A stretch of 64,000 bases of DNA from assembly GCA_001972305.1 (NCBI GenBank), contig BDDD01000311.1, forward strand, positions 310,001 through 374,000, given 5' to 3'. Below the pieces are notes generated by a model that was not told the DNA's origin, made no database searches, and worked only from the letters and a program-made list of their open reading frames with translations. Below, one piece after another: positions 1 through 64,000 of this stretch; the first letter of the stretch is position 1, and each line of letters starts with the position of its first letter. The stretch is from Cephalotus follicularis (lineage: Eukaryota > Streptophyta > Magnoliopsida > Oxalidales > Cephalotaceae). Position numbers and translations under genes: made by a program.

Positions 1-1089
1 CTTAGAAGGAAAAGGTCGACGCTTTAGCTACAGACAAAAGGTAAAATCTGACTTTTTGATATTTTGTGAGTAAAATTATTTAATTGGGGACACATGGCAG
101 GCCAGAGGAAGATGCTATAAGGTGTTATCTGGGGATCTAACAAGTGCAACACTTGGATTGGTTAAATTTTTGCCACATGGGCTGCCAAGATAGATAATTA
201 AGTGTGTGAGAGGGGGGAAGAAACTTACCCCAGCCATCCTTCTATTTAATGGCAAAGGATGTTGAATTCAGTCATTTTTTGTTCATAAAGAAAGTGTTCC
301 TGCAGATAGTGAAGTGGAGAATTCGTGTAGAGCAAAAGAGAAAGGAATTCCAAAGCAAAAGTAAGGAAATTCTATACCCATTCATGTCAAAGCTTCCCAT
401 GTTTTGTTCTTAATTTTACAGCAGATTCTTTTATTAATAACTTGTTCAATTCTTAATGGATTTTTGAATGGTTGGATGTTCTGGAAACATTATAATGTCC
501 TCTTCAACTGTTATGCTTTAAATGTTTCAAGATTCTATCGTTTTCTTGATGAAAATTTATGTTTTAAAACTGCTGTTTGGGTACTGTTTTATTCATGAAT
601 TATGCAGCAACTTCTTTAAATCACATCTTATTCGTTCCTTGATGAAAAATTAAATGGCTGGATGTTTTTGAAACCCCAAGAGGTTCTCTTTAACTGTTAT
701 GTTTTATGTATCCCGAAATTATGTCAATTTCTTGGTGAAAATAAATGATTCATTTTACTGCTCATGCTCTGTTTTCTCATGGGACCAGCCACTTTCAAAA
801 ATTCATAGAGGATTCAATTCTCAACCAATTTTTATGATCTTGAGCTTTCATGTAAAAGAATGATCCTGTGTAATGTAGACCTATGATATGGTTATGACAT
901 CTTTTTATAAGATGATTATGTGTAAAGATGAATTGAAGATTATGTATGGTTTTGCAAGAAGTGAATTTATGATGTTATGTACTTTTAGAAAAGAGTACCT
1001 AAGGATGTAACGTTTCACACCCAACGTAACGCAACCGATCTTTGGAGTTCGCTTTGAGCTATTAGCGAGCTCGGATCGGGGTCGTTACA
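1..1089. mobile_element. LTR-like fragment, cut by window edge
   Basis: The stretch ends in CGGGGTCGTTACA at 1077-1089. Read on the minus strand this is TGTAACGACCCCG, the same kind of LTR terminus seen at the edges of LTRs A and D later in the window. A GTCGACGCTTTA motif lies near base 16, matching the motif clusters of those LTRs. No coding capacity is visible; the small ORF at 404-598 is low-complexity. The other end is off the window, so orientation and family are uncertain. Confidence 0.4.
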
Positions 1090-1979
1090 GTTGCATCAAA
1101 CTTTGAGGTCTGCATCTGATTTGGGGATTCTCTCGACAACTGGAAGACTAAGTTTGTCATTACTAGAGATAGTATCACACAAACAACTGACGAAACAAAA
1201 GACAAAAAATAATATGGAGTTGATACCTAATATTAGCGCACACGTGCGAATCTTATGCGTATAGCACCAGTAGACGTGCGTGGCACCGCTCTAAGAAAAG
1301 ATTTGAATAAGGTTGGATGAGCGAGAGGGAGAAACTAAGGTGGCTAGAATTTTTAGAGAGGAAAAATGTGGTGCCCCTGTACCATTACTTATTCTTCATG
1401 GTGATAATGATATTCAATTTTATAAATTTTTAAAATTGATGCTTGACACAACGTTTGGTGAACACAAGACTAAAGATCATGTTCTTTTTTATAAATATAA
1501 ATGAATTCATTCAACGATAAATTAAACTGACCAAATTACAGACACCAACGGACATGCCGTTATAAATAAAGATTTTCATTATTAGAGAATTGCTCACACT
1601 ATTATTTATAGTCTACTAAATCTAATTGTAAAATAAAATTGAAAAACTACAATAAGAAATTGCCAAATATGTGCAAAACGTAAAAAGGTCCCAAACCAAT
1701 GAAATTGGTTCATATGAATATAGAATTGGATTATATCAAACATGAAACTAACTAGTTCGATCATGAAACTAAACCATGTTAACACTTTCTAAATGTGTAT
1801 TATTGTCATACGAGGTAAAGAACGATTCCTCTCATTCTTTGTAATCAAATATTAATTTTGATGCTTTCGATCAATTTGTGTATTAACGAGACCATATACT
1901 TGGTCATTATTAAAGACTTTACAAGTTTATATAGCAAATTTTAAATGTCATTAAACAATATTGAAATAGCATGGAAGGA
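1090..1979. other. AT-rich intergenic DNA, nothing recognised
   Basis: No gene or repeat family is recognisable. The short ORF at 1313-1504 has no family features and no promoter context. Confidence 0.5.
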
Positions 1980-2058
1980 TGCTAACGGCCTAATAGTTTA
2001 GTGGCATTGTTCTCACTCTTATGAGTAAGAGGTCTAAAGATTGAGTTTTCCCATTTTA
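1980..2058 (+). repeat. SINE-like tRNA-derived head
   Basis: TAGTTTAGTGGCA at about 1995 resembles an RNA polymerase III A box. About 30 bases on, AGGTCTAAAGATTGAG resembles a decayed B box. An A-rich run follows (TTTTAAAAAAAATT). The order and spacing fit a tRNA-derived plant SINE, but no 3' tail or target duplication could be defined. Confidence 0.3.
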
Positions 2059-2269
2059 AAAAAAATTCAGAGATCATATGATTTCCTATATGAACTTTCG
2101 ATTTTCAATCACCTACTTCAACTTTATTTAGTTTCAAATACCTAACTCAACTTCCAAAATTAAACAAATGTTAACTTCCTAAATACCCTTTAACGTTTGA
2201 TACTGTTAATAGATAACTATCTCACATTTCAATTTTAACAAGTTGCCATTTAGTGTTTAATATTGTTAT

Positions 2270-2700
2270 CCGTCAACATATCCCTTAGTCAATCAGAGAA
2301 AGAACTCAAGTTCTTTGTCAATGGAGCTTAAATCTTGTGTCAATCAAGACTATGATCAATCATATACCATTTCGCTTCAATTTCCCGTGCATATCAGTCA
2401 ATTTAGGTGAGTTTTGAGGCATTTTTTGTAGAGAGAAGGGAGAGAAAAGGGTTAGAGAGATAGAGAAGAGAGAAAATGAAGTCAAAATGTTTTTAGGTCA
2501 TTATTTATAGGCTCTCCACTCAAAACTACTCCATGCAATATCAATACCGTAAACAATCATACCCTCAATCTATATGGGTATTGGAAATACCCCACTCCAT
2601 CAATATTCATATGTACAATCCTTTCTATAACATTAGTAATTTTCATGTTATGTGATGCAATAAATGCAAAAACGGTAAGGGGGATTTTTTGAGGCGTTAC
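2270..2700 (-). mobile_element. LTR-like promoter fragment (minus strand)
   Basis: On the minus strand the block starts TGTAACGCCTC at 2700, a typical LTR start. A TATA-like GCCTATAAATAATG follows at about 2500-2514 and then a CT-rich leader (about 2415-2475). This U3-TATA-leader order matches the other LTRs here. The far end is not defined. It abuts the truncated 5' edge of the chromovirus at 2718 and may mark the event that removed that element's front half. Confidence 0.35.
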
Positions 2701-2739
2701 AATTATATAATAATTTTTTACGGTCCCAATTTGTGGAGC

Positions 2740-5700
2740 TTCAGATCATATATCTACTCAGTGTCCACAGAATCAGTTCAACCCAGGAGGACAAACAGGA
2801 CAAGGTTCGAATCGACCTCAGGGAAGTTTCCAGCAAAGCCGCCCTCGCACTAGTTCACGAGGAGACCGTGGCAAACAGCCGATGGGATCTGCACCTATGG
2901 TACAAGGAAGAGTTTATGCTATGGATCAGCGAGCTGCAGCTGGATCACCCTCAGCGATTGGCGGTATGGTTCATGAATCTTAGCTCTTGGCATGGACTTT
3001 GATTGATCCGGGCTCGTCTCATTCGTATGTTGCTTCTCATTTTATAAGTCGTATGAATGTGTAGCCCGAGCCTTTACCTTTTGTGATAGAGGTCAGCACA
3101 CTAGTAGGAGAGCCGGTTACATCTCGATGGGTGTGTAGGTCTTGTGCTATAGAGATTTGTGGACATATCCTTCCGGCAGACCTTATAGTACTGTCGATGG
3201 GCGAATTAGATCTGATTCTCGGTATGGATTCGCTGTCAGTATATAATGCATATGTGGATTGTAACAGGAAGGTTGCAACCTTCCATTTGCCAGGACAGTC
3301 TTCGTTCCAATTTATTGAGACGTTAGAGCATCAACCGGTTTCCATGATATCTGCTATTCAGGCTGACAGACTCTTGAGACAGGGACGTGTTGCTTACCTG
3401 GCACATGTTACGAATGACAGCAAATGGATACCGAAATTGGAGGATGTTCCTGTGGTTTGTGAATACCCGGATAAGTTTCCGGAAGAGCTGACATCCTTAC
3501 CTCCTGAGAGAGATGTGGAGTTTGCTATAGACCTTTTACCCAGGACGGCTCCAATATCTACAGCTCCTTACCGGATGGCCCCTCCTGAGTTAAAGAAATT
3601 GAAAGTGCAACTACAGGAGTTGTTGGATAAATTCTTCATCAGACCCAGTGTATCCCCCTGGGGATCACTGATCTTGTTTGTCAAGAAGAAAGATGGATCC
3701 CTGAGAATGTGTATCGATTACCGGCAGTTGAATAAAGTGACAGTTAAGAACAATTATCCACTGCCACATATCGACGATCTGTTCGATCAGCTCAAGGGAT
3801 CTTCAGTGTTTTCTAAGTTGGATCTGAGATCGGGATATCACTAGCTCCGAGTTAGAGTGGAAGATATTCCCAATACTGCTTTCAGATCACGATATGGACA
3901 GTATGAATTCGTGGTAATGCCGTTCGGGGTGACCAATGCCCCTACTGCATTCATGAGCTTGATGAACAAGATATTCAATCCATATCTTGACCAGTTTATA
4001 GTGGTGTTCATCGATGACATCTTGATATACTCGAAGTCTATGGAAGAACATGGTGAACACCTGCACTTGGCATTACAGACTCTCAGAGACCATTAGTTGT
4101 TTGCCAAGTTTAGCAAGTGTGAATTCTGGTTATCAGAGGTGACATTCCTCGGTCATGTTATATCCAGTGCAGGATTGTCAGTAGATCCTACAAAGGTTGA
4201 AGTAGTAAGGAGCTGGAAACGACCAACGAATGTGACGGAAGTCCGGAGCTTTCTTGGCTTGGCAGGATACTACCGTCGGTTTGTATAAGGTTTTTCAAAG
4301 ATAGCTACACCTCTAACAAGATGGACGCATAAGAATGTAGCTTTTGTGTGGGATGATACTTGTGAACGGAGTTTCCAAGATTTAAAGCATCACCTAACTA
4401 CTGCGCCAGTCCTAGCCTTACCAGAAGGCAACGATGGTTTCGTTGTATATAGTGACGCATCAGGCAGTGGTCTAGGATGTGTGCTTATGCAGAATGGAAA
4501 GGTGATCACATACGCCTCAAGGAAGCTGAAGCCCCATGAAGAAAACTATCCTACTCACAAACTTGAGTTAGCTGCGATAGTGTTCGCTCTACGTAAATGG
4601 AGGCATTATCTATATGGTACCAAGTTCGAGGTGTCTACCGATCACAAGAGCCTAAAGTATCTATTTTCACAGAAGGACCTAAATATGAGACAACGCAGAT
4701 GGATGGAGTTGCTTAATGACTATAATTGTGAAATACAATATCATCCAGGCAAAGCTAATGTTGTTGCAGACGCTCTTAGTCGTCGATTAGCTTGCCTAAC
4801 AATTGCTCATATTCAGACACGTCCATGGCTAATGGACCGAATCCGGGAAGCTCAGAGCAACGATGGAGATCTGCTTAAGATAGCTTTGAGCAATAATGGA
4901 AGTTTGACACCGGATTTCTCTGTACAAGGTAATGGATTAATCCGATATCATAGCAGAATATGTGTTCCTAATAACAAAGAGCTGAAGGATGAACTGTTGA
5001 CACAAGAGCATCACTCTAGTTTCTTCGTGCATCCAGGAAGTACCAAGATGTACTGGGATCTAAAGCTAGACTATTGGTGGAACAACATGAAAAGAGAGAT
5101 AGCGGAATATGTTGCTTCCTGTTTGACGTGTCAACAGGTTAAAGCAGAACACCAAAGACCAGCAGGATTGTTACAGCCATTGCCTGTGGCACAGTGGAAA
5201 TGGGAACACATAACGATGGATTTCGTGACAGGATTACCTGGAACAAGGAACGGCCGTGATGCCATATGGGTAATCGTCAATAGCTTTACTAAATCTGCAC
5301 ACTTTCTTGCGATCAAGACGAAGTTTTCTCTGACATGGCTAGCCAATATGTATATTGCTGAAATTGTAAGGCTCCATGGAGTACCAATCAGTGTGGTGTC
5401 TGACAGAGACCCCCGTTTTCATCGTGGTTTTGGAGGAAACTGCAAGAAGCTTTCGGTACTCATTTGAATTTTAGCACAGCTTTACATCCCCAGACTGATG
5501 GATAGTCTAAGAAGACTATACAGACTTTGGAAGACATGTTGCGGGAATGCGTTTTGGATTGGGGAGGTAGCTGGGAAGGCCATCTACCGTTAGTAGAGTT
5601 CTCATACAACAACAGTTTTCATACCAGCATTGGAATGGCCCCGCTCGAGGCTCTCTATGGAAGGAAATGCAGAACCCCAATCTGTTGGTTCGAAGTGGGA

Positions 5701-6258
5701 TAACAGAGTCTTGTGGGACCCAAGCTTCTGCAAGACACAGTTGAGAAGGCAAAGGTTATCCGGGAAAGACTCCGTACAGCACAAAGTAGATAGAAAAGCT
5801 ATGCAGACCACCACAGGTGAGAGTTGGAGTTCGCTGTGGGAGATCATGTATTCCTTAAAGTCTCTCCGACTAAAGGAATTATGAGGTTCGGAAAGAAAGG
5901 AAAGTCGACCCCTCGATTTATAGGACCTTTCAAGATCCTTGAGAGGGTAGGCGTGATTGCTTATCGACTTGCCTTACCACCCAGCCTGGCGAATGTGCAT
6001 AATGTGTTTCATGTTTTGATGCTGCGGAAATACCATCCCAACCCTTCTCATGTTTTACAATGGGAGCCACTGGAGTTGAAAACGGATTTGAGTTTTGAAG
6101 AGATACCTATCCGGATTCTCGACCGACGAATTAAACAGCTAAGGAGCAAGACCATTCCGTTAGTGAAGGTATTATGGAAATACCACGGAGTGGAAGAAGC
6201 TACGTGGGAAAGAGAAGATGATATGCAAGCTAAATATCCCCAGTTGTTTTCATCATAG
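2740..6258 (+). pseudogene. broken gag-pol of the chromovirus
   Basis: Order seen: gag tail rich in Q, R, S and G; aspartic protease region with DLILGMD near 3210; reverse transcriptase with [14 protein letters not shown] and FIDDIL (about 3910-4030); RNase H with [12 protein letters not shown] (about 4440); integrase zinc-finger part ending [14 protein letters not shown] (about 5130-5160) and core with [10 protein letters not shown] (about 5215); chromodomain with VLWKYHGVEEATWERE (about 6170-6215). In intact relatives this is one polyprotein that copies element RNA to DNA and integrates it, with the chromodomain guiding integration to chromatin. This copy is broken and not expected to act. 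Confidence 0.88.
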
Positions 6259-6282
6259 GAAATCTCGGGACGAGATTCCTAT

Positions 6283-6295
6283 AAGGAGGGGAGGA
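6283..6295 (+). other. polypurine tract
   Basis: AAGGAGGGGAGGA lies directly before the 3' LTR start (TGTAATAGCC). This is the usual position and composition of the plus-strand priming site of a Ty3/gypsy element. Confidence 0.8.
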
Positions 6296-7375
6296 TGTAA
6301 TAGCCCTAAATATTATAAAATATTATTATTGGGCTTTGTAATTATTTTTCCGTCTTTTGGGGCTGGGCCCGAATTTCATGATGTATTTATTTGGGCATTA
6401 ACAGAATATAATTTGTGAACTTGGGCTAAAGAGAATATGTTTTTCCTCTTGGGCTGGATTTAATGGTATAATTAGATTTTTGGGCTTTATTGTGGAAAGT
6501 GCAATTTGACTCAAGTGGAGGAGGCTAGCCCGAGCCTAGCAAAGGCCTGCAACCGTTGAGAATCCTCTCAAGAGTTCTAGACTCTTCCAATGGCTTATAT
6601 AAAAAGGAAAGGACCCTTCAGACACACTTTTTGACTATTTCTTGCAAAATTTCTCTAGAAAATTCGGGAGAGAAAGAGAGAGTAGGAGATGTGGACAAAG
6701 TGAGTGTTGTCCATGAAGCCCCTTGTCCCCTGCACTCCAATAGTATAAATACCCATTCTCTGGGAGCAAGGATGCGCAAGGAAGGAGAATTGGCAAAACC
6801 AAAGTGTGTAGCAGTCCCCAGCCTTAAGGAAAGCCAGAATTTGCAGGGAGAAGAGGAAGCATCTCCGTTTTCAACCTTACCCTAGGTAGGTTGCTCCATG
6901 TCCAAGTGCCTACCAGCATGTTTGTGTGTGCGTGTTTTGCTGTGTGATTGTTCTATGTGTTTTCAGTGCTTGTTTGCTTGCTGCTTGTATATTATATTTT
7001 TCTTTTGTGCTGTTAGTATTTATATATTAGAAATTGCAAAGTAGAGACCATATATGTGCCAATCCCCGGTAGGCACCTAGTAGTGAGTGGGGTATATGGC
7101 ACGTTGTCGCCTTCCCTGCCTATTCCGTGTGCTACGGTTGCACAAACAGAAAGCTTGCACGATGACGCCATGAGCAGCAATGCCATACCAGAGTTGTGCT
7201 CCCTTGGCCATACGTCCGACCATGGCCTGACGTCTGAGATCCTCATCGGCGGACAACCGAGCTTCCTCTACTGCCAGCATGCTCCAATCATGCACCATAT
7301 GCAACTCTGCGCATAATGACGAACGTGCGAGGAGCTTCCATGGCTAAGCCCCCCCTCCAACGAATGCCAAGCATT

Positions 7376-7528
7376 CCAGGGCGAACGCCAGGCATGCCAG
7401 GGCGAACACTAGGCATGCTAGGGCCGAGCTGCCAGGGATGCCGGGGACGAGCGCCTGAGCTTCCAGGGTGAACGCATGGGCTGCTAGGGTGAACGCACAC
7501 AAGCTGCCAGAGAAGAACGCCCGAGCTT
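7376..7528. repeat. minisatellite in 3' LTR, ~22 bp unit
   Basis: About seven degenerate copies of a 21-23 bp unit of the form CCAGGGCGAACGCCAGGCATG. The unit's G/C pattern creates overlapping ORFs on the minus strand. Confidence 0.75.
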
Positions 7529-8008
7529 TTGGGCTGAGGTACAGGGATGACACGGTTAAATACCAGAGGAGTTAATGCCGGGGTACTCATGCCAGGGGAG
7601 CCATGCGTCGGAAGTCCATTCTTCCCAGCCATGCCATGCAGCGACCTGAGCACTTTCCTCCGCTGAGCATGCCATACACTAGAAAACACTGGCGTCACCC
7701 CTGTATGTAACCATGAGGAAAGGAAATAGAATGGGTGTTTCATGCGTACCTGGCATGTGTTTAAATGGTAAATTTCTTCTTTGCATGCGCCATGTGAGCG
7801 CCTCTTGCGTGCTGAGCACCAACCAGTGCTTGTGTGTGCTGTGCAAGCACAAAATGCATGGTAGGGGACCATGCAAGCTTATACACCCAGGATATGTTAA
7901 AAAGAAAAAGGAAATGATAATAGTAAAGGAATGAAATGAAAATAAGTATGATTAATGAAATGAAGATAGGAAAGGAATTATATATATATATATATATGGT
8001 CCCAGGCA

Positions 8009-8233
8009 GGTGAGCCAAACTGGGGAGAATTCCGCCGAGCAGGTGAACCCAAGGGGTGAATACCGCGAGACAGGTGATCCTCGGGCGAATCCCCCAATGG
8101 TGAACCTAATGGTGAATTCTGCCAAGCTGGTGATCCAAGGGGTGAACCGCAGAGCAGGTGAGCAAAGGGCGAATTCCGCTCAGCAGGTGAACCTGGAAAA
8201 GAATTTCGCGGGCTGGTGAGCCTAAAGGTGAAC
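8009..8233. repeat. minisatellite in 3' LTR, ~30 bp unit
   Basis: About seven to eight degenerate copies of a 26-33 bp unit, each starting GGTGA and containing a GGTGAATTCCGC-like core followed by an AGCA-type end. The repeat lies wholly inside the LTR. Confidence 0.75.
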
Positions 8234-8815
8234 CATGTACACTAACCAGACCATAGGATGACCGGACTAGACTCCTATGTGTTAATGATTGATATGGGTG
8301 ATTTGAGTAGAGTAGTCCGAGGACAAAGGATGATAATGGCTATGTCATGGATTGTGATATGCATTCTTGTAGATATACATTTTATTATATTTATTTCTCC
8401 TCTATTTGTATTGTTTGTTCCTCTGGTATATGCCCGTGTATGTGGTAACCTACACAACTCTCAGGGTTGCTGACCCATTCCTTTGAATGGGTCAGGTACA
8501 GGATCAAGTAGTGGAGGCACATCGCATCAGTGACAAGGATAAAGAGTGCAGTAAGTTACTCCTCCTCGACAGTACACTTTCATGGACAAAGTTGCAGGAA
8601 ATAAATTATGTATTTATTTTATTATATTTTTCTGATGGTTTATAACAGTGCATTTATGATGTATTGAACTGGTATGTTTATCCACACATTAAATAAATGA
8701 TTATGGTTATGATTTATTTTTAAGTTTTAAATTTTTTATGCTTAATTATGATGATGTTTGTACGGATTGCCACGTGTCGAGTCGTGTGGTCCATCCCACG
8801 GTTCGGGGTGTGACA

Positions 8816-8935
8816 CACGTAAATCTTGTGTCGATTTACCTTTACTGTTTCGCTTATGTGTGCTTGATTAAACTTTGCTATAGGTTGTTAGAATTAATGA
8901 GGCTAGTTTTACAACAATATATAAAAGCCATACCA
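8816..8935 (+). mobile_element. Copia-LTR-like U5 scrap
   Basis: CACGTAAATCTTGTGTCG directly after the gypsy LTR resembles the U5 segment of the intronic Copia-type solo LTR at 13278-13297 (CACGTAAATCTTGTGTT). It may be part of the sequence into which the chromovirus inserted. The similarity is short, so confidence is low. Confidence 0.35.
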
Positions 8936-9166
8936 TGAAATCAAGTACAGGAAATGGTCAAATAAACATGGCCAAGTGCAACAAAAAAAAAAAAAACCAA
9001 CGGCCACCAAAGTATATGTATAAACTTAAACTTAAAAGCATCATGCATTAAACCATAAAGCTATAGTCATGAAACAACATATTTAAACGAAGCCACATGC
9101 ACATTATAGATCATGCACAATTATTTTTTTAACTTGATTAGTAATTCAATTCTGATCTAAGGTCTC

Positions 9167-9179
9167 TCTGATACCAAAT
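9167..9179 (-). other. tRNA-Met-type primer binding site
   Basis: The minus strand reads TTTGGTATCAGAG immediately after the LTR end CTTACA. TGGTATCAGAGC is the plant initiator-tRNA-Met primer site used by many Copia and gypsy elements. Confidence 0.75.
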
Positions 9180-9650
9180 GTAAGATGAAATTAATTGCCG
9201 AATCAATTTTATCAACTCCAAGAATCACCCTATATAGAAAAGAATCACTTAAATAACAATAGAAATCGTACATTGTTTAGGATCTATGATAAGCAGCGGA
9301 AACCTGTTGTGATCCTGTGTTAGACGAGGTACAACTCTCTTAATGCCATATAAACACTGGTTCGATGAGACACGGTAACGCACAAAGAATAACAGTAGTC
9401 ATTCTTATTCTGTATGTGTGTTTTTTCTTTTGTGTCAAAAGATTAAGGTTAAGAGAGAAAACATAGCATTTTATATGGTCCTTTTTAGTAATCTAATAGG
9501 TCATCTCATGAAAAACCTTATTAGTTTCCTACATGCCACATTAGCCAGTCCATATAAAACTTAATAGAATATGTATGTTTCACTTTATTAGACCAATAGT
9601 TAACCTAATTTTATTTAATTAATAAATACATAATTAATATAAACCTTACA
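9180..9650 (-). mobile_element. 5' LTR of a minus-strand Copia-like element (471 bp)
   Basis: On the minus strand the block runs TGTAAGGTTTATATT (from 9650) to ATTTCATCTTACA (to 9180), with TG...CA ends. A TATA-like CATATAAAATGC lies at about 9470 and a primer binding site directly abuts it. The length suits a Copia LTR. The interior would lie at 8820-9166 but shows no coding domains, so this is a truncated fossil. Confidence 0.65.
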
Positions 9651-9788
9651 CTGTAATATCATTACAAAATAATATAAAAAAAAACAATACAGAATAAGTC
9701 ACCCTGCAAATTAAAATTTAACAAAATTACATAAACTTACGTCAGCAAAACTCAAAGGGCATTTAGATTCTCTTCTTTAAAGAAATGT

Positions 9789-10031
9789 TTAGAGATGGAT
9801 ACTTATCTTCGAAAGATCCTTCGATGTATCCTCAGATCCAGCTCCAACGCCAACCGCACCTAGAGTTGATTTAATCATTTGCAGAAGTAAGGCATGATCT
9901 ATGTGGTCGAAATAACCAACTATATCTGATTTGATTAACCTATCCAATAAGCCCCGACCTTCCACCTGCAGAAAGAAAGTAATGCTGCTATGTACATCGC
10001 CTTCTAGTATGTCCGTTGAATTCTTTGTTCC
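9789..10031 (-). pseudogene. group-II-intron-type reverse transcriptase fragment
   Basis: The minus strand is open for about 80 codons. Its middle reads LIKSDIVGYFDHIDHALLLQ (about 9865-9942). This matches the 'DI.gyFD.IdH..L' block of reverse transcriptases encoded by group II introns and related plant mitochondrial ORFs, and is unlike LTR-retrotransposon RT. It ends at a stop at 9789-9791. There is no start, no YADD block and no maturase domain, so it is a fragment. The likeliest explanation is a piece of organellar (mitochondrial) DNA copied into the nucleus; an eroded nuclear maturase is the alternative. The family call rests on one motif block. Confidence 0.45.
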
Positions 10032-11460
10032 CTAGCCTAACAGATGGATTCAGAAGACAGAGCAGACCGATTGCCGGGGATAATCTCAGTAGTTTATGAT
10101 AATTTATGATCATATTTTTATGTTATGTGAACTTTTATTATTGTAATGGGTACTGGCGAGTAATGATTGTATCATGATACCTCTTCATCGAATGTCCCTT
10201 CCGTTTGGGAATTAAAGACCAATTTTACATATAAATACAACAAAAAAGAAAGCAATAAAAATAAACAATAAAATATTTTTTTAATCACAAATACTTGCCG
10301 AAAAATCAAAGCCTCTCTTATGGTCTCTACTTCCCCTTCCATCCAATAAACCACCAACAATCGAAAAATATAGAAAACCAGTAGCTACTACCTCCCAAAC
10401 CCACCATCATCACCTCCCAGTCTCCCAACCAGCCAATGTCACCACCAAAGAGTACCTAAAGATCCCCCATTTTCACAAAGCAACACCTTCGTCACCACTT
10501 AAAAGTTGCCAAACTACCACTACATAATTTATATATAAACATCAAACACAAAAACCACTATCAAAACCCACAACCACATTATGTCACACCAACCTCCATT
10601 TCATTAAAACCGCCACCAAATTCTTCTAATTAAACACCATCATGATATCCAATCCATAATACACAAATAAATAATAATAATAGGTAATTAATAAAAAAAA
10701 ATTTAAATTACAGCAAAAAAGAAAACACTCGTGACAAAGAGTGAGGACACCGTTGCCACCGCAGAACCTTTGTTACATGACCAGTAGCTTCTCTTTAGAC
10801 TGGCTATGTTCATAACCATCCCGATCCACCTCTCGTCCCGATAAAAATGGCTTTGTGTTAAAATGCAGAGATATGTAAAAAAATTAGTAAGTGTATTGAA
10901 AATGATGGACTAAGGATTCAGATGTTTACCTAAATTTTGGTCGTTTATTTACTTAAACAATGTAATTATACTTTGGTTCATCAGGTCATTGAACTACTAA
11001 AATCTAACAAAATGCATATTAGTCAGTAGTTTTTTCATAACGCCGTCATGGTCATGTCTACAAGGCATAACAAGTGTCAATATATTGGTTTTAGTATTTA
11101 AATATCGCAAACTCAACTGTAATATAATAGAATACATGCTTAATCAAATAAAGTAATATGAAATATTAAAACCAAATTGAGCAACAAAGGACCTCTTGTA
11201 ATTTTTCAAATTAGCAAAAAAAAAAAATCCGATAAACTCGATTAAATCTTCTAGATGTTCAAACTTCGGCATCATTCATAGCATCACGAGAAGCTTTAAG
11301 CTTCCAACATCTTTGATTCAACTATAACATGCATGGAGATTTTAGAACACACCTAATTTATTTATACATTTATTTTTAAAATTGAAAAGTTACAAAGAGG
11401 GTGCAAAAGAAAGCATGGGCATTGAGTTGTGAATTATTTGCTTGTACTGAACAACTTTTA
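10032..11460. other. intergenic region downstream of the first UGT
   Basis: No gene recognised. Bases 10320-10640 on the plus strand are rich in CCACCA/CCCA, with no coding evidence. About 11350-11380 holds minus-strand AATAAA-like signals suitable for the 3' end of the UGT transcript, roughly 90-110 bases past its stop. Confidence 0.5.
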
Positions 11461-13994
11461 CTAGTCAATCTTATCTCTTGGTGATAGAAGCAACTTGACA
11501 ATTGCATCCAAATTCTTGCAAGAGGATCCATTGGGACTAGTGGTGGCCTCTTCGGCCAATTTCTTCCACTCCATGGCTTTCTTTTTCATTTCCTTGCCCT
11601 TTGCACCATCCATTAACTCTCTCACGAGTCTCTCAACCTCATCTCTCTTAACGTTGTTGTCAATCTCTATGCCTACCCCCCATTTAACACAATTAAACCA
11701 ACAAATGGTTGCTTGGTCCGCGAAAAATGGCCAACATATCATAGGAACTCCAGCACATAATGTTTCCATCATAGAGCTCCACCCACAGTGCGTTAAGAAC
11801 CCTCCTATTGATGGATGGTTTAGGACTTGTTCTTGAGGGCACCAACTCACCAATATGCTCCTTTCTTTAGTTTCCTCCAAGAATTTAGGTGGTAGATTTG
11901 CTGAATCACCAGATACAAGATCAGGCCTAATGACCCACAAAAAGTTCTTTTTACTATTTGCAAGGCCCCAGGCAAACTCAACCAATTGATCACTTGTCAT
12001 GACTGTGATGCTTCCAAAACTAACATAAACAACAGAGTTGGGTTCTTTTGAGTCAAGCCATTCAAGGCACTGAGAATCTTCAAGCCATAAATTTAAATTT
12101 GATCCAAGAAGATTCAGATCATCGTTTTGGATCTGATTCGCAAGATGTGATAGGGGACCGATTGAGTAAACTGGAGGTAACATTGATGAAAGTGCTAACA
12201 GAACGTCATGCTCTAAGGCATCGTATGTATGTATAATAATTCCAGAGGCTCTTTTCATCCTCTCAACCTCAATTGCAATAAATTTTAGCACTATGTCATC
12301 TGGGTCTGTCATTCTAAAAAAAGTAGGAATATACCTCATAGTGATACCTTCAATGCCTGTTATAAAATCTATAACAGTGTCCAAAGACTCATTTGTTATG
12401 TTACTTTCACCTGCAAGACAAAGAAGCAAACATCAACAAAACTGGACTTCAACTCCCTTGAGATTGATATATAGAGTCACAAGCTTTAAAGGACCACTTA
12501 ATAAGGCATTAGTTTTTTTCTATTAGTTCGATAACACATCATATGCTGTATATTTTCTATGCCATATTATATCCCGCAAATGGTATTATTGAACGCGACT
12601 TGTTTTTTTTCAACCACTAGAAAAAGATATTTGACATTATATGTTGGCCAAAAACTCTACTATTAATAGTATTACTCAAGTTGTTAAAATATGTCTTAAA
12701 TTTTGGTACGATCTATTCCAGAGAAGGAAGTCAGAGCACTCAGACTATCAAGCTGACTACAAGATAAGAGAGATCAAAGCATACAGCTCTTTGACAGACC
12801 TCAAGCGACAGAGTTCGGAGCACCCAGCCCTCAGGCAGACCTATCCGATAAGAGGTCTGAGCACTCAGTACTCTAGCAGACCATCAGAGAGTTAATAGCC
12901 CGGGCACATAGCGCTCTGGCAGACCATCAGAGAAATAGTAGTCCTAGCACTCGGTCGTCCTTATTCGTGTCGAAATAGGACTCTTTAGTCAAGTCGGAAT
13001 AGGACTCCTATTTCTAGTCGGATTAGGGTTTTGTAAGAGTGTATATATGTTATGTTATCACTTGTTAAAGTACCAATTAAGAGTGAAACACTTTGAACGC
13101 CGCGTACGTTTGTGAGAGAAACAGAAAGTACGTTTTTGTTTGTGAGAGAGAGTGTTACTAGTTTTTTGTTTTTGTGATCGACTCAATCGATCTTGTAACT
13201 TGTAACTCTTAACTATTTCGTTTGATTTAGTGGAATTCATCTCCCTCGCCCGTGGACGTAGATCACATAGATCGAACCACGTAAATCTTGTGTTTTGTGT
13301 TTTCTATTCTTATTGTTTTGTCTGGTCTACCAACTTGTTTTCCACTGTTTTGACTCAACACAAGTACATAATTCATACAAAAATACCACGAAATATAGCC
13401 TGCAGTGGTGCAAAGAAGAAAAACATGTACAACTAATTAAGTGTAAAAGAGGTTTGGGTTAGATTGAATGATACCTTTAAGTGCTGTATAATTGCTTTCA
13501 ACGAGCTGGCGATAATGAAGAAAGCATATCAAGGAACATGCACTAAAAATACAAAAACTGACATTAGGGACGCCAAATTCTTCAGCTGCGTCAACAGTGA
13601 AGCCCATGCACGAATCGGAGACTATGCAAGTTACGGTAGGAACATTAGATGATAAAGACGCATCATTGAGCTTCAAAAGAAGATGTTTAAATGGAGCTAG
13701 GCAATTTTTTATAACGGAGGCACATAAGGACGGTATGTCTTGGGTGGTATTGTCATCTGATGGAGGCAAGCCATCAGGAATGGTTTCGAATCGAAAGCTA
13801 GGGAGACCATCAAAAGAATCGAGGCTCCTGGATTTTAGTAAACGTTTGTGATTGTATTCTGTGTTAACGAAGGTAAAGTGAAAGCCTTTGTGGTAAAGAA
13901 GTTTGGTCAGTTGTAGCATAGGGTTTATATGACCTTGAGCTGGGAAAGGAACGCAAACTGCATGAGGCTTCTTTGTTAAAGCTTTGGACTCCAT
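11461..13994 (-). CDS. UDP-glycosyltransferase, UGT85A-like (copy 1, two exons)
   Basis: Family-1 UGTs move a sugar, usually glucose from UDP-glucose, onto small hydrophobic acceptors in the cytosol. UGT85A members act on terpenols, cyanohydrins, cytokinins and similar compounds; the acceptor here is unknown. Exon 1 is 13475-13994 and exon 2 is 11461-12410, giving 489 residues, normal for the family. Donor AAAG|GTATCA and acceptor TTGCAG|GTGAAAG give a phase-1 intron. The N-terminal domain has FPAQGHINP with the catalytic His22, and Asp127 in IVSD. The PSPG donor-sugar box spans residues 363-406. Oddities: the box reads HCGWSS, with Ser385 in place of the near-invariant Asn, and ADQATICW replaces the usual EQQTNCR. 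The SFCIFSAC stretch also departs from the family's LFWTTSACG. The frame is open, but activity may be altered or lost. Confidence 0.93.
12411..13474 (-). other. intron of UGT copy 1 (1064 bp), expanded by a solo LTR
   Basis: Phase-1 intron with GT...AG borders. About 680 of its 1064 bases are a solo LTR (12682-13360). Without the insertion and one target copy it would be about 380 bases. Short ORFs inside it come from the LTR. Confidence 0.85.
12682..13360 (+). mobile_element. Copia-type solo LTR in the UGT intron (679 bp)
   Basis: It runs from TGTTAAAATATGTC to TGACTCAACA (TG...CA) and is flanked by a perfect 5-bp target duplication, CAAGT at 12677-12681 and 13361-13365. Its U5 region carries CACGTAAATCTTGTGTTTTG, a common Copia LTR feature. 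A TATA-like GTATATATGTTATG lies at about 13040. It is oriented opposite to the host gene. No internal domains remain. Confidence 0.88.
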
Positions 13995-14070
13995 CTCTCT
14001 CTCACACTCTTCCTATTTCTCTATACAAACACACAACAAAATGAGATGCTCTTTGCAAGAAATACGGCAT

Positions 14071-14083
14071 CATATTTATAGAG
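14071..14083 (-). promoter_or_regulatory. TATA box of UGT copy 1
   Basis: The minus strand reads CTCTATAAATATG about 80 bases before the ATG at 13994, a good plant TATA match at a plausible distance for a short 5' UTR. Confidence 0.6.
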
Positions 14084-14179
14084 CAGGGAAGAGAGTTGAT
14101 TTGTAGAATAAAAAATATAACACTGTTTTATGAATTGAGAAACAAAGTTAAGTCAAATGCAGCCTACTAAATTTATGAA

Positions 14180-16620
14180 GTTTTGTTTATATATATATAT
14201 AACCAAGTTTTATTCGTTGCAAAAAGTTTGGTACAAAAATTGGTTATATATGACTATTTTTAGCAACAAAATTTAACAACGATTATCAAGTGTGTTGCTA
14301 ATAATTAATATTTAGTAACCATTGTGATATATCATTACCAAAAAAAATAGATTTAACAAAAAAAGGTGTTGTTACAAAATAATATAAATATTTTTTACCT
14401 AGAAAATCTGGAATTTGCAACCAAAGTCATACTTTGTTAGAAAAAATTAAATTAAATTTTGATTTTCAATAACAAAATATTTGTAACTAACCACCTAAAA
14501 GTTAAAGTTTTACATCATATGCTATATATTTATTACGCATAGTCATATGTTGTTAATATTATTTTTTTTCTCATGTGATGATCGTAAGATTTTGAGGTTC
14601 CTGCTAATTAAACAATCACAAGATAAATAACAAGTTATCCCCTCCATTTCAAATCCAAAATAAATTTTATGCCCATAGCCCAAGAAGTTTAGGGTTAAAT
14701 GATGATGTGTGCACGTGGATTATGTATTGTGAATCATTCTTCGATCAATATTCAAATCACGTTTTATTTTTGTTGAGAAACGCAACAAAGCAATGTAATA
14801 TATAAGATCGAAAATATTTATAGGCCATGCTTGGCGTGATCATCACTAGTTGTCAAACAGGTATTTTGGATTAAATTCAAGTCCTCTTGATGCCATTACT
14901 TTACATTTTTGTTGGCATAATGCTTGATGATTTCGTTTGCTCAAATCTCAGTCCGGAATGTACGATGGTTATGCTCCTATGAGCTACGATGATTATTTGA
15001 AAAGAATGAGCAAGTAAATGTTGTGATGCATTTAGAAAGTAAGTTTCAAGTAATCAATTGGTAACTACACATGAAATCTTTTTTTTTTTACCCCTTGTAT
15101 TACATTATTCCTTCTGATATTGTTGAGAATAAGAGTTAAACAATCATGTAAGTTTTGTTTCGTGTTGTTTTACTTGATTAGAAGGAAAATACAAATAAGA
15201 GAATCATATACAATAATAATATACATATTTACGTGATTCAATCCAAATTGACACGTGCCTACAAAGAACAAAACAATATCTTTTATTTTTTATAGGTCAA
15301 GAATTAAAAACTCACCATAATATTCTCCCACACTCTTATGTCCTCCTAACACTGTGTGTGTCTCAACTATCTTAACATCTAACGCACGTACAAAGACATG
15401 CATATAAAAAAACATGAACCTTAAACCAAAATTACCGACTTTACATATAATGAATCTAAATACATAAAATTCCCGTAATATAATACGAGATAAAAAGCCA
15501 AACACATAGTAATCCTCTAATTTAATATGAGTGGTTTTTATATAGGTTTTTTAGTTTTCATTTTCATTTGATTGTTGCATCTAATTTTTAAGGAAACTCT
15601 TTTATTCAGGCTTCAGTTGTGAGTTGTGAATGTTATAGGGGGTTATGCCCACTGCGTTTCAATATTTACACGTAACCTCTTTATTCTCTTCATTTTTATT
15701 AAAAAATGCATAGGTAACCTCACAAACTCACTGTGTTTTTTTCTATTTCTAGACTGGCTTTGACTTTGAAGGTTGTTATGCAATTAATGCCCCGAGTTTG
15801 TGAGGTGGTAGGCTGGAAAACGAGATTGTGGGCTAGTTAGGGACGTTACACGTAAGCTGCTTCTGGGATCAATACAAGTGGAATTGCGCAAACAATGCCT
15901 ATCTTGATTGTTCATGTTGACGTTTGTAAAGGAACTAAAATATCAAGTGTTATATATCATTTCAAATGTATTGAATACTACTAAAATAAAGTATTACATA
16001 TGGTTGTACAATATTTGTAGGTTGTTTTCTTTTGTTTAGACATAATAATAATATTGTTATTATTATTTATTTCAACAGAATAATTAACTTTTAGCAATGA
16101 CGCTTTTATTACGGTATCATGTTATTGCATCAATTGTTTTGTTGTAAAACTCTGTAATATATGACAATGATTAGTGTAGTGGTTGTAATCTCGATTTTTA
16201 GCAACAAAATCTGTTTTTGCATAAGAGTATAATTTAAAGTCATGATGGATTTTGTGGTTGAAATCTTGAATTTAGTAACGTGCTGTCATGGTTCTAAAGT
16301 GTAATTTTAAACAACAAAGTATTAGTCGTAAAAGTCATGTTGTTTATTACAACAATTAATGTTATGGTTGATAGTGGGATTTCCGGTAATGCAAAATTCT
16401 ATGACTAAATTTCCTTTGAAGTTATTGTAATGATGTGTCGTTACTAAAAAAAAAGGTAACCAAAAAATTTCTATTATGGTCGAGACATCAATGTTTTTTT
16501 TTGTTACAAAAGATTTTTCGCGACAAAAACTCCCTTCAGCAATAATAACCTATTTTTAGTAGGAAAAATTGATCATTACTAATTGTCAAATTCCTTGTAA
16601 TGACATGTTTGAAGTGATTA
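14180..16620. mobile_element. possible DNA transposon with GCAACAAAA-type subterminal motifs
   Basis: Two blocks, 14200-14510 and 16080-16610, are dense in short related motifs in both orientations (AGCAACAAAA, GTTGCTAA, GTTGTAAA, GCGACAAAA, GGTAACC). The DNA between them lacks these. Paired motif-rich blocks around a plain interior are typical of CACTA-like or other class II elements. I could not find clean terminal repeats or a target duplication, so the limits are approximate. The interior has no recognisable gene. Confidence 0.35.
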
Positions 16621-17639
16621 TACTTTTCATATTCGCTTTCTTAAACAATTTTGGGCACAAAACTTAATGAAATAGCTCAATACCACACAACATACCATTT
16701 TCTAGAGTACAACACAACATTATCAAACCAAGCTATAGATAACCTCGTGATAATCATTTTGGTTATAAGATTATAATTTACTTGTAGCTTAACCGAGCTC
16801 TATTTCTCAGGATTTACTAAAACGGATCACAAATACCACTAGATATTAATCTTTGTAAGTGTTACGTGTCAACTTCATAGTAAGAGACAAATTTTTGAAA
16901 TATATTGCCCTCCCTCCCATTTCTTAGGCAAAAAGACATAAGAAAGTTAGATTAAATCTTTATCCATTTTAAATAATAATAATAATAATATGACACTTCA
17001 TATAATATGTATGTATTTTATATACATACAAACACGATTATCTAAGTATTTTTATTTGAGTTAGCATATTATTTGAAGAAAAAATATTATTAAAATATAT
17101 AGTACAAGTCTTTGATTTTACGAGAATTTCGTAAATATACTTTATTTATAGATCAGAATTAGAGAAAAACAGTAACATAAAAAAAAGAATCAATAAAAAA
17201 TAAATTGTTTCTCCTAATTATTGCTCATTTTTTTCGCTAACTTTTGTTTATAGACGTATCTCTCTAAGATTTGGTTTGATTCTGCACTATTCGCACTCCA
17301 TGCCGCATCGAATGCCACTTCTCGATCTAGCCTAGTCAGCATATACCGAATAAACTGGACCAAGCAGAAAATAGATTGCGGCGCCGTTTTATTGGTAAAG
17401 AGCCTTTATAATTGTATAGGGGTGTCATGGGGGGACTGGAATTATTACTTGGCCTAACTTTACAAATTAAGCATGCATGGACAGAATGATGCCTTTATGG
17501 AATGGCCTGTTTTTGGATTGCCTATATTAGGACCTTTGATTTGTAATTATATATGCCACTTTCTAAAATATGATTAAATGTAAATAATAATTAATTTTAT
17601 GGTCAGATTTAAATTTTAGTAAACTTAATTATCAAATGA

Positions 17640-17992
17640 AAAATATTGATTTCCGCTCACTCATCGTCATTTCGTCGATGATTTACATTTCATAAATATA
17701 ACCATTGAATCTCATGTTTTATCTACTTCGATCTTTTATACAATTTTCAAAGCAACCGAATAAATATAATAATTCCATTTGATCACGATAATCCAATAGT
17801 TATATGAGTTTTTCTAAAAAATTATGTAATAGTTGAATTATTATGTATACACGTAATAGTTGGAGATAATTATTAAATTTGGCATGCATATCTATAACAA
17901 TAGAATATGAAGTTAAACACTTAAATTTATAATATATAAATCATAGATCGACAAAATAATGATATATAAGAGTGTGGAGATAAGTATTCTTG
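17640..17992. mobile_element. MITE copy A1
   Basis: It begins near AATATTGATTTCCGCTCACTC and ends GAGTGTGGAGATAAGTATTC. The two ends are diverged inverted repeats (reverse complement of the right end: GAATACTTATCTCCACACTC). The interior passes through a block homologous to MITE B and to the MITE in the second UGT's intron. The counterpart in unit 2 is about 19266-19625. Confidence 0.55.
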
Positions 17993-18212
17993 TGACAGGA
18001 GTGGAATGTTACATGGCCTAACTTGACCAAGCAGGCATGGGCCAAATGATTAGTGATGCCTTTTTGGAATGACCAGTTTTGCAATGCCTTTTGATTTGTA
18101 ATTATATAGGTAACTTTAAAAAATATAATTAAATGTGAATAATAATTAATTTTATGGTCATATTTAAAGTTTAGTAAACTTAATTGGCAAATGGAAATAC
18201 AATTAAAAAAAA

Positions 18213-18602
18213 ACATACTTGCCTCCACACCGACGTAGAGGATATTCTCTTATTCCGTCATCATCATTTTGTCGATCTATCATTTATATTTTATAAATCT
18301 AATTATTGAATTTCATTTTCTATCTATGTAGATCAATTAAACAAAATTTTAAGTCAATCAGATATGTATAGATATCATAATTAGATATGATATTCATGAT
18401 ATATGAGTTTTTTTTTTTAGAAATTTATATGACGATTGATAATTAGTGTGTATAGATGCAAGGTTAGAGATATTCAATATTTTAAAATTTGATATGCATG
18501 ATCCATATTGATAAAACATAAAACTCTAAAGATACATTTATAATGTATGAATCATAGATTCATACAATATTGTTAGGTAAAAATGTGGAGGTAAGTATTG
18601 TT
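18213..18602. mobile_element. MITE copy B1
   Basis: The left end CATACTTGCCTCCACACC and the right end ATGTGGAGGTAAGTATTGTT are inverted repeats of consensus about AATACTTACCTCCACAT. It is 390 bp, AT-rich and noncoding. The interior has TTTTATAAATCTAA and CTATGTAGATCAATTAAAC, matched in the UGT intron copy. The counterpart in unit 2 is about 19848-20232. Confidence 0.65.
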
Positions 18603-18620
18603 CTAAAAATAAATCATAGG

Positions 18621-20250
18621 AAGAAAGTTAGATTAAATCTTTATCCATTTTAAATAATAATAATAATAATATGACACTTCATATAATATGTATGTATTTT
18701 ATATACATACAAACACGATTATCTAAGTATTTTTATTTGAGTTAGCATATTATTTGAAGAAAAAATATTATTAAAATATATAGTACAAGTCTTTGATTTT
18801 ACGAGAATTTCGTAAATATACTTGGTTTATAGATCAGAATTAGAGAAAAACAGTAACATAAAAAAAAAAGAATCAATAAAAAATAAATTGTTTCTCCTAA
18901 TTATTGCTCATTTTTTTCGCTAACTTTTGTCTATAGAGGTATCTCTCTAAGATTTGGTTTGGTCAGCATAGACCGAATAAACTGGACCAAGCAGGAAATA
19001 GATTGCGGCGCCGTTTTATTGGTAAAGAGCCTTTATAATTGTATAGGGGTGTCATGGGGGGACTGGAATTATTACTTGGCCTAACTTTACAAATTAAGCA
19101 TGCATGGACAGAATGATGCCTTTATGGAATGGCCTGTTTTTGGATTGCCTATATTAGGACCTTTGATTTGTAATTATATATGCCACTTTCTAAAATATGA
19201 TTAAATGTTAATAATAATTAATTTTATGGTCAGATTTAAATTTTAGTAAACTTAATTATCAAATGAAAAATATTGATTTCCGCTCACTCATCGTCATTTC
19301 GTCGATGATTTACATTTCATAAATATAACCATTGAATCTCATGTTTTATCTACTTCGATCTTTTATACAATTTTCAAAGCAACCGAATAAATATAATAAT
19401 TCCATTTGATCACGATAATCCAATAGTTATATGAGTTTTTCTAAAAAATTATGTAATAGTTGAATTATTATGTATACATGTAATAGTTGGAGATATTTAA
19501 TATATTTAAATTTGATGTGCATATCTATATCGATAGAATATGAAATTAAACAGCTAAATTTATAATATATAAATCATAGATCGACAAAATAATGATATAT
19601 AAGAGTGTGGAGATAAGTATTCTTGTGACAGGAGTGGAATGTTACATGGCCTAACTTGACCAAGCAGGCATGGGCCAAATGATTAGTGATGCCTTTTTGG
19701 AATGACCAGTTTTGCAATGCCTTTTGATTTGTAATTATATAGGTAACTTTAAAAAATATAATTAAATGTGCATAATAATTAATTTTATGGTCATATTTAA
19801 AGTTTAGTAAACTTAATTGTCAAATGGAAATACAATTAAAAAAAACCATACTTGCCTCCACACCGACGTAGAGGAGATTCTCTTATTCCGTCATCATCAT
19901 TTCGTCGATCTATCATTTATATTTTATAAATCTAATTGTTGAATTTCATTTTCTATCTATGTAGATCAATTAAACAAATTTTTAAGTCAATCAAATATGT
20001 ATAGATATTATAATTAGATATGATATTCATGATATATGAGTTTTTTTTTTTTTAGAAATTTATATGACGATTGATAATTAGTGTGTGTAGATGCAATGGT
20101 TAAATATATTCAATATTTTAAAATTTGATATGCATGATCTATATTGATAAAACATAAAACTCTAAAGATACATTTATAACGTATGAATATTCATACAATA
20201 TTGTTAGGTAAAAATGTGTAGGTAAGTATTGTTCTAAAAATAAATCATAG
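18621..20250. repeat. direct tandem duplication, unit 2 (1630 bp)
   Basis: Second copy of the 16940-18619 unit, joined head to tail at AAATCATAGG|AAGAAAG. High identity implies a fairly recent duplication compared with the internal A/B divergence. No gene is carried. Confidence 0.9.
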
Positions 20251-20382
20251 ACATGAGCAAAAAATAAAAGAGTTCAAAGTAATAAAAAAGACTAACTAAT
20301 CCAATCATGAAACTAACATGTATCCACACTCCTCTGGAAAAACAAAGTGTATTATATTTGTACAAAGCCAACATATAAATAA

Positions 20383-20729
20383 GGAAAAAATATATTTTAG
20401 TCTATGATGTTTGGTATCGGACACACTTTAGTCTTTTTATTATAATAAATAATAAGTTATCCATGTCAGTAAACGGAGTTAAAAAGTCAAGTAAAAATTA
20501 CGATTAAAGTGTTCAGTCAACACTCATATTTAGGAACCATTATGTCTTTATTATCAAATGTCAAACGCTAATTTGTCCTTTATCATAACGAAAATGCTAA
20601 CGGTCAACAAACGGATGGATTAATGTGTTCAGTCAATGATCATAGTTAGAGACTAACGTGTCATTTGTCATAATAGAGGGACTAAAGTGCCACTGACACC
20701 AAAATTAATGTCTAAATTGTACTTTTTCC
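20383..20729. mobile_element. Mutator-like MITE with 9-bp target duplication
   Basis: 347 bp with long inverted termini: left GGAAAAAATATATTTTAGTC, right (reverse complement) GGAAAAAGTACAATTTAGAC, with similarity continuing to a CACTTTAGTC block. It is flanked by an exact 9-bp direct repeat, TATAAATAA, at 20374-20382 and 20730-20738. Nine-base duplications and long termini are the signature of Mutator-like elements. Noncoding, non-autonomous. Confidence 0.88.
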
Positions 20730-20738
20730 TATAAATAA

Positions 20739-21121
20739 AAACTCCTCACATTCTTCGGTTGGATATATTGAGTAAATCAAGAATAATTTGGATGTTTTTT
20801 TTTTGTCAGGAAATTTTTTTGTGGTGGACACAACTTGTACAGACACAGTCAATGATATTGGATTGCTTAGGCCATTATTCAACACTTTACCACACAGCTA
20901 ATCTTACATCCATTGAAGAATGTGCAAATAGCATGGAAAGACCAATGTAATGTAAGTTTTGGGGCCTGACAAAACTTATTATCTTGTTCAACCAAAATAA
21001 CATGCTTAGGAGGATGACAAGTCTTTCAATATTTGTGGTAGACAAACCATTTATTCTTAACCGATATAACATCCCAATCCGGAACAGACAGAGATGCTAC
21101 AAACAAATCATTCAAATATCA

Positions 21122-21154
<33 letters not shown>

Positions 21155-21839
21155 CATATTTGTTAATGAGAACATAAACTTTCAAAATAACAAATTTAAA
21201 ATCCAAAAGTATACATAATGGTACAACCGAAGGTTTAATACAAAAATAAAATTTTTATCTAGAAATTGAGATCTATAAATAAAAATAAACATAAATGATT
21301 AAAATAATATGGTCCCTAAAGACATCTCTAAACAGAGGGTAGCTCTCAATTACACATTCTCATTATTCCCCTAAGTATCTACCGCGAAAAAAAAAACGGC
21401 TGAGCAAAATGTTCAGTACAGATAGAGAGAAAAAGAAAAAGAAAGAAATAATAGAATAATGAAACCAATGAAATTCGAGCAAGCGGTCTTAACAAAATAT
21501 CAAAGACAGACATAAAGCAAAATCGAAATAAAGGAAATACGGAACAAAATGATGATCATACTGCACGAATCAATAAATAGAGAGATTGAATTATATCCAA
21601 ATGAATCAAAGGCAAAGGAAGAGATGAATGAAAAATTCTCAAAACAGATTCACAAGGATCCAAATTAACCCGTTATAGGAAAAGGAACTAACTTCCTATA
21701 CATATATATATATATATGGTTCCCAATGCTAAAGAGAAAGGAAGGGAGAGTTTTGATATTCTGGGTTAAAAACTGATTCTGACACACACACATTGGTCTA
21801 GGGTTTGATATTGAAAACAATGTGTATTCTCCTTTTTAA
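20739..21839. other. intergenic, microsatellites only
   Basis: No gene recognised. (TA)n tracts lie at about 21126-21153 and 21700-21717, and a GA/AAAG-rich stretch at about 21423-21450. The small overlapping ORFs at 20759-21166 show no family features. Confidence 0.5.
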
Positions 21840-22440
21840 AACAATTCCATTGACGCTTTCTAAAAACATCGACGCCATATAACAGTAGTTTTACATACAT
21901 GCTGAAACATAAAAGATGTCGACGCTATCTACAAAACTCAACGCTTATATAAAATATCGATGCAATTAAAACAACGTCGACGCGTTTGTGTTAGAAAAAT
22001 CCAGAAATCACTTCCAAACTTTAAACATCATTGCAATAATACAAAACATTGACGCATTTCATTAGAAACCAAAAAATCAGTTCCAATTTTAAAACAAGTC
22101 CAATTAAGAGAGAAAGAGAAAAAAAATTTGTTTGATGTATGTGTTGTGTTAAAAAAACCAAATACTAATATATATACATATATATAGAACGACATTGGGG
22201 TTTTAAAATAAAGCGTTATTCTTAAACAATTGCGTCGACGCTTTATAAAAACATTGATGTATTCTTTTCTTTTAAAACAATTACTGGATTACATCGACAT
22301 GATAAAACAATAGGTTTACACATAGACTAAAATATAAACGACATCAACGCCTTTAGAAAATCTCAATAGAATAACAAAGCATCAACGCAATAAAATAACA
22401 TCGACCCATTAGCACTAGAAAGCCCAGAATTCAGTTTAAA
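21840..22440. repeat. cluster of GTCGACGC-type motifs
   Basis: Several copies of a decayed GCGTCGACGC-like word lie here (for example GACGCTTTCTAAAAACATCG, CATCGACGCC, GTCGACGCG, GTCGACGCTTT), spaced mostly 20-60 bases apart. The surrounding DNA is AT-rich and noncoding. The same word clusters inside LTRs A and B and the hAT element, so this is probably an eroded member of one of these. Confidence 0.55.
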
Positions 22441-22639
22441 TTTCAAAACGAGTGAAATCACATTCATTTACAACTCAATAAAAAAAATCATGAAGAGGTT
22501 ATAAAACCCATAATAGCTAACTTTGGCCAAGATCAAAATCAAACTAACCCAAACCAAAATTTATTCGACTCAAATAAAACCAAATATATTAAAAATAGAA
22601 CAAAAAATCAAAGCTCAAGAATGAATTTATCTATTCAGG

Positions 22640-24480
22640 GTATTGCAACCAAATGAGATAAGTTGATACTTCAAGTAGCGTGGAAGGACGAATACAAGTT
22701 TTTAAGTCTATGATGACTTATTGTCATGTCCAACCCAAAAAAATGCTTACGCAGAGGAGAAGTATTTAAATATTTTTAGTGGAAAAGCTCTTTATACTTA
22801 ACTAATATGGGATAAGTTGATACTTGAGCAATGCTTGTCCTCATGTGCAACTTGGACAAACAAATCTTGAGCTCATACAGAAAATCGTATCAGACTCCTT
22901 ACACATGTATGTGAACAAACAAATAATGGGCTCGCATTGTATCGGACAATCCGGTCTATACGAGTGAACATATATTCCATTAATATATGCACGTCATGTC
23001 ATGTCATGTGCTTGCCAATTGCAATCCACTATTCATATAGGATCGTCCCATATTGATGTATATGCAATAGGACCTATCCATACAAACATATTCATATATC
23101 TATCAGACAATTCGTACCATATGTGTGAGCATACTTACATATACCTATAGAGCTTAATGACCTCTTGTACATAACTGTGTTCTAGTTGCCCATTGATTAG
23201 TCCATGTGCGCTTCCTAGTTGTTAGTGGATTGGTCCACAAGAACTCAACTAGGTCAAGTTGTCGGTGGATTAATCCATAGGAGCTTAACTAGTACACGAG
23301 GAATCAACCTGTGTTAGAAAAGTGTCAATTAAGGAGTAACTATATGTAGCCAGAGGGATCAGTTGAACAAGTTGTTCAACGCCTAACATTCTGCATTAGA
23401 AGTTACTAATGACATAACTCTAATAGGTTCAAACAACACCGATGCCATGCCAAGTAAAGTTATCGTTTTTGCACTAATACGTGTAGAAAACCGCTCAAAT
23501 TGATCGAAGATCGATCCATGATCGATTCATGTTTAAAACTGTGTTAAACTCTTTTCAAAACCGTATAAGGAAGCACCCCAAAAAATCCATTTGAAAATGT
23601 CTAGTTAAAACCCATGAATCAAACTTCACAAGAAGAAGCAGGGAAAATGCGTCGATGCTTTTCAATGAATCATCAAGTCTGGGAGGAGCAACACAAAAAA
23701 GTGCCAATGCTCTTTGAACAAAGCATCAACATCTTTCTATGCCACACTCACAGTGGAAATTTTCATAGGCATCGATGCCTTCAAAAAGATAACATTGACA
23801 CTTTCAACAATTGCATCGACGCTCAAAGGAAGTGCATCGATGCTTTTGGGTCTAGAACTTAAGGGAAGAAAATGGTATGGCATCGATGCTTATGGGGAAA
23901 ACACCGACGTTGTTCCTCGAATAGCGTCGACGCATGTTCTTGGCATAAGGAAGAACCCAGCTCGCCATTTTCAAAACCTTAAGCTCCAAACTCAATCTCA
24001 GTCCATTTAAGTCCAAAAAATTGTCATTGAACACTTTAGGCAAGTCTAATAAACGTCTTTAAAGCCATTTTAACTTCCCTTGATCCATTAAAACTCAGTT
24101 TACCAAGATTAGTCCTTAAACCCTAAAAGTCTTAACCTAAGCTTACACAATTTCCAATTCAATCCATCAAATAGTCCATACTTCATCAATTCATGCATAT
24201 AAAAAGGTATATGCAATTAGTGTAGCTATAGACCGTGAATCCATGGTACAATTTAAGATAAAGATATTCTACCAATTGCTAGAAGCTTGTTCTTAGATCA
24301 AAGGTTGAAGAAAAATGGATGAACTCAAGCTCAATCCTACTTGCAATCTTCAATCCAAGCTTAATAAATCAGTTGCAAGCAAGAAATGATCTCCTCCCCT
24401 TTGATTTGGTAGATTGTAAACAATGACAATTTAAGAGTTTTGTGAGGTTTGTTTGTGAGTGAGTGAGTGAGTGAGGAAAT
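22640..24480 (-). mobile_element. eroded LTR-like region ('E')
   Basis: The order resembles LTR A read in the same direction: oligopyrimidine-poor spacer, a GCGTCGACGC motif cluster (23645-23935), then AT-rich DNA with TATA-like TATAAAAAGG near 24199. No clean termini or target duplication were found, so limits are rough and it may be several pieces. A (GTGA)n tract lies at about 24450-24475. Confidence 0.35.
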
Positions 24481-24659
24481 GATAAACTTGTCTTTGTGCA
24501 TTATTTTCATATATTTTAATATCTAATATTTGCTCATTTATTGTTATTATTATTAATCATGTTTTAAATAGTTATTGTTTAATTCAAATTAAAACAGATC
24601 TACAAAAAAGAAAAAGAAAAAAGAAATAAAGAAAAGTTAATCTTGAAAACTCAGAAAAA

Positions 24660-25925
24660 TATTGAATATAGGTGTTGCTGCGTTCACAAAACTATTTTGA
24701 GTACTTTTTATTTGTAGATTGATTTATTTGGAAATGAAAAAAGGATACATAACTGAAACAACAAGAAAACACGTAAAAAATTTGGACTAAATGCTAGACG
24801 GTGCACTATGGGCTTTTGATGGCGCACCGGTACCAAGAAAATAAAATAAATAAATAAATAAACGAAATAGAAGAAAAAATTACATTGCATAAAGTGAATT
24901 GTGGGGCCTTTGCTTTTGTTTTTACTTTCTACACTTGCACGGGAAAGCAAAGCCCAAATCTTTGGTCAATTTAAAGATTACAAAACGTTGCCCTCCCATG
25001 CATTAGGGTTTCATATATATACAAGCCTATGATGTGGAGAGCTTGTTGTGCCGAATTGGAGAGAAGAAAAAAAAAAGGAAGCAACCTGCATTGTGAGTGC
25101 CGTATGGGAGACTGACGCACAGAAGCCGGGCGGCCACTCTTGATTGTTCTATGTAGTTTTTTTTGTTTTATTTATATGAATAGATTAGATTATTTTGTTT
25201 TATTTATTTTTATTATGAACTAATATTTTTATCAAGGTTATGATATAACCTAATGATGATGATGATGATAATTTACTCTAAATAAAATTATTTATCATAA
25301 TTGATTGTTTCATTGTTGAGTGCTCATCATTGTGCTTAATGTTTTAAGGCATCTGGTCAATGAATAATTGATTTAATGATTATATTGAGACGGAGAGGTG
25401 ATATATAGTACATGCTTCTTGGGATGAATGCATGAATTGCATGTAATCAGATATGTGTTCCGTGATTTTTGCAAACGTGTGTAAAATTTCATAGATGTGT
25501 CTTTTTATATTTAAATTCAGGTAAAGATAATTTCAATTTTATTCGAGAGAATTCTATTGGATAAGTTAGGGAGCTTCGTTTGCCAACATATATAATCAAT
25601 TGTGATCAATATGACTTTAAAAGAATTATTTTAGATTCATGATGGTGAAATCAGATGTCTTAACTCTTTCTTATATTAGTTTTATTTTAATTCATTATCT
25701 TTTCTAGTTTAAATTTTCCATTATCTTTTCTAGTTTAATTTTTCATTATAATTTTAATATTATTTTCAACTTATTTTTTAGATAAAATAAAAGTTAACAA
25801 ATTTTCGTACTTGATTAATTAACAATTTTCGTGGGACGATACTTTTCTTATCACTTTATTATTCGTATGATTTCGTATACTTGCGAAAACACCGATCAGG
25901 AAACGAGAGTGTGGGTGAGGATTTT
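24660..25925 (+). mobile_element. possible gypsy LTR remnant (Athila/Tat-like end)
   Basis: A TATA-like TCATATATATACAAGCC lies at about 25010-25026, followed by a purine-rich leader. The 3' part has TTTTCGTGGGACGATAC and CGTATACTTGCGAAAACACC (about 25827-25893). These resemble the 'cgtgggatcgac ... acttgcga' end of Athila/Tat-type LTRs. No coding region follows. Family is an inference from short blocks. Confidence 0.35.
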
Positions 25926-26819
25926 ATAAATATTGAGCTCAATAAAAATACCTTTATACTTATTAAAGCTCGTAAACACTCACAATAATGCCTATGAGTT
26001 ATTTAATATCTCAATCATCAGTCAGATAAATATACGAGCCAATATGCATATTGTCTATACCATAAATAAATATGACGCAATAAATGCTAAAAAGAAATAT
26101 TGGATTCCGGTATCTACACTTGATGATTTGAGTTTGCTGATCTTCAAGGCTCATTGCCATGTGGATGGCTTGATCTTAGCAGAAGATGGTTTTCTCTAAA
26201 TCGAATTTGAGGTCATGGTCTTTGTTGGTGACGGATGGGCAATATAGAGAAATGTAGAACTTTGGGAGTTCACTACAAGGAAAAGGCTCATATGCATAGT
26301 GTGCTCGCATATGAAGAAAACTTGCTCACTTATAAATATAAGTAGACGCAAACCCCGCTCGCATCTACACTCGCATAAAATCTACTAGCATATATTATAT
26401 TCATGAACGCCTGCAAATAGCGCTCGTGTATATTGATCTCATAAGCGAGCGCATAGTGCGCTCGTTGATATAAGAAGCGCTCGCATAAAATGTTCTACTG
26501 GGATTGTAAACTGGTGTTCACATTTAATATTTGTGAGCACCAATGCTCTCGGAATTATCTTATCAAAAAAAAATTATGGGTATTCTAGATCAACTAATAA
26601 CAAAAAAAAAAAACAAAATTAACACTAAAATCATCAATAACATCAATAAAATATGAAACGAACATAAAAATATATTACAATATTCTCATTAACAAACAAA
26701 CATATAATTAAATATGTTACGTACTCGTAATAACAAAAAAATATCCAATGTGCACAAATATAAAGAAAATAACTAGTAAAGAGTTTCGTAGTCAGCATAG
26801 TAATCATCATCACTGTATG

Positions 26820-26922
26820 CATGTCGATGATCACCACCATCACCATCATTACCATCCCCATCCCCATAACCATAACCATCACATCACCACCACCACCACC
26901 ACCATTATCATCATCCTAGGGC
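26820..26922 (+). repeat. (CAT/CAC)n low-complexity tract
   Basis: Imperfect CAT/CAC/CCAT repeat inside the CACTA remnant. It creates a His-rich ORF on the plus strand and a Met/Val-rich one on the minus strand. Neither is considered real. Confidence 0.8.
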
Positions 26923-28519
26923 GGCTGAAGATAAGGCAGCCGACCAATCCTGACCATCTCCTCTATCACAACCATTATCTCTCTCTGAAACATGGGATTA
27001 GAGCGATTAACTGGCGGCTGAGAGACTGGTGGTGGCTGAATCGAAGAACAAGCTAGCTGAGAGGAAGGCAGAAGCATGTGCGCACCCTTGATCATCCCCT
27101 TTTTCGGACCACCCGTAACCTTGGCCATAAGGGTCGGGTATAACTCCGAGAGGGAGAGGGTGGTATGGGAAGAGGAGCCACCTCCAGCAGTAGTCTGACA
27201 AGAAGCGGCTATAGCTGTCTTGCTCGTTCTCATAGTCCACTTGTAAAGTATAATTAGATAAGAATAAAATTATAATTAATTAATAACTTGATCAATTAAA
27301 GTTTGTTAACTACTGCAATTTGTTTCACATCTTCCCAAGTATGTCCTTGGGCACTCTTTGCAGTATGGGTCTCCTCAAAAAACTGGGAGGGTGTCATACT
27401 CTTCACCTTCTACAAAAATAAAATCCCAAGTTAGTAATATTTCAAGAAAAAAAAACTAACTCTTAAAATTTTAAGAAATTTTGACATGTAGTATCCGTTT
27501 ATCGGACCTATCACAAGTTTACAAACATGCCAAGCAAAAATACAGTTCATAATATCCCAATTTCCTCAGTTATGTTGTACACTCCAATTTCTTATGCCTA
27601 TATTGAGAATTTGTAATAAATTACTTGAACTTGAGCATGCATATCATATGTAGAATTCAAATTATTCAAAGTTCAATAACATGCATTCTATCACAAAAAG
27701 GCCCATGCTGCAAGACATGGCTCATAATGCAAACATCTAACTTTGTATCCGTTCAATGATCTCAATACCACAACCACAGATTCATTGACACATATTTCCA
27801 GTTGAATTTATACTAATTCAACTAAACTAATTAATTTTAACTAAATTAAACATAAAACACAACTTATGAAAACATAGTTTAAACATATCGCCATGTCCCA
27901 TGCCTTCCTCATAGGCACCCTGCCTCCAGTGTACAACATATGTTTGTTGCTCTGACAATTGGTCTTCATTGTTGACGATACTTTATGCCATTCAGGCGTC
28001 AACCACCTACCAAGAAAAAGATACAACTAGTGGTTATATGCCAATTTTCATATATTTTAATAATATATTATGGTTTGTCAATCACCTATCAACCAATACC
28101 TCCCTACGTGGCTTTGCAATCCATTGAGGCTTGTACTGTTTCGTGCTCTCTCATCAAGCCGCCCCCCTACACTGTACGTACTATCACATCCGTCCTAGCC
28201 CTATTCAACCACTAAGGGTAGTTCTTCTGCAAGTAACCCTCTATCGCCGCCCGGGCCTGCTAAAGCTCTGCTCCTTCACCACGGTCATAGTAGCTTTGCA
28301 TTTACAATACAAGTTTATGTGATAATAGAATAAAAAATGAATATGATAAAAGAAACAATGAACTAAGTTTATATATCTCTCCTGAAAAGCCTGCCACACG
28401 AAGTCCTTGTTCATCTGTGGCCATTCTGACCAATAAGCCCAAGGAGCAGAGATGTGACCCTGCACGATTTTGGCAAGGGTTGCCTTCACCTTCTCATCTC
28501 CAATAGCCCGGTAAAACAT
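26916..28519 (-). pseudogene. plant En/Spm (Ptta-type) transposase-like gene, decayed
   Basis: Minus-strand pieces in order: KIVQGHISAPWAYWSEWPQ and VWQAFQERY (about 28360-28510); QARAAIEGYLQKNYP region with internal stops (about 28200-28280); WLTPEWHKVSSTMKTNCQSN then GGRVPMRKAW (about 27900-28010); MTPSQFFEETHTAKSAQG and GHTWEDV (about 27330-27410); and a Pro/Ser-rich tail (26916-27233). The W..W spacing, the 'NR.../tGG' block and 'F..THT.K' follow the Ptta/En/Spm plant transposase-like family, usually spliced from several exons. In-frame stops show it is dead. Exon limits are not certain. Confidence 0.6.
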
Positions 28520-28520
28520 G

Positions 28521-30099
28521 ACATAAAATAATTATTGGCTTATTGATGTTGTGGCATCGGTTAACAAAGTGATCTATAGAAAGAATTTGCAAGAGAGAGA
28601 GTGTGAAAAATAAAAGAAAGATGTTGATGCTAAAATTCATCAACAATGAATTTGTATTGTACCATTTTCTGAGGCTGAACTGAGATTGGTTGTTGAGTGG
28701 TCTGCTACGGCCGAGATTGACGTGAAATCAAAGAGAGATGGTCAAAAAGTAGTACTGGAGTGATCTTCGGGACTACCCTCCGACAATCAAGTCAAGTTTG
28801 TCATGAGGTGGGTGTTTGAGTGCTTTTGTTGTGCTGGCCGAGTTGTTTTATGCCTTGGCCGACATGGTTATGGTGAGTGTGCTAAGGTGTTTTAGAGAGT
28901 TGTAAAGAGAGACTAACCCCTTAATGTAGAAGGAGAGGTGATGCCACAAGGTCGGATATACCCATGCCAACTGTCTTCTGAGTAGGGATCCCCGGGTAAT
29001 TTCTCTTGAGGTAAATATCTACACTTTACCCTAGGAGCTGCCTACTGTGCCAGAGCCATCAGATCCACTTGATTGGCCATCATGTCCATTAAATGAGGTG
29101 GTTGGATAAGCTCATAGTATGTCAGCGAAGTCGTACCTGAGATGACAAAGAGTGTCTAACTTGAATCTCTTCTCGGCTAGATGATCTTGGCTTGGATGAG
29201 ATGTATGATCTCAACTAGATGATCTCGACTCGGATGAGATGTATGATCTTGGCTGAGATGAGGTGTATGATCTCGGCTGAGCCATCAAAGTAGACCTGAA
29301 ACTGACTTATTCCTATCATGTCATCCCAAGAAGGCAACATTTCCTTATTCTGATCATATACGTGGCTCAACAATAGGATGAACAATCCACTCATCCTCAA
29401 CAAAAGAATTAAGTGAGAGAAAGAATTGGGATAGGGTTAGTAAGTTTTTATAAGAGGGTATAATGGAAAAGTAAAAAAGTAAAATGAAAAATAAACAACA
29501 TAGGGGTTTTATAATATTTAAAAATAGAGGGACCAAAATGTTAACACGTTTAAACCTCATTGATTTTTAGTAATATTCCCTAAAACAGTGGGCAAACACA
29601 TGGCTAATTAATTTAACTATCAAATTAAGTATTCCTTACTCTAATTAACATAAGTGACCTCTTGAATTTACTCTATCACAATCGTGCGCCACTTCTCCAT
29701 TTGCTTATGAAAAAGTTGAGAGCCAATGACATTTTTATTGCTTGAATTCAACGCTCAATTTTTTTTTTGTCTTTTAAGGTTATTTGTCTTCATGCCTTGT
29801 AGTTGCAAATTATGCAACACTATTAAGTATAAGTGCGATATTATCATAATTGAGATGAAAAATATTATTGATGATTTTTAAAAACATCATAAATGATTTT
29901 TTTTTAGTTTTAATATTAAATTATAAATGATGATTTATTACCTCACTCGTGATCATTTATGATACCACCTCAATTACTGGTTATATTTGTTTGTTTGCCA
30001 TTTTGAATTAAAATGGAAATTATCCATAAAAGAAAGAATTCAACAATCGTGGCTAGTCCATATAAATCTTTATCAACTCTAAGCTTCTTTATTGATAGA
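28521..30099. other. intergenic, repeat-derived
   Basis: No gene recognised. 29175-29290 is a short degenerate tandem repeat of GATCTCGGCT...GGATGAGATGTAT-type units of about 25-40 bp. 29800-29970 has loose inverted similarity (ATAATTGAGATG against CACCTCAATTA) that could be an old MITE, but the ends are unclear. Confidence 0.45.
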
Positions 30100-32416
30100 T
30101 GTAACACCCTGCGCCCGGATGACGGACACGTGACATTACTCTCAATCCAATATACAAAACAATGGTCGGGACTAACAGTATAAAAATGCGAAAAACTAAA
30201 AACTTTACAATACATCTTAAAATGCGGAAGATACAATATAGTTCTCTTGCAACACAAAACAATAATCCATCAATACGATACAATATGATACTAATTATCA
30301 ATCCTTTCAACACAATTTACAATACAAGCTTTGCCAAAACAAAACGGTCATGTGGTCAAATCGAATCTTCAATTCTTCTGTCTGCTGCTACTTGATGTCC
30401 TACCTGTGCCACACAAGAATGTACACACAGCCCCATCCCAAAGGATGGGGTTAGCCACAAGGCTAAGCAGAACCCCCATGCAACATGTATACATGTACAA
30501 TGTACAATATCCATGGTAAATTATACAATATCAATGTGCTGTGTACAATATCAATGCATGATATGGTAAATGCAGCCATACAATTTGCGATATGACTATC
30601 CATATGACACTGGCCCATATCAGAACATATGGATAGGATCTATAACAATCAATCAAAGGCAAACACTCAGTGGTTGTGTATAAAACACACAATCAATCAA
30701 TCATATTCTATAGAGCATACGACCTCGGGTCAATACAATGTCAATCAATGACAATGATCAATCCCACGGAAGGTAGTCTTTCGAAAAGGGTGGGAGATCT
30801 ATCTACTTATCTCAGACTGATCAGGTCTGGGACTCATATATCTTCCAGCCTATGGCTAGGTCAATGCAATATCGATGAGCATCAACCGTCGGTGAGCTTC
30901 AATCGTCGGGGAGCTACGGCCCTCAGGGAGCATCAATCATCAATCAATCAATACTGCTCGTCAGCAGGTTAATACAATAAATGAAACGATCGACGAAATA
31001 GGTGGACAAAGTCAACAACCTAACATGCCGATGCGAGTCATAAGGTCACTCTATAGGATCCATACAATACAATCAATCTGTCACTATGATGCCAATAAGT
31101 GGTGATGTCTAATGGATAAATGAGAATGTGCATCTAACGTTCCGAACTTAGATTCACGACACCTATGGCTCAAGCAATCAATCCATATGTCAATACAATC
31201 ATTGAAAACTATTGAAAACTTTTTTCAAACGCTTGAATACCTCAAGTGAAGCTCCGGTCAAGCGACGATGTGAAAAGAAGTTGAAAACTAGCTTTAAAAC
31301 ATCAATTTTCCAAATCAGGGCGTTAGGCGTTGACGCTATGGCCATACGCATCGACGCTTAACATTTACTTTCAATAATAGGTTGATGGGCGTCAACGCCT
31401 TTGGCAGAAGGCGTCGACGCGCATCACATTTCTTTAAACCAGTGAGTTAGGCATTGACATCCTTGGATCAAGGCGTTGAAGGGTAAACAAAAAATGTCGA
31501 CACTGAGATGGCTTATATGATTTATGTTGATGTCTAACCAGGGAGAAAGAAATCCCAAGTCGTACGCGTCAACGCCAAAGATATATGTTACGTCTAATAA
31601 ACCTCCGTAAAACAGTTCAAAAGCTTAAGGCGTTGACACCAATGGGCTAGGCGTCGATGTCTGTGCTGGGAAAAACCATTTTTCAACAAAAAATGAAGCC
31701 AATCTCATGTCAAATTCCAATTTAAAGCAATTCTTTGAAAACCAAGGGTTAAATCACTCCTTTAAGGTTAGTAAAACTTGTTACAACCTTCAATTTACAG
31801 TTCCAATCTTCCTGGATCAGTTAGATCAAAGATTCAATTTAAAAACCCTTATATCACAATTCAATACAACACAATCACTCAATCATTCAATTCAAGCAAT
31901 CAGTCAATCAAGTGATAAACAATTCAAGTAGATAAATCCTACCTAGAAATGGAGCTTCAATAGTTGAGCTACAAATCAATCAATCGGTTGGAAGCACTCA
32001 AGAACTAGCCGTTGCCTTGTTCAAGAAGAAAGGAGGTGAGACTTGCAATTGCCATTCACTGCTGGTGTGGCATCCAGAGCTGTTGGGGAAAGAGAAGGGC
32101 TGCTCGGCTGGGAGAGAGAGAGAAGGAGAAGGATAGAGGGAGAAGGAGAAGGAGAAATGGGAAAATGAGAGAATGAGGGAGAAATGGTTAAGTGTTGACT
32201 TATATAGTCAATCCAGCCAAATCTCTGAAACTTAGCCAAAAATACCCCAACTATACATGCATATGATCAATACTATAAGCAATAGGTATAGAAATACATC
32301 AAACCAAACATCACTCAAGGTCCAATACAATTCGACACAGTCCAATACAATTCAATACGGTATAATGTATGCATAAACAATGCTCAATAGTACAAAGGGG
32401 AATTCGGGTCGTTACA
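30100..32416 (-). mobile_element. solo LTR 'A1' (2317 bp), gypsy-type
   Basis: The minus strand starts TGTAACGACCCGAATTCCCC at 32416 and ends GGGCGCAGGGTGTTACA at 30100. A TATA-like GACTATATAAGTC lies at about 32195-32208, followed by a CT-rich leader. It is homologous along its length to LTR A2 (52976-55205), sharing the TGTAACACCC edge, the AATGGT..GGACTAACA block and the GAGATCTATCTAC block. A GCGTCGACGC cluster lies at 31320-31670. No internal domains flank it. The flanking 5-mers (ATAGA / CAAGA) match only in part, so an old insertion is likely. Confidence 0.8.
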
Positions 32417-32802
32417 CAAGATGATAAAAATACTTCAAATATTAGCAACATCCAAGAAAACATGCAAAAAATATTCCAGCACACTTAATCGACAAGGACA
32501 AACGTGTCTTGAAGTATTGGATCTATCCAAAACAATAATCCTGGTATTGCAAAATTACAACATGTTTCTTTTTCTTTTTTCTTATTTTCATTGTAACGCC
32601 TTTGACATAATAGGAAAGGAATTTTGGTTTGGATTATACTACAAGAAATATTTTATATATCACACTTCAATAGCAACAAGAGTACTTGAAAGATTAGCAG
32701 AGACGAAAAAAACAACACAATATTACAAGACACAGATGGTGCCAAGTGACAAGGAGTATTAAACATATTATTCCAAAGACATATAAATAACTTTGCATTA
32801 TC
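32417..32802. other. spacer between solo LTR A1 and UGT copy 2
   Basis: AT-rich. It should contain the 3' UTR of the downstream UGT gene (minus strand). The ORF at 32421-32762 has no family features. Confidence 0.5.
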
Positions 32803-35406
32803 CTAATTTCTAATAGATAGAAGCACTTGATTGATCATTGTCTCCAAATTCTTGTACGATGATCCATTGGGAGAGGCGGTGCTCTCTTCTGCCATTTTCT
32901 TCCACTCCATTGCTTTTTGCTTCATTTCCTCTCCCTTGTCACCTTCCATTAATTCTCTCACAAGGCTTTCAACTTCATCTCTCTTGACATCATTGTTTAT
33001 CTCCATCCCAATGCCCCATTCAGTGCAGCAGTATCTACAATTGGTTTGTTGCTCTGCAAAGAATGGCCAACAAATCATGGGAACTCCTCCACAAATACTT
33101 TCAATGGTAGAGTTCCACCCGCTATGCGTTAAGAACCCCCCAATTGCAGGGTGGTTTAGAACTTGTTCTTGAGGACACCAACTTGCTAATAAAGCTCTAT
33201 CTTTGGTGTCAGTCAAGAATTCAGGTGGTAGAATGGCTGAGTCACCAGAGACAAGATCAGGCCTAATGATCCACAAGAAGGTCTGTTTGCTATTTGCAAG
33301 ACCCCAAGCAAACTCAACAAGTTGGTAAGGAGTCATGACTGTGATGCTGCCAAAATTCACGTAAACAACGGAATTTGGCTTCATTGAGCCAAGCCATTCG
33401 AGGCATTCAGGTTCCTCCTTCCATAAATTTGACCCAAACTGCTTCAAATCTGTATTTGGGACTTGATTTAAGAGAAGTTGCAATGGACCAATGGAGTAGA
33501 TAGGAAGCAACATTGAAGAAAGTGCACTTAAAAATTGATACTCCATAGAATTAAAAGTATTTAGAATGATTGCAGAGGCCCTTTTGGCTCTTTCAGTCAC
33601 ATCCAAGATAAAATCTATCATAAGATCATCTTTGTCTGTAGTTCTAATAAAAGGTGGCATGTCCTTCAAACGAATACCTTTCATTCCCGGCAAGAAGTCT
33701 ATCACACTATCCAAATACCCATTTGTTAAATAACTTGCATCTGCAATTTAAAGAACAGAGAAAAAAAAAAAAGTAAACCATCAACAACAGACAACATTTT
33801 AAAAATTACTAAAAATGAAAGTCAAGTAATAATTGCACAACCTAATTGCATGCGTGATGAAAGAGATGCAGAAACATATGTATTCACTGGACTAGTGTAT
33901 CTTAACCTAAATTAATTGTCTTAGATACTTTAATTACAATCCATGTTAAAATTGATAATTTTACTCGTTAGACTTAAACCTCATTACTCGTCAGACTGAA
34001 TTCTCGTTGGACTTAAACTTTTATATCATTAACAGCTACACTGAATTCCAGTCACACGTAATGTCATCTCATTGAGTTTTTTATATTGTATGTTATACTT
34101 TAATTTAACAAATGATTGCAGGAGTTAATATTTTACAATAGAAGAATATTTCCCTCCATACCGGTTTAGAGGAGTTGCTCCACACACTTCACTATTTTAA
34201 GAATTTGTAGATATAATTTTATAAATCCAACCATTCAGCTTAATGTTCGATATATGTAGATCATCTGTACAAATTTTCAAGACAATTTGATAACTATAGA
34301 TACTATTTGCTTTTTGTATATTTATACAGAAAAATTCAAAAGATATAAAAAAATCACTGTGAAAGTCATATAACCGTTGAAATATCCTATATAAATGTAA
34401 AAAAATAGAATAGTTATAGATATTCAGTTGATTTAAAAATTTATAAAAGTAATATACCATAGAACATGAAATTGAACTGTTGAATTATTAAAATAATAAT
34501 ATAAAGTTATTGAAATAATAAAGAATATGGAGGAGCGTGGAGGGAAATAGTACTCTTCACGATAAGGGATACTTATACAAGTTAGGTAAAAAGGATACAT
34601 GACACTTATGTAGGTATTTTCAAGTCGACTATATACTCAATTTTTAAAGAAGTTTAAATAAATAAATAGCCAATCATATTATCGTCTCAATACGTGGGAT
34701 TAAACTATTAACATAGAGTCTCAACCGATTTAGTGAAAAGTCTAGTTTTGATAATTATGATCTAAAGTAAAATTGTTCAAAAGAATGACCATGCATAGTA
34801 TGGGAGGCCATCTTGATAACCTTGTTAATTTGGCTATCAAGCAGAATAAAGTAAAAACAAACAAACAACTGGATTGGAATGATAACTACCTTTGAGTGGT
34901 ACATAACCCTTCTCAATTAACTGGCGAACATGGACATACGCCAAAAAGCCACATGCACTGGTAGTCCAAAAGAGAACTTCAGGGATTCCTAGTTCTTCGG
35001 CTGCATCAAGAGTAAAGGTCATGATTCCATCCGAGATTATGCAAGTAACAGGAGGTACATTGGATGAAGATGTGTCATTAAGTCTTGAAAGGAGCTTTCT
35101 AAAGGGTGCCAAGCAAGTCTTTCTAGTGGATTCACATAAGGATGGTATGTCTTGTGTAGCATCAACATCAGTTGGGGGGAGGCCATCCGGAATGGTTTCG
35201 AATCGAAAAGATGAGAGGCCATTGAGAGAGTTAGCACCTCTGGATTTTAGCAATCGTCTGTGATTGAATTCTGAGTTGACGAAGGTGATGTGGAAGCCTT
35301 TGTGATGCAGTAGTTTTGCTAATTTTAGCATAGGATTTATGTGGCCTTGAGCTGGGAAAGGGATACACACCGCATGAGGCCTTTTACTCAAGATTGTTGA
35401 ACCCAT
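32803..35406 (-). CDS. UDP-glycosyltransferase, UGT85A-like (copy 2, two exons)
   Basis: Cytosolic family-1 glycosyltransferase, expected to transfer glucose from UDP-glucose to a small lipophilic alcohol or similar acceptor. Exon 1 is 34890-35406 and exon 2 is 32803-33740, giving 484 residues. Donor AAAG|GTAGTT and acceptor TTGCAG|ATGCAAG rebuild the family-typical junction [15 protein letters not shown], phase 1. I chose the ATG at 35406 ([14 protein letters not shown]) over one 21 codons upstream because it matches copy 1 and the family's N-terminus. His22 sits in FPAQGHINP and Asp126 in IISD. The PSPG box covers residues 360-403 with HSGWNS and [12 protein letters not shown], a usual UGT85A form. 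All key residues are present, so it is probably functional. The acceptor cannot be told from sequence. Confidence 0.96.
33741..34889 (-). other. intron of UGT copy 2 (1149 bp)
   Basis: Phase-1 GT...AG intron at the same codon position as in copy 1. It contains a MITE of about 420 bp (34140-34560). Confidence 0.88.
34140..34560. mobile_element. MITE in intron of UGT copy 2
   Basis: The left end GAAGAATATTTCCCTCCATA and the right end (reverse complement) AGAGTACTATTTCCCTCCAC form inverted repeats. The interior (TTTTATAAATCCAACCATTC, then ATGTAGATCATCTGTAC) matches the MITE B copies at 18213-18602 and about 19848-20232, so all belong to one family. No exact target duplication was fixed. Confidence 0.65.
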
Positions 35407-35476
35407 TCTCTTTGTATTTGTCCCAAACACAAAAGTGCTACTCTTTTCTCTTTTAAGAAGAAGACACAAAAGAATA

Positions 35477-35931
35477 TAGACTACGTTTGTTTGAAGGGAA
35501 ACATCTTTCTGGAAAACCTTTTTTTCACTTTCCAGTATTTAGTAAGTTTTAGAAACTAGTCAAAGAAAACATTTTTCAACTTGACAAAAAATTATAATAA
35601 AAATATAGGAAAATATTTTCCGGAAAAACATTTTTCCTATTCTCCTCTCCTCCTAGACTCTCAATCTAGACACTCCAACTCTCATCTCTCACTCTCTCAC
35701 TCTCTCACTCTAGTTATTAAAATATATATGTTATATTTTTTAGTATTCATATGTTAATGGAGAAAAAAATGATTTTATTAACAAAAAAAATATTTTTCAG
35801 AGTGTGTTTCAAATAATGAAAAATATTTTCTAAATTTTACATCAAACACAGAAAAATAAAATATTTTCCAAGAAAAAAATTTTCAATGAATTTTTTTTTA
35901 AAGAATTTTTTTTTAAAATAAACCGAGCCTA
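35477..35931. mobile_element. MITE-like element just upstream of UGT copy 2
   Basis: The ends TAGACTACGTTTGTTT and, in reverse complement, TAGGCTCGGTTTATTT agree at 13 of 16 positions. The interior is rich in GGAAAATATTTTCC-type words and a (CTCACT)n tract at about 35685-35710. It starts only about 70 bases upstream of the UGT start codon, and TCTATATTC spans its edge. It may therefore supply part of the gene's promoter. No target duplication was found. Confidence 0.5.
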
Positions 35932-37066
35932 ACGTTGTTAACTCTGGGCTTTATAGCTGAGAAGAGACAAAATTTTTCCTAAGCCGGCCTAAAAGGATAA
36001 TCTCAGTCAATTAACACATGGTACAGTCAAAGAATGATCCGTCTCCTGTCAACATTTTGTATAAAGTTTAATTTCTTAATTTTTCATTAACGAGAAATTG
36101 TTTTGGATTGCACTTGTCAACCTAATTTCTTACAAATAAAATAACTGAAGTTGCGGACCAACTAGCTTCAAAATCTGAAACATTTATTGATAAACCACTT
36201 AATAATTACAGTTGGCATCATTTTTTTAAAAATGTTTATTCCAAATTTTTTTGTACAAAATAAAATTAAAATTATAGAAATTCAAAACAATCTGTTCGGG
36301 GACAATTTGGGGATTTTTAGTATAATTTGTTCAGTATATTAGGTTTTCAAGTAATCAAGAATCATGTTGCGTTTTCTAATCTAATCAAAATTATTGCTAA
36401 ATGATGCAAAAGAAAAAATCAACCCATTTTTTTTTAGGAAAACTGAAAATGACCCAAAATAAAGTTATTTTATCTATGAATAACATAGTAGGTTTATGAT
36501 GTAGTCCACCAGTGCCCCTATCTCTGCCATGCTCCATCTGTATTAAGTTTATGTCCTTTATGGAGATGCCAACATCATGCAATGGATTTTCTAGTGGGTT
36601 AAGTTGGTAGGTACAACAACATTGTTCTCTTCTAAATTTATTCAAAATCATGGAGAGTTACATGTAACTTTTTATCAAAAAAGAAATGCAAAAACATATG
36701 CGAGTTACCAGACCTGTGGACCCGAAATTACCCAAAGATTTGGGTCAGGTTGGGTCACGAGCGAGTTGACCCATGGGTGAAGGCCAATTTTGATTAAAAT
36801 AAATAGTTTTTTTTAATTAGTAAAATAATTCATCTATCCACCTTCTCTACTTAAAGCAAACAAAAAAAAAAATCACTGCAGATGACAAAAATTTGGTAAT
36901 CAAGTATGCTTCAATTAGTTTCTCTCTCTCTTGTTTTTAAATCACTATAGTTTTTTTTTTTACACTCACAATCAATAATTTTATTGACATTAAAATTATT
37001 TATTGTTACCATGATAGTCATATAGGATGCTATTATTGTTTTGCTCTCACTGTAGCTGAGGGATGG
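35932..37066. other. intergenic; GGGTC-rich end at 36710-36790
   Basis: No gene. 36710-36790 has repeated GGGTCA/GACCC words (GTGGACCCGAAATTACCC, GGGTCAGGTTGGGTCACG). A similar block in opposite orientation lies at 40090-40250 (GGGTCAACCCCAACCC, GACCTGACCCACACA). Together they could be subterminal regions of one class II element later split by LTR D. Confidence 0.35.
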
Positions 37067-39763
37067 TAACGCGCATGAAAGTTAACATTGACAAGTTGAT
37101 ACAAAAACTAGAGAACTTATACAACCCGTTCCAAAAACACCCGGGGACACGAGCTCTGCCGAGGATGGCACACCTGCCAACAACCTTCCAAACCTAAAAT
37201 CATCCAAGAAAAACGATGCGCAAACGCTGCATGGTGTGCTTAAACGCGAAAAGCCCGACTAGAAAGCCAGGGAAAGGGACGCGCAAACAACGCAGGGTCC
37301 ATGGAAAAGGCTGAGGACTCGAGAAAACTACTTGGGACCCAAAACTCCCCGTTTCACTTAAACCCGAGGAACCAACACGCGCTCAGCACATGCACACCAA
37401 ACTCACAAGGTCTGCAAAAAGCCCGAGGAGCCCAACACAGCAACTCCTCACCTCGGCAACAAACTCTTAACACTTGGGCTTCAACATGAACTAGACGTCC
37501 GCGGATGCCCAAGGAACCCAAAAATCCAGGGGACACCAAAGTGCCCGAGGACACACCAATGTCCGAGGACTCACACCAAGGCTCCAGGCAGTACCTCACG
37601 TCCGAGGACTGCCAACTAATCTAGAGGTCTGGCTTCTATTTCCTAGGACCAGGGTTATGCTTGAGCAATGACTGAGATGGTCTGACTTCCAGCCGAGGAA
37701 GCTTGCCGAGCACCAAACGAACATAAAACCACCTCTCACCTCGGGAACTCGGCACAAGGGTCTAAACAACCTAAAAAGTCAAGCATCCACAAGATAAAAG
37801 ATACAGAGGAGAGAATAAAACTCCACAAACATAAATCTTCCATAGATCACAAAAAGGATATACACCAATATTCTCCAAGGGATTTATACATAAATTGTTT
37901 ACAAAACAATATCAACTACCCAAAAGAATGTCCCAAATGCATGAAGGAAACTAGCCGCGCAAGCCAGGGGAGGTGCCTGCTTTGTGATCTACCTCGCTCA
38001 AATCCTTAAAGGTGGTCCGACGAGGAGGAAAACTTCACCTGTTCCTCAACTGCAAAAACAACCTGGGAGAGGTTAGTCCAAAGACTAGTGAGAGGGGAAG
38101 AAAATCATTCCATAAGCGTCCGACGACCCTGGGCGCTGAACAAAGGGTAATGCTCAACTGGCCAACGAACTCACCTCGGCCAACCATCCGAGGACACTCA
38201 ACAAGAATCGAAAGACTACTTGGAGTATAAATAAAGCAAGAGATTCATAAAATCAATAATGCCGGGAAACAATTAAAAGAGAGACTTGAGTAAAGCGAAG
38301 TGTCCAAACCAATTTCCCAAGGACCCAACAAAAGGGATCTAAAACTCCAGGGATCAACTGATCAGAGGAATACTGGTACCTGCCATATTTCCAGAACCCA
38401 CCTCGGCCTTTCACCTCGGCCATATCCATACATTTGCTGGCGCCGAGTTTCACTGCAGCATATCTCAACACTCCCTGAATGGAGAAGAAGATCATAGGCT
38501 TGTAGAGAGTGCACCGCCTGCCATGTATCGATACAAAGAGCCACAAGTCTTGGCCTTCCACCAGAGGTACCGACTGATCAGTGTCGAACCCAACCCCAGG
38601 GAGGCATAGCAGATCACGAACATCAACTGAGGGGCCAGCGAATCACCGCAAGGCACCACCCTCGTCGGCAACCGTGTATGAGAACTTCGACTAGTAGGTC
38701 AGCGAATCACCGCCCAGACCATCCATCGTCGGGAATCCCATAGAGTATCGTATCGGTCCTCACAATTTCCAGTAACCAGTAGCCAGGACCAACAGCACAT
38801 GGTATCAACCAAAAGTTATGACACATATAAACAGGATAAAGCAAGGGGAAATATCACCCAGAACCTCAAGCTCACCAGCTCGGAAATCAATATCGACTGT
38901 AAGGAAATATGTCGAAACAAGGAAGAAATGACTCTCAGAAATAAAGACACCATGGAAGGGACATATATACACATATATACGTATCCAAGGACACCAAAAT
39001 AGCTTAGGACTCTCAACTGTTTCAAGATAAAAAGAAGGAATGTCCCACTCACCACTTATCCGCATCTTTGCACCTTTTCCTATAGTTCAGAATCCACGTC
39101 CGGCTCCTCGGCTACAAGAACAAAGAACAACACACAGACTTAGCACAGTTCGCACAAAATAGAGGAAAACATGCATGAAGCTTACAATGCATGATCGTCT
39201 CCTCGGATAGTCACCCTGACCATCCCCACGCTCAACATTCCACCATGGAGCATCACAATAACCACTGTCATCTTTGCCTTCGCCACGAATGGGAAGTTTA
39301 GCACGCACCTTGCCAAACTAACAGAGGAAAGAAGACGAAGAAAGGAAGAGCTCACCTCAACGAACTCAAGGTAGCGACTTCTCAGCAAAAACTCGCCTTA
39401 AGCAGGAGAAAACGCTGAAGAAGAAGAAGCACAAAGAACTTACACACCTTTCTCTCAACTATCACTTCTTCTGGCACCAACAACGACTCCTTCAATTGCC
39501 TATACTGCTTGATGTGAGTGTTGTATGCTTGACAAGACAAAACACTGCAATCTCTTACACATCCTGCCACACTCACGTGCACACACAACACCATGGCGCC
39601 AAAACGCAAGAAGCCATCAGCCAAACCAACCAAAACCCAAGGCCAAACAAACCAAAGACTTAAGGCCCAACCATAAGGCCCAATTTTCGTCCAAAGAAGA
39701 GGAAAATTTTCCAAGGCCCAAAACATAAAGTCCAATGCCCAAATTGGACTTGGGTCGTTACAG
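37067..39763 (-). mobile_element. LTR 'D' (about 2.7 kb), gypsy-type
   Basis: The minus strand starts TGTAACGACCCAAGTCC at 39763, the same start type as LTR A1. The other end is near GGTAACGCGC at 37067. The flanking plus-strand 5-mers GGGAT and GGTAT differ at one place, which would fit an old target duplication, but the 3' terminus is not the usual CA. The content is GC-richer than its surroundings, with a CCGAGGA-rich part at 37140-37740. The ORFs inside lack conserved domains. Confidence 0.55.
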
Positions 39764-41829
39764 GTATTGTTTTGAATTATTGTCAACGTTTTTTTTTTCT
39801 TTTTTGAATTATTATCGATGCCGTTTTCTTTTTTGTTTTTTTTGTAGGTGCACACTTCTAAATACACACAACTTGATTGTGATGATTAATTCTTATAAAT
39901 TTTAAAAACTACTAACAATTATTGTTTTTTCAACAAGTTATGTCATACAATTATTACGATTTATCAATTATTATGCTTGAGAATCCACGTATTTAAATAT
40001 ACTTAAATACATATATTAGATTAATTAAAAATAAAGTAAATACACTTGATAGAATATATATCCATTGTTTTTATACTTATTTTGATTAAACTCATGGGTC
40101 AACCCCAACCCGAACCCGAACCCTTCCTAATTCGTGATGGGTGCGTCAAGATTGATTATTTTTCTACCCAATGCAATAAACGACTCAACACGCAATGACC
40201 CAAACCTATTGCGGGTCACCCCAAACATGACCTGACCCACACATTTGCCACGTCAACTATTTGTTTTTATGGAATAATGTAATGGAAAATAACTAAAAAG
40301 AAAAATATCTCCTGAAGTTATGACACATCACACTTTTTAATTCAACTCAATGGTGTTATGACAGATCAACAGTTCATGTAGTTCCTATAGTTGTTGTACT
40401 GTTTTAGTTATTGTCTATATTATTATTTATTTTTATGTGGATTGGGATCCTCACCAAACAATTTAGTGTGATTGTTGAGTTAACCAATCCACATAATGAC
40501 CACAACAAATAATGTGACGATAAGGAAAGAAATCTAACCTTTTGCACCTTCTATTATAATGACACTCGGAACAGAGATGGACTCAGTTTTGGAAACTAAG
40601 AAGTGCCAAAGCGAAAAAAAATTAATAATCGGAGGGATCATAAACAAATTTCTCATATATAATTATTTTTCTTCTAATTCTTTATATATAAAATTTTTAA
40701 AAAATAAATCATTTAGGGAAGCCAGCACCCCTATGAACCCCTCTCGTGTCCGTTATTGACTTGGAGGTATTCCTTTTATTATGTATTAACTAGGGAAAGA
40801 TTTTGATGCATCCTGTATACCGGTGTATCCATTATTGTTATTTGAGTATGTAATAGAACCTAGATAGGACCTAATAAACAATCACCTCATTGATGTAATG
40901 GAATTTTTGGGAATTGTTTGCTGCATGTAGCAGATGTTACAAAGTTTCAATTAATTGTTTTAACGGTTGGAACAGTGTAGTACGCACAAAAGTACAATAG
41001 AAAATCTAAGGTTTTTTCCTCATTGTTTAATTCAATTGATATGTTACAATAAAGATGGGTAGCATCTGATCATACCCGTCAAATCCGACCAGATCGTGTG
41101 TTATATTGGAGACTGGTCTGGTTACGGGCCCGTGGGATTTATCCGGACCATTCATTATATTGTGGACCGGTTTGGTTACAAGTCCGGTACAGTCTAGGCC
41201 CGTAACCGGTTATAGCACCGGATAGGTGCTGGCGCGTACTAGTCCGACAACATTCAAATTTGAAAAAAAAATGACTAATTTTTATAAAAAACTAGCCGTT
41301 TGTACATTTTTTGGTTTACTTTTGAAAACAGCTAATTTCGTGATATTTGTGTCATTTTGTATTTGACCAACTCTTATAATATTCTCATTCAGATTCTCAC
41401 AATTCCATTTTACAACTCGTCGTAGTCTTTGCTCTATCAACTCTCTCTAACACTCTCTGAAGTTGTTAATGTAATTTCAATATAACATATTTTTTCTTTA
41501 GCCAATTACACAATTAACAAAGAGAAAAATTCCAAATTAACCTCCCCAAATATAAGTGTATTTTCAATTTGGCGTTTAACTTGAAATTTTTTTCAATCAA
41601 GCGCCCAACTTATCAAAAGTGTCCAATTTGGCATCTACCGTCAACCTCCGCTAATAACTTAACAGAATATAATTCAAAACGACGTCATTTTGACAATCTC
41701 ATGTAATAAATGTCACACGTGTCACATGTTTTGTGAAAAAATCTCAATCAAGTGTCCAATATATACAAATATTTCAATTTAGCGTCCAACATATACAAAA
41801 GTTTCAATTTAGCGTCAAATATAATTTAT
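39764..41829. other. intergenic with class II element scraps
   Basis: No gene. 41060-41240 is dense in GGTCCGG/CCGGACC-like words (GACTGGTCTGGTTACGGGCC, GTGGACCGGTTTGGTTAC), resembling the subterminal DNA of GC-rich hAT elements. 41530-41830 repeats CAATTTAGCGTCCAA/CAATTTGGCGTTTAA words, typical of small non-autonomous DNA elements. Limits are uncertain. Confidence 0.4.
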
Positions 41830-42408
41830 TTATTTTTAATGCAAACAACAATGATGATTAATTTAATAATTTGAATTATAACAAATCTTATTTTTTGAAT
41901 TAATCTAATTTTTTTTATTGTATAACGAAGAATATTTTTTATGATTCAAAATATTAAATTAATCGTAATTATAGTTTATTTTAATAACAATAATAAGTTA
42001 ATAAAATTTAATTGAAAAAAAACATGTATTCTATATTTTTAATACGTAATCAAATCATAATTTTTATAATCTTACATCTTTAATAACGTTTTTAGTAAAA
42101 TCATGTGCTCTAAGGGAAATCAAAAGACTGTTTAATATTTTTATTTAATAACAATTGAAAACTATGATATATTAATTTTTTTATTGTATAGAAAAAATTA
42201 TTTCGTATAACTCAAAATATTAAATTAATCATAATTACAATTTACGTTAAAAATAAATAAATTATATTTAATCAACACGATAGCAAAAAAATTAATATAA
42301 ATTTATTTGACAGAATGTGCATGTATTCTATATTTTTTTATATGCTTAATTAAATCATAGTTTATAAAATCTTACGTGTTGAATAACGTATTCAGTAAAA
42401 TCGTGTGT
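41830..42408. repeat. AT-rich ~300 bp tandem repeat, left part
   Basis: ATGTATTCTATATTTTT recurs at 42023 and 42320, and AGTAAAATC(A/G)TGTG at about 42098 and 42394, giving a period near 297 bases. The array continues at 51059 on the far side of LTR C, with TGTGCTCTGAG matching TGTGCTCTAAG at 42106. Confidence 0.75.
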
Positions 42409-43200
42409 TGTAAGCCCCGGGTATCGATGTACGAACTTGATTGTATTTATATGGTATTGTGTAATATTGTATTGATGGATGATATGGATTGTATATATTA
42501 TATAGTATTTTCCATTTCATGAATGTTTATAGGTTATAGGAGTTCAGTAGAACCTAGGGCGAAGTTTTAGGCTTTTGCCCATAGAGCCTATTTAAGACAG
42601 GCTAACTCTCTTTCTTCTCATTCTGATTTCTCATTTCCATTCTAGAGAGAGACAGTGAGAGAGGGCGTTATAGAGAGAGAAAGCTCAGATTTGAGTAAGG
42701 AAGGAGCCGTTGGATTCGTGGCAGCGTGTAGAACCTGAAAGAGGGATCAGATCAAGGATCCAACAACCAACTCTTCCAAATCTACATCTTGACGAAACTG
42801 AGGTAGGTTCTACATATATGCTCTGAACCCATGCGTATTGATTGAATTGTATACTGGTATGGTTATAGATGGATGGATATAGGTTAGATGGATGAGTTAG
42901 GATGATTGCTCTGATTGTTTATGGCTTAAAAAAGGAAATCTAGAAAAAATTGAGAGTTAGTTTACCGGCCTAATCTGTTCTCTCTCTAGATTCATAAGTT
43001 ATGGGTACGGATTTGAGTGTTTAAAAGTGGTTTTGAATGGTAGCCGACAATTGGAGGTCTCAGCTTCCTCTAGTTCAAAATTTAAACTGATTTAAATGGT
43101 TTTGGTTTGACCTACAAATTGTTTGCAACTATTTTTGATGTTCTACTAAGGTAGAGCTCGGACAGCTGAAGGAAGAGCTCGGACAATTAAAGGAAGAGCT

Positions 43201-43490
43201 ATAAGGTAGAGGTCAGAACTCAAAGCTCGAAGTTAGACCTCGGTGCTTGAAGGCAGACCTCGAAGGTAAAGGTCAGTGCTCAAAGGTCGAAGTCAGATCT
43301 CGGTGCTTGAAGGCAGACCTCAAAGGTAGAGGTTAGAGCTCAAAGTTTGAAGCAGACCTTGGAGCTTGAAGGTAGACCTCAGAGATAGAGGTTAGAGCTC
43401 AAAACTTGAAGTCAGACATCAATGCTTGAAGGCAGACCTCAGAGGTAAAGGTGAGAGCTCCAAGCTCGAAGTCAGACATAAGAGCTTAGG
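43201..43490. repeat. 60-bp minisatellite in LTR C
   Basis: About 4.8 copies of a 60-base unit containing GGTAGAGGTCAGAGCTCAAA and TGCTTGAAGGCAGACCTC, with almost no length drift. A shorter AGAGCTCGGACA-type repeat precedes it (43150-43200). Confidence 0.85.
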
Positions 43491-45013
43491 AGAATGTGGG
43501 CAAAACGTCGATGCTTTGGAGCAAAGGGTCTGTGCTTAGCGCCCTGCTCTCTGCAAAACACAATGTTTTCAACCCTTTTCAACCTCAACTGCTCTTCTCT
43601 TCAAATGGTTCCATAGGAAGTCTCCCTATGGCATTGTAACGTATGTGAATCCTCTTTTACCACATTTGATTTCTAAATCAATCTTCAAAGTAAACTTTAA
43701 AGAAAAGTTCAATAAAAGAGTTTTATAAACATTCAATGGATTTCAAATGGTCTTCAATAAATGGTTAGGTTAGATCAATTGGGATGTTTGGACGCGAATA
43801 TCCTAGTTGGGCTTCCCCTCCATTGTTTTCTCAACTCCGATAGGGACCAAGAAATGGTTATGAAAAATTGTTATGGAAATGGTTTTAAAATGGTTTTGAC
43901 GGATGAATCCTACACAATCCTTTATAGTCAGGTCCCTATCATTTAAATGGTTACATGGTCATGGGCTATGAGTATACATGGTTATGATTATGGTTATGGT
44001 TTGTTATTGTTTGAGACCTAACGAGATAACCTATTCATAATCTTCATTCGTGTCATGTAGGTTAGGGATGTTAGATCACATCATATGGGGCAAATTGGAT
44101 ATTGGGACACCACTTTAGGTGTGGGCATACGTGGGACACCGCATTGTGGGTGGACCAATGGGCAAATGGTTGGCTAGGACCAATGTGGACTAGCGTCATC
44201 GTATCGTTTGCCAGGACCATTGAGGACTTCTGTTATCATATCGTTTTCCAGGACCATTGAGGACTTATGTTATCGTATCGCTGGTGTGATCAGTGTTATC
44301 TCGATCCCACGCGGCTACAACCCAAGGGGGGTGTGTAGGCAGTGATTGTACTACCTTGAGTTGGAAGGGCAGGATAGTACTCAGACCTTATGGATTGTTT
44401 GCCCCATGGATGGTAATGGATTGTTCTATGGAGTGTCTGCAGGCCTATAGGGTTACAGGGGGTCCGGGCCGGGCCGGACCATGGCTCCGACCGGCCGGGA
44501 CCGGTGAAAGGCGGTCCGGTTCTTGAACCAGACTGCTTTTGTCATGGTCCGGGCCAGTCCGATTCATGGAGCTAAAAAATGAGAACCGAACCGACCCGTG
44601 AACCTTAACCATGAGTGAGACGGGCCGATCCGGGCCGGTTCGGTTCATATTCACGTTGACGCGTATGTATGACGTTGACACTAATGTCATTTGAGCTGAT
44701 ATGCGTCAACGCTATCTTATGACTATGATGAGGTGGAATGCTTTTCATCTTGTGCGTCAACGCTATCTATTAGCGTTAACGTCATGTTTTTGCATCTACG
44801 ATGACGTCAACGCCTATATCTTCTGTATCAAAAGGTACACGATAAGCGTCAACGCATAAGTTAGACGTCGATGCCTACGGGTCGAGTATATAATGCTCTG
44901 TGCGTTTTCGTCGACTCTTACTTGTTTTGGCGTTGAAATCCCTAGTTTCCCTCTCTCTGCTTTCTCTAAAATCCGATCCCTAAACATAAAAATCTTGAAT
45001 CTTTTCCTTCACT

Positions 45014-46195
45014 ATGCCGAAGAGCAAGCACATATCAGTTGGAGGGAAGCTACCTGCTGGTCAGAGATACAAGAGCTCTTATGGTGGGAGAAAAGTGCTG
45101 TGTGGAAGGAGGGTTGATTTCTCCTTCACTACAGGTGATAAGTTTAATCTAGAACAATGGTTTGATGTTTTAGGTTGGAAAGATTACTTTACGATTAATG
45201 CTCTATATTATATAGAATATGTTAAAGAATTTTATAGCAATTTGAGTAATGTAGGAGATGATTGCAATGATGTATTGGAATTGAAGACTAAGGTTAATAA
45301 AGTAGTTATTAAGTTTGATGATAAGATTCTAGGTCAGATTTTGAATGTACCTGCTATTGGATCAAAGTTTTTTGAAACTAAGAAATGGCCGGAGGATCCG
45401 GAATTAGTTTTGGAGGATTGTCTTAGGGTGTTCTACCCTAATGAGAATATTTTTGGAGGCATGGCCAAGCCTACCAATCTCCTTGGTGCTGAGCATAGGC
45501 TGCTCCACCACATAACTGCCACTCACATTCTACCTACCTCCGGTGGGCATGAAAATATGAGTTACCAAGACTTATATATTATGTGGCACGTTGTGACTGG
45601 TAAACCATTGAACCTCCCTCATTTAATCATGAAGAACATGTTAAGAGCAACTTATAAAGTTGAAGGTGCATTGCCATACGGTATGGTAATCACCATGATT
45701 CTCTCTCACTTTGGGATATTGTTTGGGAATGAAGTTGCATCGAGCCTAGATGTTGGGGACATCTACAATGCCTCTTCCTTGAAGAGAATGGGATGGAAGA
45801 GAGTGTTTAATTCTGAGAAAGGTGTTCAATGGCTGCCCAAGGAAGGTGGAAGAAAAAGAAAAAGAGTTGAAGGTGAAGGTGATGAGGATGTTGAAGAGCA
45901 AGAACAAGCTCAAAGAAAAAAGTAAACCCCTGCACCACAGATGCAGCAAGGTCAAGCAAGTAGCAGCAGCAAGGCGTCTACGACCATGGATCTTGTGGCT
46001 GATTATCTAAAGAGGTTCAATATCAAGATGGATAATTTGAGAGGGGAATTTCTTGACCTCTTTGACGATACACATAGAAAACTTAGAAGACTGGAGAAGA
46101 AGATGATTGCCAAAAGTCTTATTAAAGCTGGTGACCTCTCCTCTTCGGAAGAAGAAGAATCGGAAGAAGAAGGAGGAGATAATGTGAAGACTTGA
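45014..46195 (+). pseudogene. plant transposon protein (PF20167-like) gene inside the hAT
   Basis: An open frame of 303 codons from ATG 45014 is followed by one in-frame TAA (45923-45925). The same frame then runs another 90 codons to 46195. The first part has IEYVKEFYSNL (about residues 70-80), a long helical middle, and LLHHITATHILPTSGGHEN then GALPYGMVITMILSHFG. This pattern fits the 'putative plant transposon protein' family of unknown role. A basic GGRKRKR stretch could be a nuclear signal. After the TAA the frame reads KMDNLRGEFLDLFDD, coiled-coil-like RRLEKKM, and an acidic SSSEEEESEEE tail. It is preceded by a GCGTCAACGC cluster. Either one stop killed a 393-residue gene or the first part is the whole protein. 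Confidence 0.7.
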
Positions 46196-47292
46196 TTCAT
46201 ACATTGCATTTTCTGTTTTTAAACATTTAGTTTATATCAGTTGTAAAACTTTTGTTTTGTATCAAATTTTCAGTTCTCTGGATGTTATATTATCATGTTA
46301 CATACTTGATCCTATATATGGTTATGATGAGATGTTTGTGTAATGTGTATGAATATGTTTTTAAGAGAATGTATCAAATGTTTTTAAATTGATATCATAT
46401 ATGCAAAGGTTATGTTCGACAGTTATGCATCAAATGTACCCGTAGGCTAATGTTTGACAGTTATGCATCAAAGTGTGTATCAAATGAAAACAATTTTATA
46501 TATGTTATGCATCAAATGTTTGACAGTTATGCATGAGATGTTATATATGTTATATATTCCTAGGGTATGTTTGAATATCAAGATGGTATAAATTGATATC
46601 ATATGTGCATCAAATGGTTGAAAGGTTATGTTTGAAAGGGGTAGAGTTAGAGTTTAAAGGTTTTGCTTATGTTTGAAAGGAGTAGAGTTATGTTTGATAG
46701 GAAAAATTGCAAGTGAAAACAAGCAATATGTGCATTCTGTCTTATTAGCGTCAACGACTATATCTTAGGCGTCAACATGCTGGGCTTGAATATGAGTTTA
46801 TGTGCTTTGGAAGATGATCTTCGTCAACGCATATAATGATTAACGTCGACGTGCTGGGAATTTCATTATCTGCATCAACGCCTTTAATGATTAACGTCGA
46901 CGTTCTAGGAATTTCATTATCCCCGTCAACGCCTTAAGTAAGACGTCAACGTAAAAAGGTGAAACGTCAACGCTTTAAGGAAAACGTCAACGCCAAAAGG
47001 TGCAATTTCGGACAGTAGCTTTGGACGTTAACGTTAAGCATTTTTAGCGTCAACACTTATGATTAAAACGTCAACGTCATTTTTAGACGTCAACGCAGAA
47101 GAAAGCCCAATGCGGATAGTGACTTGAATGTTAACGCGAAAAGTAAAAGGAGTCAACACAAATGACATCCGCGTCAACGCTATACTTCCGCGTCAACGTG
47201 AATAAATATATTTAGCATTTTTCAAAACAAAATATCAATTGAATTCAAGAAGATCACAGTTTAATATTTGAATGTTAAAAAAACATCAAAAG
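46196..47292. other. spacer between the two convergent hAT genes
   Basis: AT-rich. 46380-46640 holds loose direct repeats of ATGCATCAAATG and GTTTGACAGTTATGCATC. 46740-47205 holds a dense cluster of about 15 GCGTCAACGC-like words (for example GCGTCAACGC, ACGTCAACGC, ACGTCGACGT) in both orientations. Confidence 0.7.
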
Positions 47293-47478
47293 TTAAGTAC
47301 ATATTAAAAAAACAGTAAATTCTTCTTCCGATTCGTCTTCTTCAGATGAGGAGATGTCATCAGCAGCTTCAATAATTCCTTTGACAATCAACTTCTTCTC
47401 AAGTCTTCTTTGTCTTATGTGCTGATCATCAAAAAGGTCAAGAAACTCCTCTCGCATATTGTCCATCTTTCTGTTCAT
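47293..47478 (-). pseudogene. inverted copy of the 3' module of the plant transposon protein
   Basis: The minus strand reads KMDNMREEFLDLFDDQH, then RRLEKKLIVKGIIEAA, then SSSEEDESEEE. This is clearly homologous to the tail of the plus-strand gene (46025-46170). It is in frame with the end of the transposase, separated by the transposase stop at 47506-47508. It is therefore an inverted partial duplication placing the same acidic tail behind both convergent genes. Whether it was ever translated is unknown. Confidence 0.75.
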
Positions 47479-47505
47479 CTTCCTCGAATTCTTGGCGATG
47501 TAGTT

Positions 47506-47843
47506 TTATTCGTCACTACTACCGCTATCTTCGTCTATAATTTTTTGAATCCTCCTATCTTGAGCGATCCAATCTTTCAAGCAAACACAAATCTCTACTG
47601 TTTCTGCTTTCAACCGCCCTCTTCTCTCATCTAAAACCCTACCACCTGCAGAAAAAGCAGATTCGGATGCTACTGTGGACATAGAAGCTGTTAGTATATC
47701 ACGTGCCATTATAGAAAGAATTGGATAAAAAGTATGTTGTTTTTGCCACCATTGTAAAAGATCTAAGGACGCTCTATCTTCTTTATTAATGAACTGAATA
47801 TTAGTATTAAGGTAATGTTGTAGTTCAGTATTTGTATTAATCA

Positions 47844-47879
<36 letters not shown>

Positions 47880-49652
47880 CAACTCCATAAGCAATTCTAT
47901 CAAAAAAAATCTATGGGATCATTACCACTACTATTAACATTTTCTTGATATTCATTTCCAACACTATATTTTTTAACATATGTATCAAATGCATCATGTA
48001 ACAATTGAGTAATCTCATTACCATCTAATTGTATTGGATTACCTTTGCTCATGCATATTTGACATTTGTTTGCAATGAATAACATACCTTGTCATTTTAT
48101 TCTAGGATCCATTATAGCAGCCAAACAAAATAAAAGTAAAATTGTTTCCCAATATTTTAGGAATTTTTCTTCTATCACATCACAAATATCTATAAAATTA
48201 TTTTCCACCCTATATTTAGCAAAAACTTTACAAATTTCCCACAGTTTACCAACGACTAAATTTGTAGTAATATAATAAGAACCAGAAAATAGATCAGTCA
48301 ATTCTTTAAATTTTTCTAAAAATTGGGTCATAACATAACAAGTTGTCCAATCTCTATCAGATATTTCAGAATAAGAAGAATATGCAGTCATGTGCATACC
48401 TAGGAATGCATTTATTTGTAATCTAAATTCATAAGCACGCAACAACATTTCATAAGTAGAATTCCACTTATGTGTCACAGCATGTACCAAATTTTTATAT
48501 TTCAAATCACATTCATTACAAAGTTGTTTAAATGTTTGTTTTCTTACACCCGATTGGGCTATAAAGGTAATAAGACTTGTAATTTTTTGTATTTGTTCTC
48601 CAACAAAAAGTAAACCATCTTGAACAATCAAATTAATAATATGACATACACATCTAACATGAAATAATTTACCATTTAATATGAGATCAAAAAAACCTCT
48701 TAACTGTCTAACAGCAACATCATTATTAGTAGCATTATCAAAACTAATAGAAATTTTTTCCCCTCAATTCCAAACTCACGAGTTGTTTCTATTATAGATG
48801 TAGCTATATTATGACCGGTGTGAGGATAATCCAAATCTTTAAATGCAATAATTCATTTTTGTAATAACCAGTTTTCGTCAATATAATGTGTAGTTATACA
48901 AATAAAACTTTTTCTCGTGCTTGTGCTCCAAACATCAAACGTGAGAGAAAAAGTAGAAATATTTTTAAAAGAGAAATTAATTTAGCCTTGTGTTCTTCAT
49001 AAATAATAAGACAATCACTTTTAAAGGTAGTTCTTGAATATAATTTCGCCTGAGGATTAAGTCCTTCATGTACTAGATTACGGAAAAAAACTGAGTCAAC
49101 ATGGGAAAATGGTAATTCATTACCTATAATATAATAAACTAATTTTCTTCTATAATTTTCATCGGTAAATCTAAAAGTAAGTAATTTATTATCACCACTG
49201 ACCTGGCTAAATTGGAGTTGGGTTTGGCCCGAACCTTTAACACCATGTTGTTCCAAGCATTTTACTAAATGCCTCTTGTAAGTTCCCGTACCATCCCCAC
49301 TTGTATAAGCATAATCATTATTCTTACATACCTTGCAAAAGACTCATTTCTTCCCATTCTCGACATCTCTAATCTCCATGTGCTTCCATATGCCAGATTT
49401 TTGTTTCCCCCCTTTGTTAGGATCGTTCTTCTCGGATTGTAGGGATGTTCCACCGATCACAGCATCCGATGGCATATCTTCATCCAAGTCAAAAAATTTA
49501 TCACCAGGTGGAGGAGGTTGTTGCATCATGTGGGCCATTTGGTCGTCGTCAGAAGGAAGTTCCACATCCGCCAAGTCGAACGCGGTGGTGGATGTAGAAC
49601 CCACCTTCTCGGTCCTCCTTGCTTGTTTCCTTACTCTTGACATTGAATCCAT
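47506..49652 (-). pseudogene. hAT transposase (BED finger, hATC), degenerate
   Basis: In minus-strand order: acidic N-terminus (MDSMSRVRKQARRTE..., 49652-49344); BED-type zinc finger CKVC...TYKRHLVKC (about 49240-49340) just after an in-frame TGA; the YEEHKAKL region (about 48970-49015); SFDNATNND (about 48720-48755); HVRCVCHIINLIVQDGL (about 48615-48670); an all-alpha middle (48092-48631); a Ser run; and the hATC dimerisation domain with LDLLQWWQKQ and STVASESAFSAGGRVLD (47550-47760). Intact relatives bind the element ends and cut and paste them. Several stops and frameshifts disable this copy. The 5' end faces the right-hand terminus. Confidence 0.9.
47840..47879 (+). repeat. (ACT)n microsatellite in the transposase
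   Basis: A pure ACT run of about 13 units; on the minus strand it encodes a Ser run between the alpha-helical middle and the hATC domain of the transposase. Confidence 0.85.
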
Positions 49653-51058
49653 TATAATTGAAATATGTAATTAACTAATAATTAAAAAATAAGTCATATG
49701 ATAAATTATAAAAGTTAATACACTATAAGGCAATGTAGTACAATAAAACTCTATAATTTTGACAAAATTTGATTGCAATGTTGATTGTTGTTGTTCTTCA
49801 GTGATTCAACCTTTATTTATAGCCTTCATATTGAATATAGCCGTTGAAATAATCTTGTAGCCGTTGGAATCACTTTAGGAAAATGAAATCTCCACTAAAA
49901 ACTATCCGTAATTTTTGTCTGTTTGATTTGACGTCGACGCTTACTATTAGCGTTGACGTCAATGTCTTTGTGCGTTAACTCCAATGGTTCTTCGCGTTGA
50001 CTCCATTAGCCGCTTTCTGATTTTTGCTTCATTCGCGTCGACGCTTTTTAATAGCGTTGACTCTAATGTCATTTGTGTTGACTCAATTTTTCGTATGCGT
50101 TAACATCCACAGCTACTGTTCGTTTTTTGCACCTTAGGCGTTGACGTCTAAATATTGGAGTTGACGTTTTCATATTGGAGTTGACGCCAAAAATACAATT
50201 CCCAGCGCGTTGACGAGGATCATCCTGAATCAATTCATGTTGTAGCCCTCAACGTTGACGCCAATATCCTAGGCGTTGACGCCAATATCACGGTCCAGTC
50301 CGGGCCGGTTCAACGGTTCCTGATTCCCTTAACCGGACCGGACCGCATTGCCCGGACCGGTTTAATCATGAACCAGCCACGTGGCACACGGTCCGGGCCG
50401 GTTCAAGGCCCAGACGGGCCGGTCCGGGACGGTTCACGGTTTTAACCGGACCCCTTGCAACCCTACAGGCCTATGACCTTTGATATGATTAGGACTAGCC
50501 AAGTATGCCACCGCTTAAGGACAGTTGGTATACCAATGCTGTCCACAATTGGCATTCATGCATTTCACATGCCATGCATATACCCGCTATATCTGTTGCA
50601 CTTCATTGCATATAGTATTGCCTACCTAGCTGTGTTTGGCTGACACATTCTCAAAATGAGCACAACATCTAGGATCGAATGCTGATGATACCTCGACGTG
50701 AGATAGGATGGTTCGCACAGCAGGATCTCTTGTAGCAGTGCAGTTTTCGCCATCTACCTTGTGTATATGAGATTTGGTTGTATGAGATTGGCATAAGACC
50801 TTGTTATATAAGAGACATATTGTATTTCAGCTATTGTGACCTGCTGGCTTATGGCAGTGCTTAAGATATATATATATATATATATTGAATGTTGTATGTA
50901 TGGTTGGGCTTACCTATGCAAGTGTTTAATGGTTTCTTCTGTATGCATAATGTATATTAAAGTTTTAATTGTACGTTTTTTTGGGGTATGATGGATCGTA
51001 TGGATGGACCTGACACGTGTCGGACTGTGAGGACCTCCTCTCGGTTCGGGGTGTGACA

Positions 51059-51180
51059 TGTGCTCTGAGAAAAAATCGAATGATTGTTTAATATTTTCAT
51101 TTAATTACTATTTAAAACCATGATTTATTTATTTTTTGTTGTATAGCACATAAGATTTCTTCTAATTAAAAATATTAAAT
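51059..51180. repeat. AT-rich ~300 bp tandem repeat, right part
   Basis: It continues the array at 41830-42408 after LTR C. GATTGTTTAATATTTTCATTT and TTATTGTATAG-like words align with 42125-42200. It breaks off at AAAATATTAAA|TATAAGCAACC, where LTR B2 begins. Confidence 0.75.
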
Positions 51181-54100
51181 ATAAGCAACCATGCCAAGTG
51201 GCTACAAACAGTCAGGCATCAAGAATACCACCAATGGTACAAACAGTACAGTTGTCTGAAGATCAGTAGTGGGTGTCAAACGTCTCTACCTCCTAGTCCC
51301 AACGATGCAACACCTAACTACCACCATACACTCCGATGATGATAGAAAAGGTAAATAGTATTGCCGGTACTTGGCAGGCACTTAACAGTCATGGACTGCA
51401 TTGCATATAAGTTTGGTGTATAAGCTCTAGCAAACTCTTGGCACCTAGGCCCACCTCTGTAGTCCGTGATACACTTCGATCACTAGACCATCATAACTAT
51501 CAATCACAAACAATACAGTACAGTTATTACATACATAATGTAATATAGCAATAGTTCTCTTTTGTAGAGAAAATAGTAAAATAGTGACACTGATTCTCAA
51601 TTTTGAGATAACAGTAAACAGTATAGTAAGTTCTCATTTTTGAGAAAACAATGCAGTATAAAACATTTAATTGTGCATATAGCACTCAGTTCTTGAAATC
51701 CTTTGAAACAATAGTAATTATAAAATTACTTTGATAGATATAATATATCTATAACAGTAAACAATATTCAATTTGCATAACAGTACGATTCACAGTGATA
51801 TGCAAGCAATCATATGCTTAAAATGCAAACAGACCCTTTTGGCGTCAACGTGTATCTTAGGCGTTGACGTTTATCCTTAGCGTCGCCGTATTCCTTCTTT
51901 GAATGTAAACAGTATAAAACATAGACTGTTAGGCATCAACGTGTATCTTAGGCATCGACGTATTTCTCCTTGAATTCAACACGTTAAGGTAGGAACCTTC
52001 CGCGTCAATGTTTCTCTTTAACGTCGACGCGTTAAAGTATGAACCTTAAGCGTCAACGTTTCTCTTAGGCGTCGATGCTTTCTAAGGCAAGGATTTAAAC
52101 ATCAACATATAACCACTTTGGCGTCGACGAGAATCTACGTAACAACATAGAATATCGACTATTTCAATAAGGCGTTAACTGTTCCTTTTGGCATCGACGA
52201 GAATCAAATATATCAGGATATACAAACCACAGTCAACCCAAGCAAGCATGAATTCAACAGTTCAAATCGGTGTAATATCAACATGCAAGCATATATACAC
52301 CATCTCAACACAATATACATGCTATATCCTCAAGAACATGTCATAAATCCTACCTGAGTAGCTATCCCAGAATCAATTGATTGATTCTTCTCTTTCTAGC
52401 TCAAAACTCCAACAATTCAGTCACTCTATGATTCAATAAAACCTATCCATTTTGCCAATTAGCAGTATGTACAAGATCAGTACATATATACATACATATA
52501 TAAACTGATTAACCATGATACAACTATTGAATTCGACCAGAAGCTTACCAACAATTCCACGCTTCAAGTTCAACTTTGAACACCCTTCATTGCAAGAATT
52601 CGGTACAATAGATAGCTCTCTCTTTCTCAGTAAGATTTCTAACACTCAACTCAACTCTTACAGTGTCTGATATAGAAGATTATCTCAGTGATTCAGTGAA
52701 TCTTCTAACTCAACATTCTGACATTTTTGCTTCTCTTTCTAACTCCATTAACTCATAATTGTGTTCTCATCTTGCAGGTTGCAAGAGCTTAGGACACTAA
52801 GCTTTCTCTTCAATTGGCAGCTGGCGTCTCATGCTGTTGGATTCTTCAGTGTTTGACACATTCCCCTTGCATTTAACACGAGTTAAACACCTGTCCAGAT
52901 TGAAGGACACTCATGCCATTCATTCTCTTTCAATCAACACGTATCAGGACGTTTGTCTGGGTTCTTGTAACACCCCGCACCCGCAGGGCGGACACATGGT
53001 ATTACTCTCGATCCAATACACAATACAATGGTTAGGACTAACAATATAAAAATGCGGAAAAACTTAAAACTTTACAATACATATCATTGTGCGGAAGATA
53101 CAATACAACAATCCATCCATACGATGCAATACAATACCAATCTTTTACAATACACTTATCAAACTCCTCAATGCAATGTTACAATGAACTCTGTCAGATC
53201 CAGACGATCCCCTCGGTCAATGGAATCTTCAATCCTTCGGTCCGCTGCTACCTGCTGCCCTACCTATGCCGCACACAAAATGCATAACACAGCCCCACCC
53301 CGAAGTGTGGGGTTAGCCACACTGGCTAAGCAGAAACCTCACGCAGCGTATATGCATGTACAATGTGCAATATCGGTGACAATCTATGCAATATCAATGT
53401 GCGGTGTACAATATCAATACATGACATGGCAAATGCATGTGTATAGTTGGCGATCAGACTACCCGTATGACAATGGCCCATAGCAGAGCATATGGATATG
53501 ATCTATAACAATCAATCAATGGCAGACACTCAATGGTGGTGTATAAAACACCCAATCAATCAATCAATATCCTATAGAGCATGCGACCCCGGGTCAATAC
53601 AATGTAAATCAGTTAGCAGTGATCAATCCCACAGAAGGTAATCCTTCAAAAAGGGTGGGAGATCTATCTACTGTCTCAGACTGATCAGGTCTGGAACTCA
53701 TAGATCTTCCAGTCTATGGCTGGGTCAATACAATCTCGATGAGCTACCCCAAATGAGCTACTGTTACCGTTAGGGAGCTATGGCCCTCAGGGAGCATCAA
53801 TCATCAATCAATCATGCTCGTCATCAAGACAATACAATAAATGAAACGATCGACGGAATAGGTGGACATGGTCAACAACCTAACTTGTAGACACGAATCA
53901 TAAGGTCGCTCTATAGGATCCATACAATATAATCAATCATGTCAATACAATGTCAAAGCAATGTCAATAAGTGGTGATGTCTAATGGAGAATGGGAATGT
54001 GCGTCCAACATACCGACTTAGACTCACAACACTTATGACTCAAGCAATCAATATGTCAGTGCAATCATTTGAAAACTGTTTTCAAACACTTGAACACCTC

Positions 54101-55519
54101 AAGTGAGGCTCCCGTCAAGTGACCATGTGAAAAGGAGTTGAAAACTAGCTTTAAAATACCCCAAGATTCCATTCAGTCCATTAGGCGTCGATGCCCTTGG
54201 AGAAAGACATTGACGCATCTGTAAAACGATGGAAAGACGTTGATGTCTTTGAAAGACATCGATGTCTTTCTTTATTTGTATAGAGATCTGGCCAAAAGAC
54301 GTCGATGTCCTTGGCGAAAGACGTCGACGCGTTTCAATAAAAATGGCCTGGAAATGCGCATCGATGTTCAGCATCGATGTCTTTCCTGGGGAAAAGATAT
54401 CTCGAGGCAAAGACGTCGATGTCTTTGCTGTGGAATCAAAGATACTGCATTCCAAAGCGAAAGACATCGACGTCCATGGGCTGGGGTCGATGTCTTTGCT
54501 GGGCAGGGTCGATTTTTGTGCAGAAAATTAGCCGATCTCAAGTCAAAATCCAATTTAAAACCATTCTTTGAAAACTAAGGGTTAAAATCAATCATTTAAG
54601 GTTAGTAAAACTTGTTACAACCTTCCAATTTCAGTTTAATCCTTCTAGATAAGTTAGATCAAGAAAATCAATAAAAACCCTAGTTTTTCAATTCTAGACA
54701 AGACAATCATTCAATCGTTCAATTCAATCATTCAATCAATCAAGCAGTAGGCAATTCAAGTAAAGAAGTCCTGCCTATAACTGAAGCTTCAAAAGTTGAG
54801 CTTCCAATCAATCGATCGGTAGGAATCGCCCAAGAACCCGCTACTTTCTTGTTCAATCGGCAAGCCGCAACTTGCAAGTGCTATCTTTATTGTTGGAGAT
54901 GCAAATCCGAAGCCGCTATGGGAGAAGGATGGAGGCTGCCCAGAAGAGAGAGATGGGGAGAAGGATAGAGAGAGAGAAGGAAAAGAATGGGAAATGTGAG
55001 AAATGAGAGAAATGGCAAGGGAATTGACTTATATAGTCAATTCGGTCAATTCTCCGAAACTCAACTCTAACATCCCGACTATACATGCATATGATCAATA
55101 CAATAACAATAGGTATAGGAATACAACAATTCAATACAATTCGATATGATCCAATACGGTACAATATATGCATAACAGTACAAAAAGGGAATTTGGACCG
55201 TCACAGTTCTAGGCATTGACGTCTTTCTTTGGCGTCGAGGTCTATGCGCCAAGCTTTCTTTCAATCGACATGTATCAAAATACTTGTCTGGCTCAAGGCG
55301 TCGACGCCCTTCGTTGGTGTCGACATCTATGCGTCAGATTTTAGCCACTCAAGTTATTCGAAATAACTTCCAATTTATTTCAATTTAGTCCTTCATTCCT
55401 TTAATTCAACAACAATAATTAGTTCGAATCAAAGGACAATCAAGCATTAATTTCAATTCAATGTATAATTTATTTATCATTTATACAATATACATTAAAT
55501 TAGAATTGCGATTATTACA
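51181..55519 (-). mobile_element. truncated LTR 'B2', split by LTR A2
   Basis: From ATAAGCAACCATGCCAAGTG at 51182 onward it aligns with LTR B1 from 58703. At the other end AATTGCGATTATTACA (55519) matches B1's AATTGCGGTCATTACA (62021). About 440 bases at the 51181 edge are missing relative to B1, so the copy is truncated. A GCGTCAACG cluster lies at 51840-52200 and continues at 55205-55325 past the nested LTR. Confidence 0.8.
52976..55205 (-). mobile_element. solo LTR 'A2' (2230 bp) nested in B2
   Basis: Same family as LTR A1. The plus strand reads TGTAACACCCCGCACCCGC at the left edge and GGGAATTTGGACCGTCACA at the right. It is flanked by a perfect 5-bp duplication, GTTCT, at 52971-52975 and 55206-55210. 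On the minus strand a TATA-like GACTATATAAGTC lies at about 55022-55035. A GACGTCGATGTC-type cluster lies at 54180-54500. There are no internal domains. Confidence 0.9.
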
Positions 55520-57288
55520 CTGTTTATGATTTAACTTATACAAATCATTGAAATTGTGATGAAAGTTGAGTGGGATGACTCGTTAATGATTGTTAACTTT
55601 TTCTCAAAATTGGATGAATTAACAAAGCATTTTTCCAAGACAATACTATGTAACAACAAACTTGGTAGCGTTTAATATTTATCAAATCTATACATGTTTG
55701 TTGAACATGTTTATGTAATCCAAATTTCTGAAATATTTTAAGAACATCCCGCAACTGTTTTTATTAGTGTCAGTAATACGCATATCCTAGAATTAAATGT
55801 AAGGTTTGATGCATACATTAACTGTAAGGGTTTATTTTTGGATTTTAATGATAGTCCCCTCTAAAATTTTGTTTTTACACTTTGACCCTCTTAATAATTG
55901 TGGAGTGGATCCGTCTCTGTTAGCAGGCCAAGTTGATCATTACATCTTTGTTGTCATAGAAAGTTACATGTTATTTTAATTAAAAATGAAATGTTGTTGC
56001 TTTTATGTCGATCGAGATCCTTACCTTCAAATTTATCATGTATTTTGAGTTTATTTAGGGTAATGTTATTCATCACAAGTGAGTTGACATCTTAAGTATA
56101 TTACAAGTGAGTTGTAAAAATATCATCGGTATTTTTTTAATCACCGTTAATAATGTTTTGATTTTTAATAAAACAATCACTAATGATATTTTAACAACTC
56201 ACTTGTGATACACTTATGATGTCATCTCATTTGTGATTAATATAATTAATGATTTATGTTAACCACATAATGAGAATATAATGATTAATGTGATGATAAG
56301 GGAAGGAAAACAACCTTCTGTATTTTCTGCCTATAATGACATTAGGGATAAAATAAACCATGCTGCAATTATATCATTTGATTAAGTAAAACAAGTTATC
56401 GTAAAGTCACGAAACACATTCACTTTGCTATTATGACAAACAAGAAGATAATAGTCACTTTTATAATATTGTAAATATAAATCAACGCCACACGAACCTG
56501 ATTTGTTAACACAAATTATCAACCATATTAGAAATGCCAAATTTTAATTACTAAATTACTAATCATATGTCAGATATTCAACACTTCTACGTCGTCGGAT
56601 GCATGAATAATAGTAATATGGTAGCATAAAAATATATTAACAAAAATATTTAAAAAATAGTTGTTATATGTCCTTGACAATAGACTGATTTTTTTATTGA
56701 CCATGTTAATGGTGCGTGCGTATGTAATTCTGAGTAAGTAAAATTGTATATAACTACTACTAATGGTTTTTCTTTTTGTTTCAATATTATTTCTTACCTA
56801 TTTTAAGAACGCTTGTGCAACTTAACATACGCATTGCCTATGGAGCCAGGCAGCTATCGCTGTATCTAAAAGCTAACTCTGGACGGAGTAATGAAACTAG
56901 CGCATCTATATGGGTGATGGGTCGTATTTGACACCACGACGAGAGTGACTTGTCAATTTTACAATTCAATGTTTTAGTCCCACACTGATGGTACTATCAG
57001 TAGGGACAAAATTTCAACATCTTATCTATAATATCTTAAAAGTAACCACAAAAATACTCAAACCATGACTAAATATAAACTTAAAAATGGTTGTCAACAA
57101 TCATGATTGGGACTTTGTCCTCACTATGCTTCTGATTTTGTATACAGATTGAACATTTAAATGCACTCCTATAAAAGAAACTGTGTATCTCGTCTTCAAT
57201 GGAAAATTATTTTATTTACTATATAAATACATAATATTATGAAGATCAACGCACGCACTTTCAATAAAGTCCAAACATGATGATCGTC
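55520..57288. other. intergenic with one MITE
   Basis: AT-rich, no gene recognised apart from the MITE at 56050-56246. Confidence 0.5.
56050..56246. mobile_element. small MITE, PIF/Harbinger-like
   Basis: The left end TGTTATTCATCACAAGTGAG and the right end, in reverse complement, TTATATTAATCACAAATGAG form inverted repeats of about 28 bases. A second inner pair (ACAAGTGAGTTGT / ACAACTCACTTGT) lies inside. It is about 195 bp and noncoding. The TTA-like flanks would suit a Harbinger-type element, but the exact duplication was not fixed. Confidence 0.6.
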
Positions 57289-57620
57289 TGTTGAGGAAAC
57301 AAATCCTCCCACGTGGGATGATAAAAGCATTGGGGACAACTTCTAGATTTGAGAGTTTTAGGTGAAGAAATAAAAAAAGAGTCAAAGAACTTATCGGTGA
57401 TTCGAAACCGGCAGAATCGATTTGAGAAAGAAAAAATGAAAAAATATTTGTGAGTGTTTATTGTTGAGTATTTTCTAATTAATAAAATTATGATTTTGAG
57501 CAATTCCTCTTAATTCTCCTCATGGATTCAAGAATTCTTAGTGAATTCTAGGATTAATGGCATTGTAATTACTTGTTACAATTCTCCTCCTCTATCTCCC
57601 GTCATTTGGTATTAGAATTA
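57289..57620 (+). mobile_element. short LTR with primer-site-like sequence
   Basis: It starts TGTTGAGGAAACAAATCC and ends near CTCCCGTCA at about 57604. TTTGGTATTAGAATTAGG follows directly and resembles a tRNA-Met primer binding site. At about 320 bp it would suit a Copia or TRIM-type LTR. No interior beyond about 57690 remains, because minus-strand gypsy DNA follows. Confidence 0.35.
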
Positions 57621-57689
57621 GGATTCGCCTAGTTTCATTTATATCGCAAATGTTGAAGCTGCCTCTTTATTGTCACAAATCATGGAAAG

Positions 57690-58250
57690 AATAATCTTTT
57701 GAAAAAAAACCACATCTTAGGATTGTCACCAATTAAACTCCACAGCAAATTACCTAAGCTTCTATTAGTGACTTCAGTTTGGCCATCTGTCTCAGGATGG
57801 TGGGATAAACTAAACTGCAATGTAGTCCCCGTTCTTCTCCACAATGTGTGCCAGAAGTCACCCACAAATTTGACATCACGGTTAGAAGTGATGGACTTAG
57901 GAACACCATGAAATCGAATAATCTTCTAGAAATACAAACAAGCCACCTGACTATCATAAAAAGTCTTGTGGCAGGGAACAAAATGACCCATCTTTGAGAA
58001 CCTACCAACAACCACCATGATTGAATCTTTGTTCCGTTGTGTTCTAGGCAGCCCTAACACAAAATCCAAATTCAAATATTCCCACGGTGCTACTAGAAAT
58101 GGTAAAGGAATATATAAGCCCGTGTTGGTGCGACGGATCTTGGCAATATGACAAATTTTGCATCTGTCCACCAATCTAGCAATTTCACATTCCATGCGAG
58201 GCCAATAAAAATACTCAATCACTAGGGTCAGTGTCTTATTCTTCTTAGGT
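57690..58250 (-). pseudogene. gypsy integrase remnant
   Basis: Minus-strand order: WPRMECEIARLVDRCKICH (zinc-finger end), LNLDFVLGLPRTQRNKDS and GRFSKMGHFVPCHKTF (catalytic core), and HHPETDGQTEVTNRSLG. These are standard Ty3/gypsy integrase blocks. The piece is broken and ends in DNA belonging to another repeat. Confidence 0.85.
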
Positions 58251-58255
58251 ACTGG

Positions 58256-61200
58256 TGTCACACCCCGTTCTCAATTTTCATTTATTAAACATGGTTATCA
58301 GTTAATCCAGCATTTATAAATCCAATAAATTTAAAACTTTTAGCATAAGCAATCAATAATACTGGATTATATAAAAGTATTTGCATGAAGCCCATACTAC
58401 ATGCTTACTCAGTACAATACCAGTCATATATTACATATCGACAATGTAAATATAACTTTAACAAAGTATGACTTTATTACAATATTCGATAACATTACAA
58501 CTATAACAACCTTGAAATAAAAAGCCTCCAAGTGTAGCTTCAGCAGCTCGTGGAACTCTTCACTTCAATCTGTAATTGTAGGTGTTAGCCGTTGTCCTCA
58601 CTTGGTTAAGTAGGAAATATGTATGAAAATGAACATATGAATGACATCATGCATGACAATTATATCATTCAATACTAAGTATATATATAATTGAATATAT
58701 ATAAGCAACCATGCCAAATGGCTACAATCAATCACTTTCAAGAATACCGCACAAGGGTACAATCAATCACTACACTGGGTGGGTGTCATCTCGTGCTACC
58801 TCTTAGCTCAATCGATGGACCACCTGACTATCACCATGCACTCTAATGTGATAGACTAGGTAAACACTTATTACCGGCACTTGGCGGGCAATTTAACGCT
58901 CTTTGTCTACAATGCAGATAATTTTGGTGAATAAGCTAGAGCCAACTCCTGGCACATCCGCTCACCTCTGTAGTCAGCGGCATACTCCAACCACTAGACC
59001 ATCGAAAACACTTCAATCACAATCAATCACTGAAATTACATATATATAGTATCTAAAAATAACACTGGTTTTCTTTTGAGAAAACGGTAAACACTTCACT
59101 GACTGTGCCTCTCTTGGAGGAAACAGTAAAACTCTTCACTAGGTTTCCCTTTTGAGGAAACAAACAATACACTTAGTTTTCCTTTGAAAGCAGTAATAGA
59201 AAACTATTTGATTATGCATATAGCATCAATAGTAAAGCACTTGAAATCACTTGATAGATATATAATATCTATAACAATATATCCCTTCAATAATGTGCAA
59301 TCACTCAATCAATACAATCATTGGTGGTTCTAGGAATCAAACCACATAAATGCAAGCAAACATATGCTCAGAATGTAAAACAGTCACTATTGGCATCGAC
59401 GTGTAACTTAGGCGTCAACGTGTACTTATGCGTTAACGTCATTCACGCGTCAATATTCAACAATGGGTATAACGCATTAACGAAGGACCTTATGCGTCAA
59501 AGTTCAATATTGGCGTCAACGCGTTAAGGTAGGAACCTTAAGCGTCAACGTTGTCCTTTTAGGCGTTGATGTCCTAGAACCCAGTAGGTTTACGCGTCAA
59601 TGTTATCCTTTTAGGCATCAACGTAAATCATCATAACAGTACGAAACATCAACTATTTCCATTAAGGCATTAATGTCAATCACTTATGTGACATCCGTGA
59701 CCTTGTACGGTCTGTGTCTGTAAGCCTACGTGGCTTCTATCTGTCTGTCGGTCTGTTAATCTGTTTTCTCGCATTCATGATATGCATCATGGCATTATTT
59801 AAATTTTTACGATTTTATTCTGATGGTTTTCTGCATAAGAAATGAATTTGCCTTTCCGAAAATTGAACAATGTTTTACTGAAACTGCTGCTGATTTCGGA
59901 AAATAGCCCAAGTGGTATGTCCTAAATATCTGATTTTTGTCCGTATCGGTTTAATTTTGGACGAAACCTAGTCCGTTTTGGGTTGAATATAAATGGGAAA
60001 TTTCATTTTTTTTTGGCATTTTTGCCATCTCTCCCGCTTTCTCTCTCCTCCCTCCTGATCTCTCTCTCTCTCTCTACTCCTGTCGTCGGCGTCAGAGCCG
60101 ATCTGACACCGGCGAGGGTATGGGTCGAACCGCCATCACCTCCCGATCACACCGGTCCCAGCCTCGACGCCGATAACGGCGCCGTTTGCGCCCGGCGACG
60201 CCTTCTCCCTCCGCGGCCGTTTTCCTTCGTTCCGGCGCCTCCGGTGGTCGTCACGGCAAGGGGAGGCCAGATTCGGACTCCTGGCGTTGCGGCCGTTCGA
60301 ACGGTACCGGCCTTTCTGTTTTTAGTTCTGACAGGTTAGTCTGCTGAGCTCTGTCAGCTGGAGTCTGTTTGTCTGCTGAGGTGAGATCACAAAAAGGGCA
60401 TGCTACCAGAGTCAAAACATGCATATCATATTTACATCAGTATTTAAATTCTGCATTACTTATATGTTTATATAACTGTTTTGGTTTTGTTTAAAAAGGG
60501 TTGAACCCTATTCAAGTTTTAAGTTTTGCTAATACGGTTGAGGCAGAGCCCAACCCATTTCTTGTTTTCTGTTTAAATTGTGATCTGCTGAGGGCTGAGC
60601 CCATTTTATAAACTGTTCCTCCTTCGGGAGTGTGTTCTGCTGAGGGCTGAGCCCATTACAAACTGGTTCCTCCTTCGGGAGTGTGATTTATAAAACTGTG
60701 TTTTTATTTACAGGGGGCATAGTCCTATAAATGAATACTACATGCCCGATTTTCGTAAAATTTTAAGAGTTAGAATTATTTTCAAGTTTTTCAAGAAACT
60801 TTTATGTTTTCTTTATGGTTTGAAGATTTCTTCTGTTTTAAAATGCTTTTCTGAATCTCTGTTCTGCTGAACCTACGAGGTGAGTCTCTGTTGGGAGGCT
60901 TGGCCTCGTAGCGGGCGCGACGGATTCCAGCGGGTCTGGGTCCGGGCGTCACAACTTAGGCATCGACGTAAATCATCCTAATAGTACGAACATCGACTAT
61001 TTCCGGTCATGGCGTTAACGTCATTAACTTAGGCGTCAACGTAAATCTTCCTAACAGTACGAACATCAACTATTTCCAATCATGGCGTTAACGTCATTCA
61101 CTTAGGCGTCGATGTAAATCAATGCAGTTAGACATTCAATCAACAATCACTTCAAGCAAGCGTGGATTCACACTTAGGATCAACATGCAAGCATCCACAA

Positions 61201-62021
61201 TCACCATGACACAATATACATGCCATATTTTCAAAAACATGTCATAAACCCTATCACGGATTCCAAGTTAGGAATCGAAAGTCCACTTCTTTAAGCTCTA
61301 AACCGATCCTTAACTTCTCCAAGCTTCAAGACTTGGTTCGATAGCTCCAAGTTCAGGTTCTAATCTCTGGTCCTCAAGCTCCTTCGTGCGGCTGAAAACG
61401 GTAAGACAACATCTCTCTCACTCTCTCGTTCTTTTACTGGTGTGAGATTTGGAGAAGATGAGAGGAGCTTTAATGGAGTCTTCACCTCTCTCTCTCTCTC
61501 TCTTCCTCATGGCATGGCAGGTCGAGATGACCTCCATCAATCACTCTTCTCTCACTTTCGTCAGTGCAGAGCGCATGGGGAAGTGTAAAGTGTCATACTT
61601 TTGTCCCTCATGCGTCTTCTGTTCTTGTTTAACTTACTCTGCCGACAGCTTAGGCGTCAACGTCAACGCTGGGCGTCGACGCGTTGACTCCATGCCTTGG
61701 CGTTAACAAGCTCCCTTTAGTCATGTTAATGCCTATCCCCTTAAGTTCACCAGTAATGGACGTAACGTCCTTGCATGGCATCAACGCCTTAAGGAAAGAA
61801 GCCTTAAGCGTGTTTCAGTGTTACTTGGCGTCGACGTCAATGCATGGCGTTGACGTGCAAGTGCCCTGACTCCTTATAATTTCCATCACTTAACTCATCC
61901 TTTCATAACCACAATAACAATAGCCAAATAAAAGTCCACTTAGCAATTAAATCTCAAATCAATGTATAATTTTATTCATGATTTATACAACATACATCGA
62001 AATGAAATTGCGGTCATTACA
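58256..62021 (-). mobile_element. solo LTR 'B1' inserted in the gypsy element
   Basis: The plus strand begins TGTCACACCCCGTTCTC and ends AATTGCGGTCATTACA. It is flanked by a perfect 5-bp duplication, ACTGG, at 58251-58255 and 62022-62026. Removing nested LTR F and its extra target copy leaves about 2.5 kb. It is homologous to LTR B2. GCGTCAACG-type words cluster at 59390-59660, 60955-61120 and 61640-61860. No internal domains. Minus orientation is inferred from its terminal sequences, which match LTRs A and C read in their own sense. Confidence 0.9.
59687..60953 (+). mobile_element. solo LTR 'F' (1267 bp) nested in B1
   Basis: It starts TGTGACATCCGTGACC and ends GGGTCCGGGCGTCACA, flanked by a perfect duplication, ACTTA, at 59682-59686 and 60954-60958. 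A TATA-like TTGAATATAAATGGG lies at about 59983, followed by a CT-rich, GC-rich leader. The 118-codon ORF at 59983 falls in that leader. A local repeat (GGGCTGAGCCCA, TCCTCCTTCGGGAGTGTG) lies at 60590-60685. Confidence 0.9.
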
Positions 62022-62960
62022 ACTGGCTTCGCTACTGTCGGTGTCGGTTCTGATTTGGAGGACGTAGAACCACCATGGGCATTGGTGAAATCCTTACCCC
62101 ATGAACGACCCAAGAACCGAGAACCACTACCCTTCATTTGGACTTGTATCTTGATCTTTAAGGCAAGTAAACAAACATCATCATACATCCAATACTACTG
62201 CAACTGCACAACATCTGAAATCTCTGATCGTAAACTGCCCAAATACCGAGCAATAACCTGCTCATATTTCTCTGTTGCATCACATCTCATCCTCAATCTA
62301 TCAAATTCATTGATAAAATCTTCAACGGACATACCATGTTGTTTGGCACTGTGGTATTTGATAAAGGCCTATTGCCTACAGTGTTCAGGCAGAAACTTTT
62401 GTCTCAACAACTTTCTCATCTTATCCCAGGTAACAATTTTTTGTTTCCTATCCTTAGCACATTGTTTCTTAACATGTTCCCACCAAATCGAGGCATGTTT
62501 TCTCAATTTAATGGCAACCAGTTTCACTTTCTGACTCTCACTAAATTCCTTTAAATACAAAATTTGATCAAAACTATTAATCCAATCAATAAATTTATCA
62601 GGACAAGCCCTACCTTCGAATTTAAGAATCTCAATCTTCATGTCGATGCTCTGGGAAACACACCTCTGGCCTCTCGGCTGAAACCCTGTATTCTCTTCGC
62701 CTCTGTCTAGTTAAAGGATTGATGTTAATCTATTCGTCCTCGGTATCAGCCTCTAATCCCGAGTCTCCATCTGTAGGATTCTCATACTGCACGAGTCGCT
62801 ACAGCAGTTCTTGGTTTTGCATCCTTAATTCTCCGTTCTTCGCATCTCACAGATCCTGTAGATTCTGTGGGCATTGTTGATCATCACCACGGGGTTGAAT
62901 CCACAACCCCGACCTCTTCCATGACAATGCCTACCACGATCATGAAGCTGTTCTTCCATT
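62022..62960 (-). pseudogene. gypsy gag remnant
   Basis: The minus strand shows the conserved gag core: FEGRACPDKFIDWINSFDQI, then VKLVAIKLRKHASIWWEHV and TWDKMRKLLRQKFLP (about 62370-62640). Toward 62960 lies a hydrophilic N-terminal part and toward 62022 a Lys/Ser-rich tail. It forms the virus-like particle shell in intact relatives. This copy is broken. Confidence 0.82.
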
Positions 62961-62970
62961 ATAGAACATG

Positions 62971-62984
62971 GTTCCCTGATACCA
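62971..62984 (-). other. primer binding site of the minus-strand gypsy
   Basis: The minus strand reads TGGTATCAGGGAAC, close to the tRNA-Met type TGGTATCAGAGC. It lies just upstream of gag and just after a probable LTR end (TTTTGACA at about 62989-62996). Confidence 0.55.
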
Positions 62985-62988
62985 GATG

Positions 62989-63540
62989 ATGTCAAAACTA
63001 CGGAAAGGACAAAAACACAAAGAAGAAAAGTCTTTGCAAGACTTACGGACGGCAATTTTACCCACCCCCGCTCCCCCCGCTCCGCCCCGCTTAAAATGGG
63101 ATGGGGATTTCCCGCCAAAAATGGAGATGGGGGCGGGGGTGGGGCAAAAAATCAACCCCGTAGGGCGGGGGTAGGAAAAACTGCCCCACCCCGCCCCATT
63201 GCCAACCCTAGCAAGACTGTTTAAAATTAATCAAAAGCTTAATAGCCACCTCAAAAACATAATAATAAGGTACTTATACTGTTCAACGAAAGAAAAACCT
63301 AAAAACGACTTAAGGATAAACTTTAGGAATTTTCAATTACACCACTGAAAAACATAAAACGTAAAATTGACCCCCTAAACAATCCCGAAACGCTTTCGGG
63401 GCATGTAGGAGAAAGCATAGCAATGAGTATTACTTAGTGGCCCGTTCCGCTTCAGCCAACCAAGTTTCGGCCCAATCCGACATCGGGGGCTCGGTCCAAA
63501 ACTTTATAAAGTTAGCAGTTACGTCCCTGACTGCATCATT
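62989..63540 (-). mobile_element. probable 5' LTR region of the gypsy, interrupted by a MITE
   Basis: The position beyond the primer binding site implies a 5' LTR here. Apart from the nested MITE (63044-63210) the DNA is noncoding. The outer LTR edge could not be fixed. Confidence 0.35.
63044..63210. mobile_element. GC-rich hAT MITE (167 bp)
   Basis: Flanked by an exact 8-bp duplication, GCAAGACT, at 63036-63043 and 63211-63218. The ends TACGGACGGCAATTTTACCC and, in reverse complement, TAGGGTTGGCAATGGGGCGG are diverged inverted repeats. The interior is GGGGCGGGG/CCCCGCCCC-rich. The right terminus TAGGGTTGGCAA resembles that of the large hAT at 44448-50465 (TAGGGTTACAGG). Confidence 0.85.
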
Positions 63541-64000
63541 ATCCAGTTTGAGTTCGAACAAAGTTTTTAGCAAGTTTTTAACGAGTTTAAAAAACTGTTG
63601 TTCGAGTTCAAGTCCATAACAAATTCAATAACTGGAGCTCAACTCAAGCTTAGCTTCTTATGGTTAACAAGTCGAGTTTGAGTTCTAGTTTGAACTCTCG
63701 ACTCATTTATAGTTATTTTTTTGTTCAATTTTCTTTAAAGAAAAAATTGTATATAAATAAATGTCAAATCATTATAAAGAAAAATTAAAATAATTAATGA
63801 AACATTAGTATATATTAATATATATTTATGTATAAATTATTCTTAACAAAGACTCTAATCGAATTATAAATGAGTATATAATCAAGTTCTTATAAGATAT
63901 GTATTTAAGTCTTAACGAGTTATTCATGCATCTCAATAAGTCAAGCACATTCTTGTTCAATGCTCAATCAGTTAAGTTGACGAGTCTCAAGATCATGTTT
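63541..64000. other. GAGTTCGAG-type repeat region, cut by window edge
   Basis: 63550-63710 repeats GAGTT(C/T)GAG/CTCAACTCAAGC-like words in both orientations, as in the subterminal DNA of some plant class II elements. The rest is AT-rich. No gene recognised. Confidence 0.4.

Follow-up and report, generated by a model that had tools for sequence, protein, structure and literature searches.

A ten-letter, two-fold symmetric word, GCGTCRACGC, is present at 113,710 sites (73,186 + 20,366 + 20,158) in the 1.58-Gb assembly of Cephalotus follicularis, and it forms helically phased arrays in the non-coding regions of a hAT DNA transposon and in the LTRs of at least one retrotransposon family. These arrays are very probably the phased binding sites of some protein. 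The best single candidate for the binder is the product of a conserved accessory gene of the hAT element, a Transposase_32 protein (T32), with a host factor nearly as likely.

Enrichment of the word

We analysed a stretch of 64,000 nucleotides (the window) together with the whole assembly. Genome-wide, GCGTCRACGC gave 93,552 forward and 93,344 reverse matches, compared with 446 and 486 for the same letters in reversed order. The commonest form, GCGTCGACGC, accounts for 73,186 sites, and its reversed-letter control for 121. A control palindrome with identical letters and CpG, GCGACGTCGC, has just 73 sites in the genome, and the RY-centred control GCGTRYACGC has 511, against 113,710 for the YR-centred word. 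The window holds 21 strand matches to GCGTCRACGC (15 sites), where 100 dinucleotide shuffles gave an expectation of 0.01, and 27 matches to GCGTCGACGC at no more than one mismatch, with 0.14 expected. The shuffles and the GCGACGTCGC and GCGTRYACGC controls rule out that base composition or CpG content explains the excess, and they bear out the preliminary description of dense clusters of this word at a frequency above that expected from composition.

Decayed sites were followed with a loose core, CGTYRACG, which tolerates decay in one outer CG and is less specific than the full word; a cluster was defined as at least three loose-core sites with neighbours no more than 250 bp apart. The window contains 104 loose-core sites and 3–18 of each of six control cores, one of which (TWWA) has TTAA in common with the motif. 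In a random sample of 20 10-kb stretches (of 80 planned), drawn from within the first 340 kb of the first 309 contigs, we counted 88 loose-core sites against 13–44 for the control cores, and 12 clusters in 7 of the stretches. Eleven of the 12 clusters initially claimed for the window qualified under this definition, and the one at 55205–55325 did not. Domain-supported element coding sequence carried 3 sites in 15,543 bp, compared with 164 in the remaining 108,457 bp of those loci.

The centre of the word varies by element: CG is commonest elsewhere, whereas the middle array of the hAT element is one-sidedly CA (13 CA, 0 TG). Decay of CpG within one palindrome, the origin first proposed for the variants, fits the outer CA and TG forms but accounts poorly for this central CA. 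In the open-licence literature, where the bare string does occur, we did not find GCGTCRACGC described as a transposon motif.

Arrays surround a Transposase_32 gene in a hAT transposon

The hAT transposon lies at 44448–50465, between terminal repeats TAGGGTTACAGGGGGTCCGG and CCGGACCCCTTGCAACCCTA, and is flanked by an 8-bp target duplication, CAGGCCTA, at 44440–44447 and 50466–50473; a homologous empty site is present at locus L031. Transposase pieces on the minus strand (47509–48763) include a dimerisation region at 47509–47910 and an RNase-H-like region at 48092–48631, with domain matches to PF14372 (E = 3.6e-09) and PF05699 (E = 6.7e-26). The element thus has the terminal inverted repeats, 8-bp duplication and transposase domains by which a hAT element is recognized. 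CACTA and TAGTG words in the window had raised the possibility of CACTA subterminal repeats, which was dropped when the hAT ends and duplications were found.

The T32 gene (PF20167, E = 9.6e-27) lies on the plus strand at 45014–46195; the window copy has a stop at 45923–45925, beyond which the frame continues to 46195. Eight sites at 44654–44873 stand upstream of it, from −360 to −148 relative to its ATG. The middle array, with 17 sites at 46749–47198, occupies the interval between T32 and the transposase, and nine further sites at 49932–50281, placed between the transposase coding pieces and the right end, align partly with the middle array in inverted orientation. T32-hAT candidates numbered more than 13,000 at first look, and 130 and 150 were scored. 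Among nine T32 copies, an upstream array (−480 to −102) was found in seven and was absent from two, sites within 1.5 kb downstream were found in eight, and the gene interiors contained a single site in total. This arrangement spans T32 proteins down to 71% identity. Between subfamilies, dN/dS was 0.10–0.15 at a dS of 0.93–1.54, low values that indicate old purifying selection on the gene; recent copies gave 0.44–0.91, as expected of decaying copies.

A tblastn search detected no T32 gene in the 20 random stretches, seven of which have arrays, so most randomly sampled arrays do not lie beside one. The T32 profile matched none of 177,635 PDB sequences at E up to 10, that is, no solved relative; a single-sequence structure prediction was of too low confidence (mean pLDDT 36) to show a DNA-binding fold; and our search of the open-licence literature found no description of Transposase_32 as a DNA binder.

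Arrays in LTR retrotransposons and other repeats

A solo LTR of family A with TG...CA ends (52966–55205) contains an array at 54186–54472. It is bordered by the 5-bp duplication GTTCT (52961–52965 and 55206–55210) and sits inserted within repeat B. A second family A LTR, at 30100–32416 (end approximate), has its array at 31328–31659, and at locus L028 pieces of integrase, RNase H and RT lie next to a family A LTR (570–2959), and gag follows farther along the same strand. Judged by its LTR ends, duplication and linked gag-pol, family A is a Ty3-type LTR retrotransposon, the far LTR lying beyond the L028 stretch. Clusters had originally been placed in both the hAT element and family A, and each of these is now delimited by target duplications. 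In the family A copy at 30 kb, identity was 47–63% in the array core (columns 1500–1799) and 56–89% in other 100-column blocks, while the other three copies had no excess divergence at the array; we therefore make no claim of generally faster evolution of arrays, the excess being confined to one of four copies.

The first copy of repeat B has an array of ten sites at 51843–52199 and resumes at 55397–55519, past the family A insertion. The second copy (59394–61114) has arrays at 59394–59623 and 60961–61114, separated by other repeat sequence at 59681–60953. The array at 61655–61855 is akin to that of locus L010 (70% over 205 bp), and two arrays lie in unclassified stretches, at 21848–22387 (8 sites) and 23650–23932 (3 loose-core sites). 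Repeat B and the arrays of L009, L010 and L015 probably belong to LTRs of further Ty3-type families, an assignment taken solely from nearby gag or integrase pieces. Because some clusters belong to one family, the number of independent families is smaller than that of clusters: the window cluster at 60955–61120 is homologous to repeat B, that at 61640–61860 to L010, and L009 to L016.

Sites are spaced by whole helical turns

Neighbouring clustered sites were mostly 19–22 bp apart, with the next classes at about 31, 41, 51 and 62 bp, giving a period of 10.05–10.4 bp. Among forward matches genome-wide, 5,054 exact-word pairs were spaced at 19–22 bp compared with 277 at 24–27 bp. The 11 non-hAT arrays (56 neighbour spacings of 15–110 bp) gave a Rayleigh z of 20.9 at 10.05 bp, with 22 of the 29 spacings between 15 and 40 bp falling at 19–22 bp, and four divergent T32 loci gave z = 30.4 at 10.40 bp. 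Exceptions were spacings of 6 and 13 bp (4 of 68, all within the window at 61.6–61.9 kb) and of 33–35 bp (five cases, in divergent T32 loci). Tandem units are present in the arrays at 46.8, 52.0, 59.4 and 61.0 kb. In non-hAT arrays, however, the 44 close pairs fell into 34 linker groups, and tandem copying was therefore rejected as the chief source of the spacing there. Helical spacing is a feature that the preliminary description did not contain.

Proposed explanation and alternatives

The word is two-fold symmetric with a YR centre, its copies are helically phased across mostly unrelated linkers, and they are placed upstream of a gene and in an LTR while being nearly absent from coding sequence. 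For these reasons we regard it as very probably the site of a common protein, a reading already suggested when the clusters were first described. Since arrays occur in non-coding hAT regions, in the family A LTR and probably in further Ty3-type LTRs, one protein may serve several element classes. We propose that a dimeric, sequence-specific protein would read GCGT-YR-ACGC and occupy one face of the helix, with adjacent sites two, three, four or five turns apart. T32 from the hAT element would bind its own arrays as well as those of other elements and, in the manner of VANC proteins, would keep array-bearing promoters open against silencing, from which LTR elements with arrays could profit in trans. 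The statement as a whole, from a dimeric binder acting across element classes to its identity as T32 and a VANC-like anti-silencing role suggested by analogy, is tentative, and we give it somewhat less than an even chance. We are more doubtful of a wider version, a shared anti-silencing commons in which hAT-coded Transposase_32 would open the control regions of two transposon classes at about 10^5 sites, Ty3-type families having acquired arrays.

Only slightly less plausible than the T32 proposal as a whole is that a transcription factor or chromatin protein of the host binds the word and that elements separately gained arrays of its sites as promoters, just as heat-responsive LTRs gained heat-shock elements as promoter sites. 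The occurrence of arrays in repeats without a nearby T32 gene, their positions in an LTR and upstream of a gene, and a phasing compatible with an enhancer all suit a host binder. The CA variant also contains TTGAC on one strand, the W-box core of WRKY factors, although the commonest form, GCGTCGACGC, lacks TTGAC and we identified no host site of such a form. Retention of the upstream array beside T32 over a dS of about 1 or more points toward T32 itself, but a host activator would give the same pattern.

It is improbable that the arrays are subterminal sites of the hAT transposase, with those in LTRs bound by that transposase or a domesticated one. BED fingers are common in hAT transposases, AAACGG repeats are the subterminal binding sites of the Ac transposase, and two of the three hAT arrays here lie about 180–540 bp from the element ends. 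Yet the largest array is mid-element, the distance from upstream array to T32 start is similar across subfamilies, and hAT transposases have no known use in LTR element movement.

A satellite or small element copied into every family would explain the homologous clusters, the linkers that recur among the listed pairs and the tandem units in some arrays. Against such plain homology, the longest match between the hAT arrays and 12 other array groups was 37 bp at 78%, and a search with the whole window hAT element against the non-hAT loci compared and the remaining window gave no match at E 1e-3. Matches of the L031 flank to L011, C1c and L015 come from an insertion inside the L031 hAT copy and are not hAT sequence. 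With the diversity of linkers in non-hAT arrays as well, common descent of longer segments, an explanation that the first account of the clusters had left to be checked, is rejected between hAT and other arrays for the loci compared and is very improbable as a general cause. Least probable of all is DNA shape alone, in which helically repeated YR steps would bend the DNA and position nucleosomes or keep them out with no dedicated binder: the 10.05–10.4 bp period and YR centre agree with it, but the full ten-letter word is conserved and the reordered letters of GCGACGTCGC, equal in composition and CpG, are rare.

Comparison with known systems

As in Ac/Ds, with its subterminal AAACGG, short sites are repeated near hAT ends, but here they also occur mid-element and in LTR retrotransposons. 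To our knowledge, element-coded sequence-specific anti-silencing has been described mainly for VANDAL elements. In the sections of the Arabidopsis VANC/VANDAL report considered here (PMC5735166), a short motif is likewise repeated in non-coding element parts and an accessory gene stands beside the transposase; our word, too, is repeated in non-coding regions and rare in coding sequence. The systems differ in their elements (hAT and Ty3-type LTR elements here, VANDAL elements there) and in the accessory protein, Transposase_32 rather than DUF1985/DUF287. Even with the E threshold relaxed to 10, our accessory proteins gave no match to DUF1985, and they matched PF20167 instead; a genome search for DUF1985 returned 0 matches, its positive control being equally silent. 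VANC21 and VANC6 motifs are distinct, whereas one word is shared here by many families, hAT and LTR alike, with the centre preference alone differing; VANC6 motifs are nevertheless also present in AT9TSD1, an element unrelated to VANDAL. VANC motif regions change rapidly by way of tandem repeats; the observations here that bear on this are the excess divergence at the array in one family A copy, its absence from the other three, and the tandem units inside some arrays. Helical phasing is not described for VANC motifs in those sections, and binding of the motif by the accessory protein with removal of silencing marks, as in the VANC system, is predicted here by analogy only. Of the VANC/VANDAL parallel drawn at the outset, a similar mechanism is plausible, given a hAT accessory gene amid arrays, while membership does not hold, the element being a hAT and not a MULE and its protein Transposase_32 and not DUF1985.

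Short interrupted repeat cassettes, as far as described in the part of PMC10342631 used here, share short repeats split by diverse sequence and a link with mobile elements, but comprise many consensuses (1,666 without and more than 1,200 with palindromes), in contrast to a single helically spaced word genome-wide. A genome search for Athila ORF1 (PF03078) gave 0 matches, with an equally silent positive control. In the portion of PMC11728184 drawn on here, Athila 14 of sunflower is described as carrying an additional ORF, predicted to be nuclear and related to Athila ORF1, with partial PF20167 similarity; here a PF20167 gene lies in a hAT DNA transposon amid arrays, which offers a hypothesis for the role of Transposase_32 and of the Athila additional ORFs. 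A phased site common to DNA transposons and LTR retrotransposons would imply either a transposon-coded regulator that serves as a common good or a host factor exploited by many elements, and the exact word, the rule of its spacing and a protein candidate can now be tested directly.

Non-random arrays of a specific word

The arrays in this window are real and strongly non-random. Clusters of such a word had been noted in the preliminary description, and GCGTCRACGC has 21 strand matches here against 0.01 expected in dinucleotide shuffles. Glycosyltransferase-like ORFs, recognized by eye, and the plant transposon family PF20167 mark the DNA as coming from a plant. Across the 1.577-Gb assembly of 9,746 contigs, in which the window is part of contig C311, we counted 93,552 forward and 93,344 reverse matches of GCGTCRACGC and 73,186 sites of GCGTCGACGC, which together correspond to 113,710 sites. 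GCGTCGACGC with its letters reversed had 121 sites, the control palindrome GCGACGTCGC, identical to it in letters and in its three CpG, had 73, and GCGT-RY-ACGC had 511, so it matters both how the outer letters are ordered and that the central step is pyrimidine-purine. The flanks around the core carry a weak AAGG...CTT-like preference. The loose core with which sites were mapped (CGTYRACG, one outer CG allowed to decay) occurred at 88 sites in 200 kb of random DNA versus 13-44 for control cores, only 2-7 times above them; our claims on arrays lean on clusters and the exact word jointly. Domain-supported coding pieces held 3 sites in 15,543 bp versus 164 in the remaining 108,457 bp of the same loci, some of which were picked for holding arrays.

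Array-bearing elements

The window hAT transposon (44448-50465, 6.0 kb) has an 8-bp duplication on either side, and a homologous site without the element exists; domain matches place transposase pieces on its minus strand and a Transposase_32 gene (PF20167; T32) on its plus strand. Three further copies, with T32 identities of 88-96%, are the same element; the L030 copy has an internal deletion, and the L031 copy an insertion related to repeat B, a second array-bearing repeat (about 51.1-55.5 kb and 58.3-62.0 kb). Array-bearing elements nest within array-bearing elements. Family A, a Ty3-type family with a 2.2-kb LTR, is represented by a solo LTR with GTTCT duplications (52966-55205), inserted in repeat B near that repeat's own array, and by relatives at 30100 in the window, at L026 and at L028, the last adjoining integrase, RNase H and RT pieces. 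Among random stretches, arrays lie downstream of integrase pieces in L010 (by 2.7 kb), L015 and L028, and in L009 one array precedes a gag piece and another lies beyond it, LTR ends being shown for family A alone. Arrays at 21.8 kb and 23.6 kb lie in unclassified stretches.

In the loci compared, homology of longer segments does not account for the arrays shared by the hAT and other elements: in an array-only comparison of 13 groups, where some non-hAT groups were related to each other, the longest match of the hAT to any other group was 37 bp at 78%, and neither the non-hAT loci nor the remaining window matched any part of the whole window hAT at E 1e-3. The 30-kb family A copy kept several aligned site positions, in a comparison where aligner bias toward the word is possible; its array core was 47-63% identical to the other copies versus 56-89% for other blocks, and the other three family A copies showed no such excess divergence.

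Spacing and centre variants

Distances between loose sites peaked at 19-22, then 29-31, 41-43, 50-52 and 61-62 bp, with four distances at 23-28 bp and one at 32-37 bp, in a tally that takes in homologous hAT copies. The 11 arrays outside the hAT, which represent fewer than 11 groups (two belong to family A, L015 is related to L022, and L010 to window 61 kb), gave 68 neighbour spacings, 56 within 15-110 bp, four short (6, 13, 6 and 13 bp) and eight long. Rayleigh z, a guide here because pair counts are non-independent and the period was scanned, was 20.9 at 10.05 bp for those 56, 33.5 for 86 spacings with the hAT added, and 30.4 at a 10.40-bp peak for four divergent T32 loci by themselves, which also had five neighbour spacings of 33-35 bp. 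All four short spacings fall at 61.6-61.9 kb, where loose sites overlap, 6 bp apart, at 61655-61661 and 61829-61835 and the next site is 13 bp on, an exception to the spacing rule. Genome-wide, forward exact-word pairs numbered 5,054 at 19-22 bp versus 277 at 24-27 bp. Since 44 non-hAT pairs at 18-22 bp hold 34 different linker groups, the rule concerns distance more than sequence.

The variants had been ascribed to CpG decay of one palindrome. This can explain the outer positions, where CA/TG variants are common, and explains the centre poorly. Central CA versus TG was 13:0 in the hAT middle array (binomial p 0.00024, a guide, as copies have common ancestry), and in relatives, too, most sites downstream of T32 are CA-centred (L032 12:1, L034 8:0, L036 12:0); central CA therefore seems to have been inherited or selected rather than to have arisen by independent decay. 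In the L026 family A LTR (7644-9993), decay has turned nearly the whole array into CATCGATG-like words, with 1 loose site remaining, and CpG observed/expected of this copy is 0.56 versus 0.70-0.81 in other copies. The motif centre may shift along with T32 subfamily. TA-centred sites abound in upstream arrays of divergent subfamilies (L032 3/5, L034 7/13, L035 4/11); the window, L029, L030 and L031 have 1/8, 1/9, 1/9 and 1/5.

T32 and its neighbouring arrays

First-look T32 candidates numbered 14,633 and 13,073, among which 130 and 150 were scored, and nine copies, the window copy included, were read. An upstream array lies at -480 to -102 from the T32 start in 7/9 copies (the L035 start is approximate) and is absent beside T32 in L033 and L036. 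Sites within 1.5 kb downstream occur in 8/9 copies (none in L031), those of L033 and L035 possibly belonging to neighbours, and the gene itself holds one site in total over nine copies. Purifying selection between subfamilies keeps T32: of 15 such pairs, 14 had finite values, and all of these gave dN/dS 0.10-0.15 at dS 0.93-1.54. Recent copies, compared in six pairs, gave dN/dS 0.44-0.91. Judging from sequence, T32 and the transposase side of the hAT have a tail in common. There a stop conserved in 3/3 copies (window, L029, L036) is followed by a T32-like tail (window 47362-47499, minus strand), 57-60% identical to the T32 C-terminal tail, open in the window and L029 and with one stop in L036.

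A putative binding system

The preliminary description had suggested a common-protein binding site in unrelated elements. Sharing of arrays across classes held up, and a putative protein-binding system common to different transposon classes is the most likely reading. T32 is the best single candidate binder because of its purifying selection, its basic stretches and heptad-like, acidic C-terminal tail (by eye), and its position between arrays. Its not being found in random stretches that hold arrays counts against it, and neither fold nor solved relative gives support; a host factor as binder would account for the same pattern. Transposase_32 similarity, partial in extent, is reported for an additional ORF of unknown function in sunflower Athila (PMC11728184). 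The model for T32 as putative binder is VANC, the sequence-specific anti-silencing proteins of Arabidopsis VANDAL elements. VANC6 motifs are likewise reported outside VANDAL, where an unrelated element has them (PMC5735166).
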